A program made the translations under genes and the position numbers. Of a DNA stretch of 64,000 nucleotides, positions 1 to 64,000 are shown piece after piece. The DNA is from Sinohyriopsis cumingii (Eukaryota > Mollusca > Bivalvia > Unionida > Unionidae), in the NCBI GenBank assembly GCA_028554795.2, contig CM068835.1, positions 29,390,311 to 29,454,310 on the forward strand, written 5' to 3'. How positions within the stretch are numbered: the stretch's first letter is position 1; the number at the start of each line of letters is the position of its first letter. Under the pieces are notes generated by a model, which made no database searches, was not told the DNA's origin, and saw nothing but the letters and a program-made list of their open reading frames with translations.

Positions 1-140
1 ATAGAGTTTACAGTCTTTTGGCATACTCAGATTTATATTCTTGTAGAGTTTACAGTCTTTTAGCCTACTCAAATTTATATTCTTGTAGAGTTTACAGTCT
101 TTTTTCATAATTCAAATTATTAATCTTGTAGAATTTGCCA
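1..140. repeat. 42-43-bp tandem repeat, about 3 copies
   Basis: The motif TAGAGTTTACAGTCTTTT recurs at about 2, 44 and 86, with a decayed fourth start near 129. The array probably continues left of the window. It lies in the intron just upstream of the first POLR1B exon. Confidence 0.85.
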
Positions 141-242
141 CCTTTCACAAATCAGCATTGATCATTATCATGAAATAAATGTTACCATACTGGGGGTTGT
201 GTGATACTGATTTTAAATTTGTTATCCCATTTCTGTTTCCAG

Positions 243-340
243 CATGCTTTGGCCATTGGAGAACATGCCTTTCACAGAAAGTGGAATGACTCCAGACATC
301 ATCTTTAATCCTCATGGATATCCATCTCGAATGACCATTG
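243..340 (+). CDS. POLR1B: RNA polymerase I second-largest subunit, internal exon (first in window)
   Basis: The exon follows a TTTCC-AG acceptor and ends before GTAAAT. It starts with the last base of a split codon and ends with the first base of a Gly codon. It reads [19 protein letters not shown] and then [13 protein letters not shown], the nearly invariant stretch of Rpb2-type subunits near the hybrid-binding region. 'MPFTESGM' and the Leu-Trp-Pro context match the Pol I paralogue (RPA135) rather than Pol II or Pol III. The protein is the second-largest catalytic subunit of the nucleolar polymerase that transcribes pre-rRNA. Earlier exons lie upstream of the window. The intron that follows is about 12.4 kb and full of repeats. 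Confidence 0.93.
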
Positions 341-1002
341 GTAAATGTTTGACCAAAGAGTTTTAGACACAAAAAGCCTTGTATGAAATAAATGGGTGCT
401 TTTGACTTAAAATCACTTGAAAATAGAACATTATAAAGTTTTATTTCTCTTTTTTTTCTTCATATTTTTTTAAAACTTTATGGATGCAGTGCTTGTTGCC
501 ATATCTGTAGCTCTTGTAACAAAATATGCAGAAATTATATATTTCTCAACTTTTTCTACTACACTATTTGTTTGTTTGAATAATTGTAGACTCTTTTAAT
601 TTAGAAATGCAGATATAGTCCATTCCCTGCCATCCCTAAGTAATTTAAAGTTAGATAATAAAGTTTCACTCATTTTTTTGTTAGTGCTTCAGTGGCTGGA
701 AAAATTGTAACCTTGGTTTTTACTTCATCTGACAATAATGTCAAGTAAGCTTACAGTATGACCCTGCATCTGTTGAGCATTGTCTTTCATGTTGTGTTTC
801 CATCAACAAATGCTACTTTCAGCCTGTCAGAAACCACTGAACCAATATCAGTTAAATTTGGCATGTAAACCTTTCTAGTTTGTAGAAATGCTGACAACAA
901 TTATTACCACTATTATTAAATAAATGAAAACCTTGTTACATTTTCTTCTAAAAAAAAATAATTATCAAAATTTGACAGAAAGTATCATGGCATCAAGGAC
1001 TT
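341..1002 (+). other. POLR1B intron, plain AT-rich sequence
   Basis: First part of the 12.4-kb intron between exons 243-340 and 12773-12898. I see no coding region or recognisable element, only AT-rich unique-looking DNA with short A and T runs. Confidence 0.6.
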
Positions 1003-1280
1003 TCAAATATGTATAATTAATTCGTCTTTAAATATGTATAATTAATTAATCTTCAGATATGTATAATTAATTAATCTTCAAATATGCATAATTAATTAAT
1101 CTTCAAATATGCATAATTAATTCATCTTCATATATGTATAATTAATTAATCATTAAATATGTATAATTAATTAATCTTCAAATATGCATAATTCATCTTC
1201 ATATATGTATAATTAATTCATCTTCATATATGTATAATTAATTAATCTTGATATATGTATAATTAATTAATCTTCAAATA
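1003..1280. repeat. About 26-bp AT-rich tandem repeat, about 10 copies
   Basis: The unit is CTTCAAATATGTATAATTAA followed by TTAAT, with small variants (GCATAATT, CATATATG). The AATTAATTAAT core is partly palindromic, so single strands could fold. Confidence 0.9.
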
Positions 1281-1354
1281 ACAAAGTTAATAAATAAATG
1301 AAGAATAACCTTTACATGACAACTTCTCAAAAATTGCAAAGCAGATTTTTACCA

Positions 1355-1530
1355 AATATGACAGTATCCAAGCATGAAGGGTGTTCAAGTTTGTATAAAT
1401 ATGACAATATTCAGGCATGAAGGGTGTTCAAGTTTGTATAAATATGACAGTATCCAGACATGAAGGGTCTTCAAGTTTGTATAAATATGACAATATCCAG
1501 GCATGAAGGTTGTTCAGGTTTGTACAGATA
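1355..1530. repeat. 43-bp tandem repeat, 4 copies
   Basis: ATGACAGTATCCAGGCATGA followed by AGGGTGTTCAAGTTTGTATAAAT starts at about 1358, 1401, 1444 and 1487. A 107-codon open frame beginning at 1503 starts inside the last unit. It has no recognisable domain and I do not call it a gene. Confidence 0.9.
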
Positions 1531-2052
1531 GTTCTCATCCACCATCAAATAAGGCAGCCATTACTGAAATTAGGAAACATTTAAATGATAGCTTTTCAAA
1601 CCACGAACAGAATTTAACCCCTTTTGAAATCTCTTTCACGTTTTTTACAAATTATTGCAATGTGCCATCAGATATGACTACCATTACAAATATGGTCACC
1701 TTTGAGAAAAATATAGGGAACTACGGTAGCACAGTTGATAGAACATCCGACTTATTATTCAAGGATATGCTCCAAGGTCACATTTATACAGAGTATGCCA
1801 CTCAGCCATATGGTCATCATAACTAAAAATAGAAAATCATTTTTTCTCATAAAACAGGTAACAAACGTGAACCAAATTTGAAAGCAATAAGGCAATAAAG
1901 CCTTCCATTATTGGACAGGTGATGTTGATGTGTTTTCTATACTGAACAAGGGATGCAGATGTGGATGTAAATACTACACTTAGAGGAATCTTAATGCCAC
2001 TGATTTTTATAATAGAAAAATGTGTGCTAGAGGGGATCTGCAGTTAATGCTC

Positions 2053-2142
2053 TTTTCTCTCAATTAGGCCTCTGTCCTCTCAATTGTGCATCTATCCTCT
2101 CAATTAGGCATCTGTCCTCTCAATTAGGCCTCTGTCCTCTCT
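2053..2142. repeat. 20-bp tandem repeat, about 4.5 copies
   Basis: The unit CTCTCAATTAGGCCTCTGTC repeats with few changes (GTGCATCTATC in one copy). The top strand is pyrimidine-rich. The DNA on either side (1530-2053 and 2143-2824) shows nothing else I can name. Confidence 0.9.
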
Positions 2143-2823
2143 GTATGAAGATGAGATTATAGCCAAGTGTTGTTAGGCAGAAAATTACTGATCCTTTTTG
2201 GTGTGAATGTACAAAGGCAATGGCAGAGTGAAGAAAGTGGCCAATAATTCTAAAATGATGCATGATAATGGTTTAGGTGAAACAACAGAGTAGAAACCAA
2301 ACTTAGAAGCAAAGTTTTAGAAATCTTGGTTGTTACAGTACAGATGATTTTTACACAGTGCTAAGGTGTAAGGTGTGTTGTGCAACATTTTCAAACTTAG
2401 AATCAGCTGTTTGAAGTAGAATGTTGATTTTTGACCATAATGTAAAGTCACCAAATCATATGCATTTTGGAGTAGAGATTTCCATGTGACATTACCTCTG
2501 AAATGTGGAAAATGACACAAAACAACTATAAAACAAAGGTTCCTATGCATATGTCCCTTCAGATCACAGACTGAAAAATGTAGTTCTCAGCATAGAACAA
2601 ATAACAGATATGGAATAGATTAAGCTCAGAACATTCAATCTATCAGTGCTGATAGACTAGATGTGGCATCTTAAGAAGACTTGATTTCAGTAGAGTCCTA
2701 ACAGAGTAGACCAAAAAAGAAATGAGAGATATTTTCAGTGTTGTGTAAATTTTAGAATAATGGCATCTTTCCATGCACAGTCCTCCTCCTTTTTCTTGTC
2801 TTCTCCCGCTTGTTTTTGTTACA

Positions 2824-3235
2824 TAATAATAATAATATTGAGGACTTTGTATAGTGCCTAATCTTTAGAAGCTCTAAGCGCTTTACAACATTAGACAACA
2901 TCTATAACATAAAAAACGTATATAATGATAATTACCACAAAAAAACACCATTAAATTCGAAAACATAAAAAACATGCTAAAACATAGGAAAAACTATTAG
3001 GTCTTTAAGTTTGTTCTTGCAGTCGAAATAAGTGAGTTTTAAGAGCACGCTTGAATGGGATCACCGTGTCTTTGTGTCCAAGTTCAATAAACAATTCATT
3101 CCACGTTGCTGGGCCCTGGTATGTAAAAGAACGTTGTCCATATGACTTCGTTTTCATAGTGGGAATAATGAGTATATGATTGTCAGAATCCCCTCTTTAG
3201 ATAAAATCTTGGCAGCGTCTCTGCAATACAAATAC
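2824..3235 (-). mobile_element. 5'-truncated L2/CR1-like LINE, 3' end with ATT tail
   Basis: On the minus strand, 3152-3005 reads as the C-terminal end of a LINE ORF2: 'RSFTYQGPATWNELF' followed by 'PFKRALKTHLFRLQEQT' and a stop. This F-x-GPxxWN...FK..LK.HLF pattern is typical of CR1/L2/Jockey-type reverse transcriptase proteins. A 3' UTR follows and ends in an (ATT)n tail at 2826-2841. Coding sequence right of about 3160 is decayed. The same 3' UTR occurs in the other orientation at 8740-8890, which defines a family. Confidence 0.75.
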
Positions 3236-4180
3236 AAGGTTTCTTTTTATTTTGCACATTTTTACTTGATACATTTCACTTTGTAGTAAATATTTTAACA
3301 AGTGGCTTTACCACTTGATGAAATGACACATTATCTTTTACCACACAATGAAATATTTCCAGTATTAATGCTTAAAAAGACAATATCCTCAATGCATCTA
3401 TGATATACATTTTTTATGTAATATTCTCTGTAGATATTGTTTATACCATTAAGTCAAAATCCCAGTATTGATTAGAGTTCTACTGATCAAATAATCATTT
3501 TATTTATTCAAATTCTGTTTTGTAACAAACTACACAAGTCTTAAAGTGTAAAGCAGTCTAATTAAAATCAGATTTCCACAGTCCTATGTGTAGATATGAT
3601 GGACACCAATGTGAGATCTTGTTCAGTTGACCTTGTGGTTCACTAATCAGATCACAAGTTTCAGATTTCTGAAAGTCACACATGTGGAAGATATAATTAC
3701 TAATTGTATGCATATCTATATTATTTGTGTTAATTTTCATGATTGTAGATTGAAAATGACATATTAAAAACTAACATTCTTTATAGTGGTAGGCTTGTAC
3801 TTTAGGATGAGGTCGTATTTGTTAACACATTACCTACCTTCAAGATAGTGGGATGAACTTTTAATTGGAATAAACATGTTTATGAGATACAGGTCATATG
3901 TTTCTTCAAATACATTACCTAATCATAATACCTTAGGAAAACTACTACCTCACAAATACAGCCCTCCCAGGCTAAAAAGTTTTAGCTAAAGAGCTAAAAG
4001 TTATTTGCACACCTTGGTTGCAGTTGAGTTAATGATCTCCCCATGGCACAGGGATTTGCTCAAAATCCCATGAAATCGTCAGTTACTCTTCCACTCATGG
4101 CAAGCAGCATGCTCTCATCAAGTGGGCAAAATCCTTTATCAAGTTTCTGAAGTTCTACACTTACAAGTTGGAGGAGTTTT
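3236..4180. other. Intron sequence without assignable features
   Basis: AT-rich POLR1B intron DNA. Scattered short open frames show no domain, repeats or codon structure. Confidence 0.5.
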
Positions 4181-4184
4181 CACT

Positions 4185-5577
4185 TCAGAAGGGAAGATAC
4201 TCCTTAATAGTTCCAAATAGCCATCTTCCTATGAGGACAAATGTCTGCCTTAACAGTTGTACTTCTTCCATTCTTTCCTCTTCTTCCTCTTTCAAGTGCT
4301 GCTGCATTTCCAACTCTATTAAATCTTCGTTAGTTAGCTCTCCCTCAGCATATTCCACTAATTCTTCAATATCTTCCACTTCAGCATTTAAATTAAGCAT
4401 GTTAGCAAGTTCCGTAATTGTTTTATGTATGACATCAATATGCTCATCTTTGTCTAACCCTTCGAAATTATTCACAGAACATTTTAGGCATTTTTTTTTC
4501 TCCATATGCCTTGCATATGCTTTTCTGTCACTCCTTCCCAACCTGATTCAATGTTCTTTACGCAGTGTAAAATGTTGTATGATTTCCAAAAATCCCCGCG
4601 TCCATTGGCTGTAGGATAACAGTCGTCTTTTTAGGCAGATACACTAACTTTACATCCCGGTGTAGATCATCAAGATGCTGGGAGTGGCCTGGCATTATGA
4701 AGCAAGAGGATAATTTTAGAGGGAATGCTCTTTTCCAGACAATAATGCTTGACCGAGGGTATGAAGCAGTTGATGAATCAGTTCTCAAATAAAGCTTGCG
4801 TCATCCATGCCTTCTTATTCACATGATAGTAAACGGGCAGCGTGTCCTTACTAAACTGCTGCAATGCATGTGGGTCCTTGGAGCAATAGATGAGGAAATG
4901 ATTTAAGTTGAACCCAGCAACATTTCCTTGCAGCAACAATGTGACCCTGTCTTTGAAACCGGGTATTGTTTTAGCTTCTTTGTGTATGTAGGACCTTTCG
5001 GGCATTTTTTTCCAAAACGTTCTGCTTTCATCCACATTAAAAAATCTGTTCCAGGCATTAGCTGCCTTTCTCGTTAATTTCATCAAATTGGTCAACAAAT
5101 GTTTCCATCGATTCTTTGCCTTTGCACGCCTTCAAAGTCTCAAAGATACTGCTTGCCTGTCTATGCTTTCACTGCCTCTTTCACTCTGTCTTTATCCTTC
5201 AAGATCGTTGAAATGGTCAAATGCGCCAGCTCCAAGTCACATGGTATCACTTTAACTTTTTTACCAGCTTCATAGTCATTTATGATCTTCATTTTCATCT
5301 GAAGATCGATAGCCTTCCTTCAATTCTTGGCACTTCCTACAGGTGAAGTCCTGCTCTTCCTTTTTGCCAACATCTTTTTCTGTGTGTTGCACAATAAAGT
5401 ACAAATTTATAAACAAAATATGTAGTCTTGGAGATTGCGAATGCTTCATGTAGTGAATACATGTACATTTACTGACCAACAGTGGGAACAAGACTGACTG
5501 AGAAAGGGGATTCCCCGTGCTGGAGAGCTGGTCATAAGTCTGAGCAGTCATTAAACAGGTAGGGCGTTAAGTGAGGA
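4185..5577 (-). pseudogene. Tigger/pogo-type (DDE, CENP-B-like) transposase relic
   Basis: Minus-strand pieces appear in the expected order. An N-terminal helix-turn-helix of CENP-B type (IINDYEAGKKVKVIPCDLEL, about 5310-5165) is followed by a gap where most of the CENP-B-type second DNA-binding domain is missing. The DDE-domain start 'FNVDESRTFWKKMPERSY' (about 5040) and 'LLLQGNVAGFNL' come next, then 'PGHSQHLDDL' with 'LQPMDAGIF' (about 4700-4590). The usual acidic Tigger C-terminus ('ELTNEDLIELE') lies at 4541-4185. In-frame stops and frameshifts break it, so it is inactive. The right edge, CGTTAAGTGAGGAGACTCTG next to TA at about 5578, looks like a Tigger TIR. I could not find the matching left TIR. 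Confidence 0.85.
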
Positions 5578-7080
5578 GACTCTGTATTAGAATTGATTAT
5601 TTGCCAGTCTAGTTCATACATATAAGTACCATAAGTGACACTCCAGTGATGCTACTTGTACAGGCAGTCAGATAAGCATGCCTACAGGTTATTTGTGACT
5701 AAAATTAATTATTTAGCATCCACTTTTTAAATGTTAATGCAAATTCTCAAATTCTGCCTGCACAGGTCACATGCGTCCATTTACAAGTATTCATCATAGT
5801 GGTAACTCTGCACAGATACTGACAAGTCCATAAAGCATGACTCTCACTACACTACATGTATCTAGGGTCTGTTCTATGTCTTGCAGATTTAGACCATGAG
5901 CAAGACCAGTCTGATAACCACTCAAGATGTGTGGTTTCTCTGGTTGTTATCCCATGAATACATGTCAGACTTGCATATTATCAATCATAGCTTGGGAGAT
6001 GAAAACATCTGCTTGCATACAAGGGTTCGAACCACGTCTTTTCTGGACAGTGAGATGAAGATTAGCAACAAGCATCTGTTATGGTCTCGCATATGAGAAA
6101 TATGGACCGGATATATGGAGCAATATCCTGTACCCTATCCCAACCTCAAGAACTGGACAACTTTGTTTCTGCCAAGATGGCCTGTTTCTTCACAACTGGA
6201 CTTGGCCATTTAACTCTGATTGCAAAGGGCCACTACCACAATTGATCATACAGTATCAGCCACCAGAAAACACTCTTATTCATTTCCACAACTTGCATCT
6301 TGCTGCCAAACTCTTCCTGCATATGATACCCAGTTTAATGCCATATTACCCAATAACCCACTCAGTCACACTCGCATTGTGGTGCTAGGCATTTCCTGTG
6401 GATCACAGATGCCCAGTCTATGCTGGCACTCTCATGGAACAGTCTGACTGCATAGTGCTGCTAGGCACTTCCTGTGGAAGACATACAGTTTATATAGTCT
6501 CTTCACTTGCTCTCAACCTCAGCCACACAAGAGACTCTACTTAGCGATGCATTAGAAATAACGGAATCCGACTCATAGTGCTGAAAGTTTAGTGGCACAC
6601 CATCATCAACATTTTTCTCCAACTACTTTGCAGGTAGCGCAGATGTCAACTTCACTACCTTATTCTATAAATGACAAACTGGAATTCAAGTTCCCTCATC
6701 ATTATTAGATATTACTTGGATGAGTGAAACTCTGCCTTTTGGCTTGGTTTGAAGTTGCCCACCCAAACCCCATTGGACTTCTGTCCTTTTTTCTCTACAT
6801 CACCTGGCAAGTCTACAGTTCCAACATCAGGTGAAAAATTATATGCAGAAAATTCTGCTTTCAGCTGCTTCCACAAACGGAAAAGGTACTGACGTTTTGC
6901 GACTGAGTAATAGCATCAATTCCAAGTTCCAGGCATCTGGAAGTTATTATTAATTCTTTCACTTTGTATTTTAAGGAAATAAATTAATACTTTGAACTTT
7001 ACAAAACTTGATGCTTTTGCTTCATCATTGTTATGTAGTTAAACTCCTAGAATGATAATGTATGACAGTGGAGATCTAAT
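5578..7080. other. Intron sequence, possible unassigned repeat remnants
   Basis: No gene. Part of 6100-6700 is less AT-rich and repeats the phrase TAGGCA(C/T)TTCCTGTGGA at about 6386 and 6461. This may be an old retroelement fragment, but I cannot place it in a family. Confidence 0.4.
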
Positions 7081-7185
7081 TTTAATCAGATTGGATGTAA
7101 GGTACATGTATGCAAGGGGTAAAGTATATGTATGTTCATTATATTTAGCAAGAGACCAATTGCACCAATCTCAAGAGTAAATGCA

Positions 7186-7795
7186 TGTATGATGTAAAAT
7201 ACATATATGTAAGGTGTAAAATACATGTATGTAAGGTGTCAAATACATGTATGTAAGGTGTCAAATACATTTATGTATGATGTAAAATACATATATTTGA
7301 GGTGTAAAATACATATATGTAAGGTTTAAAATACATGTATGTAAGGTGTCAAATACATGTATGTAAGGTGTAAAATGCATGTATGTAAGGTGTCAAATAC
7401 ATGTATGTAAGGTGTCAAATACATTTATGTATGATGTAAAATACATATATTTGAGGTGTAAAATACATATATGTAAGGTTTAAAATACATGTATGTAAGG
7501 TGTGAAATACATAGATGTAAGGTGTAAAATATATGTACATAAGGTGTAAAATATATGTATGTAAGGTGTAAAATACATGTATATATGATGTAAAATACAT
7601 ATATGTAAGGTGTAAAATGCATGTATGTATGATGTAAAATACATATATGTGAGGTGAAAAATACATATATGTAAGGTGTGAAATACATGTACGTAAGGTG
7701 TAAAATACATGTATGTAATGTGTAAAATACATGTATGTAATGTGTAAAATACATGTAAGTAATGTGTAAAATACATATATGTAAGGTGTAAAATT
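7186..7795. repeat. 22-bp tandem repeat, about 28 copies
   Basis: The unit is GTAAGGTGTAAAATACATGT followed by AT, with a strict 22-bp step early in the array (for example 7209 to 7231). Degenerate copies begin near 7090. The unit has no minus-strand stop, and 22 is not a multiple of three. As a result all three minus frames stay open and give Tyr/His/Thr-rich repeats (MYFTPYI, VFYTLHT, CILHLTY). These frames are a by-product of the repeat and are not a gene. Confidence 0.95.
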
Positions 7796-8155
7796 CAAAA
7801 TGGCCACCACCACTTAGCAGGCTTGAGGCAGCTGCTCAGGATTTTTGTGCTGTTTCTCATGTCATGTGTTTATTGACTGGGTTCATTTATATTGGTGGTT
7901 TTGTCGTGCATTGGCTGTTCTGTTGTAGTGTGTTTATTCATTTGCTTGTTTTCGGGGCAAGAACCCACTTGTACTATAGGCATCTTTTGTTTTTATCATC
8001 ACATTATACTTGCCAGTCAACCCATTTATGCTACAATGGATCCTCATTAATTGCATTAAATAAGTGAGAAAACAAAATGTCAAGCTATAAGCCAAAGTAT
8101 GTGGATCTAACACCCTGTGGCTACTACATCAAGTCATACCTGGTCACTACTGCTT

Positions 8156-8890
8156 AGGCGGAATTGCTTTCATTGCAAAGAACTACATAATTCACCATCC
8201 TAACTACACTACAACTTTCAATTTTGAACACACATTGTTTGAGCTGTTCCAGGCCTCATTCACTATGAAACCAAGGTCAATGCATGTTTTCTGCCTCTAC
8301 CACCCTCAACCCAGTCAAAATAATGAGCTGACTGAATCTCATTTTGGAACAGTTTCCTACCCCCCAGGAGAATGGAAATTTGATTGATGGCAACCTGATT
8401 ATTTTTGGACATTTCAGTTTTCACTTTGACTGCCTTGGAAATCCATACACATCAAAACTCCTAGATTCTGCTCTTTTTTTCAACCCCAAACAGTCATTTA
8501 ACCAACCCACCCATAAATATGGTCACATTTTAGACTGGATTCATCATAGACCTGATGATAATATTCTTCAGCCTTCATTGTAGTCCTTTGAACTTGATCA
8601 GATCACCCCTGAGTCATATGCCATATCAGTTCCTAACCCTCCATCTGTTTGCCGCTGTGATAAACCGCTGTATGATAAGTAGAACCCAACTGATGCATGG
8701 CATCTAAGCAAACCTAACATCTTCATTTTGTTTAATTATTTCAGGGTGTTTGTTTTTGTAATCTTGTCATTGTATACGTTTTTATGTGTTATCTAATATT
8801 GTAAAGTGATTAGAGCTTCTAAAGATCAGGTGCTGTACTAGTCCACATTATTATTATTATTACATGTATTATTATTATTATTATTATTAT
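8156..8890 (+). mobile_element. L2/CR1-like LINE fragment: endonuclease part plus 3' end
   Basis: Plus-strand frames contain pieces of an APE-type endonuclease. 'GGIAFIAKN' lies near 8160, 'LIIFGHFSFHFD' (the G-D-F-N-x-H block, altered) near 8395, and 'QPTHKYGHILDWIHHR' (the C-terminal TH..GH.LD block) near 8505-8555. Stops and frameshifts interrupt the frames. A 3' end at about 8740-8890 matches the reverse complement of the LINE tail at 2824-2900 (AGAGCTTCTAAAGAT and an ATT microsatellite). The reverse transcriptase is missing between them, so this copy is internally deleted. It lies in the POLR1B intron. Confidence 0.65.
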
Positions 8891-8954
8891 TTGAAAGACT
8901 GAAATAGCGTGAGTTTTCATCCTTTTTGGTATAAAATATTGTAGGCTTTAATAT

Positions 8955-9282
8955 TGGGAAAAGGATTTTTCTTTAAGAATTCAAAACATCAGAGATAACC
9001 TATGTGATTTTTCTATTGGAATTCAAACATCCAGATAACCTATGTGATTGGGGGGGGTCAAAACATCAAGATAACCTGTGTGATTTTTCTTTTGGAATTC
9101 AAAACATCCAGATAACCTATGTGTTTTTTGTTGTTGTTGGAATTCAAACATCCAGATAATCTATGTGATTTTCCTTTTGGAATTCAAAACAACCAGATAA
9201 CCTATATGATGGGGGGGATTCAAACATCCAGATAACCTATCTGATTTTTCTTTTTGAATTCAAACATCTAGATAACCTACCA
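8955..9282. repeat. About 41-bp tandem repeat with poly-G variants, about 8 copies
   Basis: The unit is AATTCAAAACATCCAGATAA followed by CCTATGTGATTTTTCTTTTGG. In two units (near 9050 and 9210) the T-rich segment is replaced by a run of seven to eight G. A lone copy sits at about 12716-12760, just upstream of the next POLR1B exon. Confidence 0.85.
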
Positions 9283-10224
9283 TATATACTCATGCATAAT
9301 CCAAATAATTCACAAAAAAATAAAAGCCTAGAATGGGGGGGGGGGTTCTGCTTATCCACAGGCCATGGTCTAAACTTCAAAATTTTTAAGTTTGTTGACT
9401 TCCATTCTGTGTCCTATGACTTACATGCATGTAAGAAAAAATAGATTTTCAATATCTCAACACTTTGCATGTTCACATTTTCTGATTCTCTAACATGATA
9501 TTAAATAAAGGTAAATAAAGACTTCATAATTCATGGGCCAGTTTGAGTTTACCCAGGAGACCAGAATGTAATTGAATGTGCAAATCATGCTTAACGTCAC
9601 TAAAATCATTGTTTATTCCCAAAAATATTAGATGCAGATTTAGCTTTATTCATTGTTTCTACCAAATTCATTCTTCCAGATCACATTTCAGCTAGACATA
9701 AATAGCTGTTTCATTTATGTTGATCCACACACTCATGAGTTACAATTTTCAGTGTTATAAGTGATCCTAAAATTGAGGTAATCTTTAGGAAAAGGTACAC
9801 ATTTTTTAATTTTGCTTGTTCCTGAAAGAATGGCAATAATTCAGGCTTACATTTTTAATATAGATCCACTAAGATCATTATCGATCTATTTTAGTTTTGT
9901 GTTTTGGCTGAACAGAATCATAATTTGTCACATACCGGAAAGCTGGTTGTTTCAGCATCTCCTTTGTTTAGAATTGGTGAATCTGTCTTTTGTTTTCCAA
10001 CAGCAGTCCAGGCCAGTTAATGATTAGAACCCTGAAACTGGCTTGGGTCAAGAGGGAATTCTGACTGGTGGCTATACCAGTATTTGACGTGTAATTGGCA
10101 CCATAGCTGCATAAAATGGGGGTGTAAGGTCACTTACATCAAAGAAAACTGCAACTTAGTTTTTATGGCATATAATAATTTAGAAGCGTTATTTCTGAAA
10201 CTTCATTATTGTATTTTGGTGATA
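9283..10224. other. Intron sequence; left part may be the edge of a DNA element
   Basis: ACCATATATACTCATGCATA at about 9281-9300 resembles the ends of the foldback MITEs at 49-52 kb. A run of eleven G is at about 9341. Nothing else is recognised. Confidence 0.4.
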
Positions 10225-12105
10225 TTTAAGTTTAGTACAGTGGTGATTATGATTCAAATCAAAGGGTGTACTTCATTCAGTGGTGATTATGATTCAAATC
10301 GAAGGGTGTAATTCATTCAGAGGTGATTATGATTCAAATCGAAGGGTGTAATTCATTCAGAGGTGACTATGATTCAAATCAAAGGGTGTACTTTATTCAG
10401 TGGTGATTATGATTCAAATCAAAGGGTGTACTTCATTCAGTGGTGATTATGATTCAAATCAAAGGGTGTACTTCATTCAGTGGTGATTATGATTCAAATC
10501 AAAGGGTGTACTTCATTCAGTGGTGATTATGATTCAAATCAAAGGGTGTACTTCATTCAGTGGTGATTATGATTCAAATCCAGTGGTGATTATGATTCAA
10601 ATCAAAGGGTGTACTTCATTCAGTGGTGATTATGATTCAAATCCAAGGGTGTAATTCATTCAGTGGTGATTATGATTCAATCAAAGGGTGTACTTCATTA
10701 AGAGGTGATTATGATTCAAATCCAAGGGTGTAATTCATTCAGTGGTGATTATGATTCAAATCCAATGGTGTACTTCATTCAGTGGTGATTATGATTCAAA
10801 TCCAAGGGTGTAATTCATTCAGTGGTGATTATGATTCAAATCCAAGGGTGTAATTCATTCAGTGGTGATTATGATTCAAATCAAAGGGTGTACTTCATTC
10901 AGTGGTGATTATGATTCAAATCCAATGGTGTACTTCATTCAGTGGTGATTATGATTCAAATCCAGTGGTGTACTTCATTCAGTGGTGATTATGATTCAAA
11001 TCAAAGGGTGTACTTCATTCAGTGGTGATTATGATTCAAATCCAAAGGTGTACTTCATTCATTGGTGATTATGATTCAGATCAAAGGGTGTACTTCATTC
11101 AGTGGTGATTATGATTCAAATCCAAGGGTGTGATTCATTCAGTGGTGATTATGATTCAAATACAATGGTGTACTTCATTCAGTGGTGATTATGATTCAAA
11201 TCCAGTGGTGTACTTCATTCATTGGTGATTATGATTCAAATCCAGTGGTGTACTTCATTCAGTGGTGATTATGATTCAAATCCAGTGGTGTACTTCATTC
11301 AGTGGTGATTATGATTCAAATCCAGTGGTGTACTTCATTCATTGGTGATTATGATTCAAATCCAGTGGTGTACTTCATTCAGTGGTGATTATGATTCAAA
11401 TCCAGTGGTGTACTTCATTCAGTGGTGATTATGATTCAAATCCAGTGGTGTACTTCATTCAGTGGTGATTATGATTCAAATCCAGTGGTGTACTTCATTC
11501 ATTGGTGATTATGATTCAAATCCAGTGGTGTACTTCATTCAGTGGTGATTATGATTCAAATCCAGTGGTGTACTTCATTCAGTGGTGATTATGATTCAAA
11601 TCCAGTGGTGTACTTCATTCAGTGGTGATTATGATTCAAATCCAGTGGTGTACTTCATTCAGTGGTGATTATGATTCAAATCCAGTGGTGTACTTCATTC
11701 AGTGGTGATTATGATTCAAATCCAGTGGTGTACTTCATTCAGTGGTGATTATGATTCAAATCCAATGGTGTACTTCATTCATTGGTGATTATGATTCAGA
11801 TCCAATGGTGTACTTCATTCATTGGTGATTATGATTCAAATCCAATGGTGTACTTCATTCAGTGGTGATTATGATTCAAATCAAAGGGTGTACTTCATTC
11901 AGTGGTGATTATGATTCAAATCCAGTGGTGTACTTCATTCATTGGTGATTATGATTCAAATCCAGTGGTGTAATTCATTCAGTGGTGATTATGATTCAAA
12001 TCCAATGGTGTACTTCTTTCAGTGGTGATTATGATTCAAATCCATTGGTGTACTTCATTCAGTGGTGATTATGATTCAAATCCAATGGTGTACTTCATTC
12101 AGCAG
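10225..12105. repeat. 40-bp satellite, about 46 copies
   Basis: The unit is ATTCAGTGGTGATTATGATT followed by CAAATCCAGTGGTGTACTTC. The centre (about 11180-11750) is nearly homogeneous. The edges carry older variants (CAAAGGGTGTAC, CGAAGGGTGTAA, CCAATGGTGTAC). CAGTGGTG occurs twice in the common unit. One shortened copy near 10570-10600 looks like a crossover between these two half-repeats. The array lies in the first POLR1B intron of the window. Confidence 0.98.
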
Positions 12106-12715
12106 TATGTGCTTCATTTAACACAAGTTCCAACCTTCATTGTACATCCAGTGGCACCATTATGTAAATATGCTCACTAGCCTAAAGGTGAGTGTTGAAC
12201 CAAAGACTATCGTTGTTCATTGTTGTCATACTAGGGTCAAATTTTAATGAATTAAATATTTACAATTTCAAGGTAAAATTAAAACATGATTACTGGTGCA
12301 TTGATACAGAATTATAATGCAGTAATGCATAAACAAACAACAATTAACTAGAGTTGAAAGAGAGGGTACTGTTAAAGCAATGCTCAATTCTTGTCATTGT
12401 CTCATCAACATATACACAAATCTGAATTAGGCAAAAAAACAAAAAGAAAACAGAAAATCAAATAAATTTATTGACTTTTAAAACATATTAATTTATAACG
12501 TTTCCATGTAATAATCATACATGGTGACCCTGAGAGACGTATACATGTAAATGTTTGCTGATGTGAGTTTGCCTAAGTAAATGCATTTAGGACTTATTGT
12601 ATACAGCCAGAGATGTCTCGGACTTGTGAGTTGGCTTATATGCGGGTCGTGCACTTTTTACTGTTTATACCTATTCAGTTTGGAGGGGTTGGCTTATATG
12701 CAAATGAGCTTATGG
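12106..12715. other. Intron sequence after the satellite
   Basis: Unique-looking AT-rich DNA. The right part (about 12590-12712) has two copies of GGCTTATATGC and ends in CAAATGAGCTTATGGT, which resembles an inverted copy of the element end at about 9281. Confidence 0.4.
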
Positions 12716-12772
12716 TTTTTCTTTTGGAATTCAAAACATCGAACTTAATGTGATTTTCATTTATTGATATAG

Positions 12773-12898
12773 GTATGATGATAGAAAGTATGGCTGGAAA
12801 GTCTGCGTCCTGCCATGGACTTTGTCATGATGCCACACCCTTCATCTTCTCAGAAAAAGATCCTGCTATTGACTACTTTGGGAAAATGCTTGTGGCAG
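12773..12898 (+). CDS. POLR1B: RNA polymerase I second-largest subunit, internal exon
   Basis: The acceptor is TTGATATAG at the left and the donor is GCAG|GTACAG at the right. Length is 126 bp: two bases to finish the Gly codon, 41 codons, then one base. It reads '[20 protein letters not shown]' followed by [20 protein letters not shown]. This is the conserved block after 'SRMTIG' in RPA135, with His/Cys in the same pattern as animal Pol I subunits. The donor base pairs are also the start of a 57-60-bp tandem array that copies the splice-site motif. Confidence 0.95.
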
Positions 12899-13256
12899 GT
12901 ACAGACAGCTAATGCATCACTTTCTTACACATATTATACATAGATACATTACAGGTACAGACAGCTAATGCATCATTTTCTTACACATATTATACATAGA
13001 TACATTACAGGTACAGACAGTTAATGCATCATTTTCTTGCACATATTATACATAGATACATTACATGTTACAGGTACAACCAGCTAATGCATCACTTTCT
13101 TACACATATTATACATAGATACATTACAGGTACGGCCAGCTAATGCATCACTTTCTTACACATATTATACATAGATACATTACACCTTGCAGGTACAAAC
13201 AACTAATGCATCATTTTCTTGCACATATTATACATGGATACATTACACATTATTGG
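12897..13256. repeat. 57-60-bp tandem repeat starting at the exon's splice donor, 6 copies
   Basis: CAGGTACAGACAGCTAATGC followed by ATCACTTTCTTACACATATTATACATAGATACATTA begins at 12896. It recurs with starts near 12952, 13009, 13070, 13127 and 13190. Each unit keeps AGGTAC, the sequence used as the 5' splice site of exon 12773-12898. Confidence 0.9.
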
Positions 13257-13261
13257 TTAAT

Positions 13262-13410
13262 TGCCCCAAACATCACTTTCTACTTTTCCCAACCATCACT
13301 TTTATTTATCCCAACTATTATTTGCTATTTATTTCAATCATCACTTGTAATTTATTTCAACCATCACTTGCTATTTATCGCAACCATCACTTGCTATTTA
13401 TCCAAAACAC
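13262..13410. repeat. About 27-bp tandem repeat, about 5 copies
   Basis: CCCAACCATCACTTGCTATT followed by TATTT, with drift. The array lies 84 bp upstream of the next exon. Its pyrimidine content extends the region leading to the acceptor. Confidence 0.75.
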
Positions 13411-13493
13411 AAAGCCTTTTATATAGCAATATTTGCTTATGAGAAATAAAGATGGTATTCAGTTTGCCAGTTCATTTTCGTCTTTGTATTCAG

Positions 13494-13621
13494 CTGGTTA
13501 CAACTACTATGGCACAGAGACGTTGTACAGTGGTGTTGATGGACGAGAATTGGAAGCTGAAATCTTTATGGGTGTAGTGTACTACCAAAGACTGAGACAC
13601 ATGGTTTCGGATAAGTATCAG
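13494..13621 (+). CDS. POLR1B: RNA polymerase I second-largest subunit, internal exon
   Basis: 128 bp between a TGTATTCAG acceptor and a CAG|GTAAAT donor: two bases plus 42 codons. It reads [20 protein letters not shown] and then [23 protein letters not shown]. '[15 protein letters not shown]' is diagnostic for the second-largest subunits, and the '[12 protein letters not shown]' form is that of Pol I. The phase joins both neighbouring exons exactly. Confidence 0.95.
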
Positions 13622-13759
13622 GTAAATTATAAGAGTAAAATTTGAACTTGTTTTTTACTGTCAATTGTACATGAAGTTCTTATTTAGGTTCTGATTTCAG
13701 ATTAAATTAAAAAAGTTAGTGGAACAGTGGTCATGCAAAGGACTGAAATTAGTTGAATT

Positions 13760-13886
13760 CTCACTTCTGTATCCTTTATATCCTTTCTCTCCACTTCTAT
13801 TTTCTTCTTCCCACTGCTATATCCTTTCTCTCCACTTTTTTCTTCTTCACACTTCTATATCCTTTCTCTCCACTTCTGTTTTCTTT
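13760..13886. repeat. Pyrimidine-rich about 21-bp repeat
   Basis: CACTTCTATATCCTTTCTCT is repeated about five times with variation. The strand is almost purely pyrimidine. SINE copy 1 inserted at its right end. Confidence 0.7.
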
Positions 13887-14022
13887 CTGCCAGTAACTTC
13901 TCGTGGGTCGGTGGTTCTTCCCGGGGTTTTCCTGGGTTCTTCCTCCACCATTAATACTGGCCGCCATGCATAGCCTATCATGTGCTGAAAAATGGCGTTA
14001 AACCCAACAACAACAACAACAA
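13887..14022 (+). mobile_element. SINE copy 1, 5'-truncated, with target-site duplication
   Basis: It contains only the conserved central and 3' domain of the family (CTTCTCGTGGGTCGGTGGTT ... GAAAAATGGCGTTAAACCC) and an (AAC)n tail. CTGTTTTCTTT at 13876-13886 is repeated at 14023-14033. This identifies a target-site duplication and shows that the missing tRNA head was lost at insertion. Confidence 0.85.
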
Positions 14023-14197
14023 CTGTTTTCTTTTCCCACTTCCGTTCCTTTGTGTGAGCACCCTAAAAGCTTCCTGTAGGGATAAGACAAGGGATATGTC
14101 CTCTTGCAACCCTGTTCTACCTTCAGGTAATTGACCTGCTACTCTCACAGATTTTCTGTCCAATTAATGGGCAACCAACCCTTAAAAGGTCCTATGT

Positions 14198-14262
14198 ACA
14201 AACACAAATCTCATTACATAACAACTTCATGTCAATACATAAAAATAATTACAATTTCAATA
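14198..14262. repeat. Left copy of 65-bp direct repeat
   Basis: This segment recurs at 15940-16004 with about four mismatches. The two are units of an old tandem duplication that the Tigger-like element (14263-15926) later split. Confidence 0.9.
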
Positions 14263-15926
14263 CAGTAGTCCCCCTCTTGAACGGCCCCCCTGACCAGTGG
14301 CCACCCGCTCCTTACGACCAGAATCCGTTGGCACCGACGAGTTTGTGTTCAAAAGTACCCCTCGCGAAAGGCCACCCGGCTAACGCAACCAGCGGCCAGC
14401 ATATTAGTGCAAAATCATAAAATTTACCCCTCACAAGCGGCCGCATTTTATTTGAATATGTATCCAGAACCAGTATTGTATTCATAACGTGTGTTAAGTA
14501 ATCCGATTTCTGTTTCCCGATGTCAGGTTTTCGTTACTGAAAGAAGTGTTGAGTAAAGTACATTTACCACTAAGGTTAATATTATATCATTTACGCCTCA
14601 TGACAAGCCAAATTTATTCCATAAAAACCGAGAAAGACTCAAATTTTAATCCGTACAAAAGAGTACGTACATGTAATCCAATTAGCCTTACTGCTGTGTT
14701 ATCATAAGATGTCCGGTTTAGTCACTCTGATAATTGTTAAGAATACAATTATTGAACAGTAGTAACAGCTGAGAAGTGGCAGTATCGATGTACAATACCC
14801 AAGTCAGCAGGAAAATGGTTTAATAGCCTTTATGGCTTCCCTTAGTAAGATGTTGAGCTTGTTCACTTTGGTAATCAGTGGCTATTACTACTGACAATAA
14901 TTGTCAAAATTACGAATCCTAGCAGCCGCGAGGTCAAATCTGCGTGATGTTAATGGTACATATCGAAGCCGTTTTGGCTTCTCTCACCTAGTTTCAAGAA
15001 ATGTATAAAAACAATAGGGTACCAGACTGTGACTAACAAATCACGTGACAAGATCACTTCCTTTAAAAACACACGGCAATTTATTTAGATGCATACAAAA
15101 TTGTTTAATCAGTATTGTAGTTGGCAACATGAATAACTTACTGCAAAAAGATCAACATGTCATTGAGGAAAATAAAAATTCTCAGTTTAGAGGAGAACGC
15201 GAAAGTAATTCAACTGACGAGGGGGGGAAGGGTCGTCGAGGATCCTTGCAGAAAACTAACGTCAGGAAGACTCAGATAAACAATATCGTGAAAGATAATG
15301 AAACAATTCTGCAGAAGTGGAAAGGTGAAATGGACGGAGAAAGGAAGATTGTTTTAGCCAGGAGACGTTTGTATCCTGATTTGAAAGACAAGAAAAAGCA
15401 AAAATTTTGTCAGTTGAACTGGGATATGACGACTTTACCACAAGTAATGGATGGTTGCACAGATTTCAAGTGCGACACAATATCAAGTGTTCTGTCATTA
15501 GCGGCGAATCAGCTGATGTTAATAATGAAGTTGTCGAAGATTGGAACAAAAGACTAAACGATATATGCAGGGGATATGACAGCAAGGATATTTTTAATGT
15601 GATGAGACTGGTTTGTTTTTTAGACTGTTACCAACAAAGTGACATGATGTGAACTGTAACATAATTAAAAAGACAGTTTTAAAACTGTATCAATGGTTAT
15701 TCATAGCATTCTTTTGCAATGATGACAAAGTTTGTTTTACATTTATTTCACATCATGCATGTGATTTTTTAATTAAAATATTCAATATTTAAAATTAAAT
15801 GTACTTGTGACTTTTTTCATATGTATTTACTATTCACATTTGTCATCCCCCTCTAGAAAGGCCACCCGCATTATAAGGCCACTTCCCTGTGGCATTAGGG
15901 GTGGCCTTATAAGAGGGGGAATACTG
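14263..15926 (+). mobile_element. Tigger/pogo-like DNA transposon, internally deleted (1664 bp)
   Basis: The left end starts CAGTAGTCCCCCTCTTGAAC. The right end, read in reverse, starts CAGTATTCCCCCTCTTATAA. About 20 of the first 24 bases match. TA flanks both sides (14261-14262 and 15927-15928), as expected for Tc1/mariner-superfamily insertion. GGCCACCCG motifs recur below both termini. Inside is the N-terminal part of a transposase. The right flank contains an empty copy of the same target. Confidence 0.93.
15130..15650 (+). pseudogene. Tigger/pogo transposase, N-terminal part only
   Basis: Two overlapping frames carry a CENP-B-type DNA-binding region. One reads 'KARRRLYP'-like sequence (seen as VLARRRLYPDLKDKKKQKF) and the next reads 'TSNGWLHRFQVRHNI', then 'SGESADVNNEVVEDWNKRL' and 'GYDSKDIF'. 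This is the classic Tigger order leading into the DDE domain. A frameshift near 15405-15440 separates the two frames. Another lies near 15600, where the first acidic DDE motif should be. Almost all of the DDE catalytic domain is then absent. This copy cannot transpose itself; at most it could have been mobilised by an intact relative through its TIRs. Confidence 0.85.
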
Positions 15927-15939
15927 TAGATATACCATC

Positions 15940-16015
15940 ACAAACACAAATCTCATTACATAACAACTTCATGTAAGTGGATAAAAATAATTACAATTTC
16001 AATAGATATACCATC
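15940..16015. repeat. Right copy of the direct repeat, with the empty transposon site
   Basis: 15940-16004 repeats 14198-14262 at the same length. It continues into GATATACCATC, which also follows the transposon at 15929-15939. The junction AATTTCAATAGATATACC is the unoccupied form of the Tigger target. Confidence 0.9.
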
Positions 16016-17216
16016 TAAATGTTGATATAATTCTATACAGTAATCTATGACATAATGAACTCAGAGTCTTGGTTCATATAACTATAAATCTACACTATTA
16101 CATTCTAATCAATATAAAAACACATAATAACTCAGTGCAAAGATAATTACAGGTAACTCATTGTAACACAATCCAGTTAACTCATTTAACTATTAAGTTT
16201 AGCCAGGATATCACCTGACCTTTCAAAGCTTTTAAATTCCAAATACCAAGTTCTCTAATGAGTCAGTCCAATCACACAGATTACTTGGCGTGACTTTTCT
16301 CTTTGAATCCACTTCCACCCACCGGAGTTCTTGTACGTAGAACACAGTGGTCAAAATGTCTATCCCTCTTTGGATTCTCTTGTTCACTGCCAAGCTGAAT
16401 GAAGTCTCCAATGAATGCCGAGGTTTTCCTGCTTAAATTTTGGATTCCACCCCCTATTCTTTGTTAGCCCAGTAGTCTACTTTATCTGATTGTTTCACTT
16501 ACAGCCTTCTGAATTTGCTGTTGGTGTGACAAGGTTCTCAACATCAGATGTATAGAACCACTGCTATTGCCTGTGGTGTTAACTTAACAAAAGATTCCAT
16601 CTTTTTGAAGTATATTGACAGAAAAGAATGGATAATGCCTATGCAGGGACTCCTAATCTGATAGATTTAAATTAAAATGCAATTTACCTAGGCGCAAAAT
16701 TCTCCTATGAAGAAGAGTTCATTACACATATTGCATTTAAATATTTTCAATTAAAATAGGTTTTCAAACTATTGTCAGCTTGTTGTTACATTTGAAGAGA
16801 AACAATATTATGTATTTAAAGATTCCCTTTCAATGACAGTTGATTCTATTTATGACTCCAGCAATGTTCTAGTAGGATTTACAGTATGGGCTTCATTCAT
16901 TGTGGTTGTCATGTGGTGCCAAAAAAACAAATAGATTGAGAGAATGTGGATGCCACAGGATGATGACTCAGAGCTACAAATATACTGTGAAATCTCTCTA
17001 CAATGGACATTCATTGGATCACACATTTTATCCTTATAGAACTGTTGTTCTTAATATCAAGTTTAAGTATGTAAATAATAGACAAATGGGTTAATAAATG
17101 CTGTCTTTTGTGCACAGGTATTCCTGATATGGAATGTCCACTAAAATTGGTTTCACTCAATTATGAAGCTGTGCATTAGTTAGAACAAGTTTTCCCTTAT
17201 GATTGCATTTTGTCAC
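16016..17216. other. POLR1B intron, no assignable gene
   Basis: A moderately GC-richer stretch (about 16200-16600) may be an old repeat, but I see no domain in any frame. The remainder is ordinary AT-rich intron. Confidence 0.45.
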
Positions 17217-17229
17217 ATGATACTCCTGA

Positions 17230-17806
17230 TATTGTAACCTATACTGCATTTAGGATATAGATTGTAACTTGCATTTCTTTTAGAATATAGATTGTAACTG
17301 CATTTATTTTAGAATATAGATTGTAACTTGCATTTCTTTTAGAATATAGATTGTAACTGCATTTAGTTTAGAATATAGATTGTAACTTGCATTTCTTTTA
17401 GAATATAGATTGTATCTTGCATTTCTTTTAGAATATAGATTGTAACTTGCATTTCTTTTAAAATATAGATTGTAACTGCATTTCTTTTAGAATATAGATT
17501 GTAACTTGCATTTCTTTTAGAATATAGATTGTAACTTGCATTTCTTTTATAATATAGATTGTAACATGCATTACTTGCAGAAAATAGATTGTAATGTGAT
17601 TGCTTTTTTAATATAGATTGTAACCTATATTGCATTTAGCATATAGAATATAAATTTAACATGCATTGCTTTTAGAATATAGATTGTAACATGCATTACT
17701 TTCAGAATGTAGATTGTAACATGCATTGCTTTTTAAATATAGATTGTAACCTGTATTATTTTTAGAATATAGATTGTAGTATGCATGGCCTTTGGAACAT
17801 AGATTT
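17230..17806. repeat. 30-bp tandem repeat, about 19 copies
   Basis: The unit is AGAATATAGATTGTAACTTG followed by CATTTCTTTT. It ends about 30 bp before the acceptor of the exon at 17838. Minus-strand open frames here (NASYNLYSKR, AVTIYILKEMQ) are repeat translations and are not genes. Confidence 0.95.
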
Positions 17807-17837
17807 TTCATTAACTTACGATTTACTGTCGCAACAG

Positions 17838-18002
17838 GTGAGAACAACAGGTCCTATAGACACCCTAACACACCAGCCAGTGAAGGGTAGAAAAAAAGCA
17901 GGAGGAATTCGATTTGGAGAAATGGAGCGTGATGCTCTAATTGCTCATGGAACCTCCTTCCTCTTACAAGACAGACTCCTTAACTGCTCAGATAAATCAC
18001 TG
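17838..18002 (+). CDS. POLR1B: RNA polymerase I second-largest subunit, internal exon
   Basis: 165 bp, 55 whole codons, between GCAACAG and CTG|GTAAGA. It reads [20 protein letters not shown] followed by [20 protein letters not shown] and [14 protein letters not shown]. '[16 protein letters not shown]' is the near-invariant anchor/clamp segment of all Rpb2-like subunits. 'NCSDKS' matches Pol I. The preceding exon ends on a codon boundary, so the junction reads ...DKYQ-VRTTG.... Confidence 0.97.
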
Positions 18003-18824
18003 GTAAGAATGTTTTACACTTTTGGGTTATTCAATGATCATGCATGGCTTGTCATCACTAAGTTCTAGTGTTTGCTGGAAGACTGAGATACAGCCGAAAC
18101 TCCCAAGAGACCTTTGACAAAATTTGAAGTCCACAAAACAATTATATTTACATAGTCAGCTGATTGGTGTTAGGTCTGTTCTAGAAAACTTGTCTGAAGT
18201 TTTATTTAGGTTATGCTGGGTTAATCCAGACTGCTATAAGTATTATTTGTTGCCCAGCCCAGTTGCAGTCTGATGGGTCATGGACTTGATTTAAATATAA
18301 CTCTTAAGTACCCAACAGAATATCATTATTTCTGGAACAAGTCATGAAGACAATGCCACCAAACAGAATTTCCAACAATGTTGCTGCTTCTTTAGCTTTA
18401 AACAGTTGTTTGGATCCTTGATTGCTAATACACACATGGCTATTGGATGGGCTATTGGACAATAAAACAATAGCAGGATCAGTGGGTTTTACATATGCTC
18501 TTGCTGGCATGGGAAACAGACTTCAGTCTGAATAGTTATTTTTTAGGTGTCAGATTTTAAACAGTTTTACTTCATTGTTTACCTTAGTCACAAGTTCAGT
18601 GACACCAGGATAGCTCATTCTCCATCTGCATATCAACGTATATTTTTCTACAGAATCCTTTGAAAGTTGATAGGTCTTAATTTTGTTAATGTAACCATAT
18701 ATTTCATCAGGCTGAATTGGACCTTCCATAATAATCAGATGTGTATTGGCATGCATGCATGCATCCTTCTTTACATATATTGGTGATCTTTACAGTCTGA
18801 GAATTGCTCTTCTATCCTTTTCAG
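18003..18824 (+). other. POLR1B last intron (822 bp)
   Basis: GTAAGA to TTTTCAG. No repeat array or gene inside; the short open frames are random. Confidence 0.8.
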
Positions 18825-19043
18825 GCACATGTATGTGTAAACTGTGGTAACATACTGTCCCCTAAAGTGGAAAAGCCCCCATCAATACAGGCAGCAGTGT
18901 CCATTGAATCTAGAAGACTGTGGCACTGTACAGTATGCAAGAAAACGGACTCCATACAGATTATAAGTGTACCTTATGTCTTCAGATATTTGCTGGCAGA
19001 ACTGGCTGCAATGAGTATCAATGTGGTGCTTGACATTAAATGA
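18825..19043 (+). CDS. POLR1B: RNA polymerase I second-largest subunit, terminal exon
   Basis: The exon starts after CCTTTTCAG and ends at TGA (19041-19043): 72 codons plus stop. It begins [20 protein letters not shown], has CTVCKKTD about 35 residues later, and ends '[19 protein letters not shown]' plus VLDIK. The two CxxC pairs form the zinc ribbon of the Rpb2 C-terminal clamp. 'PYVFRYL.AELAAM' and the short Leu-Asp tail are typical of animal RPA135. The five exons give about 244 of the roughly 1,130 residues usual for this subunit. Nothing visible breaks the frame. Confidence 0.97.
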
Positions 19044-19870
19044 AAGATTATGTGGCAGTGCTCAGATAAAATAACATGAGATAAAAGAGAATTAATTCCT
19101 GGAATTAACGAGAGAAAATGTGTTCAGCAACTCAGATGGAAGAGATTGTATTCAAAGTAAATGATGGTACTCAGAGTTAAATTGAAAACATTGTATTTTC
19201 TTCTTGAAACTTGAATGAATTTAGCATCCAACATTCCACATCATATACAGGTGTTATTCCCACTGATTACTAGTTCTCCAGACTTTGAAGTTCACAGCAT
19301 AATAACCCTACTAGCATTGTTGGATTTCAAATCATTTTGCAAATATAACTGTTTTGATAAAATAGTTTCCTTTATAGTATTCTACAGTATCATTCAGAAG
19401 TATTATGGCCCCAGATTTTGCAAGTCCTTAATTTTATTTCAACAGCATAATTTGGCAAGGAATATTTAGCTGTTGCCATGGCTTAAGTCTTGAATTATGC
19501 CCTCTGTTTGGGAAAGAGTTCCTTGAGCTATGTCAGTATCATAATGGATGCCATTGCTTCTAATGCATTTTGCATGCTGCTGAGCTGCACCCAGATGGCT
19601 TTATTTTATTGATGTTAATAAATAGTTACATGAATCTCTTTTATGTTGTGTGTTTAGTAAATTTTAAGTTGAGTTCACTCGGTTGTAGTTTATACAGCAT
19701 ACAACAACAGAACTACACTCTACATATTTTCTTTCAGCCATGTGTTTTTCTGGACGAGACAATAACTGAAGTTGCTAATAGCTTTTGACACTACAGTGGT
19801 TAAAAAAAAGTTGAAATGTTAACAAAGGCTGCACGACTGTCCATGAATTCATAATTAAACATGCCCACAG
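19044..19870 (+). other. POLR1B: Likely POLR1B 3' UTR and downstream sequence
   Basis: AT-rich sequence after the stop. AATAAA at 19617-19622 could be a poly(A) signal; another lies at 20445-20450. Choosing between them needs transcript ends. Nothing else is recognised. Confidence 0.35.
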
Positions 19871-20060
19871 ATATATAATTATCCCAACTCTTCAATATGT
19901 TAATTAGGACCAATTATCAAACTCTTCAGTATGTTAATTAGGACCAATTATCAAACTCTTCAATATGGTAATTAGGACAAATATATAATTGTCAAACTCC
20001 TCAATATTCTAATTAGGACAAATATATAATTATCAAATTCTTCAATATGCTAATTAGGGC
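19871..20060. repeat. 36-44-bp tandem repeat, 5 copies
   Basis: ATTATCAAACTCTTCAATAT followed by GTTAATTAGGACCA. Two later copies carry an extra AATATATA insert, which gives the longer spacing. Confidence 0.85.
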
Positions 20061-23000
20061 AGAGGAACACATGACTGAAATGAAAGTATATGGATGTGTG
20101 TACAGTCAGATGGCAGTATTTGTTTAAAAGAGGCTGTGAAAAGCATTTCAGACTTTAATTGCTCACACATATTACTTATACTTAAGACAGTACGGCATAA
20201 AATATGTTTCTTAATTATTAATTTCCTCTGCCATTTCTGAAAACATTACATTCCAGACAGATCAAAACTCATCTACATTTAAAAAAATAGCCTTACATAA
20301 ACTATGTATGTTTGGTACAAACTTGTGTAAATCTGCAAAAATTGTCTTGCTGGTTTGAAAAATGTTAAAAATGTTAATTTTTTATCACCCCACTATATCA
20401 GTAAATTAAGGTGTTCATTGTGGAGTTATTTTATATTATGTTTGAATAAAGAAAACGTAAAAACTTCTATATATTCAACATTTGACAGATTTACAAGTAA
20501 ACCATCTGTGTCTGTTGTTGTTCACCATTACATGAATTAATTTTTGGGTTCTATTTTTACCGAAAACCCAAACAGTTGCAATCAACATTCAGTTTGCACA
20601 TGGCACACTTGCTACTCTATTGTCAAAAACCATAATGTAACCGATTAGAGGTTGTTTACAGTTGATCTGGATACTTGCTGAGGATGTATGTAAGGATGTT
20701 ACCTGAACCAGTAAGTTAATATGTGACAAAATAAGATAATTCTTTAAACATGTACCAAATAGACTTAAAATAAATTGTTTATCTTTTATTACAAACACAT
20801 GATGACCATTAAATTGAAAGAATTAAGCAAGGAAACACCAGTATTTTCTTGGCACTCACAAGATGGCCATTTATTACTGACATCAAAGCCAGTTTTGTGT
20901 AATATTTACAGACCAGAAGTGTTTGTCCATGTTACGTTGTTGTGAATAAACAGCTGTAATGTTAATAAACATAACTGAAATTCTACACCAATTTATCCTG
21001 TTCACATGCCTGAAAGTAGCCTTAATATTGACATTTGGTCTTTTGGCAGTACATAGTTTTTATTTCTAACCAACCTGTCTGAAAATCACATAACATTGAT
21101 GGAACAAAAATGGCAGTCATAAAACTTTATTGCTGTTTAGTGATTCTTGTGTATTGTTATTTTAAGAGGATAGCTCTCACGTGCACCTAATTAAACTGCT
21201 TTGTTTAAAATCAGATTTTAAAAGAATTTACATTGAATAATGTCAAGAGTCTTTATAGCAACAGCAGCATCATTTCAACAACATGGACTCAAGTTTCCTT
21301 TGACATCAAGTACTTAGTTCATAAGTCACCTAAGCAAGTTGACATGCCACAGAGCATACTTAAAAGCCAAGAAGTGCATAAAGAATCAAAATTATATATT
21401 ACTCACTGCCCCAGACTTAACACTCATTACCCCTGGAAGAACTGTGCTCTTTACAGATGCAACGTTTTCATTCAATTCAACTGAGTATTGACTTATGGCT
21501 CCATCAAGATTTCTTGACTTGTATCCCCTAGTCTGAATATAATACATGAAGTGCAAAATCTTCTTGACCTGTTTCTCCATTATCAATGGCCTGCATCTTC
21601 TTGTATTTATATTATATTCCATGTTCTAGATTTGGCTTTTGTCAGCTTCATTTACAGGTAACTTTTATCTTCCTGTCTTCCAAAGTAGTCTGAAACAAAT
21701 GCCCTTTTGTTATCATCTGGCATATCCACCAATAGACGTGATACCGGCATTCATTCCACTCACACCAAAGACTACAAAAAAAAGTTCAGTCTTAGTAACC
21801 TCACTCTTAGGTAGATTGTCTTGGTATTACATTTGACCACTTTACTTTATTAAATAACTGTTCATAGAATTTAAGCAAGATAAATATAAAAGTTAAAATA
21901 AATAAGCTTTGTGTGAAGATTTTATTCTGATTTAATATTTCATATTAGACTTGGGCTGGAATTTAATCATATTCCTATGGTTTCCACTTTAAACCTTCTG
22001 AAATATTCGGTGTCAATAGCAATAATACAATGAACTGACAACATATATGTCTCGAGAAACACACAATCAGCTTTGAAATATATGACCCAAGATGGGTGCA
22101 GTAATGGGCAAGAAAAATGGAGATATATGATGTGATCTTGCATCTGAATGGTGGAGCTTATCAATACATTATTGACTAGTAATTACCAGGTATTTAGTAA
22201 ACTTAGATTATATCAAGATTTCTCTTGGTTATATAATAATCAAGATCTGTGCATATTAATGAAATTCAACACAGTTGCAAATAGGTCTCAGCAGCTAGCA
22301 TGCTAGTAATCATTTTGTTTTCCCTTGAAAAGATACCTTTCTTATAATGGAAAACAGGAGGTAATCCATTGATGTTGAATGTACATGTGACATGTTTGAG
22401 TTGCAAAGAATTGTTCCCCGTGCAAACTATGGAAATCATATTTGTAAGATAAAAATTTAAAATACAGGATGCATATATTTAAATTTAACTATCTATTTTC
22501 ATAAATTCACAGAATAATGCACCACGATTAATAATGCTTATTTTTAGCATAAGGAAAACAGGGGTCACACTACCAGGCAAACTGGGTGACTAAGTTATGT
22601 AAACTTTGCCTTCTGTTAGGAAAGTGAGAATGACTTCGCCCTGTAATTTTATAGAGGAACATTGAATGACTGTCCTTTTTGAGATGCTCCCTCACCTTGA
22701 TCAGGTTAGTTCCATTTTTGTGTTTTAGCTCAGGGTGAAATGTAGGCTTCAAGCCATCAAATAGTTGGTGTTTATATCAACTGTGCCGACAAACAAACTC
22801 TTGCACATTTACAGGCATGTGTTTTGATAGCTGATTGACCATTAACCCTTTCCTGAGTAAATTAGCAACTATTACTGCCTGATTTCCTCAAGTTATCCTT
22901 GAATGATAAAAACATACAAGCTTGTGTTTCAAAACTTAAATTTATGAAAGTAGCAATTTGTGTTGTAAGAATAGAATCAGTAACATGAATATTTTAACTG

Positions 23001-23600
23001 CCATGTGTACATTATTTTCTCCATCGAATACATTCCCCAATCACATTACGTTAGAAATATTAGCCTACTACCTCGCAAATCCAGCCCTATAAAAGATGAA
23101 AATTGCCTTATCCTGTCTATCTTTCGATAGACATGTGGAAACAACTCTTGCCCATTACCTCCCCTTGATGCCACCAGGTGTCACCAGTGTCTGGCTTCGC
23201 TGTCGTGCAGTGAGCATGCAGTGCTTTAACCTCCGACAATCCATCATCTCTGAACTTGCCTAGAGGCCCGCCGTCAAGCATTTTGGATTTATTCAGTGGA
23301 TTTATTTATATCCTGCAGATGGTATATACAGTCAAAATTTGACTGATTTTGTTCCTTATTGGGACTTTGTATGTATGACCCCATCCCAACATGCTATCGT
23401 TGATCTACACAAGGTCATTCTCTGTTGAGCGTGAATTGGACTTTTTTTTTCACGCCGTTCATTGCAGAACAGCTTCAACATCATATAGTTTAATGTCGCC
23501 TGAAATGTTAGGTCATATTTTTCATTTTCAAGCTGTTTTGATTGCTCGTGGTAAACTAATATTAAATCCATAGGACCTGAATAAATAAAAAAAGATAAGA
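20061..23600. other. Intergenic AT-rich stretch, nothing assignable
   Basis: No conserved exon, RNA gene or array seen on either strand. Open frames of 60-83 codons here have no domain and no splice context. The right end (about 23160-23400) is GC-richer and may already belong to the DIRS-like element. Confidence 0.5.
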
Positions 23601-24409
23601 ATGTGTTCCATGCCACGTCGAAGCTAATTTGGAACATAGTGACGATATCCTCCATGTTAGACTTGTCCTCATTGGCAATCTCACCAAACTATCTGACGAT
23701 AGCCATGTGTGGGGGTCGATGACAAGAATCGCTCATGTCCTTAACCAAGCAGTTCACCCCCTTGTGGCTAATGCTTCAGCGGCTTCTGTGTGTCTGTGGT
23801 TGGCTCCACTTAAACCGCACCATACGCTTGCTTTACAGACAACCCTTTTGGGGTTTCCGCTGATATTTGGAGGACGAATTAAAGATACTAGGAGGCAGGC
23901 AGCTCAGAAGCTACCACTCCAATTTACTGCTTACCCCCCCCCCCCCGCACGGGCGTTTGGACCCTTCAACCCCCGTCCATGCGAAAGGATGCTGAGCGGC
24001 CCAGAGACTGGTCTCTCTCAGTATGATGTACCCCAGTACCGGTCCAAAGCCAGTACCAGAATGCAACAATCTACTAGGAGGTATTCATAGACAGACCTTT
24101 CTCCGCCTTTAAGCCTCACAAACACAAACATTTATATACTTCCTCCACCGCCTTTAAACAGCCTACCAGTGGTCGGCCGTCTCCTTCGACTTCGAGATCA
24201 CTGCATCTCCTTCTTCCCTCGGGAAGGGTGGGTGGTCCAGGTCATTTCGGATGGGGCCTCTGTTTTCGTTTTGTCAACTTCTCCCCTCTTTTCCTCACCA
24301 TCTTCATGGAAGTTTTGGCAGATCAGGAGAGGGATTCCTTATTTCAACAGTAGATTAGGTCGCTTCTCTCCAGGAAGGTGGTGAAGATTGTGCGAAAACC
24401 GCGATCACC

Positions 24410-24810
24410 GGGGTTTTATTCAAGGCTATTCCTGATTCGAAAACGAATGGCAAACTGAGGCCAGTAATCGATTTGAGTCACCTCAGTCGATTTATCCTTC
24501 TTCCAAAGTTCAAGATGGAGACGGTGAGGTCAAGCCGTCTCTCCATCCAACGGGGAGAGTATGCCGTCAGTCTTGACCTGACCGACAAATACTTTCGCAT
24601 CCCCATTTACGCTGTTCACGCAAATATCTTCGTTTTGCTTACCGAGACACAATCATTCAATTTACAGTTCTTCCTCTTGGCCTCAGCCCCATGGCTTCCA
24701 CTCAGATGATGGATTTCATCGTCTCTCTGTTCCAAACGACGTCCGCAGCAGGAACGATCTTCTTTCTCTTCTGGCTTATCTGGGTTGTCTAGTGAACTAG
24801 GAAGAGTCAG
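24410..24810 (+). pseudogene. Reverse transcriptase fragment of the DIRS-like element
   Basis: Frames around 24410-24810 show the fingers/palm start of a DIRS-type RT: 'GFYSRLFLI' in one frame, then 'LSRFILLPKFKMET' and 'LDLTDKYFRIPI' in another, then a shifted 'LPLG' region. The palm motif with the two catalytic Asp was not found intact. The remaining RT core up to 25160 is strongly decayed. Confidence 0.7.
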
Positions 24811-25889
24811 ATCTTCATCCATTACAGAATTTTGTCCATCTGGGTATGCAGTTTTTCACCAGCGGAAATCTTACACGGCTGCCTCGGGTCCGCGTAAGCA
24901 AAATAATATCACTGGTCGATTCTGTTTCCGACAAACCTTGAATTTTAGCGAGGGAGTTCTTGCGTCTCCTCGGTTCATTCAGCGTGGCGGCGGACCTGAT
25001 CCCGCTTGGACGCTTTTTTATGCGCCCCTTACAGATGTCATTACTGGTTAAGTGGCGTCCCTACTCATATCCCCTAGATCAACCCATCTGGATCACATGA
25101 GAGATTCGATCCTCCTTGCTTCCTTGGTGCACCCTAGGTTGACTCTCCAAGGGAATCCCTCATGGAGAAGTTCAAAGTGGAAATAACAGTTTGCACCGAT
25201 GTCCAGTGCGCACGGTTGGAGCGCTCACCAGTTGCCGGACTTCACTACCGTAGTCGGCACGTGGGAACCAGAGGAGCGACCTCTACATATCAACATCCTA
25301 GAAATGAAGGATGTTATCAGGCCTTTCACTTCAGGGAAGTTCAACTCTAAGGCTAAACAATTCTCATCAATTCCTCTCAACTCGGCGGTCTCTGCCTGGA
25401 TCTGCGTTCTCTGGGGACGACCGGTGATCTCTCTTTTTGCCACAAGTTCTCATGTTCCAGACCCAGAAGCCTGGGCCATGGATGCTCTGTCAATCAGTTA
25501 GGAGGGATTTTTGGCCTTTGCCCACCCTCCCACAGTCATAATACCAAAAAAAGACAGCAGTTACTGTGTCAGGCTTGCAAGATGATTCTGATCGCCCTCT
25601 TAGGAGGGACGAATCCTGGGTCGCCAATCTACTCGATCTAGTGATAGATCTATACAGGAAGATCCCTGTCAATCAGAATCTCCTCATGAAACCACGGTCG
25701 AGGATGTTCAATCCCTGCCAGGACCGTCTTCTTCTACACGCTTGGCTCTTATCATATCAGCCTTGGGAGTCGAACAATTCAAGCCTTCGATTGTGGAGAG
25801 AATATTGAGAGCAAGAAGGCTCTCCACTCTGAAGGATTATGGGGTGGGGGTGGCGTGTGTTTAGGAACTGGTTCTAGACTCATCACATC

Positions 25890-26255
25890 GTCCCTTTGTA
25901 TGCCTCATCCCTCATTTGTCTGACTTTTTTATCTGGCTCTTTGAGGAAAAACAGTTGGCTCCTATCACCATCAAAGGCTATCGATCCATGATCCCGAACA
26001 CATTTCGTCATCACGGCAGAAATTACATTGGACATGATAAAAATCCACACATTATTTCCAAAATGGAGTTTGTCCTGGGTTCTAACTTGGCTCAACTCAA
26101 GCAGGTTTGAATATATGGCTTATGGTTCACCAAAGTTCCTAACATACAAGACATGTTTCTTGATAGTTTTAGCCTACGCCTGCAGGTCAGTGAGCTACGC
26201 GCCCTTTCAGCTGACCCTAACTATCTTCAGTTCAGATCAGATGGTTCGGTAGAAT
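25890..26255 (+). pseudogene. Tyrosine recombinase fragment of the DIRS-like element
   Basis: The N-terminal core-binding part 'DFFIWLFEEKQLAPITIKGY' lies at 25919-25978. About 150 bp later, in another frame, comes the start of the catalytic fold 'PKFLTYKTCFLIVLAYACR'. This position normally holds the first catalytic Arg; here ACRSVSYA keeps an Arg. The C-terminal HxxR and Tyr motifs are not found before the element fades at about 26270. Confidence 0.65.
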
Positions 26256-26270
26256 TTTAGAAGTCCTAAT

Positions 26271-26856
26271 ATTGAAATCCTTGAATGAAATGAAGTTCGA
26301 GTCCCGACGAAGAATCCAAGATGGAAGGCGATGACGTATACTGTATCCTATCTAGTGTGGTTGCCTACAGTTCCTTGTAGAAACACAAGAAATAACACTC
26401 CGTTGTTGGAAACACAAATAAAAACTAAAATTTCATTGTTCAAGAATCCTGTATGATCACACATATACTTCCAGAAAGAAAAAAAATAATCCTTCTGAAT
26501 CCAAAGAATTCGAATAAACATTAAAATAACTCCAAACTGACACAACAAAAGAACACCTTGGCATCAAGTGTTTTAAGCCCAGAATGAGATTATTTCTCTA
26601 AAACAATGGTTATACAGTAATTTTGAAGCGCAGAATGGGTGCCCGTGATCATGTTTATATGACGTACTCAAAACATGGCCCTGACGAAAACCAATCATTT
26701 CACTCTAAGAATAAAATAAAAACAGTCGTTTACATAAAAAATATTTACAAACCTAGTGTCACGTATTCAATACAGCCTCGATCTCATCCTTATTATTCCC
26801 ATAATAAAATAAATAAAAAAAGAACTTGTTCACGCAACTGTTACTACTTTTGAATT
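26271..26856. other. AT-rich sequence after the DIRS relic
   Basis: No gene is assigned. It precedes a dispersed repeat at 26857 and may be part of the same repeat or of a retroelement flank. Confidence 0.4.
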
Positions 26857-27050
26857 AAGGTCAGGAACTAGGTCAGCTTTATGTGTTTACAAATAAATCA
26901 GTCAAGGTCGAACTATTTTCTGGAAAAAATCCAAATCACGTAAACAAGATTATTTTATATTAGTATGTACAATAAAAATAAATTTTTAAAGCTGACAAAC
27001 AAACAAAACAATTAAAATAAATATGAATTAAATTAGATATATGTAACAAT
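26857..27050. repeat. Dispersed repeat, copy 1 (second copy at 47203-47410)
   Basis: AAGGTCAGGAACTAGGTCAG, then CAGTCAAGGTCGAACTA, TTTCTGGAAAA and a stretch of AACAAACAAA with AATTAAAT runs. The same order of phrases occurs at 47203-47410, which shows an interspersed element. Its type is unknown. Confidence 0.7.
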
Positions 27051-27199
27051 TTATCTATGTTGACCATGCAAATTTAAAACTCTTTACCATTGCCTTTTTT
27101 CTTTGACCCTATAAACTCTTTTGAATATAAACCTTTTTTGAGGCCATAGAGTACCCCACATATCTATTCTATGGCCTGTTTGACATAAAATTTCACAGT

Positions 27200-27290
27200 C
27201 CAACCTAGACTATCGCGTATTGAAGTCAACTCAAACACTGTTACTAATTCACTGCCCGATTGAGATCAGCCACTTATAAGACTATTATAC
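27200..27290. repeat. Direct repeat, copy 1 (second copy near 27735-27815)
   Basis: CGCGTATTGAAGTCAACTCAAACACTGTTACTAATTCACTGCCCGATTGAG-type sequence is matched at 27739-27810 by CGCGTATTGGGGTCAATACG and CTAATTCACTGCC. In both cases GATCAGCCACTT or GGTCAGCCACTT follows. Between the two lie the hairpin and microsatellite. Confidence 0.75.
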
Positions 27291-27349
27291 TCGGGTTTTG
27301 CCATATGATTTCCCACAAATGTAGCTTTAAATATATACTAAATTTTCCA

Positions 27350-27372
27350 TAGGATATTTCACAAGTTGGGGA

Positions 27373-27456
<84 letters not shown>

Positions 27457-27514
27457 CATATACATACATATACATACATACATACATACATCCCCCAACT
27501 TGTGAAATATCCTA
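27350..27514. repeat. Inverted repeat with TG/TA/CATA microsatellite in the loop
   Basis: A 22-bp arm at 27350-27371 (TAGGATATTTCACAAGTTGG plus GG) is exactly reverse-complementary to 27493-27514. The loop is (TG)n, then about 30 TA, then CATA/TACATA units, and is itself able to pair. Open Tyr-Ile repeats on both strands are microsatellite by-products. Confidence 0.95.
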
Positions 27515-28439
27515 AGGATTTTCCCACAAGAGAAGAACTCCAGACGATCCTTTTCTTGGCCACTAGCTTGCCTGGAAAAGATCTATACTCGTTGCCATAG
27601 AAACGATTGTCTTTATGTTGTTACGTTGTATAGGTATATCTTTCTTTCTTTGTTTTTATATGTCTATGTTTTGTTTTTCCTTATAAAATCCCTATGTCCC
27701 TATAAAACCATTTCACCTACCGACATACCTCTACAGTAGCGCGTATTGGGGTCAATACGAACACCGTTTCTAATTCACTGCCAGATTAAGGTCAGCCACT
27801 TGCAACACTGTTGCCATTTTCCCCTTAGTGGCTAGTGCGTTGATGACACCCATGTTCAATTCCCCTTGTCCCTATCTTGCTCCACATGTTAAATTCCCAC
27901 TGAGGCTCTAAATTTCTTAAGCCTATTAAATTTCCTTGAGGTTATACTCAATATTCACTTCTTTTTTTGCATGAAAGTCCCAGTGTCCATAGATCTTTCC
28001 CAGTAACTATTGACAGACTAGTTGCTTCCCGCAAACCATGAAAGTGTCCTAGCAGTTTTTCATTGATCGTAGCAACACATCATGATGTACAGTCATAATC
28101 TATTGGATTCAGCTTGCACAAATGTGTCTGTTTAGCCACTTTCATGGGCCTGCCATTCAGGTTCACTATCGTAACTTCGTTAGTCACCAAAGCCTCACCG
28201 ACTTATTCCTCTTTCTCTCCTATCATTTGGTTAAAATAAGCGACACAGCCTATAAGCTAACTTTAAAAATAGGATCTTATCAGATTTGTAAAGGATATCA
28301 TCTTGCAGCTTGGAGAAGTTAACGTTGTGGAAATACAGAAAGTTTCCTCACCTAGTCTGTAGGGTGTTGTGATTCTTCCCATTTTTATCTACTCCGACCT
28401 ATGATATAAGACAAATTAGTTTGCAGCATAAACAGGCAA

Positions 28440-28800
28440 AATCTTTCATGTACACACCGATGATCATGCACTTATTTGCCTTCAGTTGCGAGATCACAAT
28501 GTCTCGTTAAAACGTTCAAATCTACTGACTTCATGAAATCTAACCCTAGCAAGATATCGTCGCTGATTGATACGAAATATATAGATTAATGCCTTGTTGT
28601 GTGACCTTAACATATGCCTTCATCTCAGTGTCTACCTGCGTATTCAGAAGCGTATACATTCTGCCCCTAGTGTATGACCTACCCTCCTTGCATTCTCCAT
28701 TGAAATTACTGTCGCATCTGCACCATTATATGCAGCATCCCACATTTTATTACCATTTATTTTCACAGGTACCAAACCTTCTATTTTTCTCTATTAACTG
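28440..28800 (-). pseudogene. Retropepsin relic of a Ty3-like retroelement
   Basis: On the minus strand, 28783-28715 reads 'LVPVKINGNKMWDAAYNGAD' and then ATVIS, the shape of the N-terminal half of a retroelement aspartic protease. Near 28565-28535, in another frame, comes 'DDILLGLDFMKS', the usual C-terminal ILLG.DF motif. The catalytic Asp-Thr/Ser-Gly triplet is changed to Tyr-Asn-Gly, and stops and a frameshift lie between the motifs, so it is dead. Sequence to about 27850 on the same strand may continue the element, but I found no clear reverse transcriptase. Confidence 0.55.
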
Positions 28801-30200
28801 AATTATTTTAATCTGCTTGTCAGTTTCAGAATCATAATCCAGCTGTTGTTGTTTCTGTGAGCCCACTAAGTTACCATCACTGAATGTGTCTTCCTCCATT
28901 GCTTTCCGTAGACCTGTCCAGTGTTATCACTCAAGTTCTCTGATTTCCTTCTGGGTTATTACTGTGGGTTCGATCTCTGTTCCCATTCACTGCAAACATG
29001 GGTCCTTCGTCCAGTACTGTTTTTAGGTGGCCTTTCATTTTCAAAGTCATTCAATCTGATGCCATTCCCACTGTAAAATCGACTTTCATTTTGCAGTTTC
29101 TTATCCGAACTTGGGCCGTTTCTGATGACTGGTGTCAAAACATTTATTCTGTGTTTTTTTTTTCTTTTTTTTTTTTCTTTTTTCTTATCATTTCCTTACT
29201 TGATTATTAACATCCTGTTTGTCTGCTTGGTCATCGTCATCATGTTTGTATTTCATTCAATTTTCAATGTTATGTTTTCTATTTGACTTTGATATATTCA
29301 AAAGTTTTCGTTTCATTTTTTTATTTACTTTAGACTTTACATACCTGCAATTTATGGATCTACCACATTATTACGACTCAAGTAAAACTTAGTAACAGAA
29401 ACGAACGAAAACTAAAATGTTTTGTAAAATTCAAGCTGAATTCAAGCTTGAAATTGACTATAAACCCTTTTTGGGATAGTGTGCATAAGGGGTGTTGAAT
29501 GGTTTCTTAATCTAATAAACTGAACTGGAATGCTTTTAAATATATATTTTTTTCTTTCTCTTTCACTACTTGCATGAACTCCGGGATAGTCATTGTATTC
29601 TGCCTTAAAATGTTATATGCAACCAAATGATCTCTGAATACCTCCAGATGGTTATTCTTACTCTGGTTGTAAATGTTGACCAGTGTGACCTTATATAACA
29701 GTTATTGTTTCGTTATATGCCACATATTTGTGGCCTGAGATTTACATTTATTTAAAGTTTGTTCCGTTGTTTTATGTTTCTAATTTCGTTATGTTCTGCT
29801 CTGTTCTGAGAGTAAGCTTTTCATATACTATAACAAGCTATATGTTTTCTATACATGTAAAGTGTTGTGTTACGACTTATTCTTTGTTTATTATAGCAGC
29901 CATTCACAACTGTTAGGGCAACGCATGTGCGTAACGTTTACTTTCCGGGATAAAATCTTGATTGTATAAATAATATCTTACACCGGTTAAGGTACTTGAT
30001 AGTCTGGTTTCGATATGATTTATCAATTATTCTGAGTTTGCACAAAGAATTGTGACACAGAGTTTGAGATTCGGTCGCCAAGCAAAACACTGGTCTGTGT
30101 AATTCAGCAATGTAGTTCTTCACTTAAAATAATTATTATTTTCTGATGCCAATCCTCAGATATCAATAGAGGAGTTGACTGATATCTGACCGAACCAAAA
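28801..30200. other. Intergenic sequence, nothing assignable
   Basis: Possibly the remaining flank of the minus-strand retroelement up to about 29150 (poly-T tract at 29150-29190). Beyond that is AT-rich DNA without gene signals. Confidence 0.4.
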
Positions 30201-30269
30201 TGCTTCACGTCACGACCGAAATAGGAAGGCCTGGAAAAAGAGGTAAAGTTCACGTTTGCTGCATAGTGG

Positions 30270-30362
30270 CTCGTATCGTTGATTACAATTGACATGTACT
30301 ATATAATAACTAATTATTATATAGTACATGTATGACAGGTCAGATGTAAGTAACGATACGAG
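30270..30362. repeat. Palindrome / foldback element core
   Basis: A perfect 18-bp inverted repeat (30292-30309 and 30314-30331, arm ACATGTACTATATAATAA, loop CTAA) sits inside a second 11-bp pair CTCGTATCGTT (30270-30280) and AACGATACGAG (30352-30362). The nested arms suggest a small foldback MITE rather than a transcription terminator. Confidence 0.85.
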
Positions 30363-30546
30363 TCCCTGTGGTTTGCAGTACACTTTGGTCGTTAAACAAC
30401 ACCTTACCCTACGATGAAAAGAGCAGAAACAATGCATCATAATTAATTATAACTTTGAGTACAGTAAAACCAGTCTTGACCACTGCTATGAAACCACCTG
30501 CCTTGAGTGACCATGTTCTTTGTACTGTACATAGATGTATTGACTA

Positions 30547-30657
30547 TACCATAGGAGTCTGACATTTATCAATACGATGAAATATGATAGATAAGGTAAC
30601 TCCGTGTTGTCAGAGATTTCATCGTACTTTATTGATGAAACGTCATACTCCTGTGAC
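30547..30657. repeat. Second imperfect palindrome
   Basis: ATAGGAGTCTGAC ... TTATCAATACGATGAAAT on the left pairs with ATTTCATCGTA..TTGAT ... GTCATACTCCTGTGACTAT on the right. It is flanked by ACAGTAAAACCAGTCTTGAC-type sequence on the left and GACCACCCGTCTTGAAAGAC on the right. This may be a decayed pogo/Tigger-type MITE. Confidence 0.5.
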
Positions 30658-31334
30658 TATACTGAATAGTGTTGTGACCTGCCACCAGAGACCACCCGTC
30701 TTGAAAGACCATACCGTTTGGTAGAAGAGATGGTCCTTCAGAACAGTTTCAGCTGTAGTACTTACATTGCATTAATGGTGATTACATGTAGGTAAAACTA
30801 CTGAATCGATGGTTATGTCTATTTTTTTTTGGGGGGGTGCTTAACTGTGTATCTCATGTGGAAACATTATTCACACAGCTGCCACTTAAAACATATGCAA
30901 AGGTTATTTAAATGGATGCCATGTATATTATTTACATAAAGCTACATGCATATACGTATAGCAAATGTGTGAATAATCCACATGGTATACTTATTGTCCT
31001 TGACCTGTCATGGTTCATATCCTTAATGTGAATTTTTAACTCTTGCATCATAATATTGTGAGAAACTAAAAATCACAATGGAAAGTGTTCAGCTCTATCT
31101 ACATAATTTATTTACATAGATTTTTTCTGTTGCAAACTCTCTAAATTCCATGTGAGCTACCATTTTTCAGAGCATGTCAAAGTTTGCCTATTTCCAGAAG
31201 TTTTTCATGGTTTGTATCCAGAAAAATAGGTCACATGATGCAAAATTGGAATGCAATGTTTTAGTCGAGGTGTAGAAATTGATTTATGGCCATGTCTCAG
31301 TGTTATTATTATTTAAAATCTGTAATATAATTAA

Positions 31335-31583
31335 GGGCCTCGAGTGTCTGAGTGGTCTAAAGCGCTCACCGTTACGGATCACTGCCATCTCACCTCTGTC
31401 TGTGTGGGTTTGAGTCTCGGATTCAGCCTATTTGAGTATGTGAGAAAGCTTGTTAGTAGCTTCTCGTGGGTTGGTGGTTCTTTCTGGGGTTTTCCCCGAG
31501 TTCTTCCTCCACCATTAATACTGGCTGCCATGTATAGCCCATCATGTGCTGAAAAATGGCGTTAAACCCAACAACAACAACAA
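31335..31583 (+). mobile_element. SINE copy 2, full length, with 15-bp target-site duplication
   Basis: The tRNA-like head has an A box (GAGTGGTCTAAAGCGC) and a B box (GGTTTGAGTCTC), resembling a class II (Leu/Ser-type) tRNA. The family central domain and an (AAC)n tail follow. CTGTAATATAATTAA at 31320-31334 is repeated at 31584-31598. It is the best-preserved plus-strand copy. Any protein frame inside it is incidental. Confidence 0.95.
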
Positions 31584-31599
31584 CTGTAATATAATTAAT

Positions 31600-32430
31600 T
31601 GCTTTTCAACTCATAATAACTGAAATAAAGCACATATAATGACAAAAATATCGAAAGTTTTAAAGATATGAGGCATTTGATTATTCACAATATTTCAATA
31701 AAATTATAGAATTTGAAGATATGTCAAAGATATTATTTTCCCTACACATTTATTAAAATAATTTGATGAAGAATTTCATACTGTATAGTTTTAAATTGGA
31801 TTGACTTTTCTAACACAATATAAGAGGTATGTTCTACAGCTACAAACTTGAGGCAAATATGGAATTAATTAAATTATAGATTTTCATTGTATTTTCTCTT
31901 GTTTTTGTTGTAGCACATATTTAAATTTCATTTCGATCAATAATTCGTAATTGAGACTTGTTGTCACAGTTGAAAAATGCTTATGACCAAATTGATGATG
32001 TCAGGATATGAAAATAAGGCTAAGCATGTTAGGTTGCAGGAAACATGGCACATGAATCAGGGCTTAGAACAAAGGATGACTGACAACATGTGATTGATAT
32101 TTGTGTTTAAGAATTTAAATTGTAAGAAAATCTCATTTCAGTCCTATCCATAATACCTTGATAATGACTTGCAAAATATGACTGATTTGTACTGAATTTC
32201 AACATTTACCATCATCAGCCATATACTTCTAGTGACTGTCAGTTACCATACGGTAGTAACTTTATAAAAAATATTATCTTGAATATTAATATTTTACTGT
32301 GCTCATTAAAAATGTATTGCATCATGGTGAAAATATCTATGTAAATCTCAAACATATCTCCTTTTTCTATGTCTGCAGTGAGAAATGGCATGAAATAGGA
32401 TCTGATATCAGATCATTCAGAATGTTTTGG
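31600..32430. other. Intergenic AT-rich sequence
   Basis: No gene or repeat recognised. It may contain undetected 5' exons or the promoter of the unknown gene, but no exon could be supported. Confidence 0.45.
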
Positions 32431-32531
32431 GCTAGTCCCAAATGCATTCTTCAGTCACTAGTCCCTAATGCTTCAGTCACTAGTCCCTAATGCTTCAGCC
32501 ACTAGTCCCTAATGCATTCTTCAGTCACTAG
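32431..32531. repeat. About 24-30-bp tandem repeat, 4 copies
   Basis: CAGTCACTAGTCCCTAATGC followed by TTCAGT, with or without ATTCT. Confidence 0.85.
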
Positions 32532-33034
32532 GGGGATAGTCTTTGCTGTAATAGTCACAAGGCAACCATGTGAATAGTCTTGTAAAAGCTAGTACATATT
32601 TTCTATACAGATAGACAATTACTGAAAATGGCCATTAAAAGAAAGAATATATTGTTTTGCTAATATATAAATATTCACCAACAATGTACATTCACATTCA
32701 TTTTTGGAAATAGTCTTTTAAAACATATAGTTGTAAAGTTGAGGTTACTCACCCATAGCATCAGTGGCCATTATGGTTTGACTACAGTGGTGTGAAGACA
32801 TTTGTGTCCCACACGTTTATAGAGGCCATTTCAAGATAGCTTTGAAATATTTTGGACTAATTTGTCAATTCTGAGTGAAGTTTTAGAAACTATAAAAATG
32901 AATTGTTGGTTCTTGTAGCAATTTATTATATATTTTTACAAATCAGCAATCACTATATTGTAATCCAGGTACTATTGTGTGTGTACTTAAAAATATGTAA
33001 GCTTTTTGTATTAGACAAATTTTAAATGCTTCTA

Positions 33035-33104
<70 letters not shown>
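33035..33104. repeat. (TG)n(TA)n microsatellite
   Basis: About seven TG followed by about 27 TA, the same TG-to-TA structure as at 27373. Confidence 0.95.
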
Positions 33105-33106
<2 letters not shown>

Positions 33107-33679
33107 AAGTCTATTCACAAAGCTTCTGTTTACCTTTTCTAAAATGACTGTCTGCATGACTGGTATGTACATGATCTGCAGAATGCTATTCACACAGTTG
33201 CCATGTATATAGTTTACATAAAACTATTTGCTCCTCAGTGTAGCAATTTGCACGAAAACCAAGCCTCATTCACACGGCAGTTGCATGCTTAGTACAATAT
33301 GATGGATGTTTTCACATTTAAGAATGAATTCTATAAGAACATCATTAGTTTAAAAGTATATTCATTGTTGCTATTAAATAACTATAATCCTATTCGTGAA
33401 AGGCGTTGTAGGTAAATTTGTGTTATACTTTTACTACTTCACTCCCAGCAGCAATTTAAATTTATGAAAATTTAATACTAGTCATATCTGTAACATATTG
33501 CAAAGATTACCCACAATGGCACAAAAAAATGACTGCTTTGCTTACAAATTTCAATGCTTACTGTCACCTTCATCTGCTATAAATTGTACTTCTAACTGAA
33601 ATAGTTACTGCATGATCATGGCTTTAAAAAGTATTCCTTATCTTTTATATGAAGTTTTTACAGTCCTCATTTAAAGCAT

Positions 33680-33846
33680 TTTGTTGTTATCATTATTGTT
33701 TTGGGTTCAACACCATTTCTCAGCATAAGATAGACCATACATGGCAGCCAGTATAACAGGTGGAGGAAAAACCTGGGAAAACCCCCAGTATGAACCACTG
33801 ACCCATAGGAAGCTTCTTTCAAGCTTCTTCACATACCCTCATTGAC
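33680..33846 (-). mobile_element. SINE copy 3, 5'-truncated, diverged
   Basis: Minus-strand copy of the central and 3' domain (GGTTCAACACCATTTCTCAG ... GGCAGCCAGTATAACAGGTGGAGGAA). No clear target-site duplication; it is more diverged than copies 2, 4 and 6, so probably older. Confidence 0.8.
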
Positions 33847-34088
33847 CAAAATATTTTGTAACATGATAAATGTAGATGTAATTGTCGAATGTATCATCTT
33901 TTTCTAAGTCCACAATGACAAATGGTTTACAGTCGGATTTGAAGTGAGTTAATTCTGAATATTCTGAACTTGTCACAATTCACAATTTGCAGGTCTACAT
34001 GTCTAATATAATGTTACAGCATAAACATGTTTTCAAAGTTTGAGTTCCAGACACAGCCTTGATTCTGGCCTTATAATTTTAGAGAAAC

Positions 34089-34091
<3 letters not shown>

Positions 34092-34152
<61 letters not shown>
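34092..34152. repeat. (TA)n microsatellite
   Basis: About 30 uninterrupted TA units. Confidence 0.95.
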
Positions 34153-34155
<3 letters not shown>

Positions 34156-34353
34156 AAAAGATTGTTTATAACTTACAATGTTCTGGAAATGAACTTTTGA
34201 CCCTCATTCTGGTTTTCAAATTGTCTTAGGTTTTATGTTAAGGTTGATTATATTAGAATTACTCATTTCTATCTTCTGCATTGACACATTGCAAACTATT
34301 GGTAACATCAGCATATTTAAAACGAATTCGTTCTACACCATGCTCATACTGAT

Positions 34354-34615
34354 GAATAAATTAGTCTAATTGATGTGCTCATGATGCTCAATAAGTCAGT
34401 CTAATCATTTATTAGTGTGCTCATGATGCTCAATAAATCATTCTAATCATTTATCAGTGTGATCATGATGCTCAATAAATCATTCTAATCATTTATCAGT
34501 GTGCTCATGATGCTCAATAAGTGGGTCTAATCATTTATCAGTGTGCTCATGATGCTCAATAAGTGGGTCTAATCATTTATCAGTGTGCTCATGATGCTCA
34601 GTAAGTCAGTCTAAT
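34354..34615. repeat. 42-bp tandem repeat, 6 copies (related to 39824-40798)
   Basis: The unit is TTTATCAGTGTGCTCATGAT followed by GCTCAATAAGTCAGTCTAATCA. The same core, TTTATCAGTGTGCTCAT.(A)GTGCT.AATAAGTCA, forms the larger array at 39.8 kb. Confidence 0.92.
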
Positions 34616-35211
34616 CAATGTATATAATGTTGTATGAGTCATAGTACTTTATGCTTGCAGTTTGTCAACTCTTAGCATTGCATGAGTGCTTTATGCGAAT
34701 TCATAATGTTGCTTAATGTTTGGTGATTAATATATTTTTATACATTGCTTGCATTTCAGTTGTCTGCACATTTTATGTATGAGCCTTTTAATGTTGTGAA
34801 AACCAACTATAAATAAACCTGATTTCACTATACTTTTACTACCAGTAGTTGTGAGAATTAATTACAATGTATAGTCTTTGCTGTGCTAATGAGAAGACTT
34901 ATGGCCAAAATGCATGGTGTACTGACTGACCGAAAGTGTCGATTGTTCATTCATTGAGGGAAAGGGATGAACATAATAGCTTTAACCACCATCTGTATGT
35001 GTTAAAGACAAGTTTGGTTACTGCCTGTGTAAAAATTCAACATTGACAAAAAATATCAACAGTATATCAGACGTCTTCAAGTTGGGTTATAAATGACAAA
35101 TCACTACCTAATTGTGTTGTGACCTTGACCCCCATATTTACTACCTAATTGTGTCTCATTTAGGACAGTGTTGCCTGAAATAGCATTACTTTGGTTGTTT
35201 TAATTTTACAG

Positions 35212-35359
35212 AGCGTGAGAGGCGGCATTTTCCAGAGATTCACAATCAGAAAAGTGTTCCTGTATACAGGTCCCAAGGGAGGCGATACATTCCCCATGGT
35301 TATGGAATTTATGATGAATGGCGGCCACACCCCCAACACGTTGATGTAGAATATTCTGA
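35212..35359 (+). CDS. Unknown gene, exon 1 of those visible
   Basis: 148 bp between TTTAATTTTACAG and TCTGA|GTAAGT: two bases, 48 codons, two bases. It encodes RERRHFPEIHNQKSVPVYRS and then QGRRYIPHGYGIYDEWRPHP and QHVDVEYSD. Another frame is open for most of the exon, but it stops before the donor and does not fit the next exon's phase. The protein is basic and rich in Tyr, Pro and His, with no membrane segment. An upstream exon is required to supply the first base of the leading codon; I could not find it. I do not recognise the family. Confidence 0.75.
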
Positions 35360-37787
35360 GTAAGTATAAACAGTTAATCACTGATTCATTGATTTAATTA
35401 AATGTGTTTAAATGCACATAAAAACATAAAAGGTTATTTGGTGCCATGGTAATGGAAGTTAAGTACCTTGCTAAGAGACATGCTATGACAGCCAACTAAT
35501 CTTGGCAAATATTTCAATATGCAACCCACTGAGTACAAGTCCAATTTGCTACCATTAAGCCACCATGGCATCCTCCACTTATTCAAAGTAAATTCATTCT
35601 AGTTTTCCCCTTTTTGATCTTTGTTAATTAGACAAGTTCATATACCCTGTTTTTTTGAGTAATATAGTAACAAAAGGTGGACATTGGGGGTCAGTTCCCC
35701 ATTTTCTGGTTAAGAAACCATTTTTTCAGAAATGTCTAAAAATTTTACTTTGTGAGTAATTTCTTTTCTGTTTCATTTAAAATGTCTAAAAATAGTGAAA
35801 TTAAACTTGTGCTGAGTGTAAGAAAGCTGCAGATCATGTTGTAAAAATCAAGTCATGTTATAAAATAGGTCAAACTTAGGCATACATAGAGGTTTCCTTG
35901 TCTTAAAATAGAGCTCCAGAGTGCACCACATTGTCACATGTTGCATCTGTGTGCTGGCTTTCAAGCACAAATTGCATGTACACCTCTTGTAAATGAACAA
36001 GTTTGCTTTCACATTATTTTCAGTGATAATAAAAGACTGTTTACAGTTATCAATGATGGGATAAGCAGTTTGGATTCACTATTTTAGAGAAATATATAAA
36101 GTTTATTTTTGTGAACTGGGCCCTTTGGGATCAACTCAGATTGTTACCAGGTACAAATTTTCATTATACATGTAGCATGTCTCCAAAAAGTATTCAGATT
36201 TAATGATGTTTCAACATTTAGACATAATGGGTTGTTTGTATTAGAAATTTCTCCTTTTCATGAATACAGAATTTTTTTGTGGAAAAATGGTAAGGAAATA
36301 TAAGAGATCTGTTTGATTTGTTCTTGATTTGCAGAGAGTAATGCTCAGAACAATTTCTTTAATTTAAAAAAAAAACATTAAAAGAAATAAACTGAAGCCA
36401 GTTTATATAAATTAATTTATCTTGTACCAAAAAGTCCTTTAAAAAAATGATTTTTAAAAAAATTTATAAACATTATTCATCTTTTCATTCCTTTTAAATA
36501 TATAGCAGGTCAGGAATTTCCAGACAGGGTTGGACTTGACATCAAAATTAATTTAAAAAAAATAAAATCCAAGCCATGGATTACAGTTTTGATTTGATGT
36601 GTTATGTTCATTAATTCCTATATGTACTTGGCTTTCATGTTTGGAGACAGAAGGTTTGTAGTTTTTCTGTTCATAGTCTTTGAAAAGAGGTCACAGTAAC
36701 TCAGTTTTAATGTGTTAAATGTTCATTTTTAAGATGCAGTCTTAGTGTATTTTGGGTAGCAATAAATAAAGACAGATTGGAATTTGATCTAAGAAATAAT
36801 CATAGCCAATTTTACTTTATCAAATGCTAAATTGTAGGTCACATTTACTCAGTTTTGAAGAGTGGTACATGCTCATCTAATGATTCATATAAATTGTAAT
36901 AGATCTAATTATAAAAAAAATGGCATTATGGTAAGCGATAATGGATGCCATTTTTGAGCAGTTTTGAAAGGTCATAGTGATTACTTTTTTCTTGACACGT
37001 GGTAGTAATATGTTACACACTTAGTAGAAGTTTGGTTGCAATAGGTTGAAAGGTGTTGGCAGTATAGTATGGATACAATTGCTAAGTCATTTTTAATATA
37101 TATCCTGGATCGTATATTCCACAACATAGGTGAACATCTTTAGAACATCCAAATACCTCATCAGTATCACATAGGTTGAAGTCCACATCAGTGTATGTCA
37201 GTAAGCAGAAGCCTGTAGAATATCTTGTCAGTCTGCAACCTAAAAACAAGTGAGACATGACACATCCTGAAACATGAAGTAAGAATACTTAGTATCCATA
37301 TTATAATTTAATAGGACATGATAGTTACATTTTGCTCACCAGGAGTAAGTATTCATGCATTGAACTCAACATTGAAATATAACCTAAAATATGGTGTGAA
37401 AAAATTCTTGGATAGAGCCATTCACTGGAATTTATAGTGAATTTAAAACTGGAATTATCTTACTGTGATTCAGCGAATAACTGTTGGCAGTTCAACACTC
37501 TCCAAGCTACTACAGACATCATCACCATCAGTTTTTGTATTTATTCTGGACTTGTACTGAGTTTTATTCAGGATTTTAAATTAATAGGATTTGTGTCTGT
37601 AATTTTTTAATTATTTTGGGATTTAATTTGCAATGCCATAAGTTTTTTTTCTAATTTTCACTTTGTATTCTAGGGACATAAATTATTTATTAAATTTTAT
37701 AAAGCTTGCTGCCTTTCACTCTTTTCTGTTACCTATTTTAAGAGCATAGACTCGTAGCAACATTTAAGTCAAGATATAAGTACAAGT
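35360..37787 (+). other. Unknown gene, intron
   Basis: AT-rich intron DNA without clear elements up to the 45-bp array at 37788. Confidence 0.5.
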
Positions 37788-38047
37788 ACATATAAGTACA
37801 AACCACTATTCTAAAAGACATGAAGATGGCCATCGTAATCGATTGAAATCAACTACCATTCTAAAAGACAATGGAAAATGGTCATTGTAATCAAAATAAA
37901 CCACCATTCTAAAAGACAGGAAGATGGCCATTCTAATCAAAATAAACAACCTTTCTAAGAGACAGGAAGATGGTCATTGTAATGAAAATAAACCACCATT
38001 CTAAGAGACAGGAAGATGGCCATTCTAATCAAAATAAACCACCATTC
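37788..38047. repeat. About 45-bp tandem repeat, 6 copies
   Basis: AAACCACCATTCTAAAAGAC followed by AGGAAGATGGCCATTCTAATCAAAAT. It lies 207 bp upstream of the next exon. Confidence 0.9.
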
Positions 38048-38254
38048 TGTATGATTGATCCTTGGCACAGATATATGCGGGATCCAGCCCTGCTGTAAAA
38101 TACATTATGAAGAAACTGTTGTAACAAATGCTTTTCAGAATAAAAGTAAAAGTGTAAAAAACAGTCCTGGAAAATATTTTAATGGAAGATAGATAATTTT
38201 ATTACAGAATCATATCAGTTGTTATATTGAGGGATTGCTGTGTATATTTTACAG

Positions 38255-38367
38255 TGTGGGTCCAGATTGGAAATCCAGACTGAGGTATATTCCCAAACCA
38301 AATAGTTCCAAATACCCAGCAGCAGAAATATTCCCAGACAACTGGAAAGCCATGAGACCATTTCCTT
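38255..38367 (+). CDS. Unknown gene, exon 2 of those visible
   Basis: 113 bp between TATTTTACAG and CCTT|GTAAGT: one base completing Asp, 37 codons, one base. It encodes VGPDWKSRLRYIPKPNSSKY and then PAAEIFPDNWKAMRPFP. With exon 35212-35359 the junction reads VEYSDVGPDW. Trp-Lys, Pro and Tyr repeats of this kind occur in ciliary microtubule-associated proteins, but I have no family match and give that only as a thought. Confidence 0.78.
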
Positions 38368-38582
38368 GTAAGTCCTCTGAATCACATCATTTTTAATGAA
38401 ATTTTCAATACATAAACTTAAAAAATTTGATATTTAGAAAGGCAATTACTTGTAATGAAGGAAAAGTTTATTATTTTTCAAAACAGTGGAAAATATCCAT
38501 GTGGCTTCACTGGATTTAATAAAGTCAGGAAAATTTAATTGGTAACTGGGTAAAGAAATGACATTTTCATATGTAAAATGTT

Positions 38583-38803
38583 ATCATCCAAAATTGATTA
38601 ATTGGTTGTTATTATTGTAAATAAAACTATCCAAAATTGATTAATTGGTTATTATGATTATAAATAAAACTATCCAAAATTGATAAATTGGTTGTTATTA
38701 TTGTAAATAAAACTATCCAAAATTGATTAATTGGTTGTTATGGTTATAAATAAAACTATCCAAAATTGATAAATTGGTTGTTATTATTGTAAATAAAACT
38801 ATC
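38583..38803. repeat. 42-bp tandem repeat, 5 copies
   Basis: CCAAAATTGATTAATTGGTT followed by GTTATTATTGTAAATAAAACTAT, with ATGATTATAAAT and ATGGTTATAAAT variants alternating with the main type. Confidence 0.92.
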
Positions 38804-39126
38804 ATCAAATTGAAGCAAATTATTAGCTATGACAACAGGCATCTCTATCATGAATTGTTTATCAATCCAGCATATACACTGGTTTTATGTTTGAAATTGC
38901 TTCTAATTTTTCATGACAAATTGTTTGAGATTAAAATGAAAGGTGATCTCTTTCTGTTTCATAGTTTCGTTTGAAACTACTGAACCCCTTGTAATGCAAG
39001 AAAGTTTTGTTTTTGCCTGTGTATATATTATAATTATTTTATATGACATGCATATAATCGGGGTATTTCACTGTCTGAAATACTACTGTAGCATGTATCT
39101 AGCAAGGAACTTTTGTCTTCACTTTC

Positions 39127-39150
39127 TGAGAGAGAGAGAGAGAGAGAGAG
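39127..39150. repeat. (GA)n microsatellite
   Basis: About 12 GA/AG units, 40 bp left of SINE copy 4. Confidence 0.9.
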
Positions 39151-39191
39151 ATTTATACTTGGAAATGTCAAAATATTCAAAAACATGAAAG

Positions 39192-39354
39192 TTGTTGTTG
39201 TTGTTGTTGTGGGGTGTAACGCCATTTTTCAGCACACGATTGGCTATACATGGCAGCCAGTATTAATGGTGGAGGAAGAACCCGGGAAAACCCAGGAAAG
39301 AACCACCGACCCACGAGAAGCTACCGGAAGCTTTCTCACATACCCACACTGGCT
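39192..39354 (-). mobile_element. SINE copy 4, 5'-truncated, with 12-bp target-site duplication
   Basis: (GTT)n tail, then the family 3' and central domains on the minus strand. It stops inside the junction to the tRNA head. AAAACATGAAAG at 39180-39191 is repeated at 39355-39366, so the truncation happened at insertion. Confidence 0.88.
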
Positions 39355-39823
39355 AAAACATGAAAGACTTTCTATAATGATAAACCAGCGTTGAAAATGA
39401 GCAATTCCATTTTGTCCCCAAAAGTAAGCCAGCCTTGAAAATAATCACCTGCCTAATATATTTACTACACCTGATGAATACATTTTAGTTAAGATAAAAT
39501 GACAAAAACTGATGTCATCATACATTTTATTGAAACATATATTCTGAACTGTATGCAAACATCCAATTGTAAAGTCATGTATGAATAAAGGTCAAACTAA
39601 TTTAACATTTAATAATAATGAATTTAAAAAAATGTATTTTACCATCTTTGTTATATACAAGTTATAGTAACTCTAGGCACACAATAGCTTTATTATTGTT
39701 GAATGCTGATGTTTTTATAAGCCCCCTTGAAAGCTAACTGATGAAAATAAGCCCATCAAAATTATAAATGATGAATATACATGTGTAAGCTGATGCTTAT
39801 TTTTTTTAAATAATATTTTATTG

Positions 39824-40798
39824 ATTCATTTATCAGTGTGCTCATAGTGCTGAATAAGTCATTTTAATTATTTATCAGTGTGCTCATAGTGCTGAATAAG
39901 TCATTTTGATCGTTTATCAGTACTGTGTGCTCATAGTACTGAATAAGTCATTTTAATCGTTTATCAGTACTGTGTGCTCATAGTGCTGAATAAGTCATTT
40001 TAATCATTTATCAGTACTGTGTGCTCATAGTGCTGAATAAGTCATTTTAATCATTTATCAGTACTGTGTGCTCATAGTGCTGAATAAGTCATTTTAATCG
40101 TTTATCAGTGCTGTGTGCTCATAGTGCTGAATAAGTAGTTTTAATCGTTTATCAGTACTGTGTGCTCATAGTGCTGAATAAGTCATTTTAATCGTTTATC
40201 AGTGCTGTGTGCTCATATTTCTGAATAAGTCATTTTAATCGTTTATCAGTACTGTGTGCTCATAGTGCTGAATAAGTCATTTTAATCGTTTATCAGTGCT
40301 GTGTGCTCATAGTGCTGAATAAGTCATTTTAATCGTTTATCAGTGCTGTGTGCTCATATTTCTGAATAAGTCATTTTAATCGTTTATCAGTACTGTGTGC
40401 TCATAGTGCTGAATAAGTCATTTTAATCGTTTATCAGTGCTGTGTGCTTATAGTGCTGAATAAGTCATTTTAATCATTTATCAGTACTGTGTGCTCATAG
40501 TACTGAATAAGTCATTTTAATTGTTTATCAGTACTGTGTGCTCATAGTGCTGAATAAGTCATTTTAATCATTTATCAGTACTGTATGCTCATAGTACTGA
40601 ATAAGTCATTTTAATCATTTATCAGTATTGTGTGCTCATAGTGCTGAATAGGTCATTTTAATCATTTATCAGTGCTGTGTGCTCATAGTGCTAAATAAGT
40701 CATTTTAATCATTTATCAGTACTGTGTGCTCATAGTACTAAATAAGTCATTTTAAATGTTTATCAGTACTGTGTGCTTATAATACTGAATAAATCAGT
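39824..40798. repeat. 47-bp tandem repeat, about 21 copies
   Basis: Main unit TTTATCAGTACTGTGTGCTC followed by ATAGTGCTGAATAAGTCATTTTAATCG. The first two units lack TACTG and are 42 bp, the length of the related array at 34354-34615. CTCATATTTCTG variants recur at intervals, a hint of higher-order structure. Confidence 0.97.
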
Positions 40799-43468
40799 CT
40801 TTTTATTTTTACACTTCAGTGGAGTTTATTATCAGTTCATTTAATTTTTCTTAATTTACCATTTAATCTTTCAGTCCCAGGTCAGGCAAATGGGGTAACA
40901 TAGTCACATCATAGTTGTTTAATTTCATTTAGATTAATATGACTGTCTGACTCCAGTGCAGCACAGTCAATCTAGAATTGATTATGTTTGGTGTACCTAA
41001 CTTTTTGGTATATAAATACAAATTAAAAACTTGTATGCTTGAATTGTATCACAATATCCATTTGAAACAAAAAACATGTAGCTTACTATTATATCTTTTT
41101 TCCTTTTAAAAATTTAATATTTGATAAAAATGAAATTCACAAATACCATAAGTGAAAAACTATTTTTAATTCACATAAACTACAACTATTACTTTATGTT
41201 TGACTCAAATATTGTTGATCTCCACCCCAACACATATATAGACATTAATTTTTTTTATCATTCTTGCTGTACTACAGTTCAGTATATAAGTTGGGTTGCA
41301 GCAGTAAATGAAATTAAAAAGTCAGAAACTTAAAAAATGTTTAATAGAAGGTTAAAGCATTATTTCCATCTGTTAAAATGTTGGGACACTTTAATTTGAT
41401 AAATTCAAGTAAGCATTTGCCTTGTCTACAAATAATCTGTGATCCCAGTAAGTATTGCATTTGACCATGTTACAAAGTCAAATCTGATTTACTAGGTTAA
41501 TTTAGACTGCCAAAATATATTTACTAGTGAATTACAGCCTTTGAGCAGGGTGGTTGGATTGAAGAAAGTTATTTTTAAGACAGATTTATTGGTCTCTGTA
41601 AGAATATGATACTGTGAAAGAAAACAGTAAGTATAAAAATGACACAGTCAGACAGTCATATTTTTTATGTTTAGAGTATTAGATGTTGTGTTGTCAGATT
41701 CTGTTAAAAATACCAGAAAATCATTATTTTGCTTTTTTCTCAAGTAATGGATAAGGTACATGGCAGAACAAGATAATATGCTGGAAATATAAGCAACATA
41801 TTACGCATGAAGGTGCCGAGTGTAAGTGTGAACTATGATGCTGATGCTTTTTATATATTGTTAAGTATCAGTCACATGACCAATGTATCAAGTGACTTAG
41901 AATTTTTCCCATGTAATTCGTTCCAAAGTACTGTTGGTCTGCTAATTGCATGATTTGTGCAGTTTGCCTCTTGATTCTAAATAAGATGGACACATTATTC
42001 AATCATTTCTGTTAATGATTTGCATTTTTTTTAACGATAAATGAGAAGAATATTACTGCTATACAATCTGTATAGTAGCTGCATTGAGACAGTACATGAT
42101 GGGGCAGTACAGGGCTACCCTAACATAGACCAACATTTTTCTGCATACAAGCAAATATAATGGATTATAACAGTGTACCTTACAACTAGAATTGTCTGAA
42201 ATTTCAACAATTACTTGGAGGAAAAGAATGTGTTTGACAAGTTTTTTTAAAGTAGGTATGTTGCATTATTATTAAGTTGTTCTTCAATTAATGCATTAAA
42301 TGACCAGAAATCTTCAAGGAAGCATGATGTATCTGCATGGTATTAAAGTTCTGTAAATTATTTTTTGTTGTTATTACCAGTTCATCACATTGTTGCTAAT
42401 ATAGAATGGGTACAATTACTGTAAAACCTTTGATATTTTCTTCCGAAATTCATTTACATTGAAGTAAGCCTAAAACCTTTTGAATTCTTGTAATGCTTTT
42501 ATAGGGTTTGTTGAATTCATCAGCAATAATTTTGTCAGTTCTGTTGAAAAGTTGTATGTGTAAAGGTGTTAGCTAATTTGTTTTTGTTACTCTTTAAATT
42601 TAAGCATAGGTGTAGTGACCTTTGGGCATACAAAGTGTTCATAGTTCAGGAGAAAATGAATTGATGTGCTAAAAATGCACAAGGAGGATGCTGATAATGG
42701 ATACCAAATGCTGAAATCATCAGTTACCATCACCATTACTGGATAGAACCATTTTTGCATGGCTTGATATCCTTTTTCAGCTTTTCATTTGTATTAATTA
42801 TTAAGTTACATGTAAATCTGAGGTGTACATTATACTTAGTTTTCTTTGAGTACACTCATGAGCCAGCATACCCATGCCTGTCAGCCAGCCTTAGAAATGG
42901 GAAGAGGTCATTAGTATGCACAGTCTGATATTTGAAATATCGGATGTCTATACTAGGCTGGTGTGTCAGATTTTTCTTTTGCCATGATCAAAAGAAAATG
43001 AAAAATCATTAACTTATAGTATACTCTGAGTGATGTTGTTATATATTTATTTGTTTTGTTTGTGTTGGAATCTTTTATGTTGTACGTCCAATTGTATGTA
43101 GAATCATTCTTAGTTTTAGCAGTAGAGAAACCACTACCATTTAATTTTCTGTACTTTCATCCTTTAAAAAATAAACAAAAGATAATGTACATTCTCTTGA
43201 TTTACATTAACAGAAAACTTAGAGGAGACTTATTTTCTGTTTTAAACCTCTGGTTGAGACATTTCTTTAGATTAGTTACTAAAATATTGAATTTCTGAAA
43301 CTTTTTACGAAGAAAATTTACTTAATCAGAATTTTGCCACATTATAATACACATAAGCAACATGTGGCAAAACGAGTTTTGTTTTGAACAATATTTCATC
43401 CATAACTTTGATATAACAACAAGACCAAATTGTTTTTATTTTCAGTTCAGAAATCACTTAAAAACAGA
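40799..43468 (+). other. Unknown gene, intron, plain stretch
   Basis: No element or exon supported in this part of the 9.4-kb intron. Short open frames have no conserved features. Confidence 0.5.
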
Positions 43469-45580
43469 ATCTATACTGTATATGCATCAGGCTACAGGCG
43501 TTATAAATTGTGTGGTCAGATTGTATACTGTATTTGCATCAGGCTACAGACATTATAAATTGTGTGGTCAGATTGTATACTGTATTTGCATCAGACTACA
43601 GGAATTATAAATTGTGTGGTCAGATTGTATACTGTATTTGCATCAGGCTACAGGCATTATAATTTGTGTGGTCAGATTGTATAGTGTATTTGCATCAGAC
43701 GACAGGCATTATGAATTATGTGGTCAGATTGTATACTGTATATGCATCAGACTATATGCATTATAAATTGTGTAGTCAGATTGTATACTGTATATGCATC
43801 AGGCTACAGGCATTATAATTTGTGTGGTCAGATTGGATACTGTATTTTGCATCAGACTACAGGCATTATAATTTGTGTGGTCAGATTGTATACTGTATTT
43901 GCATCAGACTACAGGTATTATAAATTATGTGGTCAGATTGTATATGCATCAGACTACAGGCATTATAAATTGAGTGGTCGGATTGTATACTGTATTTGCA
44001 TCAGACTACAGGTATTATAAATTATGTGGTCAGATTGTATATGCATCAGACTACAGGCATTATAAATTGTGTAGTCAGATTGTATACTGTATTTGCATCA
44101 GACTACAGGTATTATAAATTATGTGGTCAGATTGTATACTGTATATGCATCAGACTACAGGCATTATAAATTGAGTGGTCAGATTGTATACTGCATTTGC
44201 ATCAGACTACAGGTATTATAAATTATGTGTTCAGATTGTATATGCATCAGACTACAGGCATTATAAATTGTGTAGTCAGATTGTATACTGTATTTGCATC
44301 AGACTACAGGTATTATAAATTATGTGGTCAGATTGTATACTGTATTTGCATCAGACTACAGGCATTATAAATTGAGTGGTCAGATTGTATACTGTATTTG
44401 CATCAGACTACAGGCATTATAAATTATGTGGTCAGATTGTATACTGTATTTGCATCAGACTACAGGCATTATGAATTATGTGGTCAGATTGTATACTGTA
44501 TTTGCATCAGACTACAGGCATTATAAATTATGTGGTCAGATTGTATACTGTATTTGCATCAGACAACAGGCATTATAAATTGTGGTCAGATTGTATACTA
44601 TATTTGCATCAGACTACAGGCATTATAATTTGTGTGGTCAGATTGTATACTGTATATGCATCAGACTACAGGCATTATAAATTGTATAGTCAGATTGTAT
44701 ACTGTATTTGCATCAGACTACAGGAATTATAAATTGTGTGGTCAGATTGTATACTGTATTTGCATCAGACTACAGGCATTATGAATTATGTGGTCAGATT
44801 GTATACTGTATTTGCATCAGACTACAGGCATTATGAATTATGTGGTCAGATTGTATACTGTATTTGCATCAGACTATACTGCATTTGCATCAGACTACAG
44901 GAATTATAATTTGTGTGGTCAGATTGTATACTGTATTTGCATCAGACTACAGGCATTATAATTTGTGTGGTCAGATTGTATACTGTATTTGCATCAGACT
45001 ACATGCATTATGAATTATGTGGTCAGATTGTATACTGTATTTGCATCAGACTACAGGCATTATGAATTATGTGGTCAGATTGTATACTGTATTTGCATCA
45101 GACTATACTCTATTTGCATCAGACTACAGGAATTATAATTTGTGTGGTCAGATTGTATACTGTATTTTGCATCAGACTACAGGCATTATAACTTGTGTGG
45201 TCAGATTGTATACTGTATATGCATCAGACTACAGGCATTATGAATTATGTGGTCAGATTGTATACTGTATATGCATCAGACTACAGGCATTATAAATTGT
45301 GTGGTCAGATTGTATACTGTATTTGCATCAGACTATACTGTATTTGCATCAGACTACAGGCATTATAAATTGTGTAGTCAGATTGTATACTATATTTGCA
45401 TCAGACTACAAGTATTATAAATTATGTGGTCAGATTGTATACTGTATATGCATCAGACTACAGGCATTATAATTTGTGTGGTCAGATTGTATACTGTATT
45501 TGCATCAGACTACAGGCATTATAAATTGTGTGGTCAGATTGTATACTGTATTTGCATCAGGCTACAGGAATTATAAATGT
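43469..45580. repeat. 52-bp satellite, about 40 copies
   Basis: The unit is GTATACTGTATTTGCATCAG followed by ACTACAGGCATTATAAATTGTGTGGTCAGATT. Shortened units (GTATATGCATCAG, missing the CTGTATT part) and an extra 'GACTATACTG(T/C)ATTTGCATCA' insert recur, the latter near 44870, 45103 and 45330. Because 52 is not a multiple of three, the plus-strand frame rotates through three readings without a stop and gives 80-100-codon open frames that are not genes. Confidence 0.98.
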
Positions 45581-46713
45581 TTGTCATATATTTAATTAGT
45601 ATGATCATTTTTAATGAAGCCACATATTCTTGTTAACTTCTGGTATGTATGTTTTGTTAAAATTATCTTCAATGTTAAAGTCAACAGTCAGATTTGCTGA
45701 ATCACCTAAATAGACAGCATGTGAGCAGGTAGCAGTTGTAGTGTATATATAAGTTTCAGTTTAATTGTGAAAAAGGCAGATTGTAGGTCACAAATTTCAA
45801 AGGAGGATAAAATATTTTAGAACTTATGGTGGATATGAAAGTCATACAGAATTGTTATTTGTGTTGAACCATGTGATCCAGTAAATGTACATAATTATAT
45901 CAGCAGTGCTAACACTGCTTCTTGAGCATGGGATTACGGTTTTTCTGCAGATTTTGTCATATGTCCACAAAATCTTGACCCAGTTTACCCCCTGTATACC
46001 CTCTGGGCATGGCTTTTCAGGAAAAGATTGAAAGATACACCTTCAACTTTTCTTAGTGGATGTTGATCCATGTCTTTGTTGGTACCAGCAATGGCCAAAG
46101 TCACAAAAGGTGATAAAATCTGTAAGATGGTAATGAATATCCAATTTAAAACAATGTGTCTTTCTGTCAATGAAATCATGCAGGGTTTATGGCAGTCTGC
46201 TAAATTGCAATTTAAAAGAAGTGTCTGTCAATGAAATCATGAAGAATTTATAGTAAACTGCTAAATTGTAATTTGGTTAAAATAATGACAGAAGAGGCTA
46301 AATTTATGCAGATACACAACTTGCCATGTCAGACATATTAAAATATTAGCAGTGCCCATCAACGACTGACCAATACTGTTGTAAGGAATGGTATGAGGCA
46401 GTATGTTGTCACAGTGGCATTTTTTATGGACATTTTGGTCCAGTGTATGTCACCTACCTGACATGCACTATACAAAACACATAACAAATTCAAACAGATT
46501 TAATTTCACCATTTTGAAATACATTTTTTTGAAATTTAAAGTATATAATCAGTATTCCTATTAGTTTAAATTAGTGTAATTATTAGATGAAACAAATTTG
46601 GTCTTGTTTGTTGTGGTATGCTGATGGGTAGGCACTATTATCTCTGTTCTGGTATAGGTCAATTTGTCCCATCAATGTTCCAAATGATACATGTTTCTCA
46701 TTATTAATTTTCA
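45581..46713 (+). other. Unknown gene, intron, plain stretch
   Basis: Nothing recognised apart from a short local duplication (TGTCAATGAAATCATG at about 46165 and 46226). Confidence 0.5.
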
Positions 46714-46962
46714 GGGAGGCTAGGTGGTTGGGTGGTCTAAAGCACTTGCTTTTACCGATCACTGCTATCTCACCTCTGTCTGTGTGGGTTCAAGTCTCTG
46801 GCTCAGCCAGTGTGGGTACTTGAGAAAGCTGCCAGTAACTTCCCATGGATTGGTGGTTCTAACCAGTGATTTCCCTGGGTTCTTCCTCCACTGGTTATAG
46901 TGACTACCATGTACGGCCTATCTTGCGCTGAGAAATGGCATTAAAGCTGAAAACAGCAGCAA
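46714..46962 (+). mobile_element. SINE copy 5, full length, diverged
   Basis: tRNA-like head (GGGTGGTCTAAAGCAC; B box GGTTCAAGTCTC, closer to the canonical form than in copy 2), central domain and a degenerate CAGCAGCAAA tail. A possible decayed duplication (TTAATTTTCA left, TTTATTTTCA right) is not certain. Confidence 0.88.
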
Positions 46963-47202
46963 ATTTATTTTCATGAGGCAGCATGGCTGAGAAACATTGT
47001 GCAACTTAATGACAAAATGATGTCATATGTGACATCATGTCACACTAACCTTTTGTTTCCTACTGACCCATTATGGTCTCCTACAAGGTCTTCATATGAC
47101 TAACCAATAAAAATGGTCTCATCTTCACTTTATGAATCTACACTAAGAAAGAATATATAAAAAATAATGTTGTTTACTTCATCTCTTACTGAGTCTGAAT
47201 CA

Positions 47203-47410
47203 AGGTCAGGAACTGGGTCAGCATTTGTTACAAAGTTTCTATTATTAGGTGTTTATGAAAAAACAGTCAGGTCAAACTAATTTCTGGAAAATGTCAAATC
47301 CAGTAAATAAAGTTACATTACAATATCATGTAATGGAATATAAAAAATATAAAACTAACAAACAAACAATTAAATTAAATCAAATATAAATTAAATCAAC
47401 TATACATAAC
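47203..47410. repeat. Dispersed repeat, copy 2 (first copy at 26857-27050)
   Basis: AAGGTCAGGAACTGGGTCAG, CAGTCAGGTCAAACTAATTT, CTGGAAAATGTCAAATCCAG and AACAAACAAACAATTAAATT follow the same order as copy 1. No coding content; class unknown. Confidence 0.7.
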
Positions 47411-47765
47411 AAAATGCTAATATAGTTTCACGTTAAATCTGATGAGTGAATTAGCTGTCATGATATGTGTATGATAGGTAAAAAGATCATGTCCAATTTA
47501 CACATGTAAACGTGAAGAGAGGTGGCTGTCCAAACTGATTATACCTGCATATATGTATATCAAGTATCCAGTGATTCACAGTTCTTGTGAGATACGGAAA
47601 GGAGGATGGGGAATATTTTCAGTATGTTATATGCATTAATCATGCAGCAAATTTTTAAAATCTGAGCAGTACTCAGTAATTTGATGCATCTGTTTTTATT
47701 GATAGCAAGGTAGTAGCATCTGTTGCAGAAGTCAATTATTGTTATTGTTTATTATTATTATTTAG

Positions 47766-47915
47766 ATACATACATGACCAGTGAAAAGGAGTGGTTACTG
47801 GATCCAGACCTTCCTGGTGGTGGCATCAAGACAAAGTTCAATGGAGAACACATGGCTACTAGAACATCAGCAGAAGAAATTACACACCAGATGCTTTTTG
47901 GGAAAGGAAGAAATT
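47766..47915 (+). CDS. Unknown gene, exon 3 of those visible
   Basis: 150 bp between TTATTATTTAG and AATT|GTAAAT: two bases completing Tyr, 49 codons, one base. It encodes YTYMTSEKEWLLDPDLPGGG, then IKTKFNGEHMATRTSAEEIT and HQMLFGKGRN. If the donor is not used, the frame runs five codons further (CKYSE) to TAA at 47930-47932, giving a possible alternative end. The donor at 47916 is preferred because its phase fits the next exon, whose other two frames are closed. Confidence 0.78.
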
Positions 47916-48441
47916 GTAAATATTCTGAGTAAATCAAACAGTCCAACATAACCAGCTTAGATTACTAACTTTTATGAAGTTGATAAAGCTATTATCATCA
48001 TTGACTTGAAATTTAGGGTCATTAAAATGCTTGTTTGCATCTGATTTTAGCTGTCAGTATTATCTTGCAGAAGGCAGAGTCAGTGGCAGTTAGTCATTGT
48101 TATTATGCTGCCATTATAATAATAGAAAGGAGCATATTGTTGTGCTGCTGTCTGTTCATATGTATGTATCAGTGTGCTTCCATAGAGAATTGCATAAAAT
48201 CTATTAAACTTAAAGCTATGAAATGTTGCACAAATTATCAGTCATAAATAACTTTGATTTTGAGGCCATTTAAATGACTTTAAATCTTTTTACAATGTTT
48301 TGAACATATTTTACTTGTTTGCATTTATGAGCAATAACAAATATTTACAAAGATTAAATTTTAAGGAATATAGCTTCACATTTAAGTCTATACTTAAATT
48401 GCTCTGATGTAAACATTACCCAGTTGGATCCTAGACTTGCT

Positions 48442-48545
48442 GATGTCCAAATATAAATTCACTTGGTCATGCCCTGCATAACAAGATGGACCAATGCTAA
48501 TGTCCAAATACAAATTCACTCATGCCCAGCATAGCAAGGTGGATC
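48442..48545. repeat. About 57-bp direct repeats (third copy near 49008-49073)
   Basis: GCTAATGTCCAAATACAAAT followed by TCACTCATGCCC.GCATAGCAAGGTGGA occurs twice here. It occurs again at 49008-49073 as GGACCAATGCTAATGTCTAA and onwards. Confidence 0.75.
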
Positions 48546-49126
48546 ATAGTGCGATATATCAACCCCACAAATCTGTGTTGATACTGATGGACGATGTTGT
48601 GGGTATGATGTCACCTGTTCATTAAAATATGCAATTTGCTGCATGCAAATCATTCTGGAACAGACCCATGTACACTTCAGAAACATACCGGTAATTGGTA
48701 ACAACCATATCAAGCGCAAAATTAAAAATGGCCACAGGACAGATAGTTGTGCTATTCTGTGTGGATCTACAAGTCACCAAACATGATTTGCTCAGGAAAT
48801 ATAATCTACATGTCACCAAAAGAATCCTTCAGTCATTGGTAGCTGCACAGCTGTGAGAAATACTGGTAAGTGTATAAAATATACATCGATGTTTGCAGCC
48901 AAATTTAGATGCAGATAATTGCAGCTTTTAATGAATATGTGATATCAGCCCCTCACCCGAAAATCAATATCATCACAGGTGAAGGGCTGATTTATCGGCC
49001 TAGGTGGACCAATGCTAATGTCTAAATACAAATTTACTTATCATGCCCTGCATAGCAAGGTGGACCAATGCTACTGGTGTAAATAATGTTAAATTATACA
49101 AAGTAAGAAGATAAAATCTACAACTT

Positions 49127-49333
49127 ACTGTATATACTTGATTATAAGTAAAGTCAAACTGCAAACAGCAAAAGCCCTGATCTACCATAGCATAAAGCAC
49201 CTGCAGACCAGAATATATATTGTTTGTTCTAGTTATTACACGTAACAAACTGCACATGTTCAGATCTGCCAGCACACTAAGGCCGATCTGGGTCTGTGCA
49301 GTTGGAATCAACTTACAAGTGAGTGTAGATGGC
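49127..49333. mobile_element. Foldback MITE, copy A
   Basis: Starts ACTGTATATACTTGATTATA and ends CTTACAAGTGAGTGTAGATG, a rough inverted pair. Inside are two mirrored halves with GATCTACCATAGCATAA and GCCGATCTGGGTCTGTGCAG. It is about 205 bp and non-coding. Confidence 0.65.
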
Positions 49334-49648
49334 ACAATAGAGGTATGATTTTGTAAGTTGTATGTCTTTCCCCTCTGTTATTGTCAGATTTTATGACATT
49401 GTTACTGTAGGCTTCATCTAGTATAGATATTCCCTCCAGTGTAGTAATATTTTGTGATTTTGTATGCGGGATGTGTTGTTGAATTTCAATCCAGTACTTT
49501 CTGTGAACATGCATGCTTTTTGCAGAGTTAAAAAGAAAACAATGTGCAATAGCTCAGTTTCTTACTTTTGGTCGTAATGTGACAACAATTCAAACTTAGA
49601 GCACTTATTGAGTTTTATAACATCTACCTTTCATCCTGTCCTGGACAG

Positions 49649-49772
49649 TAATAATAATAGACAAAAGGAATGGCATCCCAGAAGCTGCACCAGGTGACAA
49701 GAGTTACCAGATTCCAGAATATGCCCCAGAATTTCACAAGAATGGTTCCACACTCCCTGTTATCAATTTTGG
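49649..49772 (+). CDS. Unknown gene, exon 4 of those visible
   Basis: 124 bp from CCTGGACAG to TTTGG|GTAAGT: two bases, 40 codons, two bases. Only one frame is open: IIIDKRNGIPEAAPGDKSYQ and then IPEYAPEFHKNGSTLPVINF. A second acceptor, AATAATAATAG, ends at 49660, exactly 12 bp downstream and in frame. Using it would replace LIIID by a single Tyr (GRN-Y-KRNG). I cannot tell which acceptor is used; the shorter product looks more natural. Confidence 0.78.
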
Positions 49773-51082
49773 GTAAGTATTGGATTAAATAACCACTATT
49801 TAGAATAACTTATAATAGTTACTTTTTACTTGCAATCCATATGCCTTAGAAGACAGGGGTAAGAATAAAAGGCAGTATTTACAAGTTGTGGGGTGTGTTT
49901 TATTCTAAAATGTAGTATATTGTAATATTTTGCACTTATCTTAGTATTTCAGTTGCATTCAAAATGCTAATAAAAGAAGAAATCAGACTACCATTATGTA
50001 TTACAGTACTCACTCACAAATTATTACAGTATTCCCATATGACCTATTACAGTATTCCCATATGACCTATTACAGTATTCCGATATAACCTGTTATAATA
50101 CTGCCTCACTATAAGGCACCTCAGTAGAATACATTCCCTTTTATAAGGCAAGTATGGTCATAGATTTTACTTCCTTATATAATATTAATATTAATACACA
50201 TTCCCTTAATATAAGGTGACATCACATATAAAGTAGTTCAGTTTTGATAGCTGACATGAAGAGTGATGTAGTGGGAGAGTACTGTATTTGAAAGACAGAT
50301 ACAAATTCATCAGAAAATATTTTATCAATGTATTTGTTTCTTTATAACATTATTTTCAAACCAAGTAAGATTTACCTAACATGTATTAAATATTGATGGA
50401 GAAGTTAAAAGATAGCTTAGTCACAAGTCAGATGTCGAGTTTGTATTATAACATTGTTTAAAGATTATGACTTCAGAGAGTGACAATGATGAATAACTAA
50501 TTTTATGAACAGATTCTTTTCAAATAATACAATTGATTCATTCCTGTTGATATTGTCGTTCTAAGCTCAAATCCACCGATCGATATAGAATCATTTGATA
50601 CAAGTAATACAGCATCAGACTAAAACTAAACAACAATTAATCTTGAAAAATGTTTTCCAATTTAATTTAATAAGCATGACATGAGCTATGAATTTTATTA
50701 ACATTTATACCATGCATGTTATAAATTTGTACACTAGAATATTAAAACAGCGTGCTCCAAAAGATGAAATTAGTGCATACATATTAATGCTAAATATATA
50801 TATCAATTTAATATTTACACAGTTTTAGTATCTGATATATCCTACTGAGAATTTGTATGTTACAAATAACTAGCCTGTTGCCTAGCAATTAGTTGGGTAA
50901 ATAATTGCCAAATTATGAGGACAAATTTCCCAAGTGAAAATTACAATAAGAAAAAATGAATGTTAATCATTTTTCACAGACCAAATAGCAAAATTATGTT
51001 GTGGGCAGGGATTTTAACCTAAAACACCTGTTCAGAATGAATTAACTTGTTTACCAGTGAGATTAAGTCTCCTGAACTGGTA
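49773..51082 (+). other. Unknown gene, intron, first part
   Basis: AT-rich. A small repeat TATTACAGTATTCCCATATG (three copies, about 50020-50085) is followed by several TATAAGGCA phrases to about 50220, possibly a decayed DNA element. No gene. Confidence 0.5.
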
Positions 51083-51301
51083 TGCCATATGTACATGCTT
51101 ATAAAATGAGTCAAACTGCAAAGAACAAAGATCCTGATCTTCCATTGCATAATGTGCCCTCAGATCAGGGTCTATGTTTATTCTACTGATTACATATTAC
51201 AAACTGCACAGACCAATATCTGCCAGCACATTATATGATTGCAGTTCTGGGTTCACGCAGTTTGCAGTTGGACTCATCTAATAAGGGGGTATATACGGTA
51301 T
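51083..51301. mobile_element. Foldback MITE, copy B
   Basis: Same family as 49127-49333: GAGTCAAACTGCAAAGAACA near the left end and CAGTTTGCAGTTGGACTCAT near the right, which pair. A CATTGCATAATG / GCACATTATATG core lies between. Confidence 0.65.
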
Positions 51302-52179
51302 ATAATATAAATATTGATACATTTTTACAGAGTTTGATATACTTAAGACTCCTTGATGGTAAGTTGCAGCATGTAAAGAACAGTGCATGACAGAAGGAAA
51401 ATATGAACTATTTTTGTAATGCTGTAATTTCATTTATTTTCATGGGTCCCAATTTATTTTTATAAATGTTTTTATTGGTATTTTTAAATTTATGGATTGG
51501 GGAAGGGTTCCTGGTGTTTCATGGTTTGTAACAATCCACAAAAGTTGGTGGCCCATGAAAAATAGTGAATTCTTTGTAGTGATGTCATTGATATTGTAGA
51601 AACATCTGTGATATATCAGCTAAACATGCATATATTGTATACTTCTACATATATACTCCCAAATACACGCTGGTACACTTTTCTCTCAATTCAATCCAAA
51701 GGTGTCTGTAAGCCACCTAGTACCTTGTCACAAATTAGTCCACTTATAACACTTTCACAGAGTATATATTGTTTGACATTTCTTGAAAGGTTCATAGACA
51801 TGATGACCATTGTTAACTTGAGTAAATAATATGCTAAAATGTTAAGTATTTCATATTGTTCATCCTTTAAGTACTTTTTTGACAAATTCAAAGATACATA
51901 GATGATACTTTATTTTGAATAATATACAAATACCATGTATTCCATGACATTTTTTGGATGTAACATACATTTTGATTGGTCAAACGTGCAAATGTATTCT
52001 AATACGTCTTTGGATATAACACATGTTTTGATTGGTCAAACATCACAAATCTACAACAGTTCAGTCCATGATACACTGTCAGTTACTTTGATGGCCTTTA
52101 TGATCTCATGACTTTCATGTGACACACTGACATAAAGAATTAGACTATTGCCTATATTTTTTTAATGACATTTATAAAT
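51302..52179 (+). other. Unknown gene, intron, plain stretch
   Basis: AT-rich. Contains GATTGGTCAAACGT and GATTGGTCAAACATC about 50 bp apart (51974 and 52030), a local duplication. No gene seen. Confidence 0.5.
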
Positions 52180-52394
52180 ACCATATATGCTCAGTTATAA
52201 GTCAAGTCCATCTGTAAGCTGCAAACACCCAGGTCTGCCATTGCATAATGTACTGGCAGATCTGGGTCTGTTCGGTTTGTTAGGAGTAATCAGTAGAACA
52301 AACAAAATAGGCCCTGATTTGCCAGAATATTATGTGGCAGCAGATCTGGGTCTGTTTTGTTTGCAGTGGGACTTATAAGTGAGTATAGATGGTT
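52180..52394. mobile_element. Foldback MITE, copy C (best preserved)
   Basis: Left end ACCATATATGCTCAGTTATA and right end CTTATAAGTGAGTATAGATG form TIRs of about 20 bp. Two internal CAGATCTGGGTCTGTT blocks are shared with the other copies. No coding capacity. Confidence 0.75.
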
Positions 52395-53320
52395 TTAGTG
52401 TTGTAGATATCAGTTTCAAACATATAAGTGGAAAAATCAATGTGCAACAGTAAAACAACCAGTTAAATGTGCTAAAATCCTACAATACAGTTATCCCTTA
52501 ATTGCTTTCAATAATGGAGGTCTACACAAATATCAATATGTCCACATTTTGTATCCCATCCTGTTAACAGGGTGTTTAATATCAAAACTATACTTATCGT
52601 TTCTCAAATACTTTGATTTTACTACAGACAGAATAAATGCATCTGAACATAATTTTATGTTGATGTAAATTATGGGGAAAATTATCACCTGCTATATAAC
52701 TCCGTTTGGATAAAGTTGAACTCATTTATGGTCTCGGAATTTGGTGGTTATGAATAATGAATAACAGCATGGCAGTACTTTAAATTGTTTTACTAAACTC
52801 CTTCTTTTCTTCATAAAGTATTTGTCCAATAATAAATAATAATAATAATTGTAATAATAATAATATTAATAATAATACTTTTTTTAAAATGGCAACAGAG
52901 GTGAATAAACCTGTCAAAGAGGATTTCATCATTTTATATTGTTAAAATATCAGATTGCTTGCATTTGTTTATGAAGAAGGACCCTGCAGCAATCAATATT
53001 CAACCCTTAAATTCTAAATATGTCCCACAATACCAAGAAATGTTTGTCAAAATTTAGTCCTCAAATTTTGCTTCAAAGTGCTGGAATGTTAGATCTTTAT
53101 TTATTGCATAGCATTTATAATTATCAATCTCATTAGTCATATTATTAATTATTTTCCTCTCTATGGCATAACACCAAAGAATGTCATCTTACAATGTCCA
53201 TGAGTTTTTCCTTTAATGTTTTCTGAAATTGTGAAGTTTTCAGAACAAATTTATGCCATTTTCCTGTAAGCACGACTTTATATATTATAATTTTTAACTT
53301 GCATCCTACATTTCTTACCA

Positions 53321-53354
<34 letters not shown>

Positions 53355-54894
53355 CTTTATTTATAGAGGGTGACTCATTAGTCAAGGACTATTCTCCCTT
53401 GAGACCCTCTGAGGAGAGTATAACAATGCACATTATATGAAGATAGCAATAATTACTGTTTATTTTAACATGTTTAGTATTAAAATACTAAACTCCATTA
53501 TCTATTAGAAGCACATACATGCTCATGATATCTCTTCTTAAATACTCTAATAAAGGAGAACTCATGCATGATGTAATGATGCCCTTTACAATATAAGGGT
53601 ATGCTGATATTTATCATATCATTGTAATGTACTAATATTATCATTTTGCATGTATACATCAAAGTCATGTGATTCTTCTAATTTTGCAGCTACAGGTCAG
53701 AAACTTCATTGCATGGTGATGTAATTGAGTGCATGTGAAATACGTTTTTATAACATGGCTGCCATAGCTGCCTTATGTATTATTGCACCTGTACAGTGGT
53801 GGTCTCTATTTAACACTGTATTGCATATAGTAAAGGTCTATAGGTCATGTACATTAGTCAGTTCCCATTAATCCATTCAGTTTCTGTGCATAAGCCATTG
53901 TTGATAGATTCAACAGCAGAAATGAACAACTTTAACCTTGTACTCTATATACTTGAATCTGTAAACAGCATAAGACCCAAGTCAGCCGTGGAATATTCAG
54001 GCTTTAATTAAATACTTCTAAGGGGACAAGTATATTGCCCAAGATAAAGTAATCCTTCATTATAAGATGTAAAAGTTTACAATGTTACATGGGATATCGC
54101 CTTATGCTGGAATATTACATAGTATAATGCATTATTTTGAACTTGGTAATTTATCTGTTGGAAATTGTTGATATTTATCAAACAGATGTTTTTCAATAGC
54201 TTGAATGGACATTATTTGTGACTGATTGGAACCAGAACATTATTTTCAGTGGTAAATAATCCTGTATGCCATTTACCTTTCCAATTTATCCTAAATACAA
54301 CTAGTTTTCTACATATGTGGGATTTGTTTTAATGTTCAAAACAAATTACATTTTTAGTAGTTCCAGATATGTTTTAAAAAATTACATTAAGATTTTTTTT
54401 GGGGGGGATGTCTATAATCCTCAGAATAGGTTTTGTGTTATATAGAGACTCCATTGTACATGCTTTTGTTTGAAACCCAATGAAAGTACTGCCAGAAAAA
54501 AGTGTGAAAATTGCAAATTGTCAAAATTTTAATACACTGTATGTTCATTAATAGCATGTTTATCTGTCAAGTGTGAAGTTAATTCTACTTAATATCATTT
54601 TTCATCTCACCTAGAAATTATAGTGTTTAAAGATCGAGCATAAAACATCAATGTGCAAATGGTTTGTAGGTTTGAATGCAAAATTGTAATGATTTTTATC
54701 ATACATACATTTTAGTATGGAAAAGAACCTTGTCAAAAGCAAATTTTGCTCATGATAATTATGCATTAAATAACTTACTAATATTACAATCCATGATTTC
54801 TATTATTAGTAATACTTGTGATACTGTAATTCTCTTCTTTTCAATTAGTATATTTATTGATATTACTAGACATGTATATCATTATGTTTGAATT
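52395..54894 (+). other. Unknown gene, intron, with AAT microsatellites
   Basis: (AAT)n tracts at about 52835-52880 and 53322-53353. The second is followed by GCTTTATTTATAGAGGGTGA and CTCCCTTGAGACCCTC, which resembles the sequence after the (AAT)n at 62175. A partial MITE-like piece lies near 53940-53990. No gene. Confidence 0.5.
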
Positions 54895-57285
54895 GAAATT
54901 TTTAGTGATACAGACTTATGGGATAATGAGGTGAAATTTCTAGTGATACAGACTTATGGGATAAAGAGGTGAAATTTCTAGTGATACACACTTATGGGGT
55001 AAAGAGGTGACATTTTAGTGATACTTACTCATGGGGTAAAGAGGTGACGTTTTTAGTGATACAGACTTATGGGGTAAAGAGGTGACATTTTTAGTGATAC
55101 AGACTTATTGGGTAAAGAGGTGAAAATTTTAGTGATACAGACTTAAGGGGTAAAGAGGTGAAATTTTAGTGAGACAGACTTATGGGTTAAAGAGGTGAAA
55201 TTTTAGTGATACTTACTCATGGGGTAAAGAGGTGACGTTTTTAGTGATACAGACTTATGGGGTAAAGAGGTGAAATTTCTAGTGAGACAGACTTATCAGG
55301 TAAAGAGGTGACATTTTAGTGATACAGACTCATGGGGTAAAGAGGTGACGTTTTTAGTGATACAGACTTTTGGGGTAAAGAGGTGACATTTTTAGTGATC
55401 CAGGCTTATGGGGTAAGGAGGTGAAATTTCTAGTGAGACAGACTTAACGGGTAAAGAGGTGACATTTTTAGTGATATAGACTTATCAGGTAAAGAGGTGA
55501 CATTTTAGTGATACAGACTTATGGGGTAAAGATGTGACATTTTTAGTGATACAGACTCATCAGGTAAAGAAGTGAAATTTCTAGTCATACAGACTTATGG
55601 GGTAAAGAGGTGAAATTTTGAGCGATACAGACTTAACGGGTAAAGAGGTGACATTTTTTTTAATACAGACTTTTGGGGTAAAGAGGTGAAATCTCTAATG
55701 ATAGAGACTTATGGGGTAAAGAGGTGACATTTTAGTGATACAGACTTATGGGGTAAAGAGGTGACATTTTTAGTGATACAGACTTATGGGGTAAAGAGGT
55801 GACATTTATTTTTATACAGACTTATGGGTAAAGAGGTGAAATCTCTAATGATAGAGACTTATGGGGTAAAGAGGTGACATTTTAGTGATACAGACTTATG
55901 GGGTAAAGAGGTGACATTTTTAGTGATACAGACTTATGGGGTAAAGAGGTGACATTTCTAGTGATACAGACTTAACGGGTAAAGAGGTGACATTTTAGTG
56001 ATACAGACTCATGGGGTAAAGAGGTAACATTTTTAGTGATACAGACTCATGGGGTAAAGAGGTGACATTTTTAATGATACAGACTCATGGGGTAAAGAGG
56101 TGACATTTTTAGTAATACAGACTTATGGGGTAAAGAGGTGACATTTTTAGTGATATAGACTTATCGGGTAAAGAGGTGACATTTTTAATGATACAGACTT
56201 ATGGGGTAAAGAGGTGACATGTCTAGTGATACAGACTTAACGGGTAAAGAGGTGACGTTTGAGTGATACAGACTCATCAGGTAAAGAGGTGACATTTTTA
56301 GTGATACAGACTCACGGGGTAAAGAGGTGACATTTTTAATGATACAGACTCATGGGGTAAAAAGGTGACATTTTTAGTAATACAGACTTATGGGGTAAAG
56401 AGGTGACATTTTTAGTGATATAGACTTATTGGGTAAAGAGGTGACATTTCTAGTGATACAGATTTAACGGGTAAAGAGGTGACGTTTGAGTGATACAGAC
56501 TCATCGGGTAAAGAGGTGACATTTTTAGTGATACAGACTCATGGGGTAAAGAGGTGACTTTTTAGTGATACAGACTTATGGGGTAAAGAGGTGACATTTT
56601 TAGTGATACAGACTCACGGGGTAAAGAGGTGACATTTTTAGTGATACAGACTCATGGGGTAAAGAGGTGACATTTTTAATGATACAGACTTATGGGGTAA
56701 AGAGGTGACATTTTTAGTGATACAGACTCATCGGGTAAAGAGGTGACATTTTTAGTGATACAGACTCATCGGGTAAAGAGGTGACATTTTTAGTGATACA
56801 GACTCATGGGGTAAAGAGGTGACATTTTTAGTGATACAGACTCATCGGGTAAAGAGGTGACATTTTTAGTGATACAGACTCATGGGGTAAAGAGGTGACA
56901 TTTTTAGCGATACAGACTCATGGGGTAAAGAGGTGACATTTTTAGTGATACAGACTTATGGGATAAAGAGATGAAATTTCTATTGATACAGACTCATGGG
57001 GTAAAGAGGCAACATTTTTAGTGATACAGACTCATGGGGTAAAGAGGTGACATTTTTAGTGATACAGACTCACGGGGTAAAGAGGTGACATTTTTAGTGA
57101 TACAGACTCATGGGGTAAAGAGGTGACATTTTTAATGATACAGACTTATGGGGTAAAGAGGTGACAGTTTTAGTGATACAGACTCATGGGGTAAAGAGTT
57201 GACATTTTTAATGATACAGACTTATGGGTAAAGAGGTGAAATTTCAATTGATACAGACTGATGCAGTAAAGAGGTTGTCTTTACT
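54895..57285. repeat. 38-39-bp satellite, about 61 copies
   Basis: The unit is GATACAGACTTATGGGGTAA followed by AGAGGTGACATTTTTAGT. Variants are CTCATCGGG, CTTAACGGG, CTCACGGGG and GAAATTTCTAGT. Blocks of variant order recur, for example near 55700-55980 and near 56100-56560, showing duplication of multi-unit segments. Confidence 0.98.
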
Positions 57286-57584
57286 TATTGATAAGCCAGT
57301 AATTTCAATTATCACAGCTGTATCAGCATTTGACAAGGGTCTTATAGATAGCTAGCAGTTTTGTAGAATAATGGTAGAATTGATTTTACTGTTCTTTCAA
57401 ATGTACAACATGCACCAAATTGTGAATTGCACACATGCCAGAAGACTAGGGTCTACTCTCTGTGCTTGAAGATATGTAAATTAGACCATTAAGACCCTCA
57501 TCTTCCAGTACAGTGTGACAGCAGATCTGGGTTTATTGTTCCTTTTTACTGTTGGGTGCAGTAGGTTATACATGAGGAAATATG
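57286..57584 (+). other. Intron piece with a possible MITE fragment
   Basis: GACAGCAGATCTGGGTTTAT near 57520 and ACATGAGGAAATATGGTATA near 57570 resemble the foldback MITE family; the left half is too changed to call. Confidence 0.4.
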
Positions 57585-58775
57585 GTATATAGTGCTAGGA
57601 TTATAGTGAATTGCTAGAAATAGTATAACACAGTTGGTGTGGATTAGCTGTATGTAGCAAACATAGTGAATGGATACATTGAATTGCTAAGACTAATAAA
57701 ACACAGTGGTGTGGTTTAGCTGTGTGTAGCAAACATAGTGAATGGATACAGTGTGTAGCAAACATAGTGAATGGATACATTGAATTGCTAAGAATAATAA
57801 AACACAGTGGCGTGGTTTAGCTGTATGTAGCAAACATAGTGAATGGATACATTGCATTGCTAAGAATAATAAGACACAGTGGCTGTGGATTAGGTATGTG
57901 TAGCAAATATAGTGAATGGATACATTGCATTACTAAGTATAATACAACACTGGGTGTGGATTAGGTGTGTGTAGCAAATATAGTGAATGGATACATTGCA
58001 TTGCTAAGAATAATACAACACAGTGGGTGTGGATTAGCTGTATGTAGCAAACATAGTGAATGGATATTACATTGCATTGCTAAGAATAACACAACACAGT
58101 GGGGTGTGAATTAGCTTAATGTAGCTGAATTATTGCAAGGGTTATACTGAATTACTTAGAATAATATCAAAAATATAATACAACTCATATGAATTAGCTG
58201 GATGTAGCAGATATGAATGGATTCATTACTAAGAATAATACAACACAGTGGGTGTGGATTAGGTGTGTGTAGCAAATATAGTGAATGGATACATTGCATT
58301 GCTAAGAATAATGCAAGACATTGGGTGTGGATTAGGTGTGTGTAGCAAATATAGTGAATGGACACATTGAATTGCTAAGAATACTAAAACTCAGTGGGTG
58401 TGGATTAGCTTGTGGTGCAGATATAGTGAACAGATACATTGAATTGCTAAGAATAATGCATGGTATTAATTAGCTGGATGTTGCTACTTTAGTGTTAGGT
58501 TGTACTGAATTGCTTAGAATAATGCATGGTATGAATTAGCTGGATGTAGCAGATAAAGTGCTAGGATAATAGTAAATTACTATGTATGAATTAGCTGGAT
58601 GTAGCAGATAAAGTGCTAGGATAATAGTAAATTACTATGAAAAATATAACACAATTGGCATAAATTAGTTTTATGGAGATGTAGTGCTAGGGTTACACTG
58701 AATTGCTAAGGATAACATGGCACAGTTTGTTTAAATTAGCTGGATGTAGCAAAAATAGTGGTAGGTTTATCGTAG
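57585..58775. repeat. About 70-bp tandem repeat, about 15 diverged copies
   Basis: GTGTAGCAAATATAGTGAAT followed by GGATACATTGCATTGCTAAGAATAATACAACACAGTGGGTGTGGATTAGGT. The right third (from about 58440) changes to a shorter, more diverged form (TGAATTAGCTGGATGTAGCA). Confidence 0.92.
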
Positions 58776-58804
58776 GTAGCATGCTGTTACATTTTCTCAT
58801 CTTT

Positions 58805-58965
58805 CCCTGTGTATTTTGTACACCCTGTGTATTTTGTACACCCTGTGTATTTTGTATACCCTGTGTATTTTGTACACCCTGTGTATTTTGTACACCCTGT
58901 GTATATTCTCATCCTGTGTAATTTGTACACCCTGTGTATATTCTAAAACCCCGTGTATTTTGTAC
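58805..58965. repeat. 18-bp tandem repeat, about 9 copies
   Basis: CCCTGTGTATTTTGTACA. The unit is six codons, so both strands show short in-frame peptide repeats (CVFCTP on plus, HRVYKI on minus). Neither is likely to be a gene. Confidence 0.93.
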
Positions 58966-60589
58966 AAACTCGAAACATCAACACCCATTTGAAAATTGGT
59001 GCTGATCTGTCTGGTAGTTATTTTGAATATTGACCTTAGATGACCTAGACGTTTCATATAACCCAAAGATACAGCATTAGTGTATAAAATTGCCAAGCTG
59101 CCATTGGCTAGAACTGATTTAGCTGTTTATCATTGCAAAAGGTAGACCAGTGATTTCTGTTATTATAGGCCTTCAAGATTTATTCGTTAATTGAACCTTT
59201 CAGTGGAATACAAATTAGTACCTAACTTCAGTTTCATTGGCTAATTGACTAGATTGAAACTGTAAGTCGTGACTTTGTTCTAAAAATATAAACATCACAG
59301 TAGTGCCTGCTATAGTCAATAGAGGTTTTATTGATCAATGATCAAATACAGACCATTTCAAGGGAGAGTATTTTATATGGACTGCTGTCTTACAGCATTC
59401 TGTATTTTCCTGTGTAAAATACATACCAAACTGCAGACAGAATAGATTTGGATCTGGTGTTACATAACATTCCAGGAAATGAGGTTGTTGTTGGCTGGAT
59501 TTTAACAATTTTAACAGTTATTAGATACATCATGCCAAGAAAATGGTAGCTATGTGTATTTTCCAAGGAGACAATGAGGCAGCTCATCCCAGTCAGGCCT
59601 GGGTTGGTTTTACAGCAACTTCCAGATGAAAATGGGGCAATCTAATACCTCTTTACAGTTTATAAGTGGGCACCAACAAAGTAATTCATTCTAAACGTAA
59701 GCCATGTAGTATATCATAGTATTTCAGAAGTTTACTCTTTGATTTGGTCATGCATAAGATCAAATCATATTTTTCAGCTTTTCAACTAAAGTATAGTTAT
59801 TTTTTGAATGATTAATCATTACACGGTTCAGGAATTTGATTAGTTGTCTTTCTATGATGGTCCCAACACAGCTTAGATGAAAAATGTAAAACTATGGTAT
59901 GACAACCACAGAACACAAAGCCATCACAGTGACTTGTATATTTATGTGATAAACCTGCTTAGTCCAGTCTGTCCAAATATGTCACTCATTAGGTTTAGTG
60001 AAATTGGTGTTCATAAGAAAATGAACTGATAAAACAGAAATAATATATTAACAAATTCGAAGAAAATGTCCAGAACTTTGCAGTCAAGTAACTGTTACAT
60101 ACAGGTGACTTACATTAACAGGTTTCACAGTTTGAGACTACTACTACTACATCTGCACCATCATGTTACAACAAAGTTATTTTTGTGCTCCAAGAGTTGG
60201 GCTGGTGCTTTCATAATTGGGTAGTTGATTGATATTGGTTCTAGACTGATTATTGGTACAAATACCAGGTAATCAATGTTTAGGAAGACAGTTTAATGCC
60301 ATTACAGTGATGCATAGTTTAAAGTATTCGGTTTGATTATGCCATAGAGGAAGCAGGATAACAAATGTCCATCAACATTAGATTGCATATCCCGAGTAAC
60401 ATTTGAAAGGAAACATAATTTTACAACTACTAGAAGCTAAGCTTAGCTCATGTGGTGTCATTTGCAGGGATTGTTATGTGCAGAGAAGGATGGTTTTCTG
60501 GACCCATCAATGCAATTTATAGCCACTCTGTATAGCCCCTTTTTGTTTAGTTGCCATAGAATGATTGAAAATTGTAGGTCCCATTTAAA
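58966..60589 (+). other. Unknown gene, intron, plain stretch
   Basis: Nothing recognised on either strand. Confidence 0.5.
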
Positions 60590-61810
60590 TAGGTCTTACT
60601 GAATATGATGTATATACATGTGTATATGTCCACTCACTGTCTTAAGTACTAATATGATGCATATACATGTATCTATAATGTCCACTCATTGTCTTAAGTA
60701 CTGAATATGATGTATATACATGTATCTATGGTCACTCAATGACTTAAGTACTGAATATGATGTATATACATCTATCTGTGGTCACTCACTGTCTTAAGTA
60801 CTGAAAATGATGTACATGTATCTATGTCCACTCATTGTTGTTGTTGTTGTAGGGTTTAACGCCATTTTTTCAGCACACGATAGGCTATACATGGCGGCCA
60901 GTATTAATGGTGGAGGAAGAACCCGGGAAAACCCCAGAAAGAACCACTGACCCACGAGAAGCTACTGGCAACCTTTCTTATATATCCACATTGGCTGAAT
61001 CCGAGACTTGAACCCACGAAGACAGAGGTGAGATGGCAGTGATCCGTAACGGAGAGCGCGATAGACCACTCAGCCACTCGGGGCCCCGTCCACTCATTGT
61101 CTTAAGTACTGAATATTATGTATATACATGTATCTACGTCCACTCATTGTCTTAAGTAATGAAAATGGTGTATATACATGTATCTGTGGCCACTCACTGT
61201 GTTATATATTGAAAATTATGGATGTACATGAATCTATGGCCACTTCCTGTGTTAATTACTGAAAGTGATGCATATACATGTATCTATGGTCACTCACTGT
61301 GCTATATACTGAAAATTATACATATGCATGTATTTATAGCCACTCACTGTGTTAATTACTGAAAGTGATGCATATGCATGTATTTATAGCCACTCACTGT
61401 CTTAATTACTGAAAGTGATGCATATGCATGTATTTATAGCCACTCACTGTGTTAATTACTGAAAGTGATGCATATACATGTATTTATAGCCACTCACTGT
61501 GTTAATTACTGAAAGTGATGCATATACATGTATTTATAACCACTCACTGTGTTAATTACTGAAAGTGATGCATATACATGTATTTATAGCCACGCACTGT
61601 GTTAATTACTGAAAGTGTTGCATATAGATGTATTTATAGCCACTCACTGTGTTAATTACTGAAAGTGATGCATATACATGTATTTATAGCCACTCACTGT
61701 GTTAATTACTGAAAGTGATGCATATACATGTATTTATAGCCACTCACTGTGTTATATACTGAAAATTATACATATGCATGTATTTATAGCCACTCACTGT
61801 GTTATATAAT
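60590..61810. repeat. About 50-bp tandem repeat, about 20 copies, split by a SINE
   Basis: Left units read CACTCATTGTCTTAAGTACT followed by GAATATGATGTATATACATGTATCTATG. Right units read CACTCACTGTGTTAATTACT followed by GAAAGTGATGCATATACATGTATTTATAGC. The right part is more homogeneous. SINE copy 6 occupies 60838-61087. The array ends about 115 bp before the next exon. Confidence 0.95.
60838..61087 (-). mobile_element. SINE copy 6, full length, inside the 50-bp array
   Basis: Reverse orientation: (TTG)n tail, 3' domain GGTTTAACGCCATTTTTTCA, central domain, then a tRNA-like head with both promoter boxes. GTCCACTCATTG at 60826-60837 is repeated at 61088-61099 and serves as the target-site duplication. 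Because the host is itself a repeat, an array unit boundary could also give this match. Confidence 0.93.
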
Positions 61811-61926
61811 TTAGCAATTCTTCATTTCATTAGCATTACTATAGTATACAGTTTCATATCACCTAGTGTGTGTGTGTGTTTTGCCGTGCATGCTAATTTT
61901 AGTTTTGTGATGTGGTTTTGTTACAG

Positions 61927-61992
61927 GGCCAACAGTCCAAAGAAAACCACAGATACTTTTGTTCCCCTTGATCCACTTCCAAGATCTCCTAG
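61927..61992 (+). CDS. Unknown gene, exon 5 of those visible
   Basis: 66 bp between TTTTGTTACAG and CCTAG|GTAACA: one base completing Gly, 21 codons, two bases. It encodes ANSPKKTTDTFVPLDPLPRS and then P. Joined to the previous exon it reads INFGGANSPKK. Pro-rich and basic, probably unstructured. The gene continues right of the window or through an exon I did not recognise. Confidence 0.7.
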
Positions 61993-63621
61993 GTAACATG
62001 AATTATCCACTGCCATTTCAGGTCTGGGATAGCATTGTCAGATGTTTGCACACTGAATTAACTCATTCCCTGTGTCTTAGAAGAAAAAATATCCAACATT
62101 TTCATTTTTTCAGACATTTCTTGAATTCTCAAAAAACTCTATAACTTATGATTTGAGCATTACATAGTATCTTTTAATAATAATAATAATGATAATAATA
62201 ATAATAATAACTATAATAAATAAACTTTGCGTAATAAAGGTAACTCATTTATTTTACACTAGTTTCCCCTGAGGTCCTCAAGACAAATGAGGCAATTAAG
62301 AATACATTTTTTTAAAATCAAGCCATATACAAATTACGAAATAAATATAAGTAATTGTAGACTGCATATTATTATGAATAATATATGAAACTAGATTTCA
62401 AAAACCTGTATAAATCAAAATATTTAGAAAACTTGAAAGTATTTGTGTAATTTATATTAAAATTATTTGTTTTTGGTCTTGTTATTAAGTAATTATCTTT
62501 TATTATCATAACAGCCATGAAATGGTCATGAAAGAATAACTGTATGAGTTACTTAGATAGTATTGAAGCAAGCGTCCAAAATTAAAATGATTTGACTTGA
62601 GTGAAATATCTGATGTACATTATTATAGTTAAGACAGCTACATATATAATAAATGCCAGTGGTTTGTGGCTCTCTCTTGATAAAAAGAATAAATTAAATA
62701 TCTGCTATCTTCACTGTTTATCAGAGCTGACATTAATTTGCACATTAGTTACCTGACCAACAAAGTGTTCCACAGTTCTGAAAAAGGACAAAAAGGAAAA
62801 TCTAAAGATTCGGTTGGAATTTTGAAAATCACTGGGATCTGTATAGGCATGTATCATGATTATTGTATGTTGCTACAATGAGACTGATTGACCATTCCTT
62901 GTCCCTCAATTGCTTTGTAAAATTTCCTGATATAAAGTTTGGCAGAAATTCTTTTCATAAATCTCAGCAGTGTGGATGAGAGAATTTTTTGTCATTGGGC
63001 ATTGCAGCTATAGTGATCTGCACTATACCGCTCTTTAGGACACCTATAAGTGTGCCCTGCATTATAACTCCCAGAGAAGTCACCTTATCTTAATATAAAT
63101 ACGCTATGCATCTGGATATATTTGGTCCTAAATACACTCATGTTATATGACAGACCATTGTTACCAAGAAGTCCATTATACTGAGTAACCACTGTACGTA
63201 CTTTTGTAATGGATCACATTTTTACAGACTTGTCATAAAAGTAAAATTTGTTATTCCTGGCTTTTGATAATAACAGTATTTCATCTTTGATAATATAGGG
63301 GTCTAGCTACTGTCTTGTTATATCTAAATTCATGTTATAATGGAGCGTGCAATAGCAGGGACACACTAATAGCTACATAGTGCCAATTTAAAGTTGAGAC
63401 TTAAAATGTTAAAATGATTAAAAGTTAAAGAGTTTCAGATAAAAAATTACAAATGAATCATTAGTTAGAAAAGGAGCCAAGATCACTTTAGTGTGATTTT
63501 TTTTCTGGATGATAATGTTTACAATGTCTTCTGGGGACTAGTGAAAGTTGAGGTGAGCTACGTACGTCATTGCAAATAAGACTCTGGTTCATTAATGTCA
63601 TGAATCATGATCATTTCTGTC
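61993..63621 (+). other. Downstream intron with AAT microsatellite
   Basis: (AAT)n at about 62177-62217, then sequence (GTAACTCATTTATTTTACAC, TTTCCCCTGAGGTCCTC) like that following the (AAT)n at 53322. About 63000-63370 has several TATAA and 'cattata' phrases suggesting a decayed DNA transposon. No exon supported. Confidence 0.45.
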
Positions 63622-64000
63622 TTGGGATTGAGTGATGGTTATGGTGGTGGGTGTTATAGTATAATAATCTTAACACAAGGATTAAGTGATGGTTATGGTG
63701 GTGGATGTTATAATATTATAATCTTAACACAAGGATTAAGTGATGGTTATGGTGGTGGATGTTATAATATTAACACAAGGATTAAGTGATGGTTATGGTG
63801 GTGGATGTTATAATATTATAATCTTAACACAAGGATTAAGTGATGGTTATGGTGGTGGATGTTATAATATTAACACAAGGATTAAGTGATGGTTATGGTG
63901 GTGGATGTTATAATATTATAATCTTAACACAAGGATTAAGTGATGGTTATGGTGGTGGATGTTATAATATTATAATCTTAACACAAGGATTAAGTGATGG
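63622..64000. repeat. 54/46-bp tandem repeat, 7 or more copies, runs off the window
   Basis: The unit is AACACAAGGATTAAGTGATG followed by GTTATGGTGGTGGATGTTATAATATTATAATCTT (54 bp, 18 codons). It gives an in-frame GLSDGYGGGCYNIIILTQ peptide repeat. Some units lack TATAATCT (46 bp), which shifts the frame, so coding is unlikely. Confidence 0.95.

Follow-up and report, generated by a model that had tools for sequence, protein, structure and literature searches.

A probable SPATS1 gene in Sinohyriopsis cumingii, assembled from splice phases and a family profile across repeat-filled introns

Introduction

One study lists SPATS1 (spermatogenesis-associated serine-rich 1, also SRSP1; Pfam SASRP1, PF15160) in 202 animal species that range from cnidarians to mammals and include molluscs and brachiopods; it reports no ecdysozoan and, among birds, only the kiwi (PMC8096103). 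The same study describes testis-biased expression in the mammals checked, with a peak in primary spermatocytes of rat and mouse, and many of the homologous mRNAs from non-mammals come from testis. In turtles, the mRNA is located mainly in spermatocytes and spermatozoa, and the protein of the soft-shelled turtle is given as 283 residues long (PMC9311554). According to PMC8096103, the family has no established molecular role and knockout mice have no overt phenotype: Spats1-null animals are fertile, with unchanged sperm concentration, motility and morphology, and Wnt target genes are unaltered in their testes. In a study on non-obstructive azoospermia, SPATS1 is among six genes that are down, with a further dataset giving no SPATS1 expression (PMC10611713); this fall could be explained by fewer germ cells. 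Finally, PMC7515907 lists SPATS1 in the rows for RSPH9 and TCTE1, read here as predicted interactors and as such a weak indication.

Results and Discussion

Five phased exons within the window

The window, i.e., the whole stretch of 64,000 nucleotides analyzed, corresponds to C12:29390311-29454310 of an assembly of 2,904,868,851 bases. Here, the initial annotation, made by eye, had proposed a five-exon gene of no recognised family with good splice sites, satellite-rich introns and only one frame per exon suiting both neighbors. Each of these exons was found on the forward strand with the phases given there (2-2, 1-1, 2-1, 2-2, and 1-2 leading and trailing bases; Table 1), and introns 1 to 4 are all of the GT-AG type (GTAAGT...TTTACAG, GTAAGT...TTATTTAG, GTAAAT...TGGACAG, and GTAAGT...GTTACAG, respectively). 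The splice sites are good in general, with the donor of exon 3 (GTAAAT, preceded by ATT) as a weak one at a score of -2.2. Likewise, a single open frame is found in each of exons 1 to 4, whereas exon 5 has two, reduced to one by the fit to its neighbors. In each of the five intervals, no other open exon of fitting phase was as long and scored as well as the exon itself. Equally good exons appeared in 0, 0, 0, 2, and 6 of 60 dinucleotide shuffles per interval for exons 1 to 5, respectively, all scored with rough, untrained splice and codon weights of our own. Exon 5 is thus not striking by its signals, given the 6 matching shuffles, and is carried by the family match described below.

Joined, the five exons encode 199 residues with 12.1% Pro, 5.5% Tyr, and 2.0% Trp, in agreement with the proposed multi-exon gene for a Pro/Tyr-rich part of about 200 residues; with just 6.0% Ser, the term serine-rich does not fit this part. 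Tandem repeats, computed from 15 single or merged entries, make up 8,172 of the 26,180 intron bases (31.2%). A satellite-rich character applies to introns 2 and 4 (35.4 and 37.8%), the values for introns 1 and 3 being 8.6 and 0%.

Table 1. Coordinates of the SPATS1 gene model and of POLR1B exons upstream (window positions unless prefixed with C12).
Feature	Position	Strand	Remarks
POLR1B exons	12773-12898, 13494-13621, 17838-18002	+	Pfam Rpb2 domains 6 and 7
POLR1B last exon	18825-19043	+	Stop; read by eye, picked with a motif
CpG-rich stretch; may hold promoter and first exon	29701-30600		CpG o/e 0.73-1.05
Candidate first coding exon	30200-30242	+	Tentative; ATG; MLHVTTEIGRPGKR plus one base of a split Glu codon
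Exon 1, coding	35212-35359	+	2 leading, 2 trailing bases; acceptor TTTTACAG, donor GTAAGT; one open frame
Exon 2, coding	38255-38367	+	1 leading, 1 trailing base
Exon 3, coding	47766-47915	+	2 leading, 1 trailing base; weak donor
Exon 4, coding	49649-49772	+	2 leading, 2 trailing bases; the family's conserved core
Exon 5, coding	61927-61992	+	1 leading, 2 trailing bases
Exon 6, terminal	C12:29465383-29465509		Outside the window; acceptor TTTCATACAG; 1 leading base; stop

Identification as SPATS1

In a profile search, the 199 residues match PF15160 with 76.5 bits (E=3.4e-21, profile positions 114-202 of 238) against a gathering cut-off of 27 bits, so that the view of a gene without recognised family had to be given up. 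Exon 4 alone already gives 45.7 bits (E=8.8e-12), and exon 5 alone, under the cut-off at E=0.019, aligns at positions 186-202, collinear with exon 4. No Pfam match was obtained with exons 1, 2, and 3 singly or with exons 1 and 2 joined. Of the alternative ends of exon 3, those at 47816 and 47915 were compared by Pfam score, while a third at 47819 was translated only. The long form is supported by 76.5 bits and a match from profile position 114, versus 65.7 bits and a match from position 143 for the short form, which was accordingly dropped. A hand-made join leaving out exon 3, the junction residues of which are not derived from the DNA, gives E=4.2e-18.

Since exon 1 opens at an acceptor and exon 5 closes at a donor, the gene extends in both directions. 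Downstream, no convincing terminal exon was seen in the window after 61992, and five 10-kb stretches beyond it were examined for the end of the gene. A loose motif guided by the C-terminus of vertebrate SPATS1 occurs at 3 places in the three forward frames of 52 kb, of which only the one at 75146 was kept, fitting the phase of exon 5 and having a good acceptor. The corresponding exon lies 11 kb past the window and its single leading base completes the last codon of exon 5. For this motif-picked exon, the PF15160 score of the extended protein is an independent test: together with the 5' candidate considered below, it rises to 99.5 bits (E=3.2e-28, profile positions 114-234 of 238), and the match runs in order across exons 3 to 6, reaching the C-terminal end of the profile. 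It is the terminal exon that raises the score, as the 5' candidate shifts it by just -0.2 bits (76.3 versus 76.5 bits). The terminal 42 residues alone show no PF15160 match but a weak one to GRIM-19 (E=0.089, 13.2 bits versus a cut-off of 25), hence this exon is supported by the higher score of the joined protein.

A six-frame search of the whole genome with PF15160, in which introns were ignored and all 6 candidates were scored, gave one place at E<=0.001, namely C12:29439964-29440089 (E=1.4e-7, 41.8 bits). This is exon 4, read at window positions 49654-49779 and hence 7 bases beyond its donor. Among 14 control genomes, PF15160 was found in none. In this AT-rich genome of 2.9 Gb, SPATS1 is apparently single-copy by sequence search, where a divergent copy could be missed, as exons 3, 5, and 6 of the gene itself were overlooked. 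Two further sources, both poor for an animal gene, yielded no relatives, neither among public genome contigs (177 pattern matches with exon 1 as query, 0 of them confirmed) nor among viral contigs (0 of 4, 199-residue query); Rfam gave 0 matches and ARAGORN 0 genes.

The gene is therefore assigned to SPATS1 with a probability of roughly 0.96. The likeness to the family consists in the collinear match (114-234 of 238, 99.5 bits) across exons 3 to 6 and in a similar size, with 256 residues in the present model versus 283 in the soft-shelled turtle protein (PMC9311554). The difference is in the N-terminal half, where the 5' candidate and the first two exons leave profile positions 1-113 unaligned, a stretch not needed to pass the family's cut-off; this may reflect divergent sequence or a wrong 5' model. 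As these exons have no family match, the N-terminal half is based on splice phases and shuffles.

Candidate first exon and promoter

Upstream of exon 1, the exon at 30200-30242 has no equal in score among those running from an ATG to a phase-fitting donor in the intervals 19051-23500 and 26001-35200. Taken by themselves, its signals prove little, as 29 of 100 shuffles hold an equally good ATG exon and as it is outscored (6.4 versus 9.5 and 9.3) by a pair of overlapping internal-type candidates that end at 23209. The latter were set aside by judgement in favor of the exon possessing a start codon and lying at a CpG peak. The five 500-base windows covering 30200 have CpG o/e values of 0.73-1.05 and rank 3 to 36 of 635 overlapping windows (median 0.21), the best being 29901-30400 at 1.05 and rank 3. 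This peak is not unique, as further high-CpG windows occur at 2.8 kb, 14.1-15.7 kb, in a transposon-like stretch at 24-25 kb, and at 26.3-27.1 kb. On balance, and as a matter of judgement rather than proof, 30200-30242 is somewhat favored as the first exon.

With it, the full model has seven exons over about 45 kb and 256 codons free of stops and frameshifts, the phases agreeing at each junction. The proposed five-exon gene was thus too small, lacking the terminal exon beyond the window and possibly this first one. In sum, the gene was correctly spotted and phased by eye, yet it has more than five exons and belongs to an ordinary, already known animal family that could not be named without a database.

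Scans for RFX X-boxes over the whole window, using a consensus not calibrated for this animal, remained at chance level (32 matches versus 40.5 expected and 46 versus 40.9). In the CpG-rich stretch 29701-30600, no match with up to two mismatches was found. Two RFX-like matches with three mismatches, at 30074-30086 and 30174-30186, lie 126 and 26 bases upstream of the candidate start codon; given the chance-level total, they are not counted as evidence.

Possible function

Transcription of the gene would start near 30 kb, where the CpG peak lies, and the message would be spliced across about 45 kb. Translation in male germ cells might then yield a soluble, Pro/Tyr-rich and probably extended protein, serving as a structural or scaffolding component of developing sperm in which the conserved block of exons 4 and 5 would bind partners. 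The initial annotation had named testis or ciliated tissue as places to look for expression, and testis agrees with the SPATS1 expression published for other species (PMC8096103). Such a structural or scaffolding role, possibly at a flagellar location, is put forward tentatively, at somewhat less than even odds. In mouse, it would not be individually essential, as the null animals are described as fertile with normal sperm (PMC8096103). A more specific and rather speculative version, in which SPATS1 would be a so far unrecognised structural component of the flagellum of animal sperm, held there by the exon 4-5 block and needed in free-spawning invertebrates though redundant in mouse, has perhaps one chance in a handful of being right.

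Sperm and ciliary microtubule inner proteins are short, Pro/Tyr-rich and sperm-linked, and the initial annotation had been reminded of ciliary microtubule-associated proteins. That the SPATS1 product is itself a microtubule inner or associated protein of cilia or flagella would go well with its Pro/Tyr-rich composition and with the short conserved block in exons 4 and 5, and the two RFX-like matches at 30074 and 30174 might be taken as a hint in this direction. The expression tied to sperm in turtle points the same way (PMC9311554). However, the likeness is one of kind, as the present protein has no significant sequence match to any solved chain. In phmmer searches against 177,635 distinct PDB sequences, exon 1 alone and a four-exon join gave 0 matches at E<=10. 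A query of 214 residues gave 3 at E<=10, the best at 0.18 (pseudouridylate synthase and phage neck appendage chains), and the 256 residues gave 2 at E<=1, the best at 0.24. Since sequence searches miss distant folds, this is a weak test of the ciliary reading. Also against it are the chance-level RFX scans across the window and the unchanged motility of mouse knockout sperm (PMC8096103); moreover, among the papers found by main-text search, mostly of non-subscription journals, none contained SPATS1 and doublet microtubule together. The ciliary suggestion thus found no support in the PDB search and the RFX scans, and it is considered unlikely, though worth keeping as a conjecture.

Less probable still is that SPATS1, instead of being a structural sperm protein, dampens Wnt signalling in testis, presumably by binding Dishevelled. 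A transfection report suggesting such an inhibitory effect is cited in PMC8096103, while the knockout testes described there are without change in Wnt target genes. Repeat-laden introns and the weak donor of exon 3 might finally suggest that the exons are a degraded copy or came together by chance and do not form a working gene. This is highly improbable in view of 256 codons without stop or frameshift, agreeing phases at all junctions and a family match in order across exons 3 to 6, at the sole PF15160 place found in the genome.

Independent of the function, which for a structural or scaffolding sperm protein would center on the exon 4-5 block, a gene appearing familyless by eye is now named SPATS1. 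The family gains a coding model that is close to complete, conserved in its C-terminal half and unaligned in the other, and the assembly of small exons across repeat-filled introns of up to 12-13 kb proves feasible from phase and profile evidence.

Neighboring genes and repetitive elements

Upstream on the same forward strand, 12773-19043 holds the 3' end of POLR1B, encoding the second-largest subunit of RNA polymerase I. The exon at 12773-12898 reaches only E=0.0036 in Pfam, under the cut-off, and the second and third exons joined have RPA2/RPA135 chains of Pol I as best PDB matches (best 1.8e-48). Inside a POLR1B intron, the stretch 14101-15700 shows CpG o/e values of up to 1.12 (rank 1 of 635 overlapping windows), and its reading frame 15033-15557 gave no Pfam match. 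Between POLR1B and the SPATS1 exons, 23600-25850 on the forward strand is G+C-rich with reading frames, three of which were tested without Pfam match; we take these frames to recall a DIRS-type retroelement.

A remnant of a DDE transposase is located on the reverse strand at 4781-5131 (Pfam DDE_1, E=4.6e-08). Tandem arrays at 34341-34617 and 39836-40796, with similar units of 42 and 47 bp (GTGCTCATGATGCTCAATAAGTCA... and GTGCTCATAGTGCTGAATAAGTCA..., respectively), bracket the first two exons found in the window. Within a 50-bp satellite array (60597-60814 and 61090-61804), a SINE-like insertion on the reverse strand (60839-61087), read by eye, has a tRNA-like head, at which ARAGORN predicted no tRNA, and a ACAACAACAACA tail, and it is flanked on both sides by 13 identical bases (ACAATGAGTGGAC).
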